The position numbers were made by a program, and so were the translations under genes. Below are positions 1-64,000 of a DNA stretch of 64,000 nt, piece after piece. The stretch lies in contig NZ_CP022412.2 in NCBI RefSeq assembly GCF_002222615.2, positions 3,038,001 through 3,102,000 on the forward strand, given 5' to 3'. Position 1 is the first letter of the stretch; the number at the start of each line of letters is the position of its first letter. Origin of the DNA: Bacteroides caccae (GTDB lineage: Bacteria > Bacteroidota > Bacteroidia > Bacteroidales > Bacteroidaceae). The notes under the pieces are model-generated. The model was not told the DNA's origin. It was given only the letters and a program-made list of their open reading frames with translations, and searched no databases.

Positions 1-1
1 A

Positions 2-400
2 GGAGTGAGTCGTTCGGTTGATGAAGGCGCAGGGCGTTTCCGTAGGGAGATTGAGGGAGGCTTCACTCGTTCCGCTTCTCCGTCGCGTGCTTCTTTCGGT
101 AGTAGTTCTTCCGAACAGCGTGCACGTTCGAAAGCACAGATTATAGCCCCCAGTGTGCCGAGAAACCTGAAAAAAGTGAGTGCGGTGAGTGGAAGCAGTA
201 GTGCACAGTCGGCAGCTTCGAATGCTGCGTCGGTGACGGGAGTACGTGCCGGACAGATGATAGAGCACGAACGTTTCGGACTGGGTGAAGTGATGAAAGT
301 GGAAGGAACGGGAGATAATGCGAAAGCAACCATTCATTTCAAAAATGCGGGTGACAAACAACTATTATTGCGTTTTGCCCGTTTTAAAGTGATAAAATAA
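2..400 (+). CDS. C-terminal end of UvrD/PcrA-type ATP-dependent DNA helicase (5' partial)
   Basis: The reading frame is open from the left edge of the window, so only the last 132 or so residues of the protein are present. The first part is a Ser/Ala/Arg-rich low-complexity linker. The last 50 residues, from AGQMIEHERFGLGEVMKVEG onward, match the small Tudor-like domain that ends PcrA/UvrD superfamily 1 helicases: a hydrophobic-H-x-x-FG-x-G-x-V motif and a closing strand ending in RFARFKVIK. In PcrA/UvrD this domain contacts RNA polymerase. The helicase core lies outside the window, so the assignment rests on the tail alone. The GTG at 5 is not believed to be a start. Confidence 0.8.
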   Translation, partial: GVSRSVDEGAGRFRREIEGGFTRSASPSRASFGSSSSEQRARSKAQIIAPSVPRNLKKVSAVSGSSSAQSAASNAASVTGVRAGQMIEHERFGLGEVMKVEGTGDNAKATIHFKNAGDKQLLLRFARFKVIK

Positions 401-427
401 ATAGTAACACACTAAATAGAGAAGGTC

Positions 428-1114
428 ATGAAGAAACAAATAACAGTAATTTTGCTTTCCGCTTTGATTTTGAGCGGGTGTGCATCGGGGCGTATGGGAA
501 ATCCGGGAGCTATCATGGCAGGCGCTTCTATCGGAGGAAGTCTGGGCGGCTCGATAGGAGGGCTTATCGGGGATAATAATCATGGCTGGAGAGGCGGTTA
601 TCGCGGTTCTGCTATTGGAAATATTGTAGGGACCATTGCCGGTGCAGCGATAGGGAATGCATTGACAGCACCGAGACAAGAACCGATAGAGGAGGATGCT
701 TATATTCCTGAAGTACGGGAAGTTCGTGTCCGGAAATATAAGAAACAGCCACAGGTGCAGCGACCTCTTACCCAGCTGAAACTGCGCAGGATTCGTTTTA
801 TTGATGATAACCGTAGTCATGTGATTGATGCGGGAGAGAATAGCAAGATCATCTTTGAGATTATGAATGAAGGGCGGAACCCTGTCTATAATATTGTCCC
901 CTTGGTAGAAACAGTGGGCAAGGTGAAGCATCTCGGCATTTCTCCTTCTGTGATGATAGAGGAAATCCTTCCGGGGGAAGGTATTCGTTACACCGCTTCC
1001 ATTCATGCAGGCGAGAAACTGAAAGACGGTGAGGTAACATTTCGTGTAGCGGTGGCGGATGAGAACGGAATAATTTGCGATTCGCAGGAATTTACCCTGC
1101 CTACACAGCGCTGA
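428..1114 (+). CDS. Glycine-zipper lipoprotein of unknown function
   Basis: The 228-residue protein begins with a lipoprotein signal (MKKQITVILLSALILSGCAS; lipobox LSGC, Cys18). Residues about 25-80 are very rich in Gly and Ala with repeated GxxxG spacing (GASIGGSLGGSIGGLIG and AIGNIVGTIAGAAIGNAL). This is the glycine-zipper pattern of small outer-membrane lipoproteins that insert into or pack against a membrane. The second half, about residues 110-228, has no glycine repeat and looks like a beta-sandwich (HVIDAGENSKIIFEIMNEGRN), resembling a CARDB-like adhesion domain. It starts 27 bp after the helicase gene and may be co-transcribed. The function is unknown to me. Confidence 0.75.
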   Translation: MKKQITVILLSALILSGCASGRMGNPGAIMAGASIGGSLGGSIGGLIGDNNHGWRGGYRGSAIGNIVGTIAGAAIGNALTAPRQEPIEEDAYIPEVREVRVRKYKKQPQVQRPLTQLKLRRIRFIDDNRSHVIDAGENSKIIFEIMNEGRNPVYNIVPLVETVGKVKHLGISPSVMIEEILPGEGIRYTASIHAGEKLKDGEVTFRVAVADENGIICDSQEFTLPTQR

Positions 1115-1148
1115 GACTAGAAATCAACACAATTATATTGGGTTTTAT

Positions 1149-1205
1149 ATAGCGACGGTATAGGGTCGGAATAGCGTAGCTATCCGGTCTCTATACCGTT
1201 GCTAT
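1149..1205 (+). terminator. Long imperfect hairpin after the lipoprotein gene
   Basis: Arms 1149-1163 (ATAGCGACGGTATAG) and 1191-1205 (CTATACCGTTGCTAT) are complementary with one mismatch. The inner part (CGGAATAGC / GCTATCCG) continues the pairing. There is no strong T-run, so it could be a Rho-independent-like terminator or a small intergenic palindromic element. Confidence 0.5.
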
Positions 1206-1383
1206 TTGTATGCGATAGCGTCACTCTGTTGATACAGAAATAAAGTATGCCATTGGCAGGGTCGGAGTGGTAATTTTCTTTTTTGACTTAGTATTTGATA
1301 GGGAAATTTTAAAAATAGGACAGATTTTCTAATGAGAAAAGATAAAATAGTGAGTGATATTCTATAATTGTCATAGATTACGT

Positions 1384-1391
1384 TAACTTTG
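1384..1391 (+). promoter_or_regulatory. Candidate -7 box of a Bacteroides promoter
   Basis: TAACTTTG fits the Bacteroides primary sigma -7 consensus TAnnTTTG and lies 31 bp before the first beta-propeller gene. No good TTTG is seen at the usual spacing upstream; the nearest is TTG at 1368-1370. Between the hairpin ending at 1205 and this box I see nothing else in the A+T-rich intergenic stretch. Confidence 0.5.
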
Positions 1392-1421
1392 TAGTTAAGA
1401 CATACAAAAATGTGACACACA

Positions 1422-2630
1422 ATGAAAACTAAAAGTACTATTTTCCATAGAAAACTAATGATGAAAACAGCCAGTTTAATAGTATTATCGATTATTATTT
1501 GTGCGTGTTCCACGAACAATAAGAGTTTGCTAAGTGGTATTGAAATAATACCGGTCGAAGTAGATGAAGTTTCGCAGGATGTTTCATTGTTTTTAGAGAA
1601 AATAGAGATTGTGCCTTTGGAAACGAATGATTCATCTTTATTTCATAGATGTAATAAAGTCCTTTATGATAAAAGGACGGATATGTTTGTGATTTATACA
1701 AGTGATCAAATCATTTATACATTTTCGGGGAATGGGCAATATGTTGCAAATTCAAAGAAGATGAAAGGGCAAGGACCGGAAGATTACGTCATGGTATTGG
1801 ATATTAATCTAAATCCTTACTTAAAAGGTATTGATCTGCTCAATCCTTATGGAACAATATATACTTATAGTCCAACATTTGAGCTATTGGCAAAGAGAAA
1901 GTTTAAACCGGAATTTCCTGTGGATTACTTGATGGCTTTAGATACAGATAATTATATCTTTACTAATCCTTTTATGTGGACGGATCAAGAAGTTTCATTT
2001 GTTAATTTGAGAACTCAAGAAGCTATTAGTGCAAATTATGAAGGAACTATTTCCGAAAACACTATGGCGCATAATTGTTTTTATCATATAGGAGAACAAT
2101 TTTATTTTGTTCCTTTCGGACTTAATTATTATTTCTATCAAATAAATGCGAAAGAAAAGAAACTTAATCCTATTATGTATCTTGATTTTGGGGATGCGGA
2201 AGTTGAAGATGATAACTTGCCTGGAAGGGCGAGCGGAAAGAGAACTGACTCTGATGAGGAAAGAAGAAAAATAACAGAAGACGCAACGGAAAGATATCAA
2301 TATCTGAGGAAATCAGGAAAGACTTTGCCATTGCTTAAATTTTTCAATGATGATTATGTATATATCTTTTTAGCTAAAGCAGTGAGAGGATATGGCAGTC
2401 ATTATATTTATAATAGGAAAAAGAATGAAGGTTTTCTGTTGAAAGAAGGAAAGCCCTTCTTTATGTATCCTTGTTTTGGTATAATAGATAATGTATTACT
2501 TGCTATTTGCCAACCGGATGAGTTGTCTCAATATATGGATCGTAATTTGATGTCACCACAAGAAATTCATAAAATGGAGACGCTGAAAGAAGACGATAAT
2601 CCTGTAATATTGAAATATTATTTGAAATGA
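1422..2630 (+). CDS. Six-bladed beta-propeller lipoprotein (paralogue 1)
   Basis: The 402-residue exported lipoprotein has hydrophobic segment ASLIVLSIIICACS with lipobox ICAC. A second in-frame start at 1458 (MMKTASL) gives a more typical signal peptide length. After about 35 residues comes the family hallmark FLEKIEIVPLETNDSSLF, followed by blade-like repeats such as GNGQYVANSKKMKGQGPEDYV. It ends in DDNPVILKYYLK, a tail shared with the other propellers in this island. These features place it in the Bacteroidetes 6-bladed beta-propeller family whose role is not established. It is the first gene of the A+T-rich island and has its own promoter-like box. Start choice between 1422 and 1458 is open. 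Confidence 0.8.
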   Translation: MKTKSTIFHRKLMMKTASLIVLSIIICACSTNNKSLLSGIEIIPVEVDEVSQDVSLFLEKIEIVPLETNDSSLFHRCNKVLYDKRTDMFVIYTSDQIIYTFSGNGQYVANSKKMKGQGPEDYVMVLDINLNPYLKGIDLLNPYGTIYTYSPTFELLAKRKFKPEFPVDYLMALDTDNYIFTNPFMWTDQEVSFVNLRTQEAISANYEGTISENTMAHNCFYHIGEQFYFVPFGLNYYFYQINAKEKKLNPIMYLDFGDAEVEDDNLPGRASGKRTDSDEERRKITEDATERYQYLRKSGKTLPLLKFFNDDYVYIFLAKAVRGYGSHYIYNRKKNEGFLLKEGKPFFMYPCFGIIDNVLLAICQPDELSQYMDRNLMSPQEIHKMETLKEDDNPVILKYYLK

Positions 2631-2640
2631 TGAAGTTTCC

Positions 2641-2925
2641 CAGTTGGGGAATAATGCCGATTGCTGGATAATGAAATATTAAGATAAGTAGTTTGCTTAG
2701 ATATGCATGGAAAAAGAGAAATGAATGGCTAAATAGTTTTTAATATTATCTGTTGGTTATTATAAATAATATTATCTTTGTGTTATTCAAACATATAAAT
2801 AAATCACGTGATGAAATTAATGGCAAGACGAAATAGCATGATTACATCTATTGGTAAATCGAGGTGGAATATGTCAGTGTGTATTACAGTTCTGAAAAAT
2901 AGTATCGTTTTTCTATTCTTTTTCT
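2641..2925 (+). repeat. Direct repeat copy A (promoter region plus 5' coding end)
   Basis: This stretch (starting CAGTTGGGGAATAATGCCGA) is repeated with few changes at 4035-4319, a constant 1394 bp away. The repeat covers the intergenic region, the promoter, the CACGTGATG start context and the first roughly 40 codons of two neighbouring beta-propeller genes, after which the proteins diverge. Confidence 0.8.
2753..2780 (+). promoter_or_regulatory. Candidate promoter of beta-propeller 2
   Basis: TATCTTTG at 2773-2780 fits TAnnTTTG. TTG at 2753-2755 lies 17 bp upstream, slightly short of the usual 19-20. The corresponding position of the downstream repeat copy carries TACCTTTG at 4167-4174, also a good match. 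Confidence 0.5.
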
Positions 2926-4025
2926 TCCTTTTAGTTTTAGTATCTTCATGCAGGCGGTCTTCTACTATAAACACTCCGAATGGTGAATATAAGATGATTG
3001 ATTGTCAGGAGATTAATGGCGGGAAATTTAAGTTGTCAAGCATAGCTTCATCTTTTTCCGTTATTCCACTTGAAACCAATGATAGTTGTCTGATAGGCGG
3101 GATAAGTAAGTTGGAATTTTATGATGGGAAGATATTTGTTTTGGATAAAATGCATAGTGCCCGTTTGTATGTATTCGATACCCAGGGAGAATATAAATTT
3201 GCTATTGGAAAAAGAGGGAGCGGGCCTAATGAATATATGCAAATTAATGATTTTTCCATAGACAAGGAAAAGAATTTAATTTATGTGCTTTGTGATAAGA
3301 AAAAACTCTTTACTTATTCTTTGTCTGGACAGCCTCTTGGGACAATAACTCTCGATTTCTTTGCTGATGCTATGGAATATCAGAAAAATCAGTTGCATTT
3401 TGTGTGTGATAGACTTGATAGGGGCAATCTTATTGTGACTGATATAAAAGGAAGGATACTATATGAAGATTTTCCGAATAAACGAATGGGAGATAATCTT
3501 TTGATGCTTATACATCCTTTTTCTAAACAAGATTCTATTTTGCTATATCGGATCTATTTGGATAATAAGATTTATGAGATGCAATCCGATCATAGAATAA
3601 AGGTTGCCTATGAAGTGAATTTTGGCGAAGAAAGTATTGATTTTGAGGATTTAGAAGATATTCCTCATAGGGAAGTAAAAAAGAAATTAGCAAATTCTCG
3701 TGGAAAAATTAAATATTTAACGGAAAATAGAAATTACATACAATTAATATTCTTCGACAAGCAAATGCCTTGTGTTGCTGTATATGATAAAAGACAGGGA
3801 GTAACCCGGTCATATACATTTGAAAATTGTGTTGATGATTTAACCGGACTACAATATCCTCTTTTTGAGTTCACGAAAGGGCAAGATGAATTTATTGCAA
3901 TTTTGAGTCCAATGGACATTGAAAATGCAGGAAGTGAACTTACGGAAAAAGGGAAGGCGGTTTTTAAAGACGTTAATTTTGTTGACGATGATAACCCTAT
4001 ATTATATATAGTAAAAACGGAATAA
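2811..4025 (+). CDS. Six-bladed beta-propeller lipoprotein (paralogue 2)
   Basis: About 404 residues from the ATG at 2811 (a GTG directly before it is less likely). The N-terminus is unusual: roughly 30 polar residues (MKLMARRNSM...SRWNMSVCITVLKNS) precede the hydrophobic core FLFFFFLLVLVSSC, whose lipobox is VSSC. A later start at 2871 (MSVCITVLKNS) would give an ordinary lipoprotein signal. The body carries the family motif FSVIPLETNDSCLIGG, a blade with GKRGSGPNEYMQI and the tail DDDNPILYIVKTE. The same extended N-terminus is found on the next gene, as part of a direct repeat. The family function is unknown; beta-propellers of this type are thought to sit in the periplasm or on the surface as binding scaffolds. 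Confidence 0.8.
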   Translation: MKLMARRNSMITSIGKSRWNMSVCITVLKNSIVFLFFFFLLVLVSSCRRSSTINTPNGEYKMIDCQEINGGKFKLSSIASSFSVIPLETNDSCLIGGISKLEFYDGKIFVLDKMHSARLYVFDTQGEYKFAIGKRGSGPNEYMQINDFSIDKEKNLIYVLCDKKKLFTYSLSGQPLGTITLDFFADAMEYQKNQLHFVCDRLDRGNLIVTDIKGRILYEDFPNKRMGDNLLMLIHPFSKQDSILLYRIYLDNKIYEMQSDHRIKVAYEVNFGEESIDFEDLEDIPHREVKKKLANSRGKIKYLTENRNYIQLIFFDKQMPCVAVYDKRQGVTRSYTFENCVDDLTGLQYPLFEFTKGQDEFIAILSPMDIENAGSELTEKGKAVFKDVNFVDDDNPILYIVKTE

Positions 4026-4034
4026 GAACTTAAT

Positions 4035-4319
4035 CAGCTGGGGAATAATGCCGATTGCTGGATAATGAAATATTAAGATAAGTAGTTTGCTTGGATGTAC
4101 ATGGAAAAAGAGGTATGAATGGCTAAAAATAGTTTTTAATATCGTCCGTTGGTTTTTGCAAATTATTACCTTTGCGCTATTCAAACAGATAAATAAGTCA
4201 CGTGATGAGATTAATGAGAAAACAAAATGGCATGATTGTACCTATGAAGGTATCTAGGTGGAGTATATCAGTGTGGATTACGGACCTAAAAAATAGTATT
4301 GGTTTCCTATTTCTCCTTT
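4035..4319 (+). repeat. Direct repeat copy B (promoter region plus 5' coding end)
   Basis: This is the second copy of the segment at 2641-2925. It carries the promoter-like TACCTTTG at 4167-4174 and the 5' end of the BF3164-type propeller gene. High similarity across noncoding DNA and the signal-peptide region, but not beyond, points to recombination that swapped the mature part of the protein behind a common 5' cassette. Confidence 0.8.
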
Positions 4320-5344
4320 TAATTTTTCTATCTTGTGGTACAAAGCATACGAAGTATGGAGACAATGTATTTCTCTATTCTGAATTTCCACAAGTGGAAG
4401 AGTTAAAAGGAGAAATCATAGAACTCGATACAGTCTTGTTTCGTTATCCCTTTCGGATACGAGTGGAAGGAGATAAAGTCATTGTAATGGATTTGCATGG
4501 TTTTGATAATTATGGACATCTTTTTCAATATCCTGATTTTCACTATCTATCTTCTTTCGGAATACATAGTGATTCACCTACGGGAATGCTATCAATGGAA
4601 AATCTTCGGTTTTATAACGAAGATGTATGGACATTAGACGCTAATAAAAGCGAATTAACTAAGTTCGATTTTTCATTATCCGGTGACTCACTACTTCGTG
4701 AGGAAACAGTAGCATTGGATGAAGATGTCCTTCGGGTACTTGATTTTACGGTGTTTAATGATACTACATTTATTATTCCTGACTATTCGGGGGATAGTCG
4801 TCTGTGCATGGTAAATCGTAAAGGAAAACTTTTCGAGAGGCTAGGGAATATACCAACTGTGAATGAGGATGCTTTACAGCATGCCCGCCCGGCGTTGGCT
4901 CAAGCGTGGCGTAGTTTTCTAGATTATAATCCTCATAATGGTATTCTTGCGACTGTTACTCAATTAGGGGAAGTAGTCGAGGTTTATAACTTAAAGGATA
5001 GTACACATGTGATACATATTGGTGAGCATGGTGAACCGGACTTTGAAATATCTGCCGGATATGGTGTACCAGCTGGAATTATGGGTTTTAGTGATGTACA
5101 GGTAACTGATAGTGCCATTTATGCAGTATTTCATGGAACGACTTTCAAGGAGATAGCGAAACAAAACGGTAGACTTCCTGACGGTGGAAAGTACATTTAT
5201 GTATTTAGTTTGAAAGGAGAACCACTATGCAAATATGTACTGGACCATTATATATATGGAATTTGGGTGGACGAAACTACTAAAACAATAATGGCGACGG
5301 ATGTAAATAATGATCAGCCCATAGTAAAATTTCGATATAGTTGA
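4205..5344 (+). CDS. BF3164/TolB-like beta-propeller lipoprotein (paralogue 3)
   Basis: 379 residues from the ATG at 4205. The extended N-terminus (MRLMRKQNGM...SRWSISVWITDLKNS) is homologous to that of the preceding gene, and is followed by the hydrophobic stretch IGFLFLLLIFLSCG with lipobox FLSC. The mature part differs from its neighbours. Segments such as FPFRIRVEGD-like 'YPFRIRVEGDKVIVMDLHG', 'YPDFHYLSSFG' and the tail 'DVNNDQPIVKFRYS' resemble the BF3164-type TolB-like propeller group rather than the IPLETND group. It is followed closely by the membrane-bound regulator gene, 28 bp apart, so the two may be co-transcribed. Confidence 0.75.
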   Translation: MRLMRKQNGMIVPMKVSRWSISVWITDLKNSIGFLFLLLIFLSCGTKHTKYGDNVFLYSEFPQVEELKGEIIELDTVLFRYPFRIRVEGDKVIVMDLHGFDNYGHLFQYPDFHYLSSFGIHSDSPTGMLSMENLRFYNEDVWTLDANKSELTKFDFSLSGDSLLREETVALDEDVLRVLDFTVFNDTTFIIPDYSGDSRLCMVNRKGKLFERLGNIPTVNEDALQHARPALAQAWRSFLDYNPHNGILATVTQLGEVVEVYNLKDSTHVIHIGEHGEPDFEISAGYGVPAGIMGFSDVQVTDSAIYAVFHGTTFKEIAKQNGRLPDGGKYIYVFSLKGEPLCKYVLDHYIYGIWVDETTKTIMATDVNNDQPIVKFRYS

Positions 5345-5372
5345 ATTGTTACTCTTTATCTTGATAAAAACG

Positions 5373-6407
5373 ATGAAAATAAAATATAAAATATTATTTA
5401 TATCTGTTACAGTTGCATTGTTTCTGCTTGGTAGTTACTATTATTATAAGTATAGGCAGAGTACTATTGAACAGATGGCTAAAGAGGCTTTCGTGGAAGC
5501 TGTTAATAGTGAAGCATATAGGCGGATACCTGATGTGAAATTGACTGTTGGCTTTAATGGCGGAGATATACTGAGAAAGGATGATGTTCCTGAATATATT
5601 TATTGGTATGATGAGTCAGGTGAGAGGAAGTATAAGATTGATCAGGAGAAACATTGGAAGAATGTGACAATGAATTCTGACGTGCGGATAATACATTCGT
5701 GTGCTTTTAAAGACTATTCACTCAGTCTTGATTCTTTAAATTGCAATTGGCAGAACTTTCTAAAAAAGAAAAATCTAGTATGCCGTACTGGTATATGTAT
5801 GTTTTCAACAGATTGGGATGAGAAAACAACTTCCTTGTTAACATCAGATAGTGAATGGTGGCAGAATCTACAACCCTTCTGGGTTTGCACGATCGGTTAT
5901 CGTTGTGAAATGGAATGTCTGCTTTATCTTCAATACTCTTTTTCGCAAGTGTTGGAGTTTGCAGGGATAGTTTACATCTTGCTTTATATTTTTTTTATTT
6001 TTACTATATACAAGATAACAGCTATTATCCGAAGGAAAATGAATCCAGAAAAAATAATAATCGAGAAAGAAGTATTAGTGAAAGAAGTGGAGACTACTAC
6101 TGCTAGATTATATCATTTAGGTGGTGATGTCTATTTTGATGCAGAGAAAAGAATAATGAGCGAGGGGGAAAAGAATGTATCCTTAACAAATCAGTCAGCC
6201 AAGTTATTAGAACTTTTTATGCAGGCAGACAATCATATTTTGTCTATTAACGCAATTGGTAAGGCATTATGGAAAGTTGATGGTAATTATGACAATAGGA
6301 TATATCAGGTTTTAAATCGATTACGAGGTTTCTTGAGACATTTTCCTTCTATATCCATCGAAATAGAGTCTGTGGGGAGTTACCAATTGAAAATCAGTGA
6401 GATATAA
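5373..6407 (+). CDS. Membrane-anchored winged-helix (OmpR/PhoB-type) transcription regulator
   Basis: 344 residues from the ATG at 5373; a TTG upstream at 5346 is less likely. Layout: a short cytoplasmic N-terminus, TM1 about residues 7-22, a periplasmic domain of about 170 residues, TM2 about 193-216 (AGIVYILLYIFFIFTIYKI), a linker, and a C-terminal winged helix about 246-344. The winged helix shows the trans_reg_C pattern: VSLTNQSAKLLELF, ISINAIGKALW-like 'SINAIGKALWKVDG', 'NRIYQVLNRLRGFLR' and 'IEIESVGSYQLKI'. This is the ToxR/CadC idea with the order reversed. The periplasmic domain has seven cysteines, which might sense redox state. Its 3' end is duplicated at 9170-9343. I infer that it controls the NVEALA promoter immediately downstream. 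Confidence 0.8.
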   Translation: MKIKYKILFISVTVALFLLGSYYYYKYRQSTIEQMAKEAFVEAVNSEAYRRIPDVKLTVGFNGGDILRKDDVPEYIYWYDESGERKYKIDQEKHWKNVTMNSDVRIIHSCAFKDYSLSLDSLNCNWQNFLKKKNLVCRTGICMFSTDWDEKTTSLLTSDSEWWQNLQPFWVCTIGYRCEMECLLYLQYSFSQVLEFAGIVYILLYIFFIFTIYKITAIIRRKMNPEKIIIEKEVLVKEVETTTARLYHLGGDVYFDAEKRIMSEGEKNVSLTNQSAKLLELFMQADNHILSINAIGKALWKVDGNYDNRIYQVLNRLRGFLRHFPSISIEIESVGSYQLKISEI

Positions 6408-6597
6408 ATCTTAAGTCTTCTTATTTCTACTTTTATTAGCAGATGTAAGAAGATGTAAGATGTTTCTTTTGGATTCAATGCCCCACTTACTTACCTTTAC
6501 CGTAGTTTATTTGAAAAATATAATATATTATGAAAAAAGGTATTTTTACGGCATTACTACTTACTATTATATTGTATAGTTTGTATTTGGTAAATGA
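6234..6597 (+). repeat. Tandem duplication, copy 1 (regulator 3' end to NVEALA leader)
   Basis: From CATATTTTGTCTATTAACGC through the regulator stop codon, the AGATGTAAGA repeats, the promoter and the first codons of an NVEALA gene, this sequence is repeated at 9170-9539, exactly 2936 bp downstream up to the peptide start codon. Confidence 0.9.
6441..6460 (+). promoter_or_regulatory. AGATGTAAGA direct repeats (copy upstream of decayed NVEALA gene)
   Basis: Two adjacent perfect copies of AGATGTAAGA with a 10-bp period. The following -7 box at this copy reads TACCTTTA (6492-6499) instead of TACCTTTG in the intact copy, so this promoter is probably damaged. Confidence 0.6.
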
Positions 6598-6720
6598 TGG
6601 AAGTCAAATAATGTCAGGAAAGGGATGCCATGGATGATGATCCTTTGGCTTTTTTTATTAGTTCTGAAAAATCGGGGTGGGTTAGTTTAGATTTGAGTAT
6701 TCCCGATAAATTATATAATT
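6530..6720 (+). pseudogene. Decayed NVEALA leader joined to a remnant of the transglutaminase gene
   Basis: The ATG at 6530 starts MKKGIFTALLLTIILYSLYL, nearly the same leader as the intact NVEALA gene at 9466. After about 22 codons the similarity jumps to the transglutaminase gene: TGTCAGGAAAGGGATGCCAT corresponds to the site near 11380 and continues for about 90 bp. It then jumps again at about 6695 to sequence found just after the transglutaminase stop (near 11738). The open frame stops at 6635-6637. I read this as an NVEALA-transglutaminase pair that lost two internal segments. No function is expected. Confidence 0.75.
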
Positions 6721-6740
6721 GGTAAACTGGTTGAGAAGGA

Positions 6741-6784
6741 AGAATGGACAATTACTGTTCTTGGCAAGGCGCATCGTCCGTTCT
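6741..6784 (+). repeat. Imperfect copy of the intergenic hairpin
   Basis: AGAATGGACAAT and ATCGTCCGTTCT form a weakened version of the perfect hairpin at 11775-11819. The loop TTGGCAAGGCGC is conserved. It lies at the same place relative to the next NVEALA gene, confirming that this region is a duplicated module. Confidence 0.65.
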
Positions 6785-6914
6785 GAATACAGCCTAAAAA
6801 GAAGGAGGTGCATAGATATAAGAATAAAAAATAAAGGTAAGTGTTCCTTATCCTGCTGAAAGGATAGAGACGGAATAAATAAATTGATTAAAATATAAAC
6901 GATGAAACGATAAT

Positions 6915-7304
6915 ATGAAAAAGAAACTAAATATAATAGCTTTTGCAATAGTTGTATGTGTAGTGAGTACATTAAATGTGAAAATAGCATTAAATACAAA
7001 TGTTTTATGCGATTTGGCTATGACCTCAATTAATGCGTTGGGTAGTGGAGAAGATTCTATGGATGTGGGAGAAAATGATTTTCCTACTGATCCTTTCCCT
7101 GATTCAAGCAGTACTGCTGCGGAAAAAGTGACTAGAAATTATTTTGAATATTCGTACATTAAATTGTATGAAAATTGTTACGCAAAATATAAGACTCGAA
7201 TAACGGAAATATCTTGTCCGGGATCTGGAGAAGTAAAATGTACAAACGGATTCTACTGTAGCAATCCTGAATATGTTGGTGAGGTTGATAAATATGGCGC
7301 TTGA
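6915..7304 (+). CDS. NVEALA-type small exported protein (129 aa)
   Basis: MKKKLNIIAFAIVVCVVSTL forms a hydrophobic N-terminal segment. It is followed by LCDLAMTSINALGSGED, a divergent form of the family motif N(V/I/L)EALA. The rest is an acidic spacer (DSMDVGENDFPTDPF) and a C-terminal region with four cysteines (ENCYAKY, EISCPG, VKCTNG, YCSNPE) that could form two disulfides. The 5' leader TATAAACGATGAAACGATAAT is shared with the other two NVEALA genes of this subtype. It is followed after 38 bp by a beta-propeller gene, the usual partner. The NVEALA family is known only as small secreted Bacteroidetes proteins of unknown function. Cleavage after ALG is inferred. Confidence 0.75.
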   Translation: MKKKLNIIAFAIVVCVVSTLNVKIALNTNVLCDLAMTSINALGSGEDSMDVGENDFPTDPFPDSSSTAAEKVTRNYFEYSYIKLYENCYAKYKTRITEISCPGSGEVKCTNGFYCSNPEYVGEVDKYGA

Positions 7305-7342
7305 ATGTATTGAGAATCTATAAGAACTTAAATATTAGTTTA

Positions 7343-8524
7343 ATGAATGTAAGATTAATAATTATTCAATTTGTACTAATTGCATGTACGAGTTGTTCTT
7401 CTGATAAAACACTTATAAAGGGCTGTGGGATTCCTATAGTATTGAATGAAATTAAAACAAGTTTGGTTGATACTGCCTTTTTTCAAGCCTCCTCAATAAT
7501 ACCATTGGAAAGTAATGATAACTTTTCCTTAATCCGGTCTATTGATAGAATATGTGTAATAGATGATACTTTTTATATGCTTGACCGCTCATTGGGTAAA
7601 GTTTTTATGTATAGTACTTCAGGAAAGTATTTGGGACAAATTAATGATATAGGTAGCGGTCCCGGAGAGTATATTCAGATTAGTGATATTACCGTGGATC
7701 AAAAAAGAAAAAATATAGTATTACTATGTGATCGGCCATATAAGGTTATGTATTATACTAATGCAGGAAAGTTGATGAAAGAAGTCTCATATTCTGACTA
7801 TTATAGTGAATTTATAGTAAACGGTGATAGTATTTATTGCTATAAGGTAGGGCTGAAAGATGTAGATTATATTTTAACTTATACCTATCCTATGGATTTT
7901 CTAAGAAAGGAGGCTTTGCATGAAAGACCTTATTTTGATTCAGGTTCTTCTGGAAATTTTACATCTTTCGATGTGGGAAATAGGTTAACAATAAGTGATG
8001 CTGTATATTTTACACGCCCTTTGGAAAGTTGTATATATTCTATAGATAGAAATGGTATATATGAGAAATATGCGATTGATTTTAAAGAGCACCATTTACC
8101 AAAATCATTACTAGAAAAGAATATGTCTGCTGAAGATTTTCTTAATATATGCGATGAGAATAAGTATGTATGTAGCATTACTAATGTAGTGGGGAATCGT
8201 GACTATTTGTTGTTCAAAACGAATATAGGACTCTTTATATATGATAAACAGTTAAAACGATTAGAAGGTTATTACTTTATTTTAAATTCGCCTTTAAGAG
8301 GTGGTTCTCCTAATTATTTACCCGTTAATAATGCAAGTCAAATAATACAAATTATGCAACCTATGCAGTTTAAACAGTATATGGACATACAAAAGGAAAG
8401 GAACAAAACGGATGACAAACTCAATCCGGTTTACGAGAATATATATCAAAATTTGCATGATGAAGATAATCCTATTCTGATAATTTACGAATTACCATAT
8501 AAAAATAATATTATTGAAGAATAA
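7343..8524 (+). CDS. Six-bladed beta-propeller lipoprotein (paralogue 4)
   Basis: 393 residues from the ATG at 7343 (MNVRLIIIQFVLIACTSCSS; lipobox ACTSC). An upstream TTG would add 14 residues before the signal and is not preferred. The protein carries the family motif SSIIPLESNDNFSLIRS, blade repeats (SGKYLGQINDIGSGPGEYIQI) and the tail DEDNPILIIYEL. It follows an NVEALA gene by 38 bp. It overlaps the next gene, a thioredoxin-like protein, by 11 bp, which suggests translational coupling. The same propeller plus small thioredoxin-like pairing occurs at 17121-18795. Confidence 0.8.
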   Translation: MNVRLIIIQFVLIACTSCSSDKTLIKGCGIPIVLNEIKTSLVDTAFFQASSIIPLESNDNFSLIRSIDRICVIDDTFYMLDRSLGKVFMYSTSGKYLGQINDIGSGPGEYIQISDITVDQKRKNIVLLCDRPYKVMYYTNAGKLMKEVSYSDYYSEFIVNGDSIYCYKVGLKDVDYILTYTYPMDFLRKEALHERPYFDSGSSGNFTSFDVGNRLTISDAVYFTRPLESCIYSIDRNGIYEKYAIDFKEHHLPKSLLEKNMSAEDFLNICDENKYVCSITNVVGNRDYLLFKTNIGLFIYDKQLKRLEGYYFILNSPLRGGSPNYLPVNNASQIIQIMQPMQFKQYMDIQKERNKTDDKLNPVYENIYQNLHDEDNPILIIYELPYKNNIIEE

Positions 8525-9124
8525 ACGATACATAGTCTTTTTCATATTTGTACTAACCTTGATTGTTAGTGTCTATCAATTTGGACGTAGAATACAGTCT
8601 GAAAAAATATATTTTAGATACTTAAAAAATATAAAGTGCGAATATGAAAAGCAGATAGAAAAGAGAAACTCTGCTTATTATATGTTAAAAGAAGATATTA
8701 TATTGAATTTTCAAAATAATGGTTTGCCTCTATGTTTAAATGAAATAATATATGAAGATGGTACAAGCGCTTGTCATTTAAAGGATATTATATCTGATAC
8801 ATCTTTAGTAGTGCGACTATCTCAGTCGAATTGTGGGATTTGTGTAATACACTGATGTCATTATTGCAGAAAGTAAATATGAAAAATGTCATATTTTTGA
8901 CAGATTACGAAGATCAATGTTTTCTGGATGACTTAAAACTATATAGAATCAAAGGGCGCTTTTTTAAAATAGCATCTTTGAAAATTCCTATTGAAAGCAT
9001 GGATATTCCATATCTATTTGTGATAGATAAAGATTTTATAATAAATAAAATCTATATACCCCATAATTCGATGACGGATCAGACCCTTTCATATTTGAAA
9101 TATTTACAGAATTATATGAAATAA
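8514..9124 (+). pseudogene. Thioredoxin-like membrane-anchored protein, frameshifted
   Basis: The first frame (8514-8855, TTG start overlapping the propeller stop) encodes an N-terminal anchor (YIVFFIFVLTLIVSVYQF), a coiled segment and LSQSNCGICV, a CxxC site in a thioredoxin-like context. It then stops. The second frame, entered at about 8843, continues with NTLMSLLQKVNMKNVIFLTDYED and ends in YLFVIDKDFIINKIYIPHNS, the remaining strands of the fold. A single missing base right after the CxxC joins the two into one 203-residue protein of normal design. Either this is a real frameshift mutation, a sequencing error, or less likely a recoding site. The related gene at 18373-18795 aligns with the second half. 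Confidence 0.65.
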
Positions 9125-9169
9125 CGTTTTTGCATATCTTATGATGTTGTTAGTAGATAGCTTTACTTT

Positions 9170-9343
9170 CATATTTTGTCTATTAACGCAATTGGTAAGG
9201 CATTATGGAAAGTTGATGGTAATTATGACAATAGGATATATCAGGTTTTAAATCGATTGCGAGGTTTCTTGAGACATTTTCTTTCTCTATTCATCGAAAT
9301 AGAGTCTGTGGGGAGTTACCAATTGAAAATCAGTGAGATATAA
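9170..9343 (+). pseudogene. 3' fragment of the membrane-anchored regulator gene
   Basis: 57 codons plus stop nearly identical to the end of the regulator gene (6234-6407), starting inside the winged helix at HILSINAIGKALWKVDG. It has no start codon or upstream domain. Two substitutions give HFLSLFIEIE in place of HFPSISIEIE. It is the left boundary of the second copy of the tandem duplication. Before it, 9125-9169 shows nothing recognisable. Confidence 0.85.
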
Positions 9344-9376
9344 ATCTTAAGTCTTCTTATTTCTACTTTTATTAGC

Positions 9377-9396
9377 AGATGTAAGAAGATGTAAGA
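9377..9396 (+). promoter_or_regulatory. AGATGTAAGA tandem direct repeats, candidate regulator binding site
   Basis: Two perfect adjacent 10-bp repeats, with a further partial TGTA at 9397-9400, end 6 bp upstream of the -33 element. OmpR/PhoB-type winged-helix proteins typically bind head-to-tail direct repeats of 10-11 bp just upstream of the promoter, so the regulator at 5373-6407 is the natural candidate. Binding is inferred. Confidence 0.6.
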
Positions 9397-9402
9397 TGTA
9401 TC

Positions 9403-9435
9403 TTTTGGATTCAATACCCCACTTGATTACCTTTG
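9403..9435 (+). promoter_or_regulatory. Promoter of the NVEALA-transglutaminase unit
   Basis: TTTTG at 9403-9407, a 20-bp spacer, then TACCTTTG at 9428-9435. This matches the Bacteroides promoter consensus well. The start codon of the NVEALA gene is 30 bp downstream. Confidence 0.75.
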
Positions 9436-9465
9436 CCGTAGTTTATTTGAAAAATATAATATATT

Positions 9466-9729
9466 ATGAAAAAAGGTATTTTTACGGCATTACTGTTTAC
9501 TGTTATTGTTGCATTGTATAGTTTGCATTTGGCAAACGGTAAATGTGTTTACAAATCTAATATTAGCTCCTTGTTGCTAGAAAATATTGAAGCGTTAGCT
9601 GCGGATGAAGATGGATCAGATGATGGAGAGGTTGTAGGAGGAAAAATAAGGTGTATTGATGTTGGTAGTCTAGATTGTCCTCTTACTCATGAAAAAGTTA
9701 AATATATAGTTAGAGGTTACAGTCTTTGA
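9466..9729 (+). CDS. NVEALA-type small exported protein (87 aa)
   Basis: The leader MKKGIFTALLFTVIVALYSL has a single hydrophobic segment at about residues 5-22. The canonical family motif LLENIEALAADED follows at about residues 38-50, then an acidic stretch (DGSDDGE) and a C-terminal tail with a CIDVGSLDC cysteine pair. The A-L-A before the acidic stretch resembles a signal-peptidase I -3/-1 site, although it lies some 20 residues after the hydrophobic core, farther than usual. It has its own promoter with upstream direct repeats and precedes the transglutaminase-like gene by 67 bp. Function unknown. Confidence 0.8.
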   Translation: MKKGIFTALLFTVIVALYSLHLANGKCVYKSNISSLLLENIEALAADEDGSDDGEVVGGKIRCIDVGSLDCPLTHEKVKYIVRGYSL

Positions 9730-9796
9730 GATGACTTCTTGGGGCTTTCTTGTCTTATAGATAGCTCTCCAGCAATACAAACCTGATTGAAAAAGT

Positions 9797-11740
9797 ATGA
9801 AAACACGACTGTTTATATGTGTATGTATATTATTTAGCTTGCTTTCTTGTTCCTCTTCTGAAAAAGAACAGTTAGAAACAGCTTTGGCTTTTGCTGATAC
9901 TAACCGGGCAGAACTTGAAAAAGTTTTAGAGTATTATAAAAATGATTCTCTTAAATTGAAGGCGGCTATATATCTTATAGAAAATATGCCTCTGTACTAT
10001 ACATATAAAGGAAGTGATTTGGATTCGCTACATATAGCGCTTGAACAATATGCGGTTTCAGATAGTTATGATAAACATTTAGAATATCTGAAACGCTTTC
10101 CCTATCGAAATTTGTTCAAGGAATATGATGCAAAAGTGATAACTTCCGAATATTTGATTGAAAATATAGAGTATTCATTTAAAGTATGGCGTGAAACTCC
10201 TTGGGGAAAGTACGTTTCTTTTGATAATTTCTGCGAGTTTATTCTTCCATATCGAATCAAGGATGAACCTTTGACTCATTGGAAAAAAGACTTCTATCAT
10301 CGCTTCAAGCCTGTACTGGATTCTTTATATCAAGGAACGGATGTAGTGGAGGCAACCTCCTGTTTAAGTAATTATGCAACGAGTTTACATTGGAAATATC
10401 AGAATGAACTTACAGGTCCACATTTATCAGCTCAACTCTTGTTGGAATTACAACTTGGCGATTGTACGAGTATTGCAGATTTCGGATGTTATATGCTACG
10501 TTCGGTAGGCATTCCCGTTGGGATTGATGCTTATTTATGGTCACCGGTGAGTCATGTTGCTCATGTTTGGAATGTAGTACTTGATACAACTGGATATACA
10601 ATTCCATTTAATTTTGGGGCGCGAAAGCTAAAAAGAGGTGAACAGTTTGGTTATAGACAGGGAAAAGTATATAGGCATACCTATGCATTACAGAAAGAAC
10701 GTTTAGATGCTGTTCTACAAAATAAAAAGTTTGGAATAGCATTGGCGAACATTTGTTTGAAAGATGTTTCATCTTTGTATTTTCCTTCCAATGAAATAAC
10801 GGTTGATTGTGAGTTGATAAAAGATAGAAAAGAAGAACATTCTGTATGGGTTGCTATCTTTAATAGGCGTGGCTGGTTTCCGATTGGCGAGGGGCGTTAT
10901 AAAGAAGGGAAAGCTATTTTTAATGATATTGAAGAAGGGCTAATTTATATGACTTTGTACGCTCAGGATGGAAAGTTAAAAGAAGCCAGTTTTCCTTTTA
11001 AGATAGATAAAGAAAGTGGTTGCTTGTTGTATTATCGCCCGAAAGCAGACAGTTGTCAGATGAGTGTCACACGTAAATGGCCTCTACAAGGAGGTATACG
11101 GTCTTATATCCAACGTATGGCGTATGGTCGTTTTGAAGGTGCTAATCGGAAAGATTTCAGTGATGCAAAGGTTATGTTACAACTGAAGAATTATCCAAGA
11201 AAGATGTTCAATGAAGTCAAGATAAAAGATTCTTCGAAGTATCGTTATGTTCGTTACATATCTGCTGATTGGTTTCCTGGCGATATTGCGGAAGTAGCTT
11301 GGTATGCCGATACTTTGGGACAAACGAAGTTACAAGGTGAATTAATGTCTACTTTACCATATAAAGGAAGTCGGACAGTGTCAGGAAGGAGTGCCATGGA
11401 CGGTGACCCTTTGACTTTCTTTACTAGTTCGGAAAAGCCGGGTTGGGTTGGTCTGGATTTGAATACTCCCAAGCAGGTAGGGAGTATTAGATATACACCT
11501 CGCAATGATGATAATTTTGTACGGGTAGGGGATAAGTATGAGTTATTTTATTTCTCGGCAGACGGTTGGAAATCATTGGGCGTTAAAGTAGCGGAAGAAC
11601 CTAAACTGATATACAATAATGTTCCTAGTCATGCTTTATATTGGCTTCGAGATTTGACCAGAGGAAATGAAGAACAGGTATTTACTTATTATGATAATAA
11701 GCAAATCTTTACAGAAGGTTATTGGAATCTGCTGTTTTGA
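9797..11740 (+). CDS. Transglutaminase-like lipoprotein with C-terminal discoidin-like region
   Basis: 647 residues with lipoprotein signal (FICVCILFSLLSCSSS; lipobox LLSC). The central domain has the transglutaminase/cysteine-protease-like triad: Cys223 in LQLGDCTSIADF, His256 in SHVAHVWNVV and Asp263 in VLDTTG. The C-terminal 130 residues or so (AMDGDPLTFFTSSEKPGWVGLDL...VGSIRYTPRNDDN) resemble a galactose-binding/F5-8C discoidin-like domain, preceded by beta-sandwich sequence. It should act outside the inner membrane. In this setting it could cross-link, cleave or bind an NVEALA peptide or a cell-wall component; none is proven. It sits between two NVEALA genes. A decayed copy of its 3' part lies at about 6600-6720. 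Confidence 0.8.
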   Translation: MKTRLFICVCILFSLLSCSSSEKEQLETALAFADTNRAELEKVLEYYKNDSLKLKAAIYLIENMPLYYTYKGSDLDSLHIALEQYAVSDSYDKHLEYLKRFPYRNLFKEYDAKVITSEYLIENIEYSFKVWRETPWGKYVSFDNFCEFILPYRIKDEPLTHWKKDFYHRFKPVLDSLYQGTDVVEATSCLSNYATSLHWKYQNELTGPHLSAQLLLELQLGDCTSIADFGCYMLRSVGIPVGIDAYLWSPVSHVAHVWNVVLDTTGYTIPFNFGARKLKRGEQFGYRQGKVYRHTYALQKERLDAVLQNKKFGIALANICLKDVSSLYFPSNEITVDCELIKDRKEEHSVWVAIFNRRGWFPIGEGRYKEGKAIFNDIEEGLIYMTLYAQDGKLKEASFPFKIDKESGCLLYYRPKADSCQMSVTRKWPLQGGIRSYIQRMAYGRFEGANRKDFSDAKVMLQLKNYPRKMFNEVKIKDSSKYRYVRYISADWFPGDIAEVAWYADTLGQTKLQGELMSTLPYKGSRTVSGRSAMDGDPLTFFTSSEKPGWVGLDLNTPKQVGSIRYTPRNDDNFVRVGDKYELFYFSADGWKSLGVKVAEEPKLIYNNVPSHALYWLRDLTRGNEEQVFTYYDNKQIFTEGYWNLLF

Positions 11741-11774
11741 TTAATTTTATAATTGTTAAACTGGTTGGGAAGGA

Positions 11775-11819
11775 AGAATGGACGATTGCTGTTCTTTGGC
11801 AAGGCGCATCGTCCATTCT
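11775..11819 (+). repeat. Perfect 12-bp inverted repeat between transglutaminase and NVEALA genes
   Basis: AGAATGGACGAT at 11775-11786 and ATCGTCCATTCT at 11808-11819 flank a 21-base loop. No T-run follows, and an NVEALA gene starts 132 bp downstream, so this may be an attenuator, an mRNA processing or stability hairpin, or a protein site rather than a full terminator. Confidence 0.6.
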
Positions 11820-11931
11820 GAATACAGCCTAAATAAGGAAGAAGGTATCCAATGCAAACATAAGAATAAAAAATGAAAGTGGCAAGTGATTGCCTTATGC
11901 CGTTGAAAGGATAGAGACGGAATAAACTGAA

Positions 11932-12092
11932 TTATAATATAAACGATAATATGAAAAAGAAATTATTTGGAATAATGTTGGTCCTTGCAGTTATACTGTT
12001 TGCTGGTTATACTGTATATAATTCTCATGGAGATATAAAATTGTCTGATGTAACGTTGGCTAATTTGGAAGCTTTAGCAGATGAAAATGATG
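11932..12092 (+). repeat. NVEALA leader cassette, copy 1
   Basis: The 5' untranslated stretch (GAATTATAATATAAACGATA) and the first 47 codons of the NVEALA gene are nearly identical to 13264-13433. Sequence downstream of the cleavage motif is unrelated. Confidence 0.8.
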
Positions 12093-12247
12093 ATAACTCT
12101 GAAGCAGGAGGAGCAAGTCATAGTTGTTATAAAAAATGGAGAAAAGCACCAGAGGATGACGGTTTTGCTCTATGGGGGTGGATTTGTCAGGAATGTGAAC
12201 TTTATTGGTTATTGGAAGCTAAGTATACATCGACGTGTAATAAATAG
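11951..12247 (+). CDS. NVEALA-type small exported protein (98 aa)
   Basis: The leader MKKKLFGIMLVLAVILFAGY is hydrophobic, followed by DVTLANLEALADENDD, a canonical form of the family motif with a putative cut after ALA (residue 43). The mature part is about 55 residues, starts acidic, and has four cysteines (SHSCYKKW, WICQECELY, TSTCNK), suggesting two disulfides. The leader is nearly identical to that of the damaged gene at 13292 while the mature parts are unrelated. A beta-propeller gene follows after only 4 bp, so the two are almost certainly co-translated. Role unknown. Confidence 0.8.
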   Translation: MKKKLFGIMLVLAVILFAGYTVYNSHGDIKLSDVTLANLEALADENDDNSEAGGASHSCYKKWRKAPEDDGFALWGWICQECELYWLLEAKYTSTCNK

Positions 12248-12251
12248 TGAT

Positions 12252-13223
12252 ATGAAGTATAGTATTGTATTCTTCTTTCTATTATCTATTTTGGGGGTAA
12301 GTTGTGTTTCTCACAAGGAGCAAATAGTTGATCTTCCAAATCCCACGTCGTTATTGGCAGATAGTATAACAACTCCTCCGGTATTGTTGTCTGTGACACG
12401 TTTATTTATAGTTCATGATATGTTGGTTGCTTACGAACAACGGAAAGATACTTTGTTCTCTTTCTGGAAATTACCAGAATGCCAATATTTGTTTAATGCG
12501 GGGGTAAAAGGACAGGGACCTAATGACTTTTTGATATTAGATAGGAATTTTGTTGAATCTAAAGAGGGTTTTAAAGTTTTTGAATTACCCTCAAATAGAG
12601 TGAAAGAATTGAAAATAGATTCATCGGGTACTTTTAAATTAATCTCAGAACAGAGGTTGAAAGTAAACCAAATGCCACTAAATCGTTTCCTTTTTTTAGC
12701 TGATAGTTCTTATTGCTTCTTGTCTCAAGATGATAAATATGAATATACGTTACTGGATAAGAAACAGGATACTCATCAATTCAGCGATTACCCATTTGAT
12801 TTATTGAAAAAGGATAAAGGCGATGATAATAATTTTGTATATAATAAATTGACTGTTTCTAAACCTGATGGAGAGATGTTTGCCTCTTTTTATGTATATA
12901 TTAAGATGATGAGAATCTATAACCGACATGGTGAGATGTTGAATGAAATAGTGTTGGAGCATGCTAACTCTTCGTTAGATAACGAAGAGAAAATTACTTA
13001 TTATCCTTACCCCCCATGTGCTGATAATAAATATATATATGTATTGACTAAACAAGAAGAAGAGCCAATTCTGGAAGTATGGACATGGAATGGTGAACTA
13101 GTTGAGCGGTATTCTTTAGATAAGAAGATTAGCAATTTTGTCGTTTCTAATAAGTATCATACCCTTTATGCTGTTAATAAGGATATTGAAGATAAGATAT
13201 ACGTTTATAAACTTCCTCTTTAA
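12252..13223 (+). CDS. Beta-propeller lipoprotein (paralogue 5, divergent)
   Basis: 323 residues from the ATG at 12252 (MKYSIVFFFLLSILGVSCVS; lipobox GVSC). The open frame runs further upstream through the NVEALA gene in another phase, but the lipoprotein signal fixes the start. Blade-like segments include QYLFNAGVKGQGPNDFLIL and MRIYNRHGEMLNEIV. The usual IPLETND motif and the DDNP tail are absent; the protein ends EDKIYVYKLPL, so it is a divergent or shorter member. It is the partner of the NVEALA gene directly before it and is followed by a clear hairpin terminator. Confidence 0.75.
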   Translation: MKYSIVFFFLLSILGVSCVSHKEQIVDLPNPTSLLADSITTPPVLLSVTRLFIVHDMLVAYEQRKDTLFSFWKLPECQYLFNAGVKGQGPNDFLILDRNFVESKEGFKVFELPSNRVKELKIDSSGTFKLISEQRLKVNQMPLNRFLFLADSSYCFLSQDDKYEYTLLDKKQDTHQFSDYPFDLLKKDKGDDNNFVYNKLTVSKPDGEMFASFYVYIKMMRIYNRHGEMLNEIVLEHANSSLDNEEKITYYPYPPCADNKYIYVLTKQEEEPILEVWTWNGELVERYSLDKKISNFVVSNKYHTLYAVNKDIEDKIYVYKLPL

Positions 13224-13233
13224 ATTTACTTAT

Positions 13234-13259
13234 TGAGTCCACTTTAAAAAGTGGACTCA
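13234..13259 (+). terminator. Hairpin terminator after beta-propeller 5
   Basis: TGAGTCCACT at 13234-13243 and AGTGGACTCA at 13250-13259 form a perfect 10-bp stem with a short A/T loop, 10 bp after the stop codon. Confidence 0.7.
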
Positions 13260-13263
13260 TTGA

Positions 13264-13433
13264 ATTATAATATAAACGATGAAACGATAATATGAAAAAG
13301 AAATTATTTGGAATAATGTTGGTCTTTGCAGTTGTACTGTTCGCTGGTTATACTGCATATAATTCTCATGGAGATATAAAATTGTCTGATGTAACGTTGG
13401 CTAATTTGGAAGCATTGGCTGGAGAAAATGACG
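13264..13433 (+). repeat. NVEALA leader cassette, copy 2
   Basis: Second copy of the leader cassette at 11932-12092, with an extra short insertion (GATGAAAC) in the untranslated part that is also present before the gene at 6915. Confidence 0.8.
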
Positions 13434-13598
13434 GAGGTGGAGAGAGTGGGGGATAAGCATATCTGTTATGATAGATATTCTATTTCAGGTTGTTCTATGT
13501 TTAAACAGTTTTTTTCCGCAGGTGAGGTTATTGGTCAATTCGTTGAAAGAGTTGGAGAGATAGGATCAAAAATGAAATATCATGATTGCTATAGATAA
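13292..13598 (+). pseudogene. NVEALA-type peptide gene with a frameshift in a G5 tract
   Basis: The ATG at 13292 encodes a 54-residue product: leader MKKKLFGIMLVFAVVLFAGY, the motif LANLEALAGEND, then GGGESGG and stop at 13454-13456. Removing one base from the run of five Gs at 13448-13452 restores an open frame to 13598. That frame encodes GDKHICYDRYSISGCSMF through KMKYHDCYR, a three-cysteine tail of the right length and style for this family (about 101 residues in total, against 98 for its neighbour). So the gene is broken, phase-variable, or misread at the homopolymer. The remaining part to 13712 shows no gene and no clear promoter. Confidence 0.7.
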
Positions 13599-13712
13599 TA
13601 AAAAAGTTATTTGGGTAATCATTCTATAGTGCACGATTGGGAACTGTATGTTTTATCGACAAGTGAAGGAACTATTGCTTGTATTGTTGTATGAACTAAA
13701 TAAATTCTAGTA

Positions 13713-14579
13713 ATGAAGTATTGCTTTTTAGGATTTTTAGCATTATTGTTTATTTCCTGTAAGGGAAATAAGCAGCAACTAGCTGCGTTATTAAAAGAAT
13801 GGGAACAAAAAGAAATTATATTTCCTTCACATACAGTTTTTACTATTCAAGGTAAAGACACTGTTGATTTTTGTATAAAAGACCAATACAAAGTTTTGGT
13901 ATATACCGATTCTACTGGATGTACTGGATGTAGATTGAGGCTCGCTGATTGGAAGAAGTTTATGCAACAGGTTGATTCAACTAGTGCTGATTCCGTTCAG
14001 TTCCTTTTTTTCTTCTTTCCGAAGAAAGGTATGGAGCTCCACCATACTTTAAAAATGGCTTTATTTAATAATCCGGTATGCATAGATAAGCAAGATAGTC
14101 TTAATATACTGAACCACTTTCTACAGAGAATGGATTTTCAGACTTTTCTTTTAAATGAGAATAATAAGGTTGTAGCTGTTGGTAATCCTATTTATAATAA
14201 TAAGGTAAGAGATTTATATCTGAAAATTCTTTCGAAGAATAAATCTTTAGAAAATAATAATGAAGGACGACAAACTTCTCTGAAAATAGATCAAATGGTT
14301 TTGGATATGCAGTCTTTCTTGTGGGAAGAAAAGCAAACAAAGAGTCTGAGCATCCAAAATACGGGGAGTATTCCTTTGGTGATTAATGATGTGACTACAT
14401 CCTGTGGTTGTACTGTGGTAGATTACCCAAAACAACCAATATTACCAGGTAAGAGCGATACATTGCATATCAGTTATCAAGCTGAGCATCCTGGGCATTT
14501 TAACAAAACGATTAGTATATATTGTAATACGACTTCATCTCCAATACTTATTAAAATAAAGGGAAATGCAGAAAAATAA
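13713..14579 (+). CDS. Lipoprotein with thioredoxin-like CxxC domain and DUF1573 domain
   Basis: 288 residues with lipoprotein signal MKYCFLGFLALLFISCKG (lipobox FISC). Residues about 60-170 form a thioredoxin-like domain with YTDSTGCTGCRLRL (CxxC active site) and FLLNENNKVVAVGNP as the later strand. Residues about 190-288 match DUF1573, an immunoglobulin-like domain, with INDVTTSCGCTVVDYP and ILPGKSDTLHISY. It probably handles thiols or disulfides in the periplasm. It stands 14 bp before the O-antigen-ligase-like gene and probably forms an operon with it and the signal peptidase. Proteins with this pairing are common in Bacteroides; substrates are unknown. Confidence 0.75.
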   Translation: MKYCFLGFLALLFISCKGNKQQLAALLKEWEQKEIIFPSHTVFTIQGKDTVDFCIKDQYKVLVYTDSTGCTGCRLRLADWKKFMQQVDSTSADSVQFLFFFFPKKGMELHHTLKMALFNNPVCIDKQDSLNILNHFLQRMDFQTFLLNENNKVVAVGNPIYNNKVRDLYLKILSKNKSLENNNEGRQTSLKIDQMVLDMQSFLWEEKQTKSLSIQNTGSIPLVINDVTTSCGCTVVDYPKQPILPGKSDTLHISYQAEHPGHFNKTISIYCNTTSSPILIKIKGNAEK

Positions 14580-14593
14580 AATTTACTAGATCA

Positions 14594-16240
14594 ATGAAGA
14601 TGACGAGAATACAATTTTTGCGGATAAAAACACAGGCTTCTATCGCTTTGATTTCAATAGGAGTAATCGGATTACTAAGTACCGTTTGTGCCTATTCTTC
14701 CTATATTCCTGCCGGGGATACTGCTTATCAATGGCTGTGGTGTGGGTGGGTTTCTATAATATTTACTGTATGTGTATTATTAGCGGTAGGGTTATCAGCA
14801 AAAGGAGTACATTTTTTCTATCATTCAGTGATTTGGGGGCTTATTTTAATGGGTGGTATTGAAGCAGTCTGGGGATTGCGTCAGATTTACGGTTTCGCTA
14901 CTTCTAATCATTCATTATATGCTGTGACAGGCTCTTTTTATAATCCTGGACCATATTCCGGCTATTTGGCATTGGTATTTCCTGTATGTTTGTACGAATG
15001 GTTACGATTAAATGCTATAAAGCAACGTACTTGGGAAGAATCGGTAGGGTATTATTTATCTTTTGGGGTGCTGTTATTACTCGTTTGTGTACTTCCGGCA
15101 GGAATGAGCCGTTCGGCATGGCTGGCGTCCATCTTTTCGGGAGTATTTGTATGTAGTGTACACTATCCATGGAGAAATTGGTTGAAAAAAGCTTGGGAGG
15201 AGTATCATGGAAAAGCGGTAGTTGCTTTACTTTTGCTTTCCGTTATTTTGATAACAGGAGGTATTGGAATCTATCATTTGAAGGCTGATTCAGCTAAAGG
15301 ACGACTGTTTATGTGGAAAATAAGTAGTTTGGCTGTGGTTAAGAAGCCCATTTCTGCGTATGGTATTGGGAACTTTGTTTATGCTTATGGACAAGAGCAG
15401 GAGAAATATTTTGCAAAAGGTAGTTATGATGAAGATGAGGAACGTGTAGCTGGTAGCCCGGAGTATGCTTTCAATGAATATCTACGAATAGCAGTAGAGT
15501 GTGGTATTCCGGTTTTGGTACTTGTGTTAACGATAATAGGTGGTTGCTTGTATCGGGGAATTAAAAAGAAACGTATCGGTATCTGCGGAGGATTAATTTC
15601 ATTACTTTTTTTCTCTTTTTCTTCTTATCCAATGACGTATCCTTGTTTTATCATTGCATTTATTCTTCTTTTAATTGCATGCTTCTTGGACTATTCACAT
15701 AAGTTGATGCTTCTATTTACGTTTGTGATCGGCAGTGTAGGTGTATGGTTGGTACGGAATAATGCGTATGACGCTTGTCGGGAGTGGTCACAATGTAAAA
15801 TGTTGTATAGTATTCAGGCATATGGTAAAGCGAAAGAAGAATATGGAAGACTATATCCGCTTCTGAATGGCCGTCCCCGTTTTCTTTTTGAGTATGGACG
15901 TTGTCTGCATAACTTGAAAGAATACAATGCTTCTAATCGGATATTACAAGAAGCGGAACGAATCAGTTGCGATCCGATGATACTTAATGTCATTGGCAAA
16001 AACTATAAGGCGTTAAAGAGATATGAAGAAGCTGAACATTGGTTTCTGCGCTCTACTCATCGTTTACCGGGACGTATTTATCCATATTATCTGTTAGCAA
16101 AACTCTATGCTGAACCGGATTTTCGAAAACCTGATAAATTGGAACAAATGGTCGAAATTGTGTTGACGAAAGAACCGAAAATACAATCGTCTGCTATTCG
16201 TGAAATGAGAGATGAAGTAAAAAAATTGATAAGTCGATGA
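14594..16240 (+). CDS. O-antigen ligase/Wzy-like membrane protein with TPR tail
   Basis: 548 residues. About ten transmembrane segments fill residues 15-410. The Wzy_C/WaaL-type signature is visible as KPISAYGIGNFVYAYG, then AFNEYLRIAVECG after a periplasmic loop. The last 130 residues (AYGKAKEEYGRLYPLL, RYEEAEHWFLRSTHR) look like tetratricopeptide repeats. WaaL-fold enzymes transfer lipid-linked glycans to lipid A, to other glycans, or in PglL-type enzymes to proteins. No other polysaccharide gene is nearby, so a role tied to the neighbouring exported proteins is possible but unproven. It overlaps the signal peptidase gene by 4 bp (ATGA). Confidence 0.75.
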   Translation: MKMTRIQFLRIKTQASIALISIGVIGLLSTVCAYSSYIPAGDTAYQWLWCGWVSIIFTVCVLLAVGLSAKGVHFFYHSVIWGLILMGGIEAVWGLRQIYGFATSNHSLYAVTGSFYNPGPYSGYLALVFPVCLYEWLRLNAIKQRTWEESVGYYLSFGVLLLLVCVLPAGMSRSAWLASIFSGVFVCSVHYPWRNWLKKAWEEYHGKAVVALLLLSVILITGGIGIYHLKADSAKGRLFMWKISSLAVVKKPISAYGIGNFVYAYGQEQEKYFAKGSYDEDEERVAGSPEYAFNEYLRIAVECGIPVLVLVLTIIGGCLYRGIKKKRIGICGGLISLLFFSFSSYPMTYPCFIIAFILLLIACFLDYSHKLMLLFTFVIGSVGVWLVRNNAYDACREWSQCKMLYSIQAYGKAKEEYGRLYPLLNGRPRFLFEYGRCLHNLKEYNASNRILQEAERISCDPMILNVIGKNYKALKRYEEAEHWFLRSTHRLPGRIYPYYLLAKLYAEPDFRKPDKLEQMVEIVLTKEPKIQSSAIREMRDEVKKLISR

Positions 16241-17121
16241 AAAAGCTGTTATTACTATTGATGCGTTTGATGAAAGGGTGCATTTGGGGAATTACAATCT
16301 TGTTCCTTGGTTGGATACTACTACAAACAGTTTTGTTTGCCTCCTTCAAAGTACCTACGGATTCAATGGTGCCTGCTTTGTTACCTGGTGATAACATTAT
16401 TGTGAACAAACTTCCGATGGGTGCCCGACTTTTTAATTTGTCTGCAGCTTTCCGTCAGGAACGTTTTGTTGTCTATCGGTTGCCTGCTTTGGGGGGCATA
16501 AAACGAAATGATGTTCTTGTTTTCAATTTTCCTTATCCTCAACATCGGGATAGTATTGGATTTGATATTTTAAAATATTATGTGAAACGTTGTGTTGCAT
16601 TACCCGGTGACTCTATTTCTATTCATAACTATCATTATTGTGTGGCAGGCTATGAGAAAGATTTGGGTAATATAAAATCTCAGGACAGTATGAAAGAACG
16701 TCTACAACAATTACCGGAGAATGCTCGAAAACGATATTCTTTCCAAACCTATCCGTGGAACGATTCTATTCACTGGAACGTTTGTAATTTTGGTCCACTT
16801 TATATACCTCGAATGAATGATGTCATTGTGATGAACCGGAAGAATTACCTTCTTTATCGTCATCTTATCGAATGGGAACAGCAGAAGAAACTTCAATGGA
16901 AAGGAGAAAAAGCTTATTTGGATCATCATCGTATTACTAGCTATCGTTTTCGTACAAACTATTATTTTATGGCAGGAGATCGGGTGTTTAACTCTCAAGA
17001 TTCTCGTTATTGGGGATTGTTGCCGGAAGAATATATTGTTGGAAGGGCATCTTTTATTTGGAAATCTACTGATAATGAAGGGAAAATACGTTGGAAACGA
17101 ATATTCAAATCAATAACATAA
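16237..17121 (+). CDS. Accessory signal peptidase I
   Basis: 294 residues. A single N-terminal membrane segment lies at about 14-34, followed by the type I signal peptidase box FKVPTDSMVPALLPGD with catalytic Ser43. The general base is Lys117 in YYVKRCVALPGDSI, and the C-terminal box is YYFMAGDRVFNSQDSRYWG. All essential residues are present. It cleaves signal peptides on the outer face of the inner membrane. It overlaps the O-antigen-ligase-like gene before it (ATGA) and the beta-propeller gene after it (TAATG), so all are translated together. Housekeeping signal peptidases are not normally embedded in such a cluster. I infer that it processes exported products of this island. Confidence 0.85.
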   Translation: MKKLLLLLMRLMKGCIWGITILFLGWILLQTVLFASFKVPTDSMVPALLPGDNIIVNKLPMGARLFNLSAAFRQERFVVYRLPALGGIKRNDVLVFNFPYPQHRDSIGFDILKYYVKRCVALPGDSISIHNYHYCVAGYEKDLGNIKSQDSMKERLQQLPENARKRYSFQTYPWNDSIHWNVCNFGPLYIPRMNDVIVMNRKNYLLYRHLIEWEQQKKLQWKGEKAYLDHHRITSYRFRTNYYFMAGDRVFNSQDSRYWGLLPEEYIVGRASFIWKSTDNEGKIRWKRIFKSIT

Positions 17122-18386
17122 TGACGAGTATGAATAATATTAGGATATTTATAATGAAGATATGCTATATATGTTGTGCTATAGCAATGAGCTATATAGC
17201 TATTTCTTGTCTGTCTGAGAACAAAATAATAGATAGAAGCAGCCCTGTATTAATTGTGAATTTGGATAGTACCAAAGTGTCAGAATTTAGGTATTCGGAT
17301 ATTTTCAAATCAGTGACTGCAATTGAGCTGGATGAAAAAGACGCACTGCTGGGAGGAATAGATAAAATGCAGATTTACAAGAGTCAATTGTTTGTTTTGG
17401 ATAGCCGTTCTACAAAAGGAGTTTATATATTTGATAGAAAAGGCACTTTTATGAGAAAAATTGGCAATATAGGATTGGCACCTGATGAATATGTATCTTG
17501 TGATGATTTTACGATTAATATAGATGATAATGAACTGTATATCTTTGATTCTTTACAGAATAAGATATATAGGTATGATATTTCTTCAGGTAAGTTTAAA
17601 GGAGGAATTCTTATGGATAAGAATATTCATTTTAATTACATTGCTTATAATAGTGGATGCTTATATGGAGCACAGACTTTTTTTCAACCTTCAAAAGAAG
17701 ATAGATACTATTTACTACAGCAAGTAGATGTCAAGTCAGGGGAAAGAATTGCACAATGGATGGATGCATCAGAGTATAATAAAGGGTGGAATGATGAACT
17801 TATTCATGGCAATGTTTTTTATAATATTGGCAAGAATGAAGATTTGTTTATCATGGGTTTAATGGATACTATTATGTCTATTAAAGAACAGAGAATTTCT
17901 CCATATATGGCTATTCAAAGTGAGGGGATAGTTTTAAAAAAAGATATATTAGAAGATGAAAAGCTTCTGACTCTTGATCCTCGGGTAAGAAGTCGAAATA
18001 TTCTTTCTCTAATAAATAGGCTTAACAAACAAGGTAAAATACAGCATATTTCCCATATTTATAAATATAAAGACCAGCTATTTTTTGAATGTATGAGAAA
18101 GTCTAATCAACAGGTTCAGCATGATATTAAAAGTGGGAGAACACTTGTTTATGAGAAAACACTAAATGATATATTGTTTACTATTAAGCCTGACTATTCT
18201 CATATTCCGATATTTCTTTGTAGTGATTCGTTGGGTGTATATTTTTATGTTACTCCTGAATGTTTTTCTGAGTTGCAGTATTTTGAGAAAGAGAATTATA
18301 TATCTGATAAACTAAAGAATAAAGAAAGTATAAGAAAATTAAGAGATGAATCTAATCCATTGATACTCTATTATGAATTTAAATAA
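17121..18386 (+). CDS. Six-bladed beta-propeller lipoprotein (paralogue 6)
   Basis: 421 residues from the ATG at 17121, which overlaps the stop of the signal peptidase gene (TAATG). A start at 17154 (MKICYICCAIAMSYIAISCL) gives a more compact lipoprotein signal with lipobox AISC. The protein carries the divergent family motif SVTAIELDEKDALLGG, a blade RKIGNIGLAPDEYVS and the tail DESNPLILYYEF. It overlaps the following small gene by 14 bp, repeating the arrangement at 8514-8524. It closes the run of propellers in the island. Confidence 0.8.
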   Translation: MTSMNNIRIFIMKICYICCAIAMSYIAISCLSENKIIDRSSPVLIVNLDSTKVSEFRYSDIFKSVTAIELDEKDALLGGIDKMQIYKSQLFVLDSRSTKGVYIFDRKGTFMRKIGNIGLAPDEYVSCDDFTINIDDNELYIFDSLQNKIYRYDISSGKFKGGILMDKNIHFNYIAYNSGCLYGAQTFFQPSKEDRYYLLQQVDVKSGERIAQWMDASEYNKGWNDELIHGNVFYNIGKNEDLFIMGLMDTIMSIKEQRISPYMAIQSEGIVLKKDILEDEKLLTLDPRVRSRNILSLINRLNKQGKIQHISHIYKYKDQLFFECMRKSNQQVQHDIKSGRTLVYEKTLNDILFTIKPDYSHIPIFLCSDSLGVYFYVTPECFSELQYFEKENYISDKLKNKESIRKLRDESNPLILYYEFK

Positions 18387-18795
18387 TTTCATAACTGTTT
18401 GTATTTCAGTTATGTCTGTTTCTGCTATTTCTTTTTATATAAGTGAAAAGACGGAAATAAATAGAAGGGATATGAATAATATACAAAAGAGTTTGGGGAA
18501 AAATAAAATACTAATATTGCCGGCTTATGAAAATAATCGTTATAATATGATGCTTTTAAAAAATAAATTGAGTAATTTTAGATTCACAAATATATCCGAG
18601 GAATTTCTGGAGTTTCCAAGTAGCCGAACAACAGGATTGAGTCAACGATTTTTTGCATATGTAAATAACCAGGGGCGAATGACCTCATTTTATTTTCCTA
18701 GTAAAAATCAACAGGATATAACACGATTATATTTAAATCATTTGAAGGAAAAAATACAAAAGAATAACAAGAATAAGATTGTCGGGCATAAATAA
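18373..18795 (+). CDS. Small membrane-anchored protein, shortened thioredoxin-like relative without CxxC
   Basis: 140 residues with an N-terminal membrane segment (ITVCISVMSVSAISFYI). The rest aligns by eye with the second half of the frameshifted protein at 8514-9124: KILILPAYENNRYN matches KNVIFLTDYEDQCF, and FFAYVNNQGRMTSFYFPS matches LFVIDKDFIINKIYIPH, with the same LYLNHLKEKI-like ending helix. The segment with the CxxC active site is missing, so it is probably not a redox enzyme in its own right. It overlaps the propeller gene before it. Whether it is a natural short form or a deletion product cannot be told from this window. Confidence 0.6.
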   Translation: MNLNNFITVCISVMSVSAISFYISEKTEINRRDMNNIQKSLGKNKILILPAYENNRYNMMLLKNKLSNFRFTNISEEFLEFPSSRTTGLSQRFFAYVNNQGRMTSFYFPSKNQQDITRLYLNHLKEKIQKNNKNKIVGHK

Positions 18796-18854
18796 AGTCT
18801 GAGTCCAATAGAGGGATTAATTTATAATGCATAATCGATAGCAATAAATATATT

Positions 18855-19955
18855 ATGAGAAAATACAGTTGTATATGGATGCTGCTATGTTGTTTAGCTT
18901 ATGGTGGAATGACATCTTGCTCTGGCAAGAAAAGTGATGCAGACGAGCAGGATAAAGGTGTTTCTACCGTTCTTCCGGATTCAAAGAATGAAGTCACCGT
19001 TCAAATTCTAAAGAGGTGTGATTTTCATCACGAACTAGTCAGTAACGGTAAGGTAAGTGCCCGCGGGCAGGCTGATCTTCGTTTTGAAACGAATGAGGTT
19101 ATTGCTCATGTCTATGTGAAAAACGGTGATCGTGTTCGTAAGGGGCAGAAGTTGGCCGAGCTGGATAAATTCCGTCTGGAACAGAAATTATCACAGGCGG
19201 AAGATGCTTTGTTGAAAGCGGAGCTTGAACTGAAAGATGTACTTATCGGGCAGGGATATACGCCGGATGATTTTAGCAAGGTGCCTGAAGAAACCATGAA
19301 ACTTGCGAAAGTAAAGAGCGGCTATGAACAGTCGAAGTCCCAGTATGAACTTACGAAAAGAGAAACGGAACATGCTACACTTGTTGCCCCCTTTGACGGG
19401 ATAGTAGCTAATCTGTTTTCAAAACCTTATAATCTCGCTAATACGTCCGAGGCATTTTGTACTGTCATTGACACTCGTGGGATGGAAACTGATTTCACCG
19501 TGTTGGAGAACGAACTGGCTTTTATTAAAACCGGTGACAAAGTAATGATTACTCCTTATGCCGGCGGAGGTTCTTATGAAGGTAGTGTATCTGAAATCAA
19601 TCCGCTGGTGGATGCGAACGGAATGGTAAAAGTAAAAGCTGCGGTAAACGGACAGGGGAAGTTGTTTAGCGGCATGAACGTAAGGGTAAGCGTCAAGCGG
19701 AGTTTAGGGGAGCAGTTGGTCATTCCTAAAACGGCTGTGGTGCTGCGTTCCGGCAAACAGGTTGTGTTTACCTTAAAAGAAGGCAAGGCAATGTGGAATT
19801 ATGTACATACGGGATTGGAGAATGCTACGGAATATGTTGTCTCGGATAAATCTCAGGGAGGTGTTGAAGATGGCCTCTTGGAAGGAGATACGGTTATTGT
19901 CACCGGGAACTTGAATTTAGCGCATGAAACGGAGGTGACTATAAGCGGTGAATGA
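18855..19955 (+). CDS. RND efflux periplasmic adaptor (membrane fusion protein)
   Basis: 366 residues, lipoprotein signal with lipobox MTSC near residue 26. The biotinyl-lipoyl-like halves flank a coiled-coil hairpin: VIAHVYVKNGDRVRKGQKLA, then helices about residues 95-165, then HATLVAPFDGIVANLF. Beta-barrel and membrane-proximal domains follow (VMITPYAGGGSYEGSVSEI; LVIPKTAVVLRSGKQVVF). It links an RND pump in the inner membrane to a TolC channel. It begins a new, less A+T-rich segment and is followed by two RND permeases and one TolC gene on the same strand. The substrate cannot be read from sequence. Confidence 0.9.
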   Translation: MRKYSCIWMLLCCLAYGGMTSCSGKKSDADEQDKGVSTVLPDSKNEVTVQILKRCDFHHELVSNGKVSARGQADLRFETNEVIAHVYVKNGDRVRKGQKLAELDKFRLEQKLSQAEDALLKAELELKDVLIGQGYTPDDFSKVPEETMKLAKVKSGYEQSKSQYELTKRETEHATLVAPFDGIVANLFSKPYNLANTSEAFCTVIDTRGMETDFTVLENELAFIKTGDKVMITPYAGGGSYEGSVSEINPLVDANGMVKVKAAVNGQGKLFSGMNVRVSVKRSLGEQLVIPKTAVVLRSGKQVVFTLKEGKAMWNYVHTGLENATEYVVSDKSQGGVEDGLLEGDTVIVTGNLNLAHETEVTISGE

Positions 19956-19986
19956 TTGACTGCAAACGATAAATACAGAGAAAAGC

Positions 19987-22900
19987 ATGATAAAATTTTT
20001 AATCCAGCGTCCTATTGCCGTGCTGATGGCTTTCACCGCCTGTTTTATAATCGGGCTGGTGACTTATTCTACACTTCCGATATCTCTGCTTCCGAATATC
20101 GCTATTCCGGAGATCACTATACAGGTGTCTGCTGCCAATACATCTGCCCGCGAACTGGAAAATACGATTGTGAAACCTTTGCGCAGCCAGTTGATACAGG
20201 TTTCTACATTGAAAGATATTCACAGTGAGTCTAGAGACGGCGCCGGTATTATCCGCTTGTCTTTTGATTTCGGTACTAATACGGACCTGGCCTTTATCGA
20301 GGTAAATGAAAAGATAGACGCTGCAATGAACTATCTCCCGAAGGAAACGGAACGTCCGAAAGTCATTAAGGCGAGCGCAACGGATATACCTGTTTTTTAC
20401 CTGAATCTGACTTTGAAGAATGACAGTGCTTATAGCATTACGGGACAACAGTCCTTTCTGGATCTGTGTGAATTTGCGGAATCGGTCATTAAACGTAGGA
20501 TAGAGCAGCTTGAAGAAGTGGCTATGGTAGATGTGACCGGATTGGTGGAACGTCAGGTGCAGATTGTGCCCGATGAGGATATGCTCTCCATGTTGGGAAT
20601 TTCTATTGAGGATATAGAATCGACTCTGGCTGCCAATAATGTGGAACCGGGTAGTATGACGGTACGTGACGGATATTATGAATATAACATAAAGTTTTCC
20701 ACCCTCCTGCGTACTGCGGAAGATGTAGAAAATATTTATCTGCGTAAAGGAGACCGGATTGTGCAGTTAAAGGATTTCTGCCGGGTGAATATCGTGCCCG
20801 TAAAAGAAAAAGGGGTATCTGTATCTAACGGGAAAAGGGCAGTGACGCTGGCTGTTATCAAGCAGGCGGATGAGAATATGGATAAGATGAAGAAATCTCT
20901 GGTAGAGACGATGGAGTACTTCCAACGGGTATATCCGGATATTGATTTCAGTATCAGCCGTAATCAGACGGAATTGCTGGACTACACAATTTCGAATCTG
21001 CAACAGAATCTGTCTTTAGGTTTTCTCTTTATCTGCCTGGTAGCGGTCTTGTTTCTGGGGGATGTAAAATCTCCGTTGGTTATCGGACTTAGCATGGTGG
21101 TTTCTATCGTAATCAGTTTCGTTTTCTTCTATCTGTGCAATATGTCCCTGAATATCATTTCACTCGCCGGATTGATTCTGGCATTGGGTATGATGATTGA
21201 CAGTTCGATTATTGTAACTGAGAATATATCGCAATACCGGGAACGGGGATATTCGTTGCGCCGTGCCTGTATCACGGGAACAAGCGAAGTGGTGACTCCC
21301 ATGTTGAGTTCCTCCTTAACGACCATTGCCGTGTTTGCACCGTTGATTTTTATGAGTGGTATTGCCGGAGCTATCTTTTACGATCAGGCTTTTTCAGTTA
21401 CAGTGGGACTTATGGTTTCTTATTTTACGGGTATCATGTTGCTTCCCGTACTTTATCTGCTGGTCTACCGGACCGGTATCCATACCCGGAAATGGAAGTG
21501 GCTTTCCTTTAAATTCAATAACCCGATAAAAGATCATACATTAGACCGTTTTTATGATGCGGGGGTGGACTGGGTATTCAGTCATAAAACGTTCAGTGTT
21601 TTGTTCTGTGCTATTTCCATTCCGCTTTGTGTATTTTTCTTTTTCTTTATCGACAAGCAGCGTATGCCCGATATTGAGGAGAATGAGTTGATTGCCAGGA
21701 TTGAGTGGAATGAGAATATTCATGTGGATGAAAACAGGAGGCGTGTGGACGAACTTTTTAAAGAACTGGAAGAACCGGTAGCCGAGCACACGGCGTCCAT
21801 TGGCAGGCAGGATTTCCTTCTGAACCGTGAAAGGGAGCTTTCTTCTTCCGAGGCTGAACTTTACTTCCGTACGGAGACACCCGAAACTATTTCTCCTTTA
21901 CAGCAAGAAATTTATCGCAGACTGAAAGAGCGTTATCCGCTTTCTGTCATTTCTTTCTCTCCGCCGGAGACTGTGTTTGAGAAACTCTTTGTCACAGGCG
22001 AACCGGATATCATAGCCGAGTTTTATACCCGTAATAAGGCAAAAGCACCGGAAGCGGAAACCATCCGGCGCGTGGAGAAGGACTTGGCACGGAAGACGGG
22101 AATCGCCCCTACGGGTATCGCTTTCGAGAATCAACTGAATCTAAGTATTAGCAAAGAGAAACTGTTGCTTTACCGTGTTTCCTATAATGAGCTCTACCGT
22201 ATCCTGAAAACTGCTTTTCGTGAGAATAGTGTGACAATGTTGCATTCTTACCAACAATATCTTCCGATCAGCGTTGCCGGCAGCGAAAAGACTGTGAATG
22301 AAATATTGCAGGAGACGTTGATACAGACTGAACCGGATAATAAAGGAAACATAGAATATATCCCTCTTCGGGAGCTGGTTACGATAGCTCCTGCTGAGGA
22401 TCTGAAAAGTATTACTTCGGGGCGTAATGGTGAATATGTCCCCTTTAATTTTTATGACGTGCAGAACGGGGACAAGTTGATGCGGGAAGTGAAGCAGGTA
22501 GCGGAGGAAACGAAAGAATGGGATACAGGCTTCTCCGGAAGTTTCTTTTCCAACAGGGAGATGTTGGACGAGCTGGTGGTAATCCTGTTTATTTCGTTGT
22601 TGCTGATGTACTTTATTCTTGCCTCGCAGTTTGAAAGTTTCCTGCAACCTTTGCTTGTTCTGGCGGAGATACCGATAGATGTGGCCTTTGCGTTATTACT
22701 GCTTTGGCTTTGCGGGCATACACTGAATCTGATGTCTGCTATCGGACTTATTGTCACCTGTGGTATTGTAATCAATGACTCTATCCTGAAACTGGACGCT
22801 ATCAATGAACTGCGCAAAGCGGGTGTTCCGTTGTTGGAGGCTATCCATGAAGCAGGACGCAGGCGTTTGCGCCCGATTATCATGACTTCGCTGACTACTA

Positions 22901-23073
22901 TCTTTGCAATGGTACCGTTACTGTTTTCATCGGATATGGGTTCGGAATTACAGAAACCATTGTCTATCGCCATGATAGGGACAATGTCGGTCGGTACGGC
23001 AGTGAGTCTGTTCATCATACCATTGCTTTACTGGTTTATTTACAGAAAGAAAGAAGAAATAAGTAGCAAGTAA
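19987..23073 (+). CDS. RND efflux permease 1 (AcrB/CusA superfamily)
   Basis: 1028 residues, the full length for the family. Layout is the standard duplicated one: TM1 (PIAVLMAFTACFIIGLVTY), a large porter loop, TM2-6, TM7 and a second porter loop, then TM8-12. TM4 reads GLILALGMMIDSSIIVTEN, keeping one of the two TM4 aspartates found in AcrB (DD to DS). It exports substrates using the proton gradient, together with the adaptor 31 bp upstream and the TolC protein 17 bp downstream. Start ATG at 19987. Confidence 0.9.
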   Translation: MIKFLIQRPIAVLMAFTACFIIGLVTYSTLPISLLPNIAIPEITIQVSAANTSARELENTIVKPLRSQLIQVSTLKDIHSESRDGAGIIRLSFDFGTNTDLAFIEVNEKIDAAMNYLPKETERPKVIKASATDIPVFYLNLTLKNDSAYSITGQQSFLDLCEFAESVIKRRIEQLEEVAMVDVTGLVERQVQIVPDEDMLSMLGISIEDIESTLAANNVEPGSMTVRDGYYEYNIKFSTLLRTAEDVENIYLRKGDRIVQLKDFCRVNIVPVKEKGVSVSNGKRAVTLAVIKQADENMDKMKKSLVETMEYFQRVYPDIDFSISRNQTELLDYTISNLQQNLSLGFLFICLVAVLFLGDVKSPLVIGLSMVVSIVISFVFFYLCNMSLNIISLAGLILALGMMIDSSIIVTENISQYRERGYSLRRACITGTSEVVTPMLSSSLTTIAVFAPLIFMSGIAGAIFYDQAFSVTVGLMVSYFTGIMLLPVLYLLVYRTGIHTRKWKWLSFKFNNPIKDHTLDRFYDAGVDWVFSHKTFSVLFCAISIPLCVFFFFFIDKQRMPDIEENELIARIEWNENIHVDENRRRVDELFKELEEPVAEHTASIGRQDFLLNRERELSSSEAELYFRTETPETISPLQQEIYRRLKERYPLSVISFSPPETVFEKLFVTGEPDIIAEFYTRNKAKAPEAETIRRVEKDLARKTGIAPTGIAFENQLNLSISKEKLLLYRVSYNELYRILKTAFRENSVTMLHSYQQYLPISVAGSEKTVNEILQETLIQTEPDNKGNIEYIPLRELVTIAPAEDLKSITSGRNGEYVPFNFYDVQNGDKLMREVKQVAEETKEWDTGFSGSFFSNREMLDELVVILFISLLLMYFILASQFESFLQPLLVLAEIPIDVAFALLLLWLCGHTLNLMSAIGLIVTCGIVINDSILKLDAINELRKAGVPLLEAIHEAGRRRLRPIIMTSLTTIFAMVPLLFSSDMGSELQKPLSIAMIGTMSVGTAVSLFIIPLLYWFIYRKKEEISSK

Positions 23074-23090
23074 TAACGAATAGTTCAAAT

Positions 23091-24650
23091 ATGAGAGTTA
23101 TGAATGGATTATTAAATTTTACCACGGAGGAGACAAAGTTATTCTTTTCAGCAAAGAAAAGGATATGGGCATTTCTCTGTATTCTTGGTGTCCTCTGTGG
23201 TGAATCCCTGCTTCATGCACAGAAACGTCTGGTACTGGATTTGAACCGGACAATCGCTCTTGCCAATGACAGTTCATTGGAGTCATTCCGTACACAGAAT
23301 ATGTACTTGTCCGGTTATTGGGAGTACAGGACATATAAGGCAAACCGCCTGCCCAGTCTGACGCTGGCTCTTACTCCAGCGCAATATAACCGGGATATTA
23401 CGAAACGTTACGATTCGGGACAGGATTTGGATGTGTACCGTACGCAACAGTCTTATTATGCTTATGGAGGGTTAAGTGTCCGGCAGAATCTTGACCTGAC
23501 CGGAGGTACATTTTATCTGGAATCGAATCTTGCCTATATGCGTAATTTCGGGGATAATAGTGCGACACAGATGACCAGTGTCCCGATAAGGATTGGGTAT
23601 TCGCAAAGTTTGGTAGGGTATAATCCATTCAAATGGGAACGGAAGATAGAGCCTTTGAAATATGAACGTGTGAAAAAGGAATTTCTTTATAATGTGGAGA
23701 AAGTTTCGGAAACGGCAACGAGTTATTTCTTCTCTCTGGCTATGGCACAAGCGGAATATAACCTGGCAAAAGAAAATCTGGCTTCTACGGATACGTTGTA
23801 CCGCATCGGGCAACAACGGCACCGGATCGCAGCTATCTCGCAAGCCGACCTGTTGACTCTGAAGCTGGATCGGGTGAATGCGCAGAACACATTGCAGAAT
23901 AAAGCAAGCGATTTGAAGCGGGCTATGTTCTCATTGGCTTCTTTTCTCAATCTGGATAAGAATACGCAGATCGAACTGGAACTTCCTTCCCGTCCGGGAA
24001 TGCTGGAGATTCCGATAGATGAGGCTTTGAGGTGGGGAAGGAGCAACAACCCGCAATTGTTGGAATTGAAACAGAATGTGCTGGAAGCGGAGCGTAATGT
24101 AGATAAGACTAAAAAGGAGTCGCGCTTTAATGCAAGTGTGAATGCCAGTATCGGTTTTAATCAGGTGGCGGACAATTTCGGGGATGTCTATCATAAGCCC
24201 ATGCAGCAGGATTTGGTGGCGGTCAGTGTCTCTATTCCGTTGCTGGACTGGGGCGTCCGCAAAGGAAAGTATAATATGGCACGGAATAACCTGAATGTGG
24301 TGAAGATTTCGGCACGCCAGGACGAGATAAGTATTGAGGAGGAAGTGATAATGACAGTGAGTGATTTTAATATCCAGCAACAATTGATTGCCAGTGCGGA
24401 AGAAGCTTTGGATTTGTCCATACTCGCTTATAATGAGACAAAGCAGCGTTTTATCATCGGCAAAGCGGATATAAACAGCCTGACTCTTTCTCTGAACAGG
24501 CAGCAGCAGGCACAGCGTAACTTTATCTCTGCTTTGCAGAATTACTGGTTGAATTATTACAAGATACGACGGCTTACGTTGTTTGATTTTGCTACAAAAC
24601 TTTCACTTTCGGACAGGTTCGATTTTAACGGAGGCAAGCTGATCAAATGA
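23091..24650 (+). CDS. TolC-family outer-membrane efflux protein
   Basis: 519 residues. A late hydrophobic segment (IWAFLCILGVLCGESLLHAQ) acts as signal peptide after about 25 residues; a second in-frame ATG at 23100 would shorten the leader slightly. The mature part shows the two-fold TolC repeat: helical hairpins such as NLAKENLASTDTLYRIGQQR and ALDLSILAYNETKQRFIIG, both with the family's alpha-barrel pattern. It forms the outer-membrane duct for the RND pumps encoded on both sides. Confidence 0.88.
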   Translation: MRVMNGLLNFTTEETKLFFSAKKRIWAFLCILGVLCGESLLHAQKRLVLDLNRTIALANDSSLESFRTQNMYLSGYWEYRTYKANRLPSLTLALTPAQYNRDITKRYDSGQDLDVYRTQQSYYAYGGLSVRQNLDLTGGTFYLESNLAYMRNFGDNSATQMTSVPIRIGYSQSLVGYNPFKWERKIEPLKYERVKKEFLYNVEKVSETATSYFFSLAMAQAEYNLAKENLASTDTLYRIGQQRHRIAAISQADLLTLKLDRVNAQNTLQNKASDLKRAMFSLASFLNLDKNTQIELELPSRPGMLEIPIDEALRWGRSNNPQLLELKQNVLEAERNVDKTKKESRFNASVNASIGFNQVADNFGDVYHKPMQQDLVAVSVSIPLLDWGVRKGKYNMARNNLNVVKISARQDEISIEEEVIMTVSDFNIQQQLIASAEEALDLSILAYNETKQRFIIGKADINSLTLSLNRQQQAQRNFISALQNYWLNYYKIRRLTLFDFATKLSLSDRFDFNGGKLIK

Positions 24651-24746
24651 TAATTGCGGCGTTTATTCTCGGTAGTATCTCCATTAAGTCTATCATAAAC
24701 AGAGATGCTGTCGCTTATATGACAGAGATTTCTATTTACATAAATA

Positions 24747-27700
24747 ATGGTAATGCAAAATATAAGTCTTGAAATAAAAAAGTCCTCGAAGGCTTCCGCT
24801 TTCACCCTGATTGTGGCTTTTGTCTGCGTGGCATTGGTTGGGCTGGCGCTTGTGCCGTTGCTTCCGGTCAAACTGAACCCCTCACGGACATTACCCGGCT
24901 TCACGGTGCGTTTCAGTATGCCCGGCACTTCGGCACGCGTGGTGGAAATGACAGCTACCAGCAAACTGGAGGCGATGCTTGCCCGCGTGAAAGGGATTCG
25001 GGGTATCTATTCTACTTCAGGAAACGGGTGGGGCAGTATCAGCGTGAATCTGGATAAACATGTGGATGTTGCAGTTGCACGTTTTGAAGCGTCCACCATC
25101 ATTCGTCAGACATGGCCGGAACTGCCGGACGGGGTGAGCTATCCGTATATTCAGATGCAGAGTCCGGGGCAGAACAACCAGGGCCCTTTTATGGCATTTA
25201 CGATTAATGCGCCTGCTATTCCCATTCTGATACAACAGTATGCGGAAGAACATATTAAGACACGTTTGGCACAACTTCCGGGAATTTATAAGATTAATCT
25301 TGGCGGGGCTACTCCAATGGAATGGCGGTTGGAATATGACTCCGAACAGTTACATACGCTTGGGATAAGTACGGATGATATCCGTCAGGCTGTCCGGTTG
25401 CATTACCAAAAAGAGTTTCTGGGTACATACGATATGGAACAGGGGAGTTCGGGCAGGCAATGGATCCGTCTGGCGCTGGTTCCCGAATATAATAACCGGG
25501 ACTTTGATGCGGAACGGATACAGGTGAAGATGAAAGATGGCAAAATCATTGGTCTGAATGAATTGGTAAAAGTTTCCCGTGTGGAGGAACAGCCGCAAAG
25601 TTACTACCGAATTAACGGTCTGAACTCTATCTATCTGTCTGTCGTGGCGGAGGAAACGGCCAATCAGTTGGCATTGAGCAAGGAAGTGAAAGCATATATG
25701 GATGATATCCGGTTACTTCTTCCGGCGGGATACGAGATTCATACCAGCTATGATGCAACGGAGTTTATTCAGGAAGAACTGGGGAAGATTTATCTGCGAA
25801 CGGGGGTGACGGTAGCGATTCTGCTTCTGTTTGTGCTATTGATTACCTTTAGTCCGAAGTATTTGTTTCTGATTGTAACCAGTCTGGCAGTTAATGTAGC
25901 GATAGCCGTTATCTTCTATTATGCATTCGGACTTGAAATGCAGTTGTATTCTCTGGCTGGTATCACGGTTTCTCTAAACCTGGTGATTGACAATACGATT
26001 GTGATGAGCGACCATTATCTGCGGCGTGGAAACCGGAAGGCTTTTATGTCCGTACTGGCGGCTACGTTGACTACAATGGGGGCTTTGGTCATTATCTTTT
26101 TCCTCGATGAGAAGATACGCCTGAACTTGCAGGATTTTGCTGCGGTAGTGATTATTAATCTTGGGGTATCACTGCTGGTTGCCCTGTTTTTTGTTCCTTC
26201 CCTGATCGACAAAACCGGATTGAAGCGGAGGAAAAAATTTTCGCTTTCAGATGCGAAGTGGAAGTCGGGAAATATACGTTTCTTTATGTGGATACGTTCT
26301 AAAATGCGTCGTTTCCCAGTATATTTCAGCCGTTTTTACAGTTGGCTGATACGGATTCTTTGCCGGTGGAGGGTGGCGGTCTGCATTTTATTGTTGCTGG
26401 CTTTCGGATTACCGGTATTTCTGTTGCCGGAAAAGATGAAGGGGGAAGATAAATGGGCGGAATTTTATAATAAGACACTGGGTACTTCTACGTATAAAGA
26501 GAAGGTAAAACCGGTAGTGGATAAAGCATTGGGAGGAGCTTTAAGACTTTTTGTACAGAAAGTATATGAAGGAAGTTATTTTACGCGTAATGAAGAAGTG
26601 GTGCTTCATGCCAATGCCAATTTGCCGAATGGGAGTACGCTGGAGCAGATGAATACGTTGATTAAGCGAATGGAAACTTACTTGAGCGAATTTAAAGAAA
26701 TCAAGCAGTTCCAGACGTCTGTGGAAAGTGCACGCAGGGCATCTATTCATATTTATTTCACGAAAGAGCACCAAAAGAGCGGTTTCCCGTATACGCTGAA
26801 AGCTAATATGATAAACAAGGCACTTCAATTGGGTGGAGGAGATTGGAGTATTTACGGATTGCAGGACCAAGGATTCAGTAATAATGTGCGTGAGAGTGCG
26901 GGTTCATTCCGGGTGAAAATGTATGGGTATAATTATGACGAACTGTATGACCGGGCGGAACAACTGAAAGAGAAGTTCTTGTCTCACCGCCGCATCAAGG
27001 AAGTGACGATCGGTTCCGACTTCTCGTGGTGGAAGGATGATTATATGGAATTTTATTTCAGTCTGGACAAGCTCCGAATGGCGGAGGAAAATATCGGAGC
27101 CGGAAGATTGTTTTCCGCTATCCGACCGATATATGGACGGAATATGGAGATTGGTTCGGTGACGACGGAAGAAGGTACGGAAAAAATAAAATTGTCTTCC
27201 CGCCAGTCGGAAGAAAGGGATGTGTGGGCAATGCAGTATTATCCTTTTTCGGCAGGCGGAAAAGAATATAAACTGTCGGAACTGGCAACAGTGGAAAAAG
27301 GGCAGATGCCGCAGGAAGTAGCCAAGGAAAACCAGCAGTACCGGCTGTGCCTGCAATATGAGTATATCGGTTCTTCGGAACAGGGGCATAAGCTGTTGAA
27401 GAAAGATCTGGAGGAATTTAATGAGATTCTTCCAATGGGATATACTGCCAAATCGGAGGACAATAACTGGTCGTGGGGAGGAAAGGACAATAAGCAATAT
27501 CGTCTGTTGCTTATTGTGATTGCTATCATTTTCTTTATTACGAGTATTCTGTTCAATTCTTTGAAACAGCCGTTAGCGATTATTTTTGTGATTCCGGTGT
27601 CTTATATCGGAGTGTTTCTTACATTCTACTGGTTCAAACTGAATTTTGATCAGGGAGGTTTTGCTTCTTTTGTTCTGCTTTGCGGTATCACAGTAAATGC

Positions 27701-27998
27701 TAGTATCTATATCCTGAACGAATATAATTCTATTCGTCAACGTTACCCGCGTCTCTCGCCGCTCCGGGCATACGTGAAAGCCTGGAACACGAAAGTGATT
27801 CCTATTTTCCTGACGGTGGTTTCCACTATTCTGGGATTTATTCCTTTCATGATAGGTGCGGAGAAAGAAGGTTTCTGGTTTCCGTTGGCGGCAGGTACGA
27901 TTGGGGGATTGGTTATGTCGGTAATTGGAGTTTTTATTTTCCTGCCGGTATTGACGCTGAAGAAGAAGTGGTTTACGAGGTCTAAAGCAGTGCTTTAG
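24747..27998 (+). CDS. RND efflux permease 2
   Basis: 1083 residues, full length. TM1 is FTLIVAFVCVALVGLALVPL. The porter loop begins PGFTVRFSMPGTSARVVEMT, and TM4 reads LAGITVSLNLVIDNTIVMSD, with a single aspartate as in permease 1 but a divergent context. The second half starts near CRWRVAVCILLLLAFG. The ATG at 24747 is followed by another at 24753. It is only distantly similar to the first permease, so the pair is unlikely to be a recent duplication. Such two-permease operons may form heteromeric pumps, as in MdtBC-type systems. The gene ends in a strong hairpin terminator. Confidence 0.88.
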   Translation: MVMQNISLEIKKSSKASAFTLIVAFVCVALVGLALVPLLPVKLNPSRTLPGFTVRFSMPGTSARVVEMTATSKLEAMLARVKGIRGIYSTSGNGWGSISVNLDKHVDVAVARFEASTIIRQTWPELPDGVSYPYIQMQSPGQNNQGPFMAFTINAPAIPILIQQYAEEHIKTRLAQLPGIYKINLGGATPMEWRLEYDSEQLHTLGISTDDIRQAVRLHYQKEFLGTYDMEQGSSGRQWIRLALVPEYNNRDFDAERIQVKMKDGKIIGLNELVKVSRVEEQPQSYYRINGLNSIYLSVVAEETANQLALSKEVKAYMDDIRLLLPAGYEIHTSYDATEFIQEELGKIYLRTGVTVAILLLFVLLITFSPKYLFLIVTSLAVNVAIAVIFYYAFGLEMQLYSLAGITVSLNLVIDNTIVMSDHYLRRGNRKAFMSVLAATLTTMGALVIIFFLDEKIRLNLQDFAAVVIINLGVSLLVALFFVPSLIDKTGLKRRKKFSLSDAKWKSGNIRFFMWIRSKMRRFPVYFSRFYSWLIRILCRWRVAVCILLLLAFGLPVFLLPEKMKGEDKWAEFYNKTLGTSTYKEKVKPVVDKALGGALRLFVQKVYEGSYFTRNEEVVLHANANLPNGSTLEQMNTLIKRMETYLSEFKEIKQFQTSVESARRASIHIYFTKEHQKSGFPYTLKANMINKALQLGGGDWSIYGLQDQGFSNNVRESAGSFRVKMYGYNYDELYDRAEQLKEKFLSHRRIKEVTIGSDFSWWKDDYMEFYFSLDKLRMAEENIGAGRLFSAIRPIYGRNMEIGSVTTEEGTEKIKLSSRQSEERDVWAMQYYPFSAGGKEYKLSELATVEKGQMPQEVAKENQQYRLCLQYEYIGSSEQGHKLLKKDLEEFNEILPMGYTAKSEDNNWSWGGKDNKQYRLLLIVIAIIFFITSILFNSLKQPLAIIFVIPVSYIGVFLTFYWFKLNFDQGGFASFVLLCGITVNASIYILNEYNSIRQRYPRLSPLRAYVKAWNTKVIPIFLTVVSTILGFIPFMIGAEKEGFWFPLAAGTIGGLVMSVIGVFIFLPVLTLKKKWFTRSKAVL

Positions 27999-28005
27999 GG
28001 ATGCT

Positions 28006-28044
28006 AAAGCGTAGCTTTAGGACGGATAAAGCTACGCTTTTTAT
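28006..28044 (+). terminator. Strong bidirectional terminator after the RND operon
   Basis: AAAGCGTAGCTTTA at 28006-28019 and TAAAGCTACGCTTT at 28027-28040 form a perfect 14-bp stem followed by TTTATT. It sits between convergent genes and probably serves both. Confidence 0.85.
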
Positions 28045-28048
28045 TGTT

Positions 28049-28606
28049 TTACCAATTATTCCCTGCGTTACTGCTATTGATAAGCATTTCTATCCGTTGC
28101 TTATATGAATTCGCTCCTTCGGCAATATTTTTTCCTGCATCTGCAGTTCCCATTCCGTAAACGACAATAGGTGTCTGCCACGCCATACCCGAATGAATAG
28201 CACTGCCTTGATACGGACGTAGAAGTTCATCGGTTGTGAATCTGTTTCGCCCGCCACTACGATAAGCGTCGTATTCGGAGCCGGTTGTCGTTACTATCAT
28301 TAACGGTTTGCCCGCGACAGCCGGAGTCTTGGACAAGTGAGTGAACACTTCGTCCTGCCATTTTTTTAGTAATGACGGGGCAGACATCCAGTAGAAAGGA
28401 AACTGGTAGATAACGGCCGAAGCGTCGGAGATGATTTTACTCCATTCGTCCACATTGAAAGCAATGTCCTCTGACAGTTCGTAAAGGTTGAACACCGCCA
28501 CTCCTTCAATGTCACTGACAGCATCGATTAATGCTTTGTTTGCCTGTGATCCTTTGATGTTGGGGTGTGCCAGCAGAATCACTACTTTTCTTAAGTCTTT
28601 ATTCAT
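28049..28606 (-). CDS. NAD(P)H-dependent flavin oxidoreductase (flavodoxin-like fold, KefF/MdaB type)
   Basis: 185 residues of the Flavodoxin_2 family. The FMN phosphate-binding loop is LAHPNIKGSQANKAL, the central strand region VIYQFPFYWMSAPSLLKKWQDEVF is highly typical, and the flavin ring loop is TTTGSEYDAYRSGG. These enzymes reduce quinones or other electrophiles with NAD(P)H, some as partners of Kef potassium channels. No Kef gene is adjacent here, although a K+/H+ antiporter lies 9 kb away. It is convergent with the RND operon and divergent from nspC. Confidence 0.85.
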   Translation of the reverse strand: MNKDLRKVVILLAHPNIKGSQANKALIDAVSDIEGVAVFNLYELSEDIAFNVDEWSKIISDASAVIYQFPFYWMSAPSLLKKWQDEVFTHLSKTPAVAGKPLMIVTTTGSEYDAYRSGGRNRFTTDELLRPYQGSAIHSGMAWQTPIVVYGMGTADAGKNIAEGANSYKQRIEMLINSSNAGNNW

Positions 28607-28784
28607 AATCAGTCAAGTATTTGGGATGAAACAATTACACGTCTTATATAATAAGGTCTAAAAATAAGAAAAAGTTCTCGAAAAGCAATATCTTAATTAA
28701 AAATAAAACAATCCCTCTTTGCTTTTGAATTTGTATTTTTGCATCCGTATTTGTAAGACGTTACTTTAGATAACAATATTGTAT

Positions 28785-29924
28785 ATGATAGATTTTACCC
28801 AGTTTCCTTCTCCCTGCTACATCATGGAAGAAGAACTTTTAAGAAAGAACTTGAGTTTGATAAAAAGCGTAGCCGACAGGGCGGGAGTGGAGATTATTCT
28901 TGCTTTCAAGTCGTTTGCTATGTGGCGCTCTTTCCCTATATTCCGTGAATACATAGACCATTCTACAGCAAGCTCGGTCTATGAGGCACGTTTGGCGCTG
29001 GAAGAGTTCGGAAGTAAGGCACATACTTATTCACCTGCATATACAGAACAGGATTTCCCGGAAATCATGCGTTGCAGTAGCCATATTACTTTTAATTCTA
29101 TGGCACAGTTCGAACGTTTCTATCCGATGACCGTAGCAAAAGGAGGCGGTATCTCTTGTGGTATCCGTGTGAACCCTGAATATTCGGAGGTAGAAACGGA
29201 ACTTTACAATCCTTGCGCTCCCGGTACGCGTTTCGGAATTACTGCCGATTTATTGCCGGATACGTTGCCACAAGGTATCGAAGGCTTTCATTGCCATTGC
29301 CATTGCGAGTCTTCTTCTTTTGAGTTGGAACGAACGTTGGAACATCTCGAAGAAAAGTTTTCCCGTTGGTTTCCGCAACTGAAATGGTTGAATCTGGGCG
29401 GCGGACATCTGATGACACGTAAAGATTATGATACGGAACATCTGATAAAATTATTGCAGGGACTGAAAGCCCGTTATCCTCATTTACGTATTATTCTTGA
29501 ACCCGGTTCGGCCTTTACCTGGCAGACGGGTGTGCTGACTTCTGAAGTCGTGGATATTGTAGAAAGCCGTGGTATTAAAACTGCCATATTGAATGTCAGC
29601 TTCACCTGCCACATGCCCGACTGTCTGGAAATGCCTTATCAGCCTGCCGTTCGCGGTGCGGAAATGGGAAATGAAGGAAAATATATTTATCGTTTAGGAG
29701 GAAACTCCTGTTTGAGCGGTGACTATATGGGGCTGTGGAGTTTCGATCATGAACTGCAAATCGGAGAACGGATCGTGTTTGAAGATATGATTCATTACAC
29801 CATGGTAAAGACGAATATGTTTAACGGAATTCATCATCCTGCCATTGCTTTGTGGACGAAAGAAGGGAAGGCTGAAATATACAAACAATTTTCTTATGAA
29901 GATTATCGTGACCGAATGAGTTGA
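28785..29924 (+). CDS. nspC: Carboxynorspermidine/carboxyspermidine decarboxylase
   Basis: 379 residues from the ATG at 28785. It is a fold III (alanine-racemase-like) PLP enzyme: the PLP lysine is in IILAFKSFAMW near residue 40, with FHCHCHCESSSFELE, LNLGGGHLMTRKDYD and ILEPGSAFTW as further active-site segments. The later CMPDCLEMPYQP and CLSGDYMG segments are typical of NspC. It makes norspermidine or spermidine from the carboxy forms. The partner carboxynorspermidine dehydrogenase is not in the window. A TATTTTTG box at 28734-28741 is a possible -7 element. Confidence 0.92.
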   Translation: MIDFTQFPSPCYIMEEELLRKNLSLIKSVADRAGVEIILAFKSFAMWRSFPIFREYIDHSTASSVYEARLALEEFGSKAHTYSPAYTEQDFPEIMRCSSHITFNSMAQFERFYPMTVAKGGGISCGIRVNPEYSEVETELYNPCAPGTRFGITADLLPDTLPQGIEGFHCHCHCESSSFELERTLEHLEEKFSRWFPQLKWLNLGGGHLMTRKDYDTEHLIKLLQGLKARYPHLRIILEPGSAFTWQTGVLTSEVVDIVESRGIKTAILNVSFTCHMPDCLEMPYQPAVRGAEMGNEGKYIYRLGGNSCLSGDYMGLWSFDHELQIGERIVFEDMIHYTMVKTNMFNGIHHPAIALWTKEGKAEIYKQFSYEDYRDRMS

Positions 29925-29993
29925 TAATCAAAAAGATTGTTTGGCGGTGGAGGCAAAGTGCAGAGATTTCTGTGAAAAAAAGTGTGCAGAATG

Positions 29994-30024
29994 TTTGCAG
30001 GTTTACGGAAAATCCCTACCTTTG
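29994..30024 (+). promoter_or_regulatory. Promoter of the tRNA cluster
   Basis: TTTG at 29994-29997, a 19-bp spacer, then TACCTTTG at 30017-30024: a textbook Bacteroides promoter. The first tRNA begins 20 bp downstream. Confidence 0.8.
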
Positions 30025-30043
30025 CAACCGCAAACGAAAAAAT

Positions 30044-30116
30044 GCGGAAATAGCTCAGTTGGTAGAGCATAACCTTGCCAAGGTTAGGGTCGCGAGTTCG
30101 AGTCTCGTTTTCCGCT
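30044..30116 (+). tRNA. tRNA-Gly (GCC), copy 1
   Basis: 73 nt. Acceptor GCGGAAA/TTTCCGC, D-loop TAGCTCAGTTGGTAGAGCA, anticodon loop TTGCCAA with anticodon GCC, and T-loop GTTCGAGT. No CCA is encoded. Confidence 0.95.
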
Positions 30117-30150
30117 CATGTTTCTTTGAAATGTTGGAACAATAATCTTT

Positions 30151-30232
30151 GCCCAGGTGGCGGAATTGGTAGACGCGCACGTTTCAGGTGCGTGTGTCGA
30201 GAGGCATGCAGGTTCGAGTCCTGTTCTGGGCA
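30151..30232 (+). tRNA. tRNA-Leu (CAG), copy 1
   Basis: 82 nt with the long variable arm of class II tRNAs. Acceptor GCCCAGG/TCTGGGC, anticodon stem CACGT/GCGTG around TTCAGGT, anticodon CAG. No encoded CCA in this copy. Confidence 0.93.
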
Positions 30233-30256
30233 CAGAGATTATACTTTTAGAATTCT

Positions 30257-30340
30257 GGAGAGGTGGCGGAATTGGTAGACGCGCTACTTTGAGGGGGTAG
30301 TGACAGTTATGTCGTGGGAGTTCGAGTCTCCTTCTCTTCA
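30257..30340 (+). tRNA. tRNA-Leu (GAG)
   Basis: 84 nt, class II. Acceptor GGAGAGG/TCTCTTC with two G-U pairs, anticodon stem CTACT/GGTAG around TTGAGGG, anticodon GAG. No encoded CCA. Confidence 0.9.
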
Positions 30341-30360
30341 CAGTTCATGAAAGGTTATTT

Positions 30361-30433
30361 GCGGAAATAGCTCAGTTGGTAGAGCATAACCTTGCCAAGG
30401 TTAGGGTCGCGAGTTCGAGTCTCGTTTTCCGCT
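30361..30433 (+). tRNA. tRNA-Gly (GCC), copy 2
   Basis: Identical over its 73 nt to the copy at 30044. The downstream spacer (TTGTTTCTTTGAAATG) is also shared with copy 1, showing that a Gly-Leu unit was duplicated. Confidence 0.95.
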
Positions 30434-30465
30434 CTTGTTTCTTTGAAATGATGGAACTAAGTTTT

Positions 30466-30547
30466 GCCCAGGTGGCGGAATTGGTAGACGCGCACGTTTC
30501 AGGTGCGTGTGTCGAGAGGCATGCAGGTTCGAGTCCTGTTCTGGGCA
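30466..30547 (+). tRNA. tRNA-Leu (CAG), copy 2
   Basis: Same 82 nt as the copy at 30151. Here the discriminator A is followed by CCA in the DNA, unlike copy 1, probably by chance. Confidence 0.93.
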
Positions 30548-30587
30548 CCAATCTTTCAGATTACTACTGGATGAAGAAATTTAGTTT

Positions 30588-30660
30588 GCGGAAATAGCTC
30601 AGTTGGTAGAGCATAACCTTGCCAAGGTTAGGGTCGCGAGTTCGAGTCTCGTTTTCCGCT
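30588..30660 (+). tRNA. tRNA-Gly (GCC), copy 3
   Basis: Third identical 73-nt tRNA-Gly(GCC); last gene of the cluster, followed by a terminator. Confidence 0.95.
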
Positions 30661-30671
30661 CCAAATAGAAC

Positions 30672-30708
30672 AAGGTTGTCAGTCGATAAGATTGACAACC
30701 TTTTTTTT
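30672..30708 (+). terminator. Rho-independent terminator of the tRNA cluster
   Basis: AAGGTTGTCA at 30672-30681 pairs with TGACAACCTT at 30693-30702 and is followed by a run of Ts. Confidence 0.92.
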
Positions 30709-30763
30709 GTATTATATCGGAAGTTTACCGGACTATTTTATCGATAGATTGAATAGAAAAGCG

Positions 30764-30771
30764 TAATTTTG
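30764..30771 (+). promoter_or_regulatory. Candidate -7 box upstream of the nagA pair
   Basis: TAATTTTG fits TAnnTTTG, 82 bp before the first nagA. No good TTTG is seen at standard spacing. Confidence 0.4.
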
Positions 30772-30852
30772 CAATTGAAAAAATCAGTGTACTTCCCCCA
30801 AAAAGAGTGTCATTGATTCACACAGGCCTATAATTAATTTAATAATAGCGAT

Positions 30853-32019
30853 ATGTTAACACAAATCATTAATGCACGCATCCTGACGCCTCAAGGTTGG
30901 CTGAAAGATGGATCAGTGCTTATTCGCGACAACAAAATTCTGGAAGTAACCAATTGTGACCTTGCAATTATTGGAGCTAAACTTATCGACGCCAAAGGAA
31001 TGTATATCGTTCCCGGAGGAGTGGAAATCCACGTTCATGGCGGCGGTGGAAGAGACTTCATGGAAGGCACGGAAGAAGCTTTCCGGGTAGCTGTCAAAGC
31101 TCACATGCAGCATGGTACGACCAGTATTTTCCCCACTCTTTCTTCTTCTACCATTCCTATGATTCGTGCAGCCGCAGAGACTACCGAGAAGATGATGGCG
31201 GAACCGGACAGCCCTGTATTAGGACTTCATCTGGAAGGACATTATTTCAATATGGCTATGGCAGGCGGACAGATTCCCGAAAATATCAAAAACCCCGATC
31301 CGGAAGAATATATCCCGTTACTGGAGGAAACTCGTTGTATCAAGCGTTGGGATGCTGCGCCGGAGCTTCCGGGAGCCATGCAATTCGGTAAATACATCAC
31401 GGCGAAAGGAGTGTTGGCTTCCGTAGGACATACGCAGGCGGAGTTTGAGGACATACAGACTGCCTATGAAGCCGGATATACCCATGCTACTCATTTCTAT
31501 AATGCAATGCCGGGATTCCATAAACGGAAAGAATATAAATACGAAGGTACGGTAGAAAGTATTTACCTGATTGACGACATGACGGTCGAAGTGGTGGCTG
31601 ACGGTATTCATGTACCACCTACTATTCTGCGTCTTGTTTATAAGATAAAAGGAGTGGAGCGTACCTGCCTGATAACGGATGCACTGGCTTGTGCGGCCAG
31701 TGACAGCCAGACTGCTTTTGACCCGCGCGTGATTATTGAAGACGGAGTATGCAAGCTGGCCGACCGTTCTGCTTTGGCAGGAAGTGTGGCTACTATGGAC
31801 CGCTTGATTCGTACCATGGTGCAGAAAGCGGAAATACCTTTGGCGGATGTGATACGCATGGTATCCGAAACGCCTGCCCGCATAATGGGAGTACTTGACC
31901 GCAAAGGAACGCTTGAACGTGGTAAGGATGCCGATATTATTGCCCTCGACAGAGACTTGAATGTGAGAGCCGTATGGGCAATGGGGCAATTAGTGGAAGG
32001 TACCAATAAACTGTTTTAA
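30853..32019 (+). CDS. nagA: N-acetylglucosamine-6-phosphate deacetylase, paralogue A
   Basis: 388 residues, amidohydrolase fold. The N-terminal metal region reads EIHVHGGGGRDF, the family's glutamate motif appears as GLHLEGHYFN, followed by SVGHTQAEF, THFYNAMPG, VVADGIHVPP and the catalytic aspartate in CLITDALA. It deacetylates GlcNAc-6-P to GlcN-6-P in amino-sugar catabolism in the cytoplasm. In the motif that usually reads LEGPF/Y, this copy has His in place of Pro (EGHYFN), while its downstream partner keeps Pro. It is the first gene of a tandem pair 21 bp apart, preceded by the tRNA cluster. nagB is not in the window. Confidence 0.85.
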   Translation: MLTQIINARILTPQGWLKDGSVLIRDNKILEVTNCDLAIIGAKLIDAKGMYIVPGGVEIHVHGGGGRDFMEGTEEAFRVAVKAHMQHGTTSIFPTLSSSTIPMIRAAAETTEKMMAEPDSPVLGLHLEGHYFNMAMAGGQIPENIKNPDPEEYIPLLEETRCIKRWDAAPELPGAMQFGKYITAKGVLASVGHTQAEFEDIQTAYEAGYTHATHFYNAMPGFHKRKEYKYEGTVESIYLIDDMTVEVVADGIHVPPTILRLVYKIKGVERTCLITDALACAASDSQTAFDPRVIIEDGVCKLADRSALAGSVATMDRLIRTMVQKAEIPLADVIRMVSETPARIMGVLDRKGTLERGKDADIIALDRDLNVRAVWAMGQLVEGTNKLF

Positions 32020-32040
32020 ATCTAATAAATAAAGAAGACT

Positions 32041-33213
32041 ATGTTAACTCAGATAATTAACGGTAGAATACTTACCCCGCAAGGCTGGCTGAAAGACGGT
32101 TCGGTATTGATTTGTGACGGAAAAATATTAGAGGTGACCAACAGTGACCTGGCAGTTATCGGTGCAACGGTTATTGACGCCCGGGGAATGACAATCGTAC
32201 CGGGATTTGTCAGTATGCACGCGCACGGAGGTGGCGGACATGATTTTACCGAAGCTACGGAAGAAGCATTCCGCATGGCAACTACCGCGCATTTGAAGCA
32301 TGGCGCCACCAGTATGTTTCCTACTTTGTCATCCACATCGTTTGAAAAACTTTATCAGGCTGTCGATGTGTGTGAGGGATTGATGCAGGAACCGGATTCT
32401 CCAATTCTCGGTCTGCATATTGAGGGACCTTATTTGAATCCGAAAATGGCAGGAAGCCAGTATGAAGGTTTTCTGAAAACTCCTGATGAGAATGAATATA
32501 TTCCGTTATTGGAACATACTACTTGTATCAAGCGTTGGGATATCAGCCCGGAATTACGTGGAGCGCATGATTTCGCCAAATATACCCGTTCAAAGGGAAT
32601 AATGACGGCAGTTACACATACAGAAGCCGAATATGATGAGATTAAAGCGGCGTATGCGGTGGGCTTCTCACATGCTGCTCATTTTTACAATGCAATGCCG
32701 GGTTTCCACAAACGCCGTGAATATAAATATGAAGGGACGGTGGAGAGTGTATATCTGACAGACGGAATGACGGTAGAAGTTATTGCGGACGGCATTCATT
32801 TGCCTGCCACTATTCTGAAACTGGTTTATAAACTGAAAGGAGTGGAGAATACGTGTCTGGTGACTGATGCGCTGGCTTACGCTGCTTACGAAGGACATGA
32901 ACCGATTGACTCGCGTTATATTATTGAAGATGGAGTGTGTAAAATGGCAGACCATTCCGCGCTGGCCGGTAGTTTGGCTACAATGGATGTGTTGGTGCGT
33001 ACAATGGTAAAGAAAGCAAATATTCCTTTGGAGGATGCAGTGCGCATGGCTTCCGAGACTCCCGCCCGTTTGATTGGAGTCAGTGACCGGAAAGGGGCAT
33101 TGGCTAAAGGGCTGGATGCAGATATTGTGATTCTCGATAAGGAGTTGAATGTACGTTGTGTGTGGTCAATGGGAAAGATTGTTCCGGGTACTGATGTTCT
33201 TCTGCATAAATAA
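32041..33213 (+). CDS. nagA: N-acetylglucosamine-6-phosphate deacetylase, paralogue B
   Basis: 390 residues, clearly a paralogue of the preceding gene; both begin MLTQIIN and GWLKDGSVLI. Motifs: SMHAHGGGGHDF, GLHIEGPYLNPKMAG, AVTHTEAEYDEI, AHFYNAMPGFHKR, VIADGIHLPA and CLVTDALAYAA. The canonical EGPY motif is intact, so this copy is the safer candidate for the main NagA activity. The two probably form an operon. The pair may have split substrates, for example GlcNAc-6-P and another N-acylated amino sugar phosphate. A terminator hairpin follows. Confidence 0.88.
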   Translation: MLTQIINGRILTPQGWLKDGSVLICDGKILEVTNSDLAVIGATVIDARGMTIVPGFVSMHAHGGGGHDFTEATEEAFRMATTAHLKHGATSMFPTLSSTSFEKLYQAVDVCEGLMQEPDSPILGLHIEGPYLNPKMAGSQYEGFLKTPDENEYIPLLEHTTCIKRWDISPELRGAHDFAKYTRSKGIMTAVTHTEAEYDEIKAAYAVGFSHAAHFYNAMPGFHKRREYKYEGTVESVYLTDGMTVEVIADGIHLPATILKLVYKLKGVENTCLVTDALAYAAYEGHEPIDSRYIIEDGVCKMADHSALAGSLATMDVLVRTMVKKANIPLEDAVRMASETPARLIGVSDRKGALAKGLDADIVILDKELNVRCVWSMGKIVPGTDVLLHK

Positions 33214-33270
33214 TAATTGCCGGATGAGCGATGTTTGATAGATAACATCCGGTGTTTTAATGAAAATAAA

Positions 33271-33322
33271 AGTCCGAATCTGAGGTTTGCCTGCAAAGCA
33301 AATCAGATTCGGACTTTCTTTA
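33271..33322 (+). terminator. Terminator after the nagA pair
   Basis: AGTCCGAATCTGA at 33271-33283 pairs perfectly with TCAGATTCGGACT at 33303-33315, followed by TTCTTTAT. Confidence 0.85.
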
Positions 33323-33394
33323 TAAAGAAAAGTCGCATACAATTAAGTGTTTCTTCTTTATGGATTGTATTATATATAAACAGATAATTGTACT

Positions 33395-35404
33395 ATGAAA
33401 GTAAAGCATTTAGTTGTAGCTTTTCTGTGTATGCTGGGATGTTGTGCGTGTAGCAGTCCGAAAACAGAAGTAAAATCACCGGACGGTCACATCAAGATGA
33501 CGTTGACGGTAGATGAGAATGGTACTCCGTTTTATAATGTGTCGGTAAATGATTCATTGCTGATAGAAAATTCAAAAATGGGTTTTGTGGAGGGAAACGG
33601 TGTTATTCTGGGAGGAGGCTTCCGGATAGAGAAAACCACATTCGACAGCAAAGATGAAACATGGACGCAGCCGTGGGGAGAAAATAAAACCAACCGGAAC
33701 CATTATAATGAAATGGCTGTCAATCTGATTAATGAGGATCAGGTGCAGTTGACCCTTCGTTTCCGGGTTTTCAATGACGGAGTAGGGTTCCGTTATGAAT
33801 ATAATGTTCCCAATGTGGATTCTCTGATGATAACTGATGAACTGACTACTTTCCACTTCCGTCAGGACGGTACCTCATGGTCGATTCCTGCGAGTGCCGA
33901 GACTTATGAATTGCTTTATAAGCAGCAGCCTATTTCCGAAGTGGAGACAGCCAATACTCCTTTTACCTTTAAGACGGCGGATGGTGTTTACGGAAGTATC
34001 CATGAAGCGGCATTGTATGATTTCTCCGAAATGACGCTGAAACAAATCGGAGATTACACTTTGAAGGCGGAACTTACTCCCTGGCCGGACGGTATCAAGG
34101 TACGCAAAAGCAACCATTTTACAACTTCCTGGCGTACTATCCAGATTGCTCCGGAAGCTGTCGGATTAATCAATTCTTCCCTGATCCTGAACCTGAATGA
34201 CCCTTGTGTGTTGGAAACTACTGATTGGATTCGTCCTTTGAAATATATCGGTGTATGGTGGGGGATGCATCTGGGTGTAGAGACTTGGAAAATGGATGAA
34301 CGCCACGGTGCTACCACTGTCAATGCCAAAAAATATATCGACTTCGCTGCTGCCAATAATATAGAAGCGGTATTGTTTGAAGGCTGGAATGAAGGTTGGG
34401 AAAGTTGGGGCGGTATGCAGAATTTTGATTTTACGAAACCTTACGCTGACTTTGACATAGATGAAATAGTACGTTATGCCAAGGAAAAAGGAATCGAAAT
34501 CATTGGACACCATGAAACAGGAGGAAATATCCCGAACTATGAACGGCAAATGGTTCATGCAATGCAATGGTATACCGACCACAGCATCCACATCCTGAAA
34601 ACAGGTTATGCAGGAGCTTTCCCGAACGGGCTTTCACATCATGGACAATATGGAGTCAACCATTATCAGAAGGTAGTGGAAACAGCTGCGGAGCATAGAA
34701 TGACATTGGATGCACACGAACCGATTAAGGATACCGGTATCCGCCGTACATGGCCTAACATGATGACGCGCGAAGGAGCCAGAGGTATGGAATGGAATGC
34801 ATGGAGTGAAGGAAATCCGCCGTCTCATCATGTAATGTTGCCGTTTACCCGCTTGCTGTCCGGTCCAATGGACTACACTCCGGGAACTTTTGATATTTTG
34901 TTCCAGCAAACCAAAGACTCTCCCCGTCGTCGGAAATGGAATGACCAGGATAAGGGGAACAGCCGTGTCAACACAACATTGGCGAAGCAGATTGCCAATT
35001 GGGTGATTCTATATTCTCCCTTGCAAATGGCTTCTGATATGATTGAGCATTATGAAGGACATCCTGCTTTCCGGTTCTTCCGCGATTTCGACCCGGATTG
35101 TGACGAATCCAAGGCATTGGCAGGAGAACCGGGAGAGTTTGTAGCTGTTGTACGTAAAGCGAAAAATAATTATTTCTTCGGAGCAGCTACCAATGAGGCT
35201 CCCCGAACACTGGAAATAAAACTGGACTTCCTGAAACCGGGCAAACAATATAAAGCTGTTATCTATGCCGACGGTGAGAAGGCGGACTGGAAAACGAATC
35301 CGGCAGATTATCAGATTACGGAACAAACTGTCACAGCTGAAAATACGCTGACTGTACGTATGGCTGCCGGAGGAGGACAGGCTATTTCGTTCATACAACT
35401 TTAA
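33395..35404 (+). CDS. Glycoside hydrolase family 97 lipoprotein (SusB-like, probably inverting alpha-glucosidase)
   Basis: 669 residues with lipoprotein-type signal (AFLCMLGCCACSS). It shows the GH97 layout: N-terminal beta-sandwich to about 270, a (beta/alpha)8 barrel to about 560, and a C-terminal beta domain. The glutamates of the inverting SusB group are present: Glu374 (IGHHETGG), Glu442 (DAHEPIKDTG), Glu460 (REGARG) and Glu466 (GMEWNAW). The spacing 442-460-466 equals that of SusB residues 508-526-532. SIHEAAL at about 204 fits the calcium ligand. It should hydrolyse alpha-glucosidic bonds in the periplasm. No SusC/SusD pair is adjacent, so it stands alone. Confidence 0.9.
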   Translation: MKVKHLVVAFLCMLGCCACSSPKTEVKSPDGHIKMTLTVDENGTPFYNVSVNDSLLIENSKMGFVEGNGVILGGGFRIEKTTFDSKDETWTQPWGENKTNRNHYNEMAVNLINEDQVQLTLRFRVFNDGVGFRYEYNVPNVDSLMITDELTTFHFRQDGTSWSIPASAETYELLYKQQPISEVETANTPFTFKTADGVYGSIHEAALYDFSEMTLKQIGDYTLKAELTPWPDGIKVRKSNHFTTSWRTIQIAPEAVGLINSSLILNLNDPCVLETTDWIRPLKYIGVWWGMHLGVETWKMDERHGATTVNAKKYIDFAAANNIEAVLFEGWNEGWESWGGMQNFDFTKPYADFDIDEIVRYAKEKGIEIIGHHETGGNIPNYERQMVHAMQWYTDHSIHILKTGYAGAFPNGLSHHGQYGVNHYQKVVETAAEHRMTLDAHEPIKDTGIRRTWPNMMTREGARGMEWNAWSEGNPPSHHVMLPFTRLLSGPMDYTPGTFDILFQQTKDSPRRRKWNDQDKGNSRVNTTLAKQIANWVILYSPLQMASDMIEHYEGHPAFRFFRDFDPDCDESKALAGEPGEFVAVVRKAKNNYFFGAATNEAPRTLEIKLDFLKPGKQYKAVIYADGEKADWKTNPADYQITEQTVTAENTLTVRMAAGGGQAISFIQL

Positions 35405-35520
35405 GAAAAAATAGGTTAAGATTTAATAGAGGTTTATTGTGTTAGGGATAGGTTTGGTTTTAAGGTAAAAGATTGTTGAATGATGATAGATTAAGGAAAT
35501 AAAGTTGGTTAGGTTAGAAA

Positions 35521-35561
35521 AAACGGTGAACAAGCACAGGGGTTTGTTCACCGTTTTTATT
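35521..35561 (+). terminator. Bidirectional terminator between GH97 and acyl-CoA ligase genes
   Basis: AAACGGTGAACAA at 35521-35533 pairs with TTGTTCACCGTTT at 35544-35556, flanked by A and T runs, between convergent genes. Confidence 0.88.
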
Positions 35562-35590
35562 TATCTTGTCTTTTGTATACGAAAAAGATC

Positions 35591-37255
35591 TTATCCTTTT
35601 GCTTCCTGATACATGAAACGTTTGATTGATTTCTTCGCTGTCTTTTCAAATTCCTCGAAATGAATTTTAATCTTGCTGATCTGGCAGTAGTTAGGCAATT
35701 GTTGATTCAGTTCGACACGGTTGACTTCCATAGCTTTCTGGATATCGTTTTGCTGCAATCCGTGAGCAAATGCATCGTCAAAATCCGGATAGATAAGCGC
35801 CACCAGTTTGTCGTGTTGCAATACGATTAATGATTCCGCCACATACGGCATATTATTCAGTTTGCTTTCTATCTCTTCCGGATAGATATTCTGTCCGCTG
35901 GAAGTGAGAAGCATATTCTTGCTACGTCCGCGAACAGTTACATAACCTTCTTCATCCATAACGCCCAGATCTCCTGTATGCAACCACCCGTTTACATCAA
36001 TGATTTGTGCGGTAGCTTCCGGATTCTTATAATATCCGAGCATCATATTCGCTCCCCTGCAAACAATCTCTCCGGCATGAGTTTTAGGATCCGGGGAATC
36101 AATGCGGACTTCCATTCGGGTGGTGGCCTTTCCGCAGGAAGCAAGTTTCAATGTATCCCAACGGCTGGAGCAGATAATCGGACCACATTCTGTCATGCCA
36201 TAAGCAATGGTGTAGGGGAAACCTATCTTTTTGAGAAAAGCTTCTACTTCGGCATTGAAAGGAGCGCCGCCGATAATGATTTCGTCGAAATTACCTCCGA
36301 AGATTTCCATAGCTGCCTGGCGGGCCAACGATTTGATTTTGTCATTGACGATAGGTACTTTGAGCAATAACTTTCCGATTTTGCTATCCACTTTAGGGAG
36401 GATATCTTTCTTGATAATCTTTTCTACAATCAAAGGTACGCAAGAGATAACTCTGGGCTTAATCTCCGAGAAAGATTGTGAGATGATTTTCGGAGACGGC
36501 ATACGTGTCAGGAAATAGATATGCGCACCTGCGGAGAAGCCATATAAGAAATCGTATACCATACCGAAAACGTGTCCCATAGGAAGCATGGAAACGATAT
36601 GGTCGCCCGGTTTGACGGGAAGCATTTCAAAACAATAGGCCACATTCGACCAGATACTGCGATAGGGGAGCATGACACCTTTTGAATAGCCTGTGGTTCC
36701 TGAAGTATAGTTGATAATAGCCAGTTCCTCGGGCCTGTCTTTCCGGTAACAGATATGCTCCGGGCGGAAATTCTTCGGGTAACGTTGACCGTATATCGCA
36801 TTCCGGTGTTCGAAAGCATATGTCAGTTTTTCATTGCGTGATACCAATGATGAGAAATCGGTGAGTGACGCGATTCCTTCCAACAGGGGCATGGCGTCTT
36901 CATTCAGGTTTTCCCATGCCTGGTCGCCGACAAAAAGCAGTTTGGCTTCGGAGTGGTTGACAATATTATGGATATTATCCGCTTTAAATTCATGGAGAAT
37001 AGGAACAATTACGGCTCCGTAAGTGATAGTAGCCAGAAAAGTGACAGCCCAATGGGCACTGTTACGTCCGCAGACTGCTATCTTGTCTCCCGGCTGAATA
37101 CCGGCACTTTCTAAAACAATGTGGAATTTAGCTATTTTACGAGCCACATCTTTATATTGGAGGGTAATTCCTTTGTAGTCAGTCAAAGAGTCTTTATCCC
37201 AGTTCTTGATAATGCTTTGTTCAATATAGTCGATGAACTGATGTTCTTGTTCCAT
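35591..37255 (-). CDS. AMP-dependent acyl-CoA synthetase/ligase (long-chain fatty acid type)
   Basis: 554 residues from the ATG at 37255 (MEQEHQFIDYIEQS); a TTG further upstream is not preferred. Adenylation-enzyme motifs are clear: P-loop-like NYTSGTTGYSKGVMLP, the A5 motif AYGMTECGPI, GWLHTGDLG and the hinge region VTVRGRSKNMLLTSSGQNIYPEE. The C-terminal lysine segment is KTAKKSIKRF. It activates a carboxylic acid, probably a medium- or long-chain fatty acid, to acyl-AMP then acyl-CoA. It stands alone between convergent and co-directional neighbours. Confidence 0.88.
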   Translation of the reverse strand: MEQEHQFIDYIEQSIIKNWDKDSLTDYKGITLQYKDVARKIAKFHIVLESAGIQPGDKIAVCGRNSAHWAVTFLATITYGAVIVPILHEFKADNIHNIVNHSEAKLLFVGDQAWENLNEDAMPLLEGIASLTDFSSLVSRNEKLTYAFEHRNAIYGQRYPKNFRPEHICYRKDRPEELAIINYTSGTTGYSKGVMLPYRSIWSNVAYCFEMLPVKPGDHIVSMLPMGHVFGMVYDFLYGFSAGAHIYFLTRMPSPKIISQSFSEIKPRVISCVPLIVEKIIKKDILPKVDSKIGKLLLKVPIVNDKIKSLARQAAMEIFGGNFDEIIIGGAPFNAEVEAFLKKIGFPYTIAYGMTECGPIICSSRWDTLKLASCGKATTRMEVRIDSPDPKTHAGEIVCRGANMMLGYYKNPEATAQIIDVNGWLHTGDLGVMDEEGYVTVRGRSKNMLLTSSGQNIYPEEIESKLNNMPYVAESLIVLQHDKLVALIYPDFDDAFAHGLQQNDIQKAMEVNRVELNQQLPNYCQISKIKIHFEEFEKTAKKSIKRFMYQEAKG

Positions 37256-37378
37256 TCGTTTTTGCACATTTAGTTTAAAACTGCGCAAAATTAATACTTC
37301 ATTAATGTAACCCGAATTTTACAATTAAGTTTTACGGTTAATTAACGGGGGATGTTTGAACATATTTCGTCCCCCGCC

Positions 37379-38845
37379 TTATTCGGATTCGTTCACTTCC
37401 TCTTTTGATTTTTCGGAGATAAGGAGCAACTTGTCTCCTACATGAAGTTTCAGTGTTCCGTTAGGAATTAAAAACTCATCTCCGCGTTTCACTATCATAA
37501 CCAATGTTCCTTTGGGAAGATTCATATCCTTCAAGGTATCTGCTTCTTCCAGCATTTCCGTGGTAATGGTCATGTCGCTAAGGTCGGAGTCTATTTCTTC
37601 CGGCAGCTCCACTCCAAAGTCATTCCCTGTTTTCTCCAGTGGTTTGGAGAGGTTCAGCATGCGGGCAACGAAAGAAATCGTTGTTCCCTGCACAACCAAC
37701 GAGACAATGGTAATGAAGAATACGATATTAAAGATGATATTCGAACCTTCCACGCCTGCAACTACCGGATAGGTGGCAAAGATGATAGGTACGGCACCGC
37801 GTAGTCCTACCCATGATACGAACAACCGTGATTTCATGGTAATCTTCCGGAAAGGGAGCAGGCAGAGGAACACGCTTAACGGACGCCCGATGAGAATCAT
37901 AAAGACACCGATCAACAAGGCTACTACTGCTACTTCCAGCATTTCGTGCGGATTGACGAGAAGTCCGAGGCAAAGGAACATGATGATTTGGAACAGCCAG
38001 GTCAATCCGTCCATAAATGTGTAGATGTCCTTGCGGTGCATGATTTTATTGTTTCCTACCATGATACCTGCGATGTATACGGCAAGGTAACCGTTACCTT
38101 TCAGCAAGTCGGTGATAGAAAAGGTGAAGAATACAAAAGCCAGCAATAATATCGGATACAATGCCTGGTTGTCAATATTGAGTTTGTTCAGCATACGGAT
38201 AGCCAGCTTTCCGAGTACATATCCGGCACCTGCACCTACCATAAACTGAATGACAAATGAACCGACAATAGCACCGACTCCCATACCTGCCGATTGGATA
38301 AACTGTATCAGCACAATGGTCAGCATATACGCCATAGGGTCATTACTACCACTTTCCAATTCCAACATGGGACGGAGGTTATGTTTCAGATTCATTTTCT
38401 GCGAACGCAGGATAGCGAATACGGAGGCCGAGTCGGTAGACGACATAGTAGCTGCCAATAACAATGAAGTCGTGATAGGCAGATAAATATTTGTCCAACT
38501 CATGCCGGATAGCCACCAGATAAACAATCCGGTGAAAAGGGCAGTGAGTAAAACTCCGACGGTAGAAAGCACGATACCTGGTCCTAAAATGGGTTTGATT
38601 TCTTTGAACTTCGTATCCATACCTCCCGAAAACAAGATGATGCTTAATGCAACCATACCAATGAATTGTGCATCTTTGGCGTCATGGAACTGGAGTCCGA
38701 GCCCGTCACTTCCGAATAGCATTCCTACTACAAGGAATAGTAATAAAGTGGGCACTCCGAAGCGGTATCCGGTTTTTCCAACAACAATGCTGACGAAAAG
38801 TAAGATAGAACCAATAAGTAAGGTGTTTTCTGCTGTAAATATCAT
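37379..38845 (-). CDS. Potassium/proton antiporter (CPA1, NhaP2 type) with RCK_C domain
   Basis: 488 residues from the ATG at 38845 (MIFTAENTLL); an upstream TTG is unlikely. Twelve or so membrane helices to about residue 390 include the ion-binding-type segment SSTDSASVFAILR and ELESGSNDPMAYML (the ND pair of the family). The last 75 residues (VELPEEIDSDL...LPKGTLVMIVKRGDEFLIPNG) form a TrkA_C/RCK_C regulatory domain, as in NhaP2/CvrA. It exports K+ or Na+ for H+ and helps control cytoplasmic pH and ion content. Confidence 0.88.
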   Translation of the reverse strand: MIFTAENTLLIGSILLFVSIVVGKTGYRFGVPTLLLFLVVGMLFGSDGLGLQFHDAKDAQFIGMVALSIILFSGGMDTKFKEIKPILGPGIVLSTVGVLLTALFTGLFIWWLSGMSWTNIYLPITTSLLLAATMSSTDSASVFAILRSQKMNLKHNLRPMLELESGSNDPMAYMLTIVLIQFIQSAGMGVGAIVGSFVIQFMVGAGAGYVLGKLAIRMLNKLNIDNQALYPILLLAFVFFTFSITDLLKGNGYLAVYIAGIMVGNNKIMHRKDIYTFMDGLTWLFQIIMFLCLGLLVNPHEMLEVAVVALLIGVFMILIGRPLSVFLCLLPFRKITMKSRLFVSWVGLRGAVPIIFATYPVVAGVEGSNIIFNIVFFITIVSLVVQGTTISFVARMLNLSKPLEKTGNDFGVELPEEIDSDLSDMTITTEMLEEADTLKDMNLPKGTLVMIVKRGDEFLIPNGTLKLHVGDKLLLISEKSKEEVNESE

Positions 38846-38979
38846 AGGCAATATATTATTAAGTTATAAAATTGTCGTATTCGTTCTCACCGTGCGAAGT
38901 TACACATTATTAACAACAAATTAAAGGGCTTTTTGGATGTATTTTTGTGAAAAAAGGTAGTTAAATTGTCTAAAAAGAT

Positions 38980-38987
38980 TAATTTTG
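38980..38987 (+). promoter_or_regulatory. Candidate -7 box of the uracil permease gene
   Basis: TAATTTTG fits TAnnTTTG and lies 25 bp before the start codon. The upstream element is poor. Confidence 0.5.
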
Positions 38988-39012
38988 CACTCAATTAATC
39001 TACATCATACTT

Positions 39013-40197
39013 ATGGATTCAAATAATCTTACTCCTTTAAGGAAAGGGATAGTGGGAGTACAATTCCTGTTTGTAGCCTTTGGAGCTACGGTCCTTGTAC
39101 CGTTATTGGTCGGGCTCGACCCTTCCACTGCTTTATTTACCGCCGGAATCGGTACTCTTATCTTTCACGCTGTCACTCGTGGGAAGGTTCCTATTTTCTT
39201 GGGAAGTAGTTTTGCTTTTATTGCTCCTATCATAAAAGCGACGGAACTTTACGGATTACCCGGCACTTTATCGGGCATGGTAGGGGTTGCGCTTGTTTAT
39301 TTTGTAATGAGTGCGCTTGTCAAGTGGCAGGGGATAAGGGTAATTGAGAAATTGTTTCCTCCGGTTGTCATAGGTCCGGTCATTATTCTGATTGGACTGT
39401 CTCTGGCGGGAACCGGTGTGAATATGGCAAAAGAAAACTGGGTGCTGGCCTTGTTGTCGTTGGTTACTGCGGTTATTGTTTCGATGAAAGCGAAAGGACT
39501 TTTAAAACTGATACCTATCTTTTGTGGGATTATAGTAGGTTATCTGGCCGCATGGCTTTTCTATGATTTGGATTTATCCGGTGTCAGAGATGCGGCATGG
39601 ATTGGTTTGCCTCAATTTGTTTTCCCTAAGTTTTCGTGGGAACCGGTGCTGTTTATGATTCCGGTAGCGATTGCTCCGGTGATAGAGCATATTGGTGATG
39701 TATATGTGGTCAACACTGTTGCCGGAAAAGATTTTGTGAAAGACCCCGGTCTGCATCGTACTTTATTGGGAGACGGTCTGGCTTGTTTTTTTGCCGGACT
39801 GGTAGGCGGCCCTCCTGTAACTACTTATTCCGAAGTAACGGGTGCCATGTCTCTGACGAAGATCACTAATCCGCAGGTAATCCGGATTGCCGCGTTTTCT
39901 GCTATCTTATTTTCTGTTATAGGTAAGATCAGTGCATTGTTGAAATCAATTCCGAGTGCAGTGTTGGGTGGAATTATGCTTTTACTCTTCGGTACAATAG
40001 CCTGTGCGGGTATAGCCAATCTGGTAAATAATTGTATTGACTTGAGTCGTACAAGGAATATTATCATCGTATCTTTAACATTGACTGTCGGTATCGGCGG
40101 AGCTGTTTTTACCTGGGGGGAATTTTCTTTATCCGGTATCGGACTGGCAGCTTTGGTAGGCGTACTCCTTAATTTGATTTTGCCGAGAAATGACTGA
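39013..40197 (+). CDS. uraA: Uracil permease (NCS2 family)
   Basis: 394 residues, about 14 membrane segments. Typical NCS2 features: FGATVLVPLLVGLDPSTALFTAGIGTL near the N-terminus, FLGSSFAFIAPI, PPVVIGPVIILIGLSLA, the substrate-binding PVAIAPVIEHIGDV, and the signature GLVGGPPVTTYSEVTGAMSLTK. The Glu in IEHIGD and the Glu in TYSEVTG match the UraA uracil-binding residues. It imports uracil with protons. Confidence 0.88.
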   Translation: MDSNNLTPLRKGIVGVQFLFVAFGATVLVPLLVGLDPSTALFTAGIGTLIFHAVTRGKVPIFLGSSFAFIAPIIKATELYGLPGTLSGMVGVALVYFVMSALVKWQGIRVIEKLFPPVVIGPVIILIGLSLAGTGVNMAKENWVLALLSLVTAVIVSMKAKGLLKLIPIFCGIIVGYLAAWLFYDLDLSGVRDAAWIGLPQFVFPKFSWEPVLFMIPVAIAPVIEHIGDVYVVNTVAGKDFVKDPGLHRTLLGDGLACFFAGLVGGPPVTTYSEVTGAMSLTKITNPQVIRIAAFSAILFSVIGKISALLKSIPSAVLGGIMLLLFGTIACAGIANLVNNCIDLSRTRNIIIVSLTLTVGIGGAVFTWGEFSLSGIGLAALVGVLLNLILPRND

Positions 40198-40231
40198 CCG
40201 GAAAGAATAAGTTGATTCTACTATAAATTTC

Positions 40232-40272
40232 AGGCGCGGACGATACAAAAACATTGCATTGTCCGTGCCTTT
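40232..40272 (+). terminator. Terminator between uracil permease and hcp genes
   Basis: GGCGCGGACGAT pairs with ATTGTCCGTGCC through two G-U pairs, then TTTAT. The genes are convergent. Confidence 0.75.
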
Positions 40273-40295
40273 ATGTAAGATTCAGGTTCTATTAG

Positions 40296-41927
40296 TTATG
40301 ACAGAAATTTCATAATATCTTCATCTACCGAACTGATACCACCGATTCCGAATTGGTCTATCAACACATTTTTTACGTTCGGAGAAAGGAAAGCGGGGAG
40401 GGTAGGACCCAGATGAATGTTTTTCACTCCCAAAGCTAATAAGGCCAGCAATACGATAACGGCTTTCTGTTCATACCAAGCAATGTTATATACAATAGGC
40501 AACTTGTTTACATCATCCAAACCGAAGATTTCTTTCAGTTTCAGGGCAATGACGGCTAGTGAATAACTGTCGTTACACTGTCCTGCATCCAGTACACGGG
40601 GAATACCGTTGATATCACCTAAAGACAACTTGTTGTATCTGTATTTTGCACATCCGGCTGTCAGGATAACCGTATCGTTCGGAAGTTTCCGGGCAAACTC
40701 TGTGTAATATTCACGACTCTTCATACGTCCGTCGCATCCTGCCATGACAAAGAACTTACGAATCGCACCGCTCTTTACAGCTTCTACTACTTTGTCTGCC
40801 AAAGCCGTCACTTGCGCATGGGCAAACCCGCCGATAAGAGTACCGTTTTCTATTGCTACCGGTGGCTGGCATTGCTTGGCGTGGGCAATCAGTGCAGAGA
40901 AATCTTTTGGTTTTCCGTCCTTACGTTCCGGGATATAATGTGCTCCTTCCAGTCCGCAAGCACCGGTGACATAGATACGATCCTTGTAGCTGGCGTTGGA
41001 ACGTGGAGGAACAATGCAGTTGCTTGTAAACAGAATCGGCCCGTTGAAACTTTCAAACTCCTCCTTTTGTTTCCACCAGGCATTCCCGTAGTTTCCTGCC
41101 AGATGTTTGTATTTCTTTAGTTGGGGATAGTAATGGGCCGGAAGCATTTCGCTGTGAGTATAGATGTCTATTCCCGTACCTTCCGTTTGTTCCAGCAGTT
41201 CTTCGAGGTCTTTCAGGTCATGCCCGCTGATAAGGATACCCGGATTGTTGCGTACACCGATATTGACTTCGGTAATTTCGGGATTGCCGTAACTGCTTGT
41301 ATTGGCAGTATCCAGTTGTGCCATGGCAGACACCCCATGTTGACCTGTCTCCAGTGTAAGTTGAACCAGTTCTTCCATAGTTATATCATTGCGGGTCAGT
41401 TCAGCTAATGCATGTTGCATGAAGGCGAAGATTTCCGGTGACTGGTAACCCAGGTTATGTGCGTGCTCTACATAGGCTGCCATTCCTTTCAGTCCGTAGT
41501 GCACCAGTTCTTTTAACGAACGGATGTCTTCGTCTGGTGTGCGAAGCACCCCCACTGTTTTAGCCTTTTCTTCAAATTCATCTTCATTGCCGTTCCAAAG
41601 ACATTCGTCGGGAGCGTTTTTGATAGAAACCTTACCGCCCAGTTCTTTTTTCAAGCGTAGTCCTTCCTTTATTTTCCCAATAATGGCTGCTTTGTCAAAG
41701 TTGGCATTGGTAATAGTGATAAAGAGAGAATCATAGATAAATTTGTCCGCTTCTTCGGAGGAATGTCCTTCTTTACGCAGGTGTTCGTTGTACACGGCAA
41801 TTCCACGTATTACAAAGAGTAACAGGTCTTGCAGGTTAGCCACTTCGGATGTTTTACCGCATACTCCTTTTAAGGTACAACCTGTACCCATTGCGGTTTC
41901 TTGACATTGATAACAGAACATACTCAT
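40296..41927 (-). CDS. hcp: Hydroxylamine reductase / hybrid cluster protein
   Basis: 543 residues. The N-terminal cysteine motif [21 protein letters not shown] (C-x2-C-x8-C-x5-C) binds the first Fe-S cluster. Hybrid-cluster ligands are visible in [48 protein letters not shown] and [12 protein letters not shown]. The protein reduces hydroxylamine and, as shown for E. coli Hcp, NO at low level. No hcr reductase gene is adjacent. The upstream gene, transcribed the same way, encodes a Crp/Fnr regulator, and a perfect palindrome sits in the promoter, so nitrosative-stress control by that regulator is likely. Confidence 0.95.
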
Positions 41928-41966
41928 AACATTTACGTTTTAATTAGTCTTCTTGATTAATGAACG

Positions 41967-41974
41967 CAAATGTA
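41967..41974 (-). promoter_or_regulatory. Candidate -7 box of hcp
   Basis: On the minus strand this reads TACATTTG, matching TAnnTTTG, 39 bp before the hcp start. No -33 element is seen, which suits an activator-dependent promoter. Confidence 0.6.
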
Positions 41975-41996
41975 GCGCAAAGGTTGCGGGCAGTTC

Positions 41997-42012
41997 TGTA
42001 ACTAATGTTACA
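41997..42012. promoter_or_regulatory. 16-bp palindromic operator, probable Crp/Fnr-type site for hcp
   Basis: TGTAACTAATGTTACA is a perfect dyad (TGTAAC, TAAT, GTTACA). Its centre is about 40 bp upstream of the start point predicted from the -7 box, the class II activator position of Crp/Fnr proteins. The Crp/Fnr gene at 42047 is immediately upstream. Confidence 0.7.
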
Positions 42013-42046
42013 ACAATGAATATTTTTTTGTGGATACCGGCAAACT

Positions 42047-42715
42047 CTATTGGATAAGCCGGACAAGCTCTTCTTTTTGAAGGATAGTGATCTGTTTCCG
42101 GTCGGCAGTGAGTAATCCGTCTTCCTGCATGTGTGCCAATTCGCGTGCCAACGAAGGACGGGATACTCCGAAATAATCACTTAATTCCTGTTGCGATCGG
42201 TCGAGGGTGATATGTAACTGTTGTTGCTGCTTATATAGGCGAAGTAAATAAGAAGCAATCTTCTGCCTGATAGTCTTGAAAGACATGAAAAAGAGCTTGT
42301 CGGATAAAGTCCGTGCGTAGTTGGCAGAAAGGTTCATATAATTTTCGAGAAACTGCTCGTTCTTGCGGAACAATTCCAGAACACTTGTTTTAGGAATTTC
42401 TATAACCTCTGTCGGTTCGTTGGCTGTCACCTCCACCGGATAACGATTTTCTTCGCCAAACAGAAAAAGCGGGGCAATCGCTCTGGGGGCGGCAATATCT
42501 TCTACCTTTATTAATCTTCCGGAATAGTCTATCATTTCTCCGCGAACACTGCCTTTGGTCAGAATGACGAGGCGGTTGCATACATCCCCCTGCCGTGCCA
42601 GAATTTCCCCTTTCTTATAAGAACGGGTGTGGAAACTTATTTCTTCCAGATTGGCGGATAGTTTTTCCGGAGTTATTCCCCGGAATAACGGATTATTGAT
42701 AAGTACGGGTATCAT
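42047..42715 (-). CDS. Crp/Fnr-family transcription regulator, probable regulator of hcp (HcpR-like)
   Basis: 222 residues. Residues about 15-120 are a cyclic-nucleotide-binding-fold sensor domain (YKKGEILARQGDVCNRLVILTKGSVRGEM), followed by the dimer helix and a C-terminal HTH_Crp domain (RSQQELSDYFGVSRPSLARELAHMQEDG). Only one cysteine is present, so no FNR-like Fe-S cluster can be bound; heme or another ligand is more likely, as for HcpR proteins. It lies 119 bp before hcp on the same strand, with a palindromic site between them. Regulation of hcp is inferred from that layout. Confidence 0.85.
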   Translation of the reverse strand: MIPVLINNPLFRGITPEKLSANLEEISFHTRSYKKGEILARQGDVCNRLVILTKGSVRGEMIDYSGRLIKVEDIAAPRAIAPLFLFGEENRYPVEVTANEPTEVIEIPKTSVLELFRKNEQFLENYMNLSANYARTLSDKLFFMSFKTIRQKIASYLLRLYKQQQQLHITLDRSQQELSDYFGVSRPSLARELAHMQEDGLLTADRKQITILQKEELVRLIQ

Positions 42716-42726
42716 AGGCTACTCTG

Positions 42727-44043
42727 TTATTTGAATTTTAATATGAACTTAGTCTCTTTATCATCCGGAATCAATGTTAGGCTACCACCCGAAAGCCTCA
42801 TAATCTGGCGGGAGATGCTTAGTCCGATTCCGCTTCCTCTTTCTTTGGTCGTAAAGAAAGGGATGAATATATGTTCCGCAAATTCAGGAGGGATAGCAGG
42901 GCCATTGTTTTTTATCTCAATCAGTACTTCTTCCGCGTCGTTGCAATGAGCCTGTATCGCAATGCGTCCGCCGGGCTGATTGCCGATTGCCTGCACTGCG
43001 TTTTTCAGAAGATTGATAACGACTTGTGAAATGAGATTCTCGTCTGCATGGAGGATCAGGTCGGCGGGAATAACCTCTGTATGGAAAGTAATATGATTAC
43101 ACGGATTCTGGTGCCGGGTCAGTTCGACCATTCGTTCGATGAATGCTTTCAAATAAAACAAAGAAGGCTCCGGAGTCGGGATACGTGTGAATTTTCGGTA
43201 AGATTCGACAAAAGAAAGCAAGCCTTTGCCGGTGGTACTGATAGTCTGCAAGCCATGGCTGATTTCTTCGTCTTTATCTTTCACCATGGACAAAAGTGTA
43301 TCACTTAACGAGGTGATAGGAGTGACGGAGTTCATAATTTCATGGGTGAGTACACGAGTTAACCGAATCCATGAATCGATCTCTTTTTCATCCAGTTCGA
43401 TGTTGATATCATTCAGAGCCAGGATACGCAAATGCTCTTTATGAACATTAATTTCCGAAACACGTATGGATAGATTGACTGTTCCCCGTTCGTTATGAAA
43501 CATGACTTGTAGTTTATCCCCCGGGCGGCAGTTTTCCATTTTTTCCATGAGTGTAGCGTCTACTTTACTTAACTGGCGGATATGTGTGAATATGTTGAGT
43601 CCCAGAAGCCGGAGTGCTTCTTTATTCTTCTGATATACAGCTCCATTGTCATTGAGCACTAATAATCCCGTACTCACGAAGTCGAGTATCAATTCGTAAT
43701 ACTTCTCTTGTTGGGCTGTTTCTGCTTTTACATTGTATAAAATGTGTCCCACCCGGTTGAGTGCCTGATTGATCTGCCTGCTTTCCGGAGTACCGTATTC
43801 CTCAGGGAAGTGAAAGGAATTATCATTATTTTCCAATGCATCAATCATAAAAAGTACCTGTTTGACGTGGGTACGGTAAAGTCGGATTTGCCATAATATG
43901 CATAGGATTAAAAGGCAAATACAGACTCCAAACCATGTATAAGATTGAAGGATACCGAAACGGGCGGTGACTGTACAAACGAGTACTGTCAATACGACTC
44001 TGAACCAGTACTGCCGTGTTATATATTGAAGATACCGGTTCAT
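42727..44043 (-). CDS. Membrane sensor histidine kinase (NtrB/NtrY-like)
   Basis: 438 residues. Two N-terminal membrane segments with almost no periplasmic loop (residues about 12-50: WFRVVLTVLVCTVTARFG and WFGVCICLLILCILW) are followed by a PAS-like region (ILDFVSTGLLVLNDNGAVYQ). The H-box is LTHEIMNSVTPITSLSDTL, the N-box ISQVVINLLKNAVQAIG, and the G-boxes include ERGSGIGLSISRQIMRLSGG. It phosphorylates the NtrC-type regulator encoded 4 bp overlapping upstream (ATGA). The short sensor part suggests it senses a cytoplasmic or membrane signal. Confidence 0.9.
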   Translation of the reverse strand: MNRYLQYITRQYWFRVVLTVLVCTVTARFGILQSYTWFGVCICLLILCILWQIRLYRTHVKQVLFMIDALENNDNSFHFPEEYGTPESRQINQALNRVGHILYNVKAETAQQEKYYELILDFVSTGLLVLNDNGAVYQKNKEALRLLGLNIFTHIRQLSKVDATLMEKMENCRPGDKLQVMFHNERGTVNLSIRVSEINVHKEHLRILALNDINIELDEKEIDSWIRLTRVLTHEIMNSVTPITSLSDTLLSMVKDKDEEISHGLQTISTTGKGLLSFVESYRKFTRIPTPEPSLFYLKAFIERMVELTRHQNPCNHITFHTEVIPADLILHADENLISQVVINLLKNAVQAIGNQPGGRIAIQAHCNDAEEVLIEIKNNGPAIPPEFAEHIFIPFFTTKERGSGIGLSISRQIMRLSGGSLTLIPDDKETKFILKFK

Positions 44044-45383
44044 AATCCGAATTTTTTCATCTTGTTATAAAGTGTCTGCCGGGTAATTCCTAACTGGGTG
44101 GCTACTGCCGACAAATTTCCGGCACAAGCCTCCAATGCTTTCCGTATCATTTGTTTCTCCATATCTTCTAAAGTGGAAATGTTTCTTTCCGGAGATTCTA
44201 TTTTCCGGGAAGATAATTGAAGGATCTCAGCAGGAATCAGCGGCTCATCGTTAATGATGACAACTTTCTCAATAACGTGCTCCAGCTCACGGATATTTCC
44301 GTACCAAGGATGTATTGACAGTTTTTCTTTTGCCGCAGAACTGAATTTCATCGGCTCTTTGTCGTATTGCTTGCAGAAGCGGATCATGAACCTTTCGGCA
44401 AGAGGAATAATATCTTCTTTCCGTTCCCGGAGTGAAGGTATCTCTATATGGATTGTATTGATACGATAGAGCAAATCTTCCCGGAATTCTCCGTTATCTA
44501 CCATTTCTTGCAAATTACGGTTGGTGGCACAAATCAGGCGGATGTCGATCGGCATCGGGCTATTGCTTCCCACTCGCACGATGCTTCTTCGTTGAATGGC
44601 AGTCAGCAGTTTGGCTTGCAGATGATAGGGCAAGTTTCCTATCTCGTCAAGGAATAACGTACTTTTATCTGCGGCTTCGAACTTACCTGTCCGGTCGGTA
44701 TGCGCATCTGTGAAAGACCCTTTCACATGGCCGAAAAGTTCACTTTCGAATAGTGACTCAGTGATAGCTCCCATATCTACGGCAATCATTTCCTTTTGTC
44801 GTCGATTGGAAAGCGCATGGATTTCTCGTGCCAGAATTTCTTTCCCTGTTCCGTTTTCACCTGTAATCAGGATGTTGGCATCTGTAACGGCAACCTTTTC
44901 AATCAACATTCGGAGTTGTTGCATGGCTTTACTTTCTCCCCAATATATCGGCTGGACACCGGCGGATTCCTTTCTTGCTCCTCCTTTTTTTTCGTTTCTC
45001 ACAGACTGTGCGGCGGTTTGTAAAGTCTCTACCAGTTTTTGGTTGTTCCAGGGTTTCACGATGAAATCCGTCGCTCCTTCCTTGATTCCCCGGATAGCGA
45101 GTTCAATGTCGGCGTATGCAGTAAAGAGTACGATGGGAAGTTCCGGACGTACTTTCTTTATCTCGTGCAACCAGAACAAACCTTCATTACCGGTATTGAT
45201 TCCCGAAGTGAAGTTCATATCCAACAATATCACTTCCGGCATTTCTTCCTGCATCACAGTGATGAGGGTGACAGGTGAAGAAAGTGTGACGACCTTTGAA
45301 AAATAACTTTTCAGCAAGATCTCTACGGCAGTCAGTACTCCTTTGTTGTCGTCTACAATGATGATTGTTCCCGATTTACTCAT
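44040..45383 (-). CDS. Sigma-54-dependent response regulator (NtrC family)
   Basis: 447 residues with three domains. Receiver, residues 1-125: acidic pair near Asp11/12, phospho-acceptor Asp55 in VILLDMNF, Lys in VKPWN. AAA+ sigma-54 interaction domain, about 150-375: Walker A ITGENGTGKEILAREI; the sigma-54 contact loop reads GSFTDA where the consensus is GAFTGA; Walker B TLFLDEIGNL. Fis-type HTH at the end: GNLSAVATQLGITRQTLYNKMKKFG. It activates RNA polymerase with sigma-54 from distant sites. The kinase gene overlaps it. A likely target is the ABC operon at 48446, which has a double palindrome and a -24/-12-like promoter. Confidence 0.92.
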   Translation of the reverse strand: MSKSGTIIIVDDNKGVLTAVEILLKSYFSKVVTLSSPVTLITVMQEEMPEVILLDMNFTSGINTGNEGLFWLHEIKKVRPELPIVLFTAYADIELAIRGIKEGATDFIVKPWNNQKLVETLQTAAQSVRNEKKGGARKESAGVQPIYWGESKAMQQLRMLIEKVAVTDANILITGENGTGKEILAREIHALSNRRQKEMIAVDMGAITESLFESELFGHVKGSFTDAHTDRTGKFEAADKSTLFLDEIGNLPYHLQAKLLTAIQRRSIVRVGSNSPMPIDIRLICATNRNLQEMVDNGEFREDLLYRINTIHIEIPSLRERKEDIIPLAERFMIRFCKQYDKEPMKFSSAAKEKLSIHPWYGNIRELEHVIEKVVIINDEPLIPAEILQLSSRKIESPERNISTLEDMEKQMIRKALEACAGNLSAVATQLGITRQTLYNKMKKFGL

Positions 45384-45630
45384 ATTCGATTAAGTTTATC
45401 AGGTACAAACTTACGAAAAAATCTCTGGAAAAGCCGAATGAGAAGGGACAAATAGTAATTCCTTTTTATACCCATGAAGGAAGTGGCCTGTCCGACACAG
45501 AAAATCATCTGAAAGAAGCATGTAGCGGAGCTACTATATTGAAAGGATTGGCAATACGGGGAACAATAGCACAAAAATCATAGGAACAGGCCAGAAAAAC
45601 TGTGTTGTCATGGTTAAATAAATATTTGAC

Positions 45631-46410
45631 CTAAATTATCCCAAAATGAGCTAGGGCATTATAAATGCCGTCCTCGTCCACATCGTCTGTAACATAGTCG
45701 GCATAGTTCTTGATCAAATCCGATGCGCCGCCCATCGCAATACCGGTTCCTGCCGCACGGAGCATGGGTATATCGTTGCCACCGTCTCCGAATGCCATGC
45801 TTTCATCCAAAGAAAAACCTAAATAATCTGCCATATCAGCCATTCCTGAAGCCTTGTTCGTATCGGCAACATTCACATCTGCGAAATACGGATTCCAACG
45901 CGAAACAGTCAAGTTGGGAAGTTGCGTCATAATTTCCTTCTCTACATCTTCACCACAATAAATGCAAAGTTGGCGACACTTACACGCATTAAATTCCTTG
46001 TCTATGTCCACAACCAGAGGAATCGGATGATTGGTAAGTTCGGAAAGTGCTATAACGGTATCATTTACATAATTGACAAGTATTCCTTTATCTACTTCCA
46101 ATGCCAAAGGGAAACTATATTTTTCTGCAAGATTACGGACTATTCTGAAATCTTCATGACTGATTTGGCGGGAAGTGATTTCAGTGCCGTCACGGAGCAG
46201 GCAATGGGAACCGTTCAGTGAGACGACCGCATCATACGGGATGGCGTCCAGTTCGCCAAGGTCTGTCGCCACTCTGCCTGTTGCTATAATAATCTTAATG
46301 CCATTGTTATGTACCTGATTTAGGGCATCAATCGTTGTTTGTGGTATTTTATGTGTTTTGAAACTGATTAGAGTTCCGTCCACATCAAGAAAAATCGCTT
46401 TAGTCTTCAT
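45631..46410 (-). CDS. Cof-type HAD-IIB phosphatase
   Basis: 259 residues. HAD motif I is IFLDVDGTLISF, motif II is IIATGRVA, motif III Lys in the NKASGMADMADYL region, and motif IV is AFGDGGNDIPMLRAAGTGIAMG. The C2B cap between motifs II and III places it with Cof/YidA sugar-phosphate phosphatases. Substrate unknown. It is separated from the response regulator gene by 247 bp in which I see no gene. Confidence 0.88.
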   Translation of the reverse strand: MKTKAIFLDVDGTLISFKTHKIPQTTIDALNQVHNNGIKIIIATGRVATDLGELDAIPYDAVVSLNGSHCLLRDGTEITSRQISHEDFRIVRNLAEKYSFPLALEVDKGILVNYVNDTVIALSELTNHPIPLVVDIDKEFNACKCRQLCIYCGEDVEKEIMTQLPNLTVSRWNPYFADVNVADTNKASGMADMADYLGFSLDESMAFGDGGNDIPMLRAAGTGIAMGGASDLIKNYADYVTDDVDEDGIYNALAHFGII

Positions 46411-46501
46411 TTTACGTCCTTTCTTTTTTTATTGTGATACTACAGATTTGGCAGTCAAGAATCAAAATGGTTTGACTGCGTTACCTCGATTTTAGCCTTT
46501 C

Positions 46502-46534
46502 TTTCAAACCTCCTTTGTTTTAGGAGGTTTGAAA
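46502..46534. terminator. Perfect 12-bp inverted repeat
   Basis: TTTCAAACCTCC at 46502-46513 and GGAGGTTTGAAA at 46523-46534 with a 9-base loop. It lies just after the stop of the minus-strand beta-barrel gene, so it is probably its terminator. Confidence 0.65.
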
Positions 46535-46560
46535 AATTTTCCAAATTTACGAAAAATATT

Positions 46561-47370
46561 TTATAGCCATTGGAACTTTAATCCGAAAGATAAGCTCAAA
46601 TAATCACGGGGGCGGAGATAACTATTTTGTACGGCACTAACCAGATAAAGGTCACAAGTACTTATTTCATAGAAAAAAGTAACCGACTTAGCTAAAAATC
46701 TGCGTTGCGGGTCAATGTCATAAGTCAGTCGTTGTCCCATATAAATATGAATACGTACTTTGCTCGAAAATCCATAATACCCTTTAGGATAACGGTCCGG
46801 TTCGTTTACCCAGAACTGATCTCCGAAGACTGTGTTCAGGTAGAGTCCGCAGGCAAGAGGTTCCGTCGAGAATCCTTTTCCTATATTAATACTCCAGGGC
46901 ATATAGTTCTGTTTCAGTGTCATTGTCACTTTTGTCTTTTTCGACGAATATTTCGGGATGAATCCGAGCAATATATCTGTTTCCCATTGATTCCGTTTTC
47001 CGTAATCCCACCCTGTACCGAAGGAGAGCAATCCCATGTTTCCGGCATATTGGATTTTAGCATGAGTCGGGATAATCCGTTCCCAGTTTTTGCGGAAGCG
47101 ATGTACCCGATTGTCATAACCGGTTCTCTTTACAGCTTTGGGTATAACGGGTAGCACAGTGTCTGCCTTGATGATAGTAAACAAAGAGTCTCCTGTATGA
47201 AAGGCGATAATTGAGTCAGCTTTTACTGCAAAATATAATGAATCGCGCTTATATGTATTGATAACTGTATCTGTTTTACAAGTAGCTGAACTTGGACAGG
47301 TAAAGAATAACAGGATAATTATCAGTCCTGCCCGTCCGATGTATTTAATATTTAACCAGTTCATATTCAT
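46561..47370 (-). CDS. Predicted outer-membrane beta-barrel protein of unknown function
   Basis: 269 residues with signal peptide (AGLIIILLFFTCPSSATC). After a Ser/Asp-rich spacer with repeated 'FAVKADSII' and 'FTIIKADTV' units comes a region of alternating hydrophobic residues: IQYAGNMGLLSFGTGWDYG, WETDILLGFIPKY, YMPWSINIGKGFST, VTFFYEISTCDLYLVS. It ends YLSLSFGLKFQWL, an aromatic C-terminus typical of outer-membrane barrels. Two possible starts (47370, 47364) both overlap the end of the metallophosphoesterase gene, so the two are probably coupled. Confidence 0.7.
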   Translation of the reverse strand: MNMNWLNIKYIGRAGLIIILLFFTCPSSATCKTDTVINTYKRDSLYFAVKADSIIAFHTGDSLFTIIKADTVLPVIPKAVKRTGYDNRVHRFRKNWERIIPTHAKIQYAGNMGLLSFGTGWDYGKRNQWETDILLGFIPKYSSKKTKVTMTLKQNYMPWSINIGKGFSTEPLACGLYLNTVFGDQFWVNEPDRYPKGYYGFSSKVRIHIYMGQRLTYDIDPQRRFLAKSVTFFYEISTCDLYLVSAVQNSYLRPRDYLSLSFGLKFQWL

Positions 47371-48148
47371 ATTTCTCCGAGGTTATGGTAAATACCAGGT
47401 AAGTACGCTTGTCCATGCTGTCACTGGTAACATAGTGTATGCCGTCATCAAAAATCACATCATCCCGATAGTGATGAGTATGGGCGGCAGTGCAAAACTG
47501 AATTCCGGGATATTGTTTGACATAATGCTGGAACATTTTTACTACATTGTCATTGAATACGTCTGTATACGGTCGTGCATGCATACTTATGACTGTTTTG
47601 TTAAATTCATCTGTCCTGTTTGTCAGTTCATTTTCCATAAAGGTGAAATCCGGTACAGGTTCTGAGTAATCATATTCCAATGCATTCGTATTGAGACAAA
47701 CGAATTTCACATCACCGGCAATAAAGGAGAAGTTGGTAGGACCGAATATCGCTTTGTACGTTTCTGCCCCCGTACCCAGACAATCATGGTTTCCTATGAG
47801 GGTTACATAGGGAACACTCAATCCGTTCATAATATCCCGTTGCCAAAGAAATTCTTTAGTAACTCCGAAGTCACTCATATCTCCGCCATGAATAACGAAG
47901 TCGATATCATTTCTCTTATTGATTGCTTTTACGAAATCCTCCGTTTCATCGTACCACCGTTGTGAGTCGCCCATAGTGACAAAGCGGATTGTCTTTTTAC
48001 CTTTACAGTCAGCTTCTATTTGTTCAATGTTATGAGCGTTTACATCTGTCTCTCCACTGATACGCACATCATAGGGATGATAGTCGATCATACCACACCC
48101 GGTCAGAAGCAGACAGGACAGAAGAGTGAATAAATTCTTGTTTAACAT
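47345..48148 (-). CDS. Metallophosphoesterase lipoprotein
   Basis: 267 residues with lipoprotein signal (FTLLSCLLLTGCGM; lipobox LTGC). The calcineurin-like motifs are in order: VTMGDSQRWYDE (D-x-H variant with Ser-Gln), VIHGGDMSDFG (GD), LIGNHDCLG (GNHD), VISMHARPYTD (H) and TAAHTHHYRDD (H-x-H). It hydrolyses a phosphoester outside the cytoplasm. It overlaps the beta-barrel gene that follows it by 26 bp. The substrate is unknown. Confidence 0.85.
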   Translation of the reverse strand: MLNKNLFTLLSCLLLTGCGMIDYHPYDVRISGETDVNAHNIEQIEADCKGKKTIRFVTMGDSQRWYDETEDFVKAINKRNDIDFVIHGGDMSDFGVTKEFLWQRDIMNGLSVPYVTLIGNHDCLGTGAETYKAIFGPTNFSFIAGDVKFVCLNTNALEYDYSEPVPDFTFMENELTNRTDEFNKTVISMHARPYTDVFNDNVVKMFQHYVKQYPGIQFCTAAHTHHYRDDVIFDDGIHYVTSDSMDKRTYLVFTITSEKYEYELVKY

Positions 48149-48302
48149 AAATAAAACATTTAGTTATTGAAAACTTGATGCGAAGATAGAGTTTTCAAAT
48201 GAGATAACGATGATTACTTATGATAAATAGGAAAAAAAGAACAATAAAGAGGCGGAAATATCTACTTTCGATTCTTTATGAGAAAGAACTGAACTATTGA
48301 TC

Positions 48303-48344
48303 TTTGTCTAATAATTAGACATCACTGTCTAATTATTAGACAAA
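48303..48344. promoter_or_regulatory. Double palindrome, candidate enhancer site of an NtrC-type activator
   Basis: Two 15-bp dyads, GTCTAATAATTAGAC (48306-48320) and GTCTAATTATTAGAC (48327-48341), have centres 21 bp apart, two helical turns. The whole 42-bp element is also an inverted repeat with 19-bp arms and a 4-bp centre (TCAC). It lies about 100 bp upstream of the predicted sigma-54 start point. Confidence 0.75.
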
Positions 48345-48397
48345 AACTATCTGATGTTGAATGGTATAACTGGTTGATAATGAGTGAAAAGATGACT

Positions 48398-48415
48398 TTG
48401 GCATACTTTCTGTTT
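48398..48415 (+). promoter_or_regulatory. Sigma-54-like promoter of the ABC operon
   Basis: TTGGCATACTTTCTGTTT: GG at 48400-48401 (-24) and G at 48412 have the correct 12-bp spacing, but the -12 dinucleotide is GT instead of GC. The predicted start point near 48425 is about 21 bp before the ATG. Confidence 0.5.
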
Positions 48416-48445
48416 TTCAAATTGAAGATATAACAAAATAAATTA

Positions 48446-50728
48446 ATGATGAGACACTTTTATTATACGATTCAAACGTTGCTCCATGAACGAGGCGTGA
48501 ATATTATCAAGATTATCTCAATGACATTGGGGATATTTGTTGGTATCTTATTGTTTTCCTGTGTTGCTTTCCAGTTGAGTTACTATAATTTTTGTCCTCA
48601 GTCGGAGCAGTTATATGTCACATATATGGATGGACCTTTTACTTATAGTCCTTTTTCAGCGGCTATGCGTGAGAACTTCCCGAAAGAAGTGGAGGATGCC
48701 ACCATATTGAGGGACATGGGAACAAATGTTTTTTATAATGGAAATGTTCGCCTAACGGAGTCTACGATATATGCTGACGAGCATTTGTTTTCCACATTGG
48801 GTTTAAAACTGTTAATCGGTAAGGCAGAAGAACTAACCCGTCCTGATGTTTTATTCATATCCCGTTCGTTGGCGGAAAAAATAAGAGAAGGGAACAGTTT
48901 GGAAAGTGTTATAGGCAAGACTTTATCCGTTGACCGCAAAGAGCCGATGAGCATACGTGGTGTCTTTGAAGATATGGGTGAAAACGCAGATATACATTTT
49001 GATGTAGTGGTACCGATGAGCAAGTTGTGGAATCTGGCTCGTGGGGGCTGGGGATATGATATCAGTTATATGTCGATTATTCGTTTTCGCGATCCTGCTA
49101 AAGATATAAAGGCGGTGGAAGCACGAATACCTGATATGCTTAAGAAATACATGGCTGACTCCTCGAATAAAAAGAAATCTCATCGTTTTTCTTTCCGTCC
49201 TTTATTAGAATATCATACGGCAGATCCGACAGTACGGCTTATGATATTAATGATGTCCGTGCTGGGGATTGCAATCTTGTTGATTGCAGCTTTTGATTAT
49301 GTGCTCATTGCCGTTTCATCTTTAGCCAGGAGGGCAAAGTCTATCGGAGTACACAAATGTTGTGGTGCAACAGATAACAGTATTTTTAGAATGTTTCTGA
49401 CAGAGACAGCTCTTGTTCTTTTCATTTCAGTATTGCTGACGATGTTGCTCATTTTTCAGTTTCGGGAGTTTGTGGAAGAAATTGCCGGTATACGTTTAAG
49501 TTCACTTTTTACGTGGCAGACACTTTGGGTACCGTTGACCGTACTTTTGGTTGTTTTTATCTTGGCGGGCGCCATACCGGCAAGCATATTCGCATCAATT
49601 CCTGTAACGCAAGTTTTTCGACGTTATGCAGAACGTAAGACATCTTGGAAACGTCCGTTGTTGTTTATCCAATTTGCCGGTATGACTTTTATTTTAGGTT
49701 TTCTTATGGTTGTATTCTGCCAATATCACATGGCGATGAACAAAGATTTGGGATATAATCCCGAACGCGTGGTAATGGGTTGGAAGAAGCTGGGCAGTAA
49801 CCGGCAAAATGCCAAGAGTTTTTTTATGAATTTGCCTATGGTTGAGGAACATGGGGTAGGTCAGCAGGCCATCTGGAGAAGTTGGTCGGGAGAGGTGTTC
49901 AATGTGGGGGAAGGACGGACTATCAAAGGCCGGTTTGAGTGGATCGGAGATGATTTTGTACCTATGATGAAAATACAGATATTACATGGCAAAAATGTAA
50001 CATCTCCAAAAGAGGCCTTAGTGAATGAAGAGTTTGTACGTCGGGCCGGATGGACGGATGAGCCGATAGGGAAACAGTTGTCTATATGGGGAAAGGAAGT
50101 TACAATCGTTGGCGTAATGAAGAATTTCTCTGTTCAAAGTGTATATCATCCTCAGTATCCGGTATTACTGTTGGGAAGCGGTAGTGATTCTAACCCGGGA
50201 CTTCATTACGTACGATTGAAAGAGCCTTTTGATGAGAACCTGAAGAAACTGAATGCATTAATGGCAGAAACTTTTCCAACAGAAGACGTTGTCTTTTATT
50301 CGCTGACTCAAAAGCTGGATGAGCAATATACGGATATTACACGTTTTCGGAATGCAGTACTTTTGGCGTCAATCTCTATTTTCTTTATAGCCTTAATGGG
50401 ATTGTTGGGATATGTCGGTGACGAGATTCGTTTTTGCAGGAAAGAGATTGCTATCCGAAAAGTGAATGGTGCGGATACTTGTGGCATATTGAAATTGTTT
50501 TCCGCAAACGTATTGTGGACAGCCCTTCCGGCGGTGCTTATCGGTGCAGGACTGGCCTATTGGATAGGTATGAAATGGTTGGAACAATTTAGTGAATCCG
50601 TCAATCTGAGTATTTGGTTATTTGCCGGAGTCATAGCGTTTGTATTAGTTGTGATACTAGTTTGTGTAATACTTAAAGCATGGGAAGTTGCTAATGAGAA
50701 TCCGGTGAACAGCATAGCGAATGAATAA
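48446..50728 (+). CDS. ABC transporter permease, MacB/FtsX type (1)
   Basis: 760 residues with the double-MacB-like layout: TM near the N-terminus (IKIISMTLGIFVGILLFSCVAF), a periplasmic domain (MacB_PCD) about 45-240, three TMs about 265-400, a further TM and second periplasmic domain, and final TMs. FtsX cores are VLGIAILLIAAFDYVLIAV and SISIFFIALMGLLGYVGDE, with the coupling motif RRAKSIGVHKCCGA and RKEIAIRKVNGA. Transporters of this group act as mechanotransmitters for lipoproteins or exported peptides rather than importers. Forms one operon with the ATPase and the second permease. Confidence 0.88.
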   Translation: MMRHFYYTIQTLLHERGVNIIKIISMTLGIFVGILLFSCVAFQLSYYNFCPQSEQLYVTYMDGPFTYSPFSAAMRENFPKEVEDATILRDMGTNVFYNGNVRLTESTIYADEHLFSTLGLKLLIGKAEELTRPDVLFISRSLAEKIREGNSLESVIGKTLSVDRKEPMSIRGVFEDMGENADIHFDVVVPMSKLWNLARGGWGYDISYMSIIRFRDPAKDIKAVEARIPDMLKKYMADSSNKKKSHRFSFRPLLEYHTADPTVRLMILMMSVLGIAILLIAAFDYVLIAVSSLARRAKSIGVHKCCGATDNSIFRMFLTETALVLFISVLLTMLLIFQFREFVEEIAGIRLSSLFTWQTLWVPLTVLLVVFILAGAIPASIFASIPVTQVFRRYAERKTSWKRPLLFIQFAGMTFILGFLMVVFCQYHMAMNKDLGYNPERVVMGWKKLGSNRQNAKSFFMNLPMVEEHGVGQQAIWRSWSGEVFNVGEGRTIKGRFEWIGDDFVPMMKIQILHGKNVTSPKEALVNEEFVRRAGWTDEPIGKQLSIWGKEVTIVGVMKNFSVQSVYHPQYPVLLLGSGSDSNPGLHYVRLKEPFDENLKKLNALMAETFPTEDVVFYSLTQKLDEQYTDITRFRNAVLLASISIFFIALMGLLGYVGDEIRFCRKEIAIRKVNGADTCGILKLFSANVLWTALPAVLIGAGLAYWIGMKWLEQFSESVNLSIWLFAGVIAFVLVVILVCVILKAWEVANENPVNSIANE

Positions 50729-50764
50729 TTGAAATATAATGAATTTAAAATATAATTGAGAAAA

Positions 50765-51439
50765 ATGATACAAATCGAAAACATCAGTAAAGTATTCCGT
50801 ACTTCCGAAGTGGAGACGGTTGCATTGAATCATGTAAATCTAGAAGTAAAAGAAGGAGAGTTCGTAGCTATTATGGGACCCTCGGGCTGTGGTAAATCCA
50901 CTTTGTTGAATATCCTCGGACTTTTGGATAATCCTACCGAAGGCTCCTATCAGTTAATGGGGCAGGAAGTTGCCGGGCTGAAAGAGAAAGAACGTACTCA
51001 TATGCGTAAGGGTAAGTTAGGTTTTGTATTTCAGAGTTTCAATCTGATAGACGAATTGAATGTTTATGAAAACGTAGAACTTCCGCTTACTTATCTGGGA
51101 CTAAAATCTTCCGAACGTCGCCGAATGGTAGAAGATATTCTGAAACGGATGAACATCAGCCACCGTGCCAAACACTTCCCGCAACAACTCTCCGGCGGGC
51201 AGCAACAACGTGTGGCAATCGCCCGTGCGGTTGTCACCAATCCTAAACTAATTCTTGCCGATGAGCCTACGGGTAACCTTGATTCAAAGAATGGTGCCGA
51301 AGTAATGAACCTGCTGACAGAACTGAATAAGGAAGGAACTACAATTATTATGGTGACTCACTCACAGCATGATGCGAGTTTTGCTCATCGCACTGTACAT
51401 TTGTTCGATGGAAGTATTGTAGCGAGTGTAACAGCCTAA
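50765..51439 (+). CDS. ABC transporter ATP-binding protein (MacB/LolD type)
   Basis: 224 residues from the ATG at 50765 ([11 protein letters not shown]); a TTG at 50756 is not preferred. Walker [16 protein letters not shown]-loop [13 protein letters not shown], signature [14 protein letters not shown], Walker [15 protein letters not shown]-loop MVTHSQHD. It belongs to the LolD/MacB/FtsE group and should drive both flanking permeases. Confidence 0.93.
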
Positions 51440-51453
51440 ATGAAAAATCGACA

Positions 51454-53778
51454 ATGAGACAAATCTACTATACTTTATGCACATTGTTACGCGAATGCGG
51501 GTCGAATATCATAAGAGTAATATCCCTCTCTTTAGGTCTTACCATTGGTGTGCTGCTTTTCTCACAAATAGCCTTTGAACTGAGCTATGAACAATGCTAT
51601 CCGGAAGCGGAACGTCTGGCTCTTGTGCGGTGTCAGATGACAAATGCCAGTACAGGAGAGACAAGAGGGGATGATGGAGAAAATAGCTATGATTATACCG
51701 TCTTTGATGTGGTGGCAGCTACTTTGGCGCAAGATATGCCCGATGAAATAGAAACAGCCAGTTGTGTACTTCCTCAAACAGGTTTTAGTATTTATTATGA
51801 AGATAAACTGCTATCTGATATAAATTACATCTACGGAGACACTTGTTTCTTTCAGACCTTCGGCATACCGGTACTGAAAGGAACCCCCAAAGATATGATT
51901 ATGCCCGGAAGCGTTTTTGTATCTCAAAGCTTTGCCCGTAGAATATTTGGGGATGAAAATCCTATAGGAAAGGTGCTTTCGGCAGATAAACGACATGACT
52001 TTATCATTCGTGGCATATATAAGGACGTACCGGAAAATACGATGCTCGTTCACGACTTTGTTGTGTCTGTTCATCGGAACGGTGGTTATCAGGGAGGAGC
52101 AGGTTGGAGAGGAAATGATGTCTTTTATGCTTTTCTCCGTTTACGCGATGCTTCGGATATTGATAAGGTGAACAGTAATATTCAGCGAGTGATTAAAAAA
52201 TATACGTCTTTGGATTTGGACGGCTGGAAAGTTGAATTTAGTGCTATCCCACTGGTGAAGCGTCATTTGTCCTCTCCTGAAGTACAGAAACGGCTGGCTA
52301 TTTACGGATTCCTCGGCTTTGCTGTTTTCTTTGTAGCAATCATGAATTATATGTTGATATCCATTGCCACTTTGAGCCGCCGTGCGAAAGGAGTAGGTGT
52401 ACATAAATGTAATGGAGCTAGTTCGACCAATATCTTCAATATGTTTCTGGTAGAGACAGGAGTCCTTGTCATTATCTCCGTATTACTTAGCTTCTTACTG
52501 ATTTTCAATACACGTGGTTTGATTGAAGATTTACTTTCTGTCCGGCTTTCCTCGCTTTTTACATGGGAAACATTATGGGTGCCGTTACTCACTATCCTTG
52601 TACTTTTCATCGTGGCGGGCGGCATGCCGGGACGACTATTTTCACGTATTCCTGTCACGCAAGTGTTCCGTCGGTATACCGACGGAAAGAAAGGTTGGAA
52701 ACGCTCTCTGCTATTTGTGCAATTTACAGGAGTATCTTTCGTTTTGGGGTTACTATTGGTCACTTTATTACAGTACAGTCATCTTATGAACCGAGATATG
52801 GGGATCGTTGTGCCTGGTTTGACTCAAGCCGAAAGTTGGCTTCCCGGAGAGACGGTAGCGCATATAAAGGATGAATTGCGCCGCCAACCCATGGTAGAAG
52901 GAGTAACGGTTGCAGCGAATAGTGTGCTTGGCGAGTATTGGACACGAGGGCTGATAAATAATGAGGGTAAACGGATTACTACACTCAATTTCAACTATTG
53001 CCATTATAATTATCCTGAAGTAATGGGCATCAAAATAATAGAAGGAACTGATTTGAAAAAGCAGGACGATCTGCTGGTAAATGAAGAAGTGGTGCGCCTG
53101 ATGAAGTGGACCGACGGTGCAGTGGGGAAGCGGTTGAATGACGTTCCGGGAACGATTGTAGGTGTTTTCCGGGATATCCGTAACACTAGCTTTTATTCAC
53201 CCCAGTCTCCCATTGCGCTGATCGGAGATGAGAAGTATCATGCGAATCATGCATTCAATGTTCGCCTGAAAGAACCTTATAGTGAAAATCTGAAACGTCT
53301 GAATAAGTTTATGGAAAATACATTCCCGAATGTCGCTTTACGCTTTGTCTTGGTTGATGATATAATAAAAGGTGTATATAAAGATGTGTATCGTTTCCGC
53401 AATTCCGTCTGGATTACTTCTGCTTTCATTCTGCTGATTGTCATCATGGGACTGATTGGCTATGTGAACGATGAAACTCAACGCCGGAGCAAAGAGATAG
53501 CTATCCGGAAGGTGAACGGAGCTGAAGCCTCACACATCTTGAGGTTACTGACACGCGATATTCTTTGCGTTTCCGCCATTTCTATCCTGATAGGTACGGC
53601 TGTGTCTTATTTTGCAGGACGGGCATGGCTCGACCAGTTTGCAGAACAGATTGATTTGAATCCGTTACTTTTTATAGGTACAGCCTTATTTGTTCAATTG
53701 CTGATTATACTTTGTGTGGTACTCAAAGCATGGTATATTGCCAATGAAAATCCGGTAAAGAGTATCAAAAACGAATAG
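51454..53778 (+). CDS. ABC transporter permease, MacB/FtsX type (2)
   Basis: 774 residues, a close paralogue of the permease at 48446. Both share RQ/RH-F/I-YYT starts, the RRAKGVGVHKCNGA coupling segment, RLSSLFTWETLWVPL, IPVTQVFRRYTDGKKGWKR and the ending ANENPVKSIKNE. Periplasmic loops are the most divergent parts. The two probably form a heterodimer with the ATPase between them. The operon ends in the hairpin at 53788. Confidence 0.88.
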   Translation: MRQIYYTLCTLLRECGSNIIRVISLSLGLTIGVLLFSQIAFELSYEQCYPEAERLALVRCQMTNASTGETRGDDGENSYDYTVFDVVAATLAQDMPDEIETASCVLPQTGFSIYYEDKLLSDINYIYGDTCFFQTFGIPVLKGTPKDMIMPGSVFVSQSFARRIFGDENPIGKVLSADKRHDFIIRGIYKDVPENTMLVHDFVVSVHRNGGYQGGAGWRGNDVFYAFLRLRDASDIDKVNSNIQRVIKKYTSLDLDGWKVEFSAIPLVKRHLSSPEVQKRLAIYGFLGFAVFFVAIMNYMLISIATLSRRAKGVGVHKCNGASSTNIFNMFLVETGVLVIISVLLSFLLIFNTRGLIEDLLSVRLSSLFTWETLWVPLLTILVLFIVAGGMPGRLFSRIPVTQVFRRYTDGKKGWKRSLLFVQFTGVSFVLGLLLVTLLQYSHLMNRDMGIVVPGLTQAESWLPGETVAHIKDELRRQPMVEGVTVAANSVLGEYWTRGLINNEGKRITTLNFNYCHYNYPEVMGIKIIEGTDLKKQDDLLVNEEVVRLMKWTDGAVGKRLNDVPGTIVGVFRDIRNTSFYSPQSPIALIGDEKYHANHAFNVRLKEPYSENLKRLNKFMENTFPNVALRFVLVDDIIKGVYKDVYRFRNSVWITSAFILLIVIMGLIGYVNDETQRRSKEIAIRKVNGAEASHILRLLTRDILCVSAISILIGTAVSYFAGRAWLDQFAEQIDLNPLLFIGTALFVQLLIILCVVLKAWYIANENPVKSIKNE

Positions 53779-53787
53779 AAATAATAG

Positions 53788-53818
53788 GCAGAATAGGGTA
53801 GATACTACCTTATTCTGC
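53788..53818. terminator. Bidirectional hairpin between ABC operon and MATE gene
   Basis: GCAGAATAGGGTAG and CTACCTTATTCTGC pair over 14 bp with one G-U. It overlaps the last codons of the convergent MATE gene. Confidence 0.75.
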
Positions 53819-55168
53819 TATCGGATGTTGTTTGGAAACCTTCTTGATATAGATTATTAAACTGACTACCGCCGTGATAAATGCCAACGCATCCGACACC
53901 GGCATACTAATCCAGATCCCCTTCAATCCCCACCAGTTAGGGAAAAGTAACAAACAAGGCAACAAATAAAGCAACTGCCGTGTCAACGACAGGAAAATAC
54001 TTATTTTAGCCTTGCCGATGCTTTGGAAGAAGTTACCGATAACAATTTGTGCTCCTACGAATGGGAACATAATCACCGTGATGCGAAGCCCGTCGACGGC
54101 AAGATCGATCAAATGATCGCTGTCTGTGAAAATGGCCGATACTGCATGGGGAAAAAGTTCACAGATAAAGAATCCGCTACTGGTGATAACCACCCCCGAA
54201 ACAATTCCCAGTTTCAACGTCTGTTTCACCCGGTCTATCTTCTGTGCTCCGAAGTTGTAGCCTACAATAGGCTGCATTCCCATAGTTAATCCGAGCACAA
54301 TCATTACATAAAGCGTTAGCAACCGGTTGATAATACCATATGCCCCGATAGCCATATCGCCTCCATGATTTTGTAGACTGTTATTGATAATGATTACTAT
54401 GACACAAGCACATACATTCATCAGGAACGACGACATGCCGATAGCGAAGATATTGCCGACGATTCTACGCTTCATCTTCCATACCTTCCCTTCAAAATGT
54501 ACCGTACTGTCCTGCTTGAAGAAATGGCTCACTACCCACACCATACCGATCAACTGTGAAATGACTGTTGCCGTGGCAGCTCCTCGCATTCCCCATTCAA
54601 AGTGAAAGATAAAGATAGGAGCGAGGATGATGTTGGAGAGCACCGTTGCCATGGAAGTAATCATAGCCTTCTTCGGATATCCGGTGGCACGCATCACGTT
54701 ATTCAGCCCGATCATCGTATACGTGATCGGTGTTCCCAATAAAATAACCTGCATAAAGCTGCGGGCATAAGGAAGCGTATCTGCGCTGGCACCGAAAAAG
54801 ACTAGTATATCATCGAGGAAGATAAAAGACAATATTCCGAAAAAGAAAGAATTGGTGATACAAAGCATTAACGTGTGCGACAGGATTTCCGTAGCCCCTT
54901 TCATATCTTTCTGCCCTAGCCGGATAGATGCGAGCGTGGAACCTCCGGCAGAAACAAGTGTACAGAAGGCAACCACCAGATTCATCAGAGGGAAACTCAC
55001 CGCCAGTCCGGCGATAGCCATGGCGCCTACACCGTGCCCGATGAATATGCTGTCAATAATATTGTAGATAGAAGTAATTGTCATCCCGATAATGGCAGGG
55101 ATAGAATACTGCAACAGCAGTTTGCCGATACTCTCTTTTCCTAATATATGCGGGTCGTTTTTACTCAT
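53810..55168 (-). CDS. MATE family efflux transporter
   Basis: 452 residues, 12 membrane segments in two bundles. Family patterns: LLLQYSIPAIIGMTITSIYNIIDSIFIGHGVG at the start, VSFPLMNLVVAFCTLVSAGGSTLASIRLGQ, TGYPKKAMITSM, and GLTMGMQPIVGYNFGAQ in the second half. It exports drugs or metabolites by Na+ or H+ antiport. It is convergent with the ABC operon and divergent from the HAD gene. Confidence 0.92.
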   Translation of the reverse strand: MSKNDPHILGKESIGKLLLQYSIPAIIGMTITSIYNIIDSIFIGHGVGAMAIAGLAVSFPLMNLVVAFCTLVSAGGSTLASIRLGQKDMKGATEILSHTLMLCITNSFFFGILSFIFLDDILVFFGASADTLPYARSFMQVILLGTPITYTMIGLNNVMRATGYPKKAMITSMATVLSNIILAPIFIFHFEWGMRGAATATVISQLIGMVWVVSHFFKQDSTVHFEGKVWKMKRRIVGNIFAIGMSSFLMNVCACVIVIIINNSLQNHGGDMAIGAYGIINRLLTLYVMIVLGLTMGMQPIVGYNFGAQKIDRVKQTLKLGIVSGVVITSSGFFICELFPHAVSAIFTDSDHLIDLAVDGLRITVIMFPFVGAQIVIGNFFQSIGKAKISIFLSLTRQLLYLLPCLLLFPNWWGLKGIWISMPVSDALAFITAVVSLIIYIKKVSKQHPIAE

Positions 55169-55322
55169 GCGCCTGAATCTTTAATGTTGGATGAAAAACG
55201 AAAGTTACGTTTTTTTAAGTAGTGCAAAGGTACGAATAATTTGCCTGATTCGATGATTATTCGGAACTTTGCACAAGTCAATACACAAGGTTTAACGTTT
55301 AAGGTAAAAAGAAAGTTTAGCT

Positions 55323-55970
55323 ATGGATACAACAAAAATAATTGCAGTATTATTCGATTTTGACGGTGTGATTATGGACACCGAAACCCAGTATACTGTC
55401 TTTTGGAACGAGCAAGGGCATAAGTACCTAGGGGAAGAAGACTTCGGCCGCTGTATTAAAGGGCAAACATTGACACAAATCTATGAGAAATATTTCTCGG
55501 ACAAACTGGAAGCTCAGGAAGAAATAACCGCCCGCCTCAATCTCTTTGAGAAAGCGATGTCCTACGAATATATTCCCGGTGTAGAAGCTTTTATCGCTGA
55601 CCTTCGCCGTCATGGTGCAAAGATAGCGGTGGTGACCAGTTCCAATGAAGATAAGATGCAGAATGTTTATAACGCTCACCCCGAATTTAAAGGAATGGTA
55701 GACCGAATTCTGACCGGCGAGATGTTCGCCCATTCCAAGCCTGCTCCCGATTGTTTCCTGTTGGGTATGGAAGTATTCAGTGCGACTCCCGAAAACACCT
55801 ACGTATTTGAAGACTCTTTCCACGGGTTGCAAGCCGGAATGACATCCGGTGCTACCGTTATCGGTCTCGCCACTACTAACACACGAAAGGCCATTACCGG
55901 AAAAGCACACTATATAATAGATGACTTTGCGGAAATGACCTACGAAAAATTGCTTACGATGCAACGTTAA
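55323..55970 (+). CDS. HAD-IA hydrolase (beta-phosphoglucomutase-like)
   Basis: 215 residues. Motif I LFDFDGVIMDTETQY, motif II VVTSSNED, motif III Lys in FAHSKPAPDCFLLG, motif IV YVFEDSFHGLQAG. The helical C1 cap lies between about 15 and 85. The DFDGV/IMDTE start suits the beta-phosphoglucomutase or 2-deoxyglucose-6-phosphatase subgroup. Exact substrate unknown. Confidence 0.88.
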   Translation: MDTTKIIAVLFDFDGVIMDTETQYTVFWNEQGHKYLGEEDFGRCIKGQTLTQIYEKYFSDKLEAQEEITARLNLFEKAMSYEYIPGVEAFIADLRRHGAKIAVVTSSNEDKMQNVYNAHPEFKGMVDRILTGEMFAHSKPAPDCFLLGMEVFSATPENTYVFEDSFHGLQAGMTSGATVIGLATTNTRKAITGKAHYIIDDFAEMTYEKLLTMQR

Positions 55971-55998
55971 CGCTATTTCCTACAATATTTCAGTTTAT

Positions 55999-56041
55999 CC
56001 TTTCAATCGTTGCAAGGCAATTTTAGAGAACGATTGAAAGG
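55999..56041 (+). terminator. Terminator after the HAD gene
   Basis: CCTTTCAATCGTT at 55999-56011 pairs perfectly with AACGATTGAAAGG at 56029-56041, followed by T-rich sequence. Confidence 0.88.
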
Positions 56042-56080
56042 ATTTCTTGTTTTTCTTTCCCAGTTATGAATTAAATGTTA

Positions 56081-56088
56081 TAACTTTG
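56081..56088 (+). promoter_or_regulatory. Candidate -7 box of panB
   Basis: TAACTTTG fits TAnnTTTG, 67 bp upstream of the panB start codon. The upstream element is weak. Confidence 0.5.
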
Positions 56089-56154
56089 CCACAATTTTTG
56101 ATAGCATCCGACGCTATTATGGTACTTTAGTTTTTAATTTAAAATTTAAAAGAC

Positions 56155-56976
56155 ATGGCTGGTTATATATCAGATGATACAAGAAAAGTGACTACTCATC
56201 GCCTGGTTGAAATGAAACAGAGAGGCGAAAAAATATCTATGCTTACTGCGTATGATTACACTATGGCACAAATTGTAGACGGTGCGGGAATGGATGTAAT
56301 CCTTGTAGGCGACTCTGCTTCTAATGTAATGGCGGGTAATGTGACTACATTGCCTATCACTCTCGACCAGATGATTTATCATGCTAAATCCGTGGTTCGC
56401 GGAGTAAAACGTGCTATGGTGGTAGTCGATATGCCTTTCGGTTCCTATCAGGGAAATGAAATGGAAGGCCTTGCTTCTGCTATCCGTATTATGAAAGAAA
56501 GCCATGCAGACGCATTGAAACTGGAAGGTGGAGAAGAAATCATCGACACGGTGAAACGTATTATCAGTGCAGGCATTCCGGTCATGGGACACTTGGGACT
56601 AATGCCGCAGTCAATCAATAAATACGGAACCTATACTGTGCGTGCCAAGGACGATGCTGAAGCGGACAAACTGATTCGTGACGCTCATCTGCTTGAAGAA
56701 GCGGGTTGCTTCGCCATTGTTCTCGAAAAGATTCCCGCTACTCTTGCCGAACGTGTAGCTGCCGAACTGACAATCCCTATTATCGGTATTGGTGCCGGTG
56801 GTCATGTAGACGGTCAGGTATTGGTTATTCAGGATATGCTTGGGATGAACAACGGATTCCGTCCGCGTTTCCTTCGCCGTTATGCCGATTTATACACGGT
56901 AATGACCGACGCGATCAGTCGTTACGTATCCGACGTGAAGAATTGCTACTTCCCCAACGAGAAGGAACAATATTAA
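56155..56976 (+). CDS. panB: 3-methyl-2-oxobutanoate hydroxymethyltransferase
   Basis: 273 residues. Family signatures: [30 protein letters not shown] with metal-binding Asp, [31 protein letters not shown] and [21 protein letters not shown]. It adds a hydroxymethyl group from methylene-tetrahydrofolate to 2-oxoisovalerate in pantothenate synthesis. panC and panD are not in the window. An MFS gene follows after 8 bp, so the two are likely co-transcribed. Confidence 0.96.
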
Positions 56977-56984
56977 GATAATAT

Positions 56985-58142
56985 ATGGCAGTTAAATTGT
57001 GGACAGTACATTTTATGCGGATATGTGTAGCTAATTTGCTGTTGTTTATATCCTTGTACGTGTTGTTTCCGGTGCTTCCCATTGAAATGTCGGAACGTCT
57101 CGGATTGCCGGTGACGGAGACAGGGGTTATCTTTCTCTTTTTCACGCTGGGAATGTTCCTTATCGGTCCTTTCCATGCCTATCTGGTAGATGCATACAAA
57201 CGTAAGAATGTATGCCTGTTTTCTTTTGCCCTTATGGTAGCGGCAACGGTAGGTTATGCTTTTGTGACGAACATTACGGAACTTATCCTGCTGAGCACCG
57301 TGCAGGGACTGGCATTCGGTATCGCTACTACCGCAGGAATTACGCTAGCCATTGACATTACGAACTCTACGCTTCGTAGTGCCGGAAACGTCAGTTTTTC
57401 ATGGATAGCACGACTGGGAATGATTCTCGGAATTATCCTCGGCGTCTGGTTCGACCAACACTATGCATTTAAGACTTTGCTAACGGTATCCGTTACCACT
57501 GGTGCTTTGGGGATTCTGACAGTAGCCGGTGTTTATGTTCCCTTTCGTGCACCGTTTGTCACTAAGCTGTATTCATTCGACCGCTTTCTGCTGCTTCGCG
57601 GGTGGGTTCCTGCCATAAACCTGATCCTGATAACGTTTATACCGGGGTTACTGATTCCGCTTGTACATCCTTCCCTCAACGATATCGTACTGGGAGATAC
57701 GGGTGTATCTATGCCCTTTTTCGCCGGAGTGGGAATGGGCTATCTGGCTTCCCTGGTTATCGCTCGCTTGTTTATCCTGAAAGAGAAAACGCTGAGGTTG
57801 GTGATTATGGGACTCGGATTGGAGATACTGGCAATCTGCCTGTTGAAAGCAGGTTATTCTAGCGGTATTTCTTCCGTTCTGCTGGGATTGGGATTAGGAC
57901 TGATAATGCCGGAATTTCTGGTGATGTTCGTAAAACTGTCTCACCATTGTCAACGGGGTACAGCCAATACAACTCATCTGCTGGCTGGTGAAGTCGGCAT
58001 TACACTTGGAATTGCTGTTGCGTGCTATATGGATACGGATACCGATCAAATGTTTTACATAGGACAAATCGTTGCTTCGGTCGCCTTATTGTTCTTTGTG
58101 CTGATAACGTATCCATATTATATCAAAAAGAAAGTGAGATAA
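56985..58142 (+). CDS. MFS transporter
   Basis: 385 residues with 12 predicted membrane segments. It starts LWTVHFMRICVANLLLFISLYVLFPVLP, with GPFHAYLVDAYKRKNVC as the loop 2-3 MFS motif. The second bundle includes FFAGVGMGYLASLVIARLF and LLGLGLGLIMPEFLVMFVKL. Substrate unknown. It is directly behind panB; whether it moves pantothenate or a precursor cannot be judged. Confidence 0.85.
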   Translation: MAVKLWTVHFMRICVANLLLFISLYVLFPVLPIEMSERLGLPVTETGVIFLFFTLGMFLIGPFHAYLVDAYKRKNVCLFSFALMVAATVGYAFVTNITELILLSTVQGLAFGIATTAGITLAIDITNSTLRSAGNVSFSWIARLGMILGIILGVWFDQHYAFKTLLTVSVTTGALGILTVAGVYVPFRAPFVTKLYSFDRFLLLRGWVPAINLILITFIPGLLIPLVHPSLNDIVLGDTGVSMPFFAGVGMGYLASLVIARLFILKEKTLRLVIMGLGLEILAICLLKAGYSSGISSVLLGLGLGLIMPEFLVMFVKLSHHCQRGTANTTHLLAGEVGITLGIAVACYMDTDTDQMFYIGQIVASVALLFFVLITYPYYIKKKVR

Positions 58143-58180
58143 GGCGTCATTATCCCTACGGCATTATGACGCTATGATAT

Positions 58181-58223
58181 AAAAATAGTGACGCTATTAC
58201 TTGCGGATAGCGTCACTATTTTT
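58181..58223. terminator. Bidirectional terminator between MFS and relA-like genes
   Basis: AAAAATAGTGACGCTAT at 58181-58197 and ATAGCGTCACTATTTTT at 58207-58223 form a perfect 17-bp stem between convergent genes. Confidence 0.92.
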
Positions 58224-58238
58224 ATATAGATTCGGTTC

Positions 58239-60455
58239 TTAATTCCGGCTTACTTGTTTTACTCCCTTTACCGTCCGTAGCTTCTTGATAAGAGCTTCCA
58301 GATGTCCGGTGTCACCTACCATGACAGTCAACGTTCCGGAGAACAACCCGTCGTTGGAATCAATCCCGATAGAACGCAGCGTGATACCATTCTCTTTGGA
58401 AATGATAGAAGTGATATTTGTTACGATACCGATATCATCATGCCCTACAACACGCAGCGTAATAGGATATTGCGTACCTACCGACTTACCCGCCCAACGT
58501 GCTTTCACAATCCGGTAGCCGAAACGCTCGCGCATTTGCGTAGCATTCGGACAGTCTGCCCGGTGAATCTTGATACCTCCGCTCACTGTCACGAATCCGA
58601 ACACATCATCTCCGTAAATAGGATTACAACATTTTGCCAGTTTAAATTCCAGTCCTTTCAGGTTCTGGTCGATCACAAGCACATCCTCTTTGGATGTTGA
58701 TTCCTCCTGTGCGGCTTGCAAATTGTAACCCTCGGCGCTACGGTAAATAATTTCATCATGCGTGTCGTTATCCCGTTTCTGCTGTTCGACATATTTATCC
58801 AGCGTCTCGTTGACATCCAGCGCTCCGTCCGCTATTTTCTGATAAAACTCCGTCACATTTTTGAATCCCAGACGCTTGATAAGGCGCATCATTGTCGCTT
58901 CATCATATTCCAGTTTGCGGTTTTTGAACTTTCGTTCCAGCGTCTCTTTAGCGAAAGCGTGCTGGCGTGCCACCATTTCTTTGAGTGCCTGCCGTATCTT
59001 GGTGCGTGCTTTAGAGGTCGTCACGATGTTCAGCCAGTCCTGTTTTGGTGTCTGGGTGTTCGATGTCATGATTTCCACCTGGTCGCCGCTGTTAAGCTTC
59101 TGTTTCAACTGTACATTTTTGCCGTTCACTTTGGCGCCGATGCATTTGCATCCCAGCTTACTGTGAATATGAAATGCAAAATCGAGTACAGTAGCTCCTT
59201 TGGCAAGTTTGAATAAATCCCCTTTCGGGGTAAATACAAATACCTCGTCTTCGTAAAGGTCCATTTTAAACTGGTCCATAACCTTCATCGAATCGTTGTC
59301 GGCGTTTTCCAGTGCCTCCCTGACGGAAGTCAGCCATTCGTCCAGTCCCGTCTCGCCTTTGATACCTTTATATCTCCAGTGGGCGGCCAAACCCCGCTCT
59401 GCGATTTCGTCCATTCGGCGGGTACGGATCTGTACCTCCACCCATTTTCCTTCCGGCCCCATGACGGTGATGTGCAACGACTCATAACCATTACTTTTCG
59501 GAATCGAGAGCCAGTCGCGCAGACGCTTCGGGTTCGGTTGGTACATATCCGTCACAATAGAATACACCTGCCAGCACTCCTGCTTTTCCTTAGCGGGTTC
59601 CGGATCGGAATCCAGGATAATACGAATAGCGAACAAGTCATAAATCCCTTCAAACGGAGTCTTCTGCTTCTGAATCTTGTTCCATATAGAATGTATCGAC
59701 TTGGTGCGTCCCTTAATGTCGAACGTCAGTCCGGCTTCCGCGACCTTCTTTTTTATCGGTTCGATGAAGGCGGCAATATATTTGTCGCGGGAAGCTTTCG
59801 TCTCGTTCAGCTTCTCCTTTATATAATAATACGTTTCCCGTTGGGTGTACTTCAATGATAAGTCTTCCAGCTCCGACTTTAGCTTGTAAAGCCCCAGCTT
59901 GTGTGCCAGTGGAGCATATAGGTATGCTGCCTCATTCGCAACCTTGACGCGGTCTTCCTCGTTTCCGGTATCCTTAATCTGGCGCATTACGTTCACACGG
60001 TCGGCAATCATAATCAGGATCACACGCATATCTTCGGCAAATGACAGGAGAAGGTTGCGGAAATTCTCCGATTCGATAGCCGGACTCTTGGAGTACAGTT
60101 CATTCGTTTTCACTAGTCCTTTGATGATACTGCCTACATCTTCCCCGTATTCGGTGTTCACGTCCTCAATGCTCAGGATATGTGCTTTCACAATTTCATG
60201 CAGCATGATTCCGATAAGGCACGAACCTTTCATTCCGATTTCCTCGGCTACGATAACAGCCGTTTGTAAATCTCTGATGACGGGATTCATCCCGAAGTTA
60301 TTGCGTTGCAACCCGTTACATTGGGCGGCTTTGATTAGATGTTTCTTTAACTTTTGGCAATCCCTCCAGGAAATACTGTCTCCGGCGGATTGCATTAAAT
60401 GCCGGTAGAGTGAAAAAAGCTCCTTTTTTTCCTCTGATGTAAAAAAGTCGTCCAT
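58239..60455 (-). CDS. relA: RelA/SpoT homologue: (p)ppGpp synthetase with degenerate hydrolase domain
   Basis: 738 residues from the ATG at 60455. Long RSH layout: N-terminal HD-like domain, synthetase about 230-370, TGS about 400-460, and C-terminal ACT. The synthetase domain is intact (FEGIYDLFAIRIILDS, SIPKSNGYESLHITV, WVEVQIRTRRMDEIAERGLAAHWRYKG). In the HD domain the metal-binding His-Asp reads His86-Glu87 (IMLHEIVKAH), the following ED pair is missing, and the late Asn (LADRTHNM in SpoT) is shifted (IADRVNVM). The hydrolase is therefore probably dead, making this a RelA-type enzyme; a separate SpoT would be needed elsewhere in the genome. Confidence 0.9.
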   Translation of the reverse strand: MDDFFTSEEKKELFSLYRHLMQSAGDSISWRDCQKLKKHLIKAAQCNGLQRNNFGMNPVIRDLQTAVIVAEEIGMKGSCLIGIMLHEIVKAHILSIEDVNTEYGEDVGSIIKGLVKTNELYSKSPAIESENFRNLLLSFAEDMRVILIMIADRVNVMRQIKDTGNEEDRVKVANEAAYLYAPLAHKLGLYKLKSELEDLSLKYTQRETYYYIKEKLNETKASRDKYIAAFIEPIKKKVAEAGLTFDIKGRTKSIHSIWNKIQKQKTPFEGIYDLFAIRIILDSDPEPAKEKQECWQVYSIVTDMYQPNPKRLRDWLSIPKSNGYESLHITVMGPEGKWVEVQIRTRRMDEIAERGLAAHWRYKGIKGETGLDEWLTSVREALENADNDSMKVMDQFKMDLYEDEVFVFTPKGDLFKLAKGATVLDFAFHIHSKLGCKCIGAKVNGKNVQLKQKLNSGDQVEIMTSNTQTPKQDWLNIVTTSKARTKIRQALKEMVARQHAFAKETLERKFKNRKLEYDEATMMRLIKRLGFKNVTEFYQKIADGALDVNETLDKYVEQQKRDNDTHDEIIYRSAEGYNLQAAQEESTSKEDVLVIDQNLKGLEFKLAKCCNPIYGDDVFGFVTVSGGIKIHRADCPNATQMRERFGYRIVKARWAGKSVGTQYPITLRVVGHDDIGIVTNITSIISKENGITLRSIGIDSNDGLFSGTLTVMVGDTGHLEALIKKLRTVKGVKQVSRN

Positions 60456-60561
60456 ATTCAATCTTGTTAATTCGACGTAAAATTACTTTTTTTCTTGGTT
60501 ATTCGGTAAGAAGTAAATAACATTTTGTATTTTTGGGCATCAATTAATTAAAATAGATAGT

Positions 60562-62079
60562 ATGATAACGACACAGGACAAAGAGTTGCTTGCCAAAAAA
60601 GGCATCACGGAAGCGCAAATAGCAGAGCAACTAGCATGCTTCCAGACGGGTTTCCCTTTTTTGAAACTGGATGCGGCTGCTTCCATAGAGAAAGGTATCT
60701 TAGCTCCCGATGCAGAAGAACAAAAAGCTTATTTAGCTGCTTGGGACGCATATAAGAACACAGATAAGACTATTGTGAAATTCGTTCCTGCCTCGGGTGC
60801 TGCGAGTCGTATGTTCAAGAACTTGTTCGAGTTTCTGTCTGCCGAATATGACAAGCCCACTACAAAGTTCGAACAGGCATTTTTTGACGGTATCAGGAAT
60901 TTTGCTTTCTATGACGATTTGAATGTAGCCTGCCAGCGTACTGCCGGAAAAGACATACCGGGACTACTGGAAGAAGGCAACTATAAAGCTGTGGTAGCCG
61001 CATTGCTCGAAACGGCCGGATTGAATTACGGCGCACTTCCGAAAGGGCTGCTCAAATTCCACAAATATCCCGAAGGCCCGCGTACCCCGCTCGAAGAACA
61101 TCTTGCTGAAGGTGCTATGTATGCTGCCGGAAAAAGTGGCAAGGTCAATGTACATTTCACTGTATCTACGGAACATCGCGAACTATTCAAGAAACTAGTG
61201 GAAGAGAAGACCGGAGAATTTGCGAAACGCTACGGAGTGGATTACTACATCACCTTCTCCGAGCAGAAACCGAGCACGGACACTATTGCAGCCGATATGG
61301 ACAACCAACCGTTCCGCGATAACGGTAAACTGTTGTTCCGCCCGGGAGGACACGGTGCGCTAATCGAGAACCTCAATGACCTTGACGCCGATATTATCTT
61401 TATCAAGAATATCGACAATGTAGTGCCCGATAAACTGAAAGCTGACACAGTGACTTATAAGAAACTGATTGCCGGTGTACTGGTAACTTTGCAGAAAAAA
61501 GCTTTCGAGTATCTTGAGTTGCTTGATAGTGGAAAATATACGCATGAGCAAGTTATGGAAATTCTTCAGTTCCTGCAAAAACAACTTTTCTGCAAGAATC
61601 CCGAAGTGAAAAACCTCGAAGACGCCGAGTTGGTGATCTATCTGAAACAGAAGTTGAACCGTCCGATGCGTGTCTGCGGTATGGTGAAGAACGTAGGCGA
61701 ACCGGGTGGTGGTCCGTTCCTGGCATACAATAGCGACGGAACAATCTCCCTGCAAATCCTCGAAAGTTCTCAGATTGACATGAATGACCCTGCAAAAAAG
61801 GAAATGTTTGAGAAGGGAACTCACTTCAATCCGGTAGACTTGGTTTGTGCTGTTCGTGATTACAAAGGACATAAGTTTGACTTAGTGAGATTTGTAGATA
61901 AAGCAACCGGTTTCATTTCATATAAATCGAAGAATGGTAAAGACTTGAAGGCTCTTGAGCTTCCCGGCTTATGGAATGGTGCCATGAGTGACTGGAATAC
62001 GGTATTCGTAGAAGTACCGCTTACTACCTTTAATCCGGTAAAGACTGTAAATGACTTGTTGCGTGAGCAACACCAGTAA
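60562..62079 (+). CDS. DUF4301 family protein
   Basis: 505 residues, no signal peptide or membrane segment, so cytoplasmic. Segments VKFVPASGAASRMFKNLFEF, KFHKYPEGPRTPLEEHLAEG, LLFRPGGHGALIENLNDLDADIIFIKNIDN and RVCGMVKNVGEPGGGPFLAYNSDG are conserved in the DUF4301 family of Bacteroidetes. The PASGAASR loop and the GGHGAL segment look like a nucleotide- or sugar-nucleotide-binding fold, but no reaction is known. It is divergent from relA; TATTTTTG at 60528-60535 may be its -7 box. Confidence 0.88.
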   Translation: MITTQDKELLAKKGITEAQIAEQLACFQTGFPFLKLDAAASIEKGILAPDAEEQKAYLAAWDAYKNTDKTIVKFVPASGAASRMFKNLFEFLSAEYDKPTTKFEQAFFDGIRNFAFYDDLNVACQRTAGKDIPGLLEEGNYKAVVAALLETAGLNYGALPKGLLKFHKYPEGPRTPLEEHLAEGAMYAAGKSGKVNVHFTVSTEHRELFKKLVEEKTGEFAKRYGVDYYITFSEQKPSTDTIAADMDNQPFRDNGKLLFRPGGHGALIENLNDLDADIIFIKNIDNVVPDKLKADTVTYKKLIAGVLVTLQKKAFEYLELLDSGKYTHEQVMEILQFLQKQLFCKNPEVKNLEDAELVIYLKQKLNRPMRVCGMVKNVGEPGGGPFLAYNSDGTISLQILESSQIDMNDPAKKEMFEKGTHFNPVDLVCAVRDYKGHKFDLVRFVDKATGFISYKSKNGKDLKALELPGLWNGAMSDWNTVFVEVPLTTFNPVKTVNDLLREQHQ

Positions 62080-62133
62080 TCAGATGTTGAAAAAACAAGA
62101 TGATAATTACAGCCAATTATAGATATTAGAGAA

Positions 62134-62170
62134 AGCGACCGCTTGATAATTTAGGATTGAGCGGTCGTTT
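62134..62170 (+). terminator. Terminator after the DUF4301 gene
   Basis: CGACCGCT at 62136-62143 pairs with AGCGGTCG at 62160-62167, followed by TTTA. Confidence 0.75.
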
Positions 62171-62202
62171 ATATGTCACAGACCTATAAAAAGAGTGTTT
62201 AG

Positions 62203-62826
62203 ATGAATCAGATTGAGAAGATTATTGATATTGCTACTTGGAACAGAAAAGAACATTTTGAACATTTTAGTGCCTTTGACGATCCTTTTTTCGGTGTAAC
62301 GGTCAATGTAGACTGTACCCGTGCTTACCGGGAAGCCAAAAATAAAGGCGTTTCCTTTTCCCTTTTGCTCCTGCATCGTATCATCACGGCTGCCGCCAAA
62401 GTAGAAGAGTTCCGTTATCGTATCGAAGGAGAAAAAGTTGTATGTTATGACAGTCTCCTGCCCGAAGCTACCGTAGGTCGTGCCGACCATACATTCTCAT
62501 TCGCTTCCTTTGAATACGATCCCGATGAACTGACCTTTATCCTCAAAGCGAAAGCTGAAATGGAACGACTGCAAACTACTACCGGATTGAATAAGGAAGG
62601 AACTTTTCATCCCAATGCCATTCATTATTCGGCAGTGCCCTGGCTCACCTTTACAGACATGAAGCACCCCACGAACATGCGTTCGGGTGACAGCGTACCG
62701 AAAATATCCACAGGAAAATACTTTCGGGAAGGGGAGAAGTTGATGTTACCTATTTCCGTCACTTGTCACCATGGGTTAATGGACGGTTATCATGTGGCAA
62801 AATTCATCGAATCTCTTGATTTGTAG
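62203..62826 (+). CDS. Chloramphenicol acetyltransferase family protein
   Basis: 207 residues, a single CAT-fold domain. The catalytic motif is CHHGLMDGYHVAKF (HHxxxDG). The start RKEHFEHFSAFDDPFFGVTVNVDCTRAYREAK and the SAVPWLTFTD segment are typical of CAT-like acyltransferases. Chromosomal members of this type in Bacteroides are often not resistance genes; the acceptor is unknown. It lies between a terminator and the PagL-like gene, 36 bp apart. Confidence 0.88.
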   Translation: MNQIEKIIDIATWNRKEHFEHFSAFDDPFFGVTVNVDCTRAYREAKNKGVSFSLLLLHRIITAAAKVEEFRYRIEGEKVVCYDSLLPEATVGRADHTFSFASFEYDPDELTFILKAKAEMERLQTTTGLNKEGTFHPNAIHYSAVPWLTFTDMKHPTNMRSGDSVPKISTGKYFREGEKLMLPISVTCHHGLMDGYHVAKFIESLDL

Positions 62827-62862
62827 GTTCGCACCAATTTATAAAGACTAAACAAACCATAT

Positions 62863-64000
62863 ATGAGACCAAAGGTATTAAAGTGGGAGGTCATCATTCT
62901 TTGCGTAATACTATTTTTTCCGGGGATTTCCTTGAATGCACAGGAGGTTCGGCAGGATGATATTTATGAAATCCGGCAAAGCAGTTTCTCGAGGTATGGA
63001 TTTGATACGCTCTCTGTGCATACTCCTCATCGCTTTATTCATCGTCTGGGGGTGGAAGTCCGTCCGCAATATGTGTTTCCTACCAATCCCTTCTTGCAGG
63101 GAGAAAACGAACGCTGGCAACCCATTCAGACCTCTTTTGCCGCTCATTTGAAATATTCATTCCAATTCCGTCCCAACACCTGTGCCGACCGTATTTATGG
63201 TGGTGCTTATCAGGGATTCGGCTTGTCCGCCACTACCTTCGGAGATAAAAAACAACTTGGAGATCCTATCTCATTTTATGTGTTTCAGGGGGCGCGGATT
63301 GCCCGGTTTAATCCCTGTCTTTCGCTCAACTACGAATGGAACTTCGGTCTGTCCGCCGGTTGGAAACCGTATGATAATGATTATAATTCCTATAATGGTG
63401 CAGTCGGTTCGCGAATGAATGCCTATATTAATGCCGGTATCTATCTGAACTGGGCATTTTCCCGTTATTTCGACTTAATCATTGGCGGTGATTTCACTCA
63501 TTTCTCTAATGGCAATACCAAATTCCCGAATGCAGGGGTAAATACCACCGGAGCCAAAATCGGATTGGTGTATAACTTTAACCGTACAGAAGAAGAACTT
63601 ACAAAGTCTCTGCTTCGGCCGGCTATTCCCCGCTTTCCGCGTCACATAAGTTATGATCTGGTATTATTCGGCTCATGGCGGCGAAAGGGGGTATATATAG
63701 GAGACGGGAGACAGATTGCCTCGCCCGGTAGTTATCCGGTGGCAGGATTCAACTTCGCGCCGATGTACAACCTCGGTTATAAATTTCGTGTTGGTGCCTC
63801 GCTCGACGGAGTTTACGACGGTAGTGCCAATGTATATACCTATATGGAAGATTATATTGTCGATTCGAATGGAAACGGCACGCCTCCTCCACGTCAATTT
63901 CTGAAACCGGGCATCCAGCATCAACTATCACTCGGCGTGTCGGGACGTGCAGAGTATGTGATGCCATATTTTACAATCGGCGTAGGCATCGGAGCCAATG
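62863..64000 (+). CDS. Outer-membrane acyloxyacyl hydrolase / PagL-like protein (3' partial)
   Basis: The frame starts at the ATG at 62863 and is open to the window end, so the last codons are missing. The signal peptide is VIILCVILFFPGISLNAQ with an Ala-Gln cut. The mature part alternates like a beta-barrel. The region GGDFTHFSNGNTKFPNAGVN carries the H-x-S-N motif of lipid A 3-O-deacylase PagL, whose active site is a His-Ser pair with a Glu. Known PagL proteins are about 180 residues; this one has at least 379, so it carries a second barrel-like part. It would act on lipid A or another lipid in the outer membrane. Function is assigned from the motif and is moderately sure. Confidence 0.7.
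   Translation, partial: MRPKVLKWEVIILCVILFFPGISLNAQEVRQDDIYEIRQSSFSRYGFDTLSVHTPHRFIHRLGVEVRPQYVFPTNPFLQGENERWQPIQTSFAAHLKYSFQFRPNTCADRIYGGAYQGFGLSATTFGDKKQLGDPISFYVFQGARIARFNPCLSLNYEWNFGLSAGWKPYDNDYNSYNGAVGSRMNAYINAGIYLNWAFSRYFDLIIGGDFTHFSNGNTKFPNAGVNTTGAKIGLVYNFNRTEEELTKSLLRPAIPRFPRHISYDLVLFGSWRRKGVYIGDGRQIASPGSYPVAGFNFAPMYNLGYKFRVGASLDGVYDGSANVYTYMEDYIVDSNGNGTPPPRQFLKPGIQHQLSLGVSGRAEYVMPYFTIGVGIGAN

Follow-up and report, generated by a model that had tools for sequence, protein, structure and literature searches.

Does the group of genes around the small exported NVEALA proteins of Bacteroides caccae work as one system, and what might such a system do? The genes lie together in an island at positions 1422-18795 of the window (the whole stretch of 64,000 nucleotides that was analysed). 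The initial annotation had described an island of NVEALA genes and partners on one strand, and we confirmed that all the genes it named are present on the + strand; the many overlapping starts and stops that it remarked on include genuine overlaps at 7301/7304 and 16237/16240. NVEALA corresponds to Pfam PF14055 (curated cut-off 27 bits), REG denotes the membrane-anchored regulator, S26 the accessory signal peptidase, and L045 a locus of another Bacteroides species. The features are as follows.

1422..2630, +, orphan propeller lipoprotein (DUF5128), 78% identical to a type-2-paired propeller in L045
2808..4025, +, propeller lipoprotein (DUF5128), peptide directly upstream absent
4202..5344, +, orphan propeller lipoprotein (TolB_like), 75-78% identical to a type-1-paired propeller in L045
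5346..6407 (likely start 5373), +, REG, one-component regulator: membrane helix, periplasmic domain, membrane helix, C-terminal OmpR/PhoB-type winged helix
6441..6460, +, tandem 10-bp direct repeat AGATGTAAGA x2, copy 1, presumed REG site
6530..6637, +, type-1 NVEALA leader, damaged, continuing into a piece that resembles the transglutaminase 3' end (by eye)
6915..7304, +, NVEALA-like peptide gene, 129 aa, 16.4 bits, below the Pfam cut-off
7301..8524, +, propeller lipoprotein (DUF5128), 4-bp overlap with the preceding peptide gene
8514..9124, +, thioredoxin-like membrane protein in two frames (8514-8855, 8831-9124), no Pfam hit
9176..9343, +, REG remnant from a second copy, 55 codons covering only the C-terminal winged helix (by eye)
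9377..9396, +, tandem 10-bp direct repeat AGATGTAAGA x2, copy 2
9404..9435, +, presumed Bacteroides-type promoter TTTG ... TACCTTTG, upstream of the type-1 peptide
9466..9729, +, type-1 NVEALA peptide, core with CIDVGSLDCPLTHEKVKYIVRGYSL, 32.8 bits
9797..11740, +, Transglut_core lipoprotein, sub-threshold F5/8-type match towards its C-terminus
11755..11945, +, intergenic element with inverted repeat, second copy at 6723-6901 (81%)
11951..12247, +, type-2 NVEALA peptide, 44.8 bits
12252..13223, +, propeller lipoprotein (TolB_like) directly after the type-2 peptide, presumed cognate
13292..13456, +, damaged type-2 NVEALA gene, 38.0 bits, frame breaking right after the leader
13713..14579, +, CxxC (CTGC) and DUF1573 lipoprotein
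14594..16240, +, Wzy_C membrane protein with weak TPR matches and Phe at the catalytic-His position
16237..17121, +, accessory type I signal peptidase (S26), Ser43/Lys117 dyad
17091..18386, +, propeller lipoprotein (DUF5128), peptide directly upstream absent
18373..18795, +, small protein, no Pfam hit, no CxxC

Most of the earlier gene calls held. The six beta-propeller lipoproteins (four DUF5128, two TolB_like), the transglutaminase-like lipoprotein (9797), the signal peptidase I with its Ser/Lys dyad (16237), the membrane-anchored regulator with two membrane helices and a winged helix (5346) and the two damaged NVEALA genes (13292-13456 and 6530-6637) were all found. The three open NVEALA frames also exist; those at 9466 and 11951 exceed the PF14055 cut-off, as does the damaged gene at 13292, and that at 6915 falls below it. 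The CxxC thioredoxin-like and DUF1573 domains, listed as separate proteins, turned out to be one protein (13713), and of the further thioredoxin-like genes one is present at 8514/8831, albeit split, while the protein at 18373 lacks a CxxC and had no relative among the fetched set. Part of the island is an imperfect tandem duplication (by eye), of which the 191-bp element was confirmed by search; a search of the genome found no copy of the element at 11755 besides that at 6723-6901, and no NVEALA match outside the island at E <= 0.001.

To assess association we used 31 NVEALA loci from 12 genomes (some contiguous, three without a match to the NVEALA profile) and 56 control regions from ten NVEALA-carrying genomes, 12 of the 56 from the window's own genome. 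A co-occurrence check across genomes had been proposed with the initial annotation, and in it each tested partner was enriched near NVEALA genes. Propellers were found at 31/31 NVEALA loci versus 2/56 controls, DUF1573-type proteins at 19/31 versus 1/56, transglutaminases at 13/31 versus 1/56, REG at 10/31 versus 2/56, S26 at 8/31 versus 1/56 and Wzy_C-TPR proteins at 5/31 versus 0/56. Query-free clustering of the neighbours again placed the same partner families on top. The samples are not independent, as they share genomes and contain contiguous loci, and the p values are therefore too small.

The association was also seen from the side of the peptidase. Near 44 accessory-S26 loci from the best 80 of at least 572 matches (two genomes occurring twice, as L122/L145 and L139/L141), we found Wzy_C-TPR at 34, propellers at 36, NVEALA at 29, TRX at 27 and TG (transglutaminase) at 27; NVEALA was undetected near the other 15 of these 44. 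The TRX-DUF1573 profile also picks up proteins with DUF1573 only. NVEALA and these partners occurred at 0/34 LepB-like loci from the same best 80 of at least 572, a weak control because these loci come mostly from other orders. Within the genus (20 of 25 genomes used, five incomplete ones excluded), the accessory S26 was present in 9/12 NVEALA-positive genomes, absent from 3/12, and found in 0/8 NVEALA-negative ones. An RND adaptor adjoins 16 of the 44 S26 loci (best 80 of at least 572) and also occurs in two of the eight NVEALA-free genomes (G017, G021), for which reason an RND pump was rejected as a constant component; no outward exporter clearly belonging to the system was found. It is very improbable that the island is simply a hot spot of lipoprotein genes with no functional system, as might be supposed from its sharing a chromosomal site with L045 (left flank 82.5% identical) and from the related RND genes that adjoin part of the loci. 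However, the same set of genes is found again at several sites per genome and across several Bacteroidales families, and the control regions have almost none of it; such a reading is contradicted by the control-region and S26-locus tests and by the REG-linkage and best-partner tests described below, and it leaves both the link between REG, repeat and type-1 peptide and the co-inheritance of core and propeller unexplained. Overall, the island is a member of a recurrent Bacteroidales gene system.

Beyond the initial annotation, the comparison distinguished two kinds of peptide, a pairing of peptides with propellers, a breakpoint at the NVEALA codons and a link between REG, type-1 peptide and 10-bp repeat. 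Type-1 peptides have a conserved core, while type-2 peptides combine a conserved leader with a hypervariable core (identity 0.41 for the leader versus 0.22 for the core), and 66/78 type-2 cores have an even number of Cys. The change from conserved to variable is abrupt: in 9/9 chosen paralogue pairs (eight chosen from 19, plus the window pair), DNA identity fell from 83-100% in the final leader bin to 33-60% past the NVEALA codons.

A propeller is the next gene after 75/88 type-2 peptides and after 12/24 type-1 peptides. For cross-locus pairs with related cores (n = 31), propeller identity was 0.373 versus 0.237. Ranked against the other propellers fetched from its genome, the partner propeller came first in 51/63 overlapping comparisons (20.3 expected) and lower in 12. 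Only where the cores are detectably related is this signal strong; over all type-2 pairs, Mantel tests gave a small core-propeller rho of 0.05 (p value 0.012) and a leader-propeller rho of 0.08. Because the leaders of related-core pairs are likewise closer (0.496 versus 0.410) and the core-propeller rho is no larger than the leader-propeller one, part of the signal reflects shared descent. Co-inheritance of cores with propellers is thus observed, and judging from these sequence comparisons the two appear to act as partners fitted to each other while the leader stays constant. Of 166 propellers, 81 have no peptide directly upstream. Two such orphans of the window share 75-78% identity with paired L045 propellers at the same site, with a dN/dS of 0.12, and tblastn with the L045 type-2 core found no significant trace of it.

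Propellers had initially been read as surface or periplasmic receptors. Passages of PMC6222051 give CS(D/E)2 as the export motif of Bacteroides surface lipoproteins; a CX(D/E)2 motif was found in 0/146 propellers with a recognised lipobox (22/168 had none), 0/37 TG and 1/39 TRX proteins with a lipobox. Since the motif is absent from all 146, a surface location is unlikely, and the surface-receptor reading was abandoned.

The regulator is tied to only one kind of peptide. Among NVEALA genes directly 3' of a same-strand REG, 14/14 are type 1, as are 5/6 next to a divergent REG and 5/92 of the others, by a type-1 pattern that was defined post hoc and whose strict first form caught 3/5 same-strand and 2/6 divergent cases in a second data set. 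Upstream of 10/14 same-strand REG-linked genes, a 7-mer is exactly repeated with a 10-bp period (0.32 expected, maximum 2, in 200 simulations; one of the ten, in L145, is an A-rich run), as is the case for 3/88 other NVEALA genes; with divergent REGs, a 10-bp repeat was seen in 1/6 only. In the window, copy 2 of the repeat precedes the sequence at 9404..9435, labelled by the Bacteroides promoter consensus, and no exact TAnnTTTG box lies downstream of copy 1. REG scored 27.9 bits with Trans_reg_C (cut-off 26.2; one relative fell below, at 23.6), and all top Foldseek hits of the winged helix belong to the OmpR/PhoB type (best E 1.4e-3), its modelled fold being PhoB/ToxR-like; the model of the periplasmic domain had no PDB match (best E 0.27). 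REG was counted at 14/44 accessory-S26 loci (best 80 of at least 572), a count that includes a response regulator (L192) and a fragment (L146).

An alternative explanation is that the system only signals: both peptide types would be non-toxic signals, and the propellers would be periplasmic binding proteins that pass specific ones to REG or other sensors, which would cover kin recognition or quorum-like sensing. The genetic tie of REG to the conserved type-1 peptide (14/14), the existence of several modules each with a REG and a repeat sequence of its own, and the propellers' missing surface-export motif (0/146) would all fit. Type-2 peptides, however, are hypervariable and untied to REG, and the frequent peptide-less propellers (81/166) fit immunity better than receptors; we regard pure signalling as unlikely, while giving it real weight.

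As for the accessory enzymes, the signal peptidase scored 99.6 bits with TIGR02227 (cut-off 47), Ser43 and Lys117 are invariant in 9/9 S26 proteins, and box E is conserved. The protein at 14594..16240 exceeds the Wzy_C cut-off, and it had been called a WaaL/PglL-like enzyme. According to passages of PMC3643930, the catalytic His is H338 in WaaL and H349 in PglL; the corresponding column, aligned by motif rather than structure, holds Phe in 34/35 and Leu in 1/35 of the proteins, so that label failed, and with the catalytic His lost, the readings as an O-antigen ligase and as a true glycosylation enzyme were rejected. The genome has two further Wzy_C proteins, one with HN at this position and one lacking it (by eye). 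These enzymes might instead suggest an envelope or metabolic operon, in which propellers and enzymes make up a periplasmic machine (for, e.g., a modified surface peptide or glycopeptide) that anchors or displays NVEALA proteins as structural subunits. Transglutaminase-core lipoproteins and Wzy_C-TPR proteins do recur, and a GtaA-like protein is present in some loci, but the Wzy_C protein lacks the ligase histidine, and neither core-by-core variation with a matched partner nor a sharp leader breakpoint is expected of structural subunits, which makes this reading improbable.

We favour, on balance, polymorphic Sec-exported peptides with cognate periplasm-facing propellers that serve as immunity proteins or receptors, a model drawn from sequence patterns. 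REG would bind the tandem 10-bp repeats and turn the operon on via the type-1 peptide promoter, and the type-1 peptide, with its conserved mature part, would most likely be REG's own ligand in a feedback signal. The type-2 leader may keep its peptide in the inner membrane; it ends in N[VI]EALA, a putative A-x-A site about 23 residues past the membrane helix, where the accessory signal peptidase would cleave. The CxxC-DUF1573 protein would then act on the disulfides of the freed core, and the downstream propeller would specifically bind its own type-2 core in an immunity-like (or receptor) role. Core and propeller would be exchanged as one cassette through recombination within the conserved leader, with old propellers retained after their peptides are gone. 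In the islands that many gut Bacteroides relatives carry, the variable ends appear to be swapped as a unit with a matching partner, which suggests recognition or competition between cells, and we infer an antagonistic (toxin/immunity) rather than a signalling role. A propeller of about 380 aa would be a large immunity protein, and the keeping of orphans is compatible with receptors too. The system first proposed (a sensor, Cys-containing peptides, cleavage, disulfide formation and propellers) fits the conserved gene order, apart from the option of surface receptors and the WaaL/PglL enzyme.

If the model is true, it would give the unannotated families NVEALA, the DUF5128/TolB_like propellers and the accessory S26 clade a function together, and a peptide-based means of recognition or competition would become known from abundant gut bacteria. 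Three predictions follow from it: peptides should bind their matching propellers, cleavage should fall at a defined site, and the regulator should have a genetically linked ligand as well as recognisable DNA sites. We found no description of such a system in the open-access PMC papers searched, and only tentatively propose that a peptide weapon or self-recognition system in gut Bacteroidales would form a class so far undescribed. Its marks, put forward with the same reserve, would be a membrane one-component regulator switched by its own conserved companion peptide, an operon of Sec-exported disulfide peptides, a dedicated periplasmic propeller as immunity protein for each peptide, and variety arising from recombination exactly at the signal-peptidase leader junction.

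Single components resemble known proteins to differing degrees. ToxR has an N-terminal cytoplasmic winged helix followed by one membrane helix. REG, like ToxR and CadC (both among the best structural matches of its winged helix), combines a periplasmic domain and a winged helix of the OmpR/PhoB type in a single membrane protein, but it carries the latter C-terminally after two membrane helices and is not a member of that group. The accessory peptidase shares the Ser/Lys dyad and box E with LepB, yet forms a separate clade of about 290 aa that is associated with the system and was not found in the eight NVEALA-free genomes of the genus, and the island protein shares Wzy_C with WaaL/PglL but has Phe at the catalytic-His position (34/35). 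Genes with similar annotations, a possible counterpart, appear under nearby numbers in a B. thetaiotaomicron table of PMC10434189, with BT0662 given as O-antigen ligase family, BT0664 as a 6-bladed beta-propeller, BT0667 as signal peptidase I and BT0669 as an RND adaptor.

Operons for peptides with a leader and a core are also known from elsewhere in the order: those of bacteroidetocins and further Bacteroidales RiPPs, described in PMC10352776, mostly employ a double-glycine leader and a peptidase-containing ABC transporter. The island peptides instead have an N-terminal membrane helix and a leader ending in N[VI]EALA; Pfam/NCBIfam scans of the island genes found no ABC transporter, of the C39 kind or any other. 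The layout resembles that of polymorphic toxin-immunity systems. Such systems include CDI, Rhs and T6SS effectors, and orphan immunity genes have reportedly been seen in Bacteroidales (PMC12247911, PMC10470768). As far as the sequences indicate, the island has their constant N-terminus, variable C-terminus, matched downstream partner and orphans; no injection machinery was seen among its genes. It differs from them in having a peptide core of about 40 residues in place of a toxin domain, a membrane-anchored leader, a beta-propeller lipoprotein as partner and a dedicated signal peptidase.

The NVEALA gene island (1422-18795 of the window, with every gene on the + strand) is a member of a real, recurrent gene system that has apparently not been described so far. 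The initial annotation had grouped NVEALA proteins with several partner families, and we confirmed this association across genomes: every partner tested was enriched in NVEALA stretches (31 vs 56 control stretches), and several of them, like NVEALA itself, also around accessory type I signal peptidases (44 vs 34 S26 loci). The Pfam NVEALA family (PF14055) was searched for in 41 genomes (the window's own and 40 relatives) and found at E <= 0.001 in 13 of them; 31 stretches around matches in 12 other genomes were then compared to 56 control stretches, 20 kb each, taken from the window's own genome and from nine of these 12 (ten genomes in all, each with NVEALA). Iterated profile searches seeded with the window proteins detected beta-propeller lipoproteins (DUF5128 or TolB_like; propellers) in 31/31 NVEALA stretches vs 2/56 controls, the CxxC-DUF1573 lipoprotein (TRX-DUF1573, with DUF1573-only proteins counted in) in 19/31 vs 1/56, the transglutaminase-core lipoprotein (TG) in 13/31 vs 1/56, the accessory signal peptidase (S26) in 8/31 vs 1/56, the one-component membrane regulator with a C-terminal winged helix (REG) in 10/31 vs 2/56, and the Wzy_C membrane protein with weak TPR matches (Wzy_C-TPR) in 5/31 vs 0/56. 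As a second, query-free approach, all reading frames of both sets were clustered; the top groups were NVEALA (25 v 0), propellers (20 v 0 and 15 v 1), TRX-DUF1573 (17 v 0), TG (12 v 0), REG (9 v 0), S26 (8 v 1) and Wzy_C-TPR (5 v 0). A scan with an S26 alignment, from which the best 80 of 572 loci were used, gave 46 loci of the accessory clade and 34 LepB-like ones. After removal of two already counted (L137, L142), the 44 accessory loci among these best hits had NVEALA (29), propeller (36), Wzy_C-TPR (34), TRX (27) and TG (27) genes nearby, and none of the 34 LepB-like loci was near any of these five.

In a sample of the order, PF14055 was found at E <= 0.001 in 29 of 392 genomes and 20 of 204 genera (above cut-off in 23 of the 29 positive genomes), so that the system occurs widely but patchily. 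NVEALA matches in the S26-based set came, among others, from records named Bacteroides, Phocaeicola, Parabacteroides, Odoribacter, Paludibacter and Rikenella; NVEALA and propeller genes were also seen in two metagenome bins labelled Clostridiaceae and Clostridium (L158, L159), which are possibly mislabelled. No mention of NVEALA was found in the open-access literature. A published table lists B. thetaiotaomicron genes that may form a related locus (PMC10434189). A typical operon starts with REG, a REG-linked NVEALA peptide (type 1), a propeller and at least one pair of a second peptide kind (type 2) and a propeller, and ends with TRX-DUF1573, TG, sometimes a GtaA-like lipoprotein, S26 and Wzy_C-TPR. 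The GtaA-like gene (DUF4964/DUF5127/glutaminase hairpin, Pfam basis from the L045 copy only) lies between TG and S26 in L043, L045 and L057. Variant NVEALA-propeller-S26 loci with serpin genes were seen in L050, where a C10 peptidase gene that weakly matches Spi-inhibitor is also present, and in L060, whose serpin gene is a close copy of that in L050.

The genome carrying the window (4.57 Mb, genus Bacteroides) had no NVEALA match at E <= 0.001 outside the island. Read by eye, the island DNA shows an imperfect tandem duplication: from 6400, behind REG, and again from 9340, behind a REG remnant, the same intergenic region and the start of the same type-1 peptide are found. In copy 1 the type-1 leader continues into a fragment resembling the 3' end of the transglutaminase gene, and in copy 2 REG is cut down to approximately its last 55 codons (both by eye). 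The NVEALA gene at 13292 loses its frame right behind the leader, and a thioredoxin-like gene is split into two frames (8514/8831); this gene (8514-9124) belongs to a second membrane-anchored thioredoxin-like family, whose relatives (L039 11991, L144 12575) are each one frame. An element of 191 bp lies ahead of type-2 peptides in two copies (81%), both within the island; a third was not found in the genome:
6723-6901, intergenic element with inverted repeat
11755-11945, intergenic element with inverted repeat GAATGGACGAT ... ATCGTCCATTC
It is possibly an attenuator or a remnant of the duplication. Immediately downstream of the island (18855-23073) come an RND efflux adaptor and its pump; a related adaptor occurs in 16/44 accessory-S26 loci and also in two NVEALA-free genomes.

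Over 112 sequences, the NVEALA motif read N 0.96, V or I 0.88, E 0.94, A 0.96, L 0.92, A 0.90, and it ended a median of 23 residues past the hydrophobic helix (IQR 21-24). Mean pairwise identity of leader and core was 0.40 and 0.44 in type 1 (23 peptides), and 0.41 and 0.22 in type 2 (78); the number of cysteines was even in 19/23 and 66/78 cores, respectively. The type-1 core, C...G[SDTNC][VIL].C, mostly followed by KVxYV..GYSL, was present in 14/14 NVEALA genes that immediately follow a REG on their own strand and in 5/6 adjoining a divergent REG vs 5/92 others, using a pattern broadened once the second data set had been seen. Among these five exceptions, the window gene comes after the REG remnant, and L057 begins near a contig end. 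The strict pattern, in the second data set, recovered 3/5 same-strand and 2/6 divergent cases and zero peptides away from REG.

An exact 7-mer recurring at a 10-bp period within 200 bp upstream was found for 10/14 same-strand REG-linked type-1 genes (the L145 case being A-rich sequence), 1/6 NVEALA genes beside a divergent REG and 3/88 others (four with short upstream sequence excluded). Simulation gave a mean of 0.32 and a maximum of 2 of 14, and every other period between 7 and 15 bp stayed at or below a fraction of 0.07 among the 14 REG-linked upstream regions. Each repeat copy of the window, which falls outside the 14, contains AGATGTAAGA twice, and the second is followed about 50 bp further on by a TAnnTTTG box, which is present in 10/14 same-strand REG-linked regions. 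The repeat sequence varies from locus to locus, as expected for regulators each with its own specificity. The full model of REG (5346-6407; pLDDT 81.8, pTM 0.55) matched OmpR/PhoB/ToxR/CadC winged helices. Its periplasmic domain alone (5442-5996) was modelled fairly confidently (pLDDT 81.6, pTM 0.80) and had no fold match in the PDB (best E 0.27). The linkage of REG, repeats and type-1 genes leads us to infer that REG binds at the 10-bp repeats and responds to the type-1 peptide as ligand.

A propeller was the next gene after 75/88 type-2 peptides and only 12/24 type-1 peptides (median gap 47 bp, both kinds pooled). Across loci, propeller identity was 0.373 for 31 pairs with related cores (z >= 5) vs 0.237 for 400 sampled pairs with unrelated cores, with a smaller difference for leaders (0.496 vs 0.410), and all of the 16 most similar propeller pairs had a core z >= 3.9. 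Within loci, leader identity was 0.58, cores were related in only 1/22 pairs and propeller identity averaged 0.27. To lessen the effect of genome kinship, we ranked each partner propeller within the full set fetched for its genome; it came first in 51 of 63 overlapping comparisons vs 20.3 expected. DNA identity in 9/9 chosen paralogue pairs was 83-100% in the 30-nt bin ending with the NVEALA codons, then 33-60%, and a block of 895 bp with 95% identity in L128 stops at these codons.

The accessory S26 retains its Ser/Lys dyad and was found in 9/12 NVEALA-carrying vs 0/8 NVEALA-free genomes of the genus (five incomplete genomes left out); this co-occurrence and the A-x-A form suggest that the peptide is cut after ALA. 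The CxxC of the CxxC-DUF1573 protein was invariant (12/12), and the catalytic-His position of Wzy_C-TPR was Phe in 34/35.

The architecture is well supported, with a leader that stays constant ahead of a variable core, a matched partner, orphans, a breakpoint at the junction and a self-linked regulator; the biological purpose of the system we infer. As to the orphans, 81/166 propellers had no NVEALA gene directly upstream, some perhaps having an undetected peptide or lying at a contig edge, and 24 of these 81 shared at least 35% identity with a paired propeller from another locus. The window propellers 1422 and 4202 shared 75-78% identity with the two propellers of L045 that are paired with peptides. 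This locus belongs to a different species of the genus and occupies the same chromosomal site, with 82.5% identity over the left flank and the RND adaptor to its right; identities there were only 43% for TRX, 49% for S26 and 55% for Wzy_C-TPR. Compared to L045, each of the two propellers had a dN/dS of 0.12, and a tblastn search of the window's first 22 kb with the L045 type-2 core gave no significant match. Both would match the remnant expected if a peptide had been replaced and its old partner kept, in the manner of orphan immunity genes.
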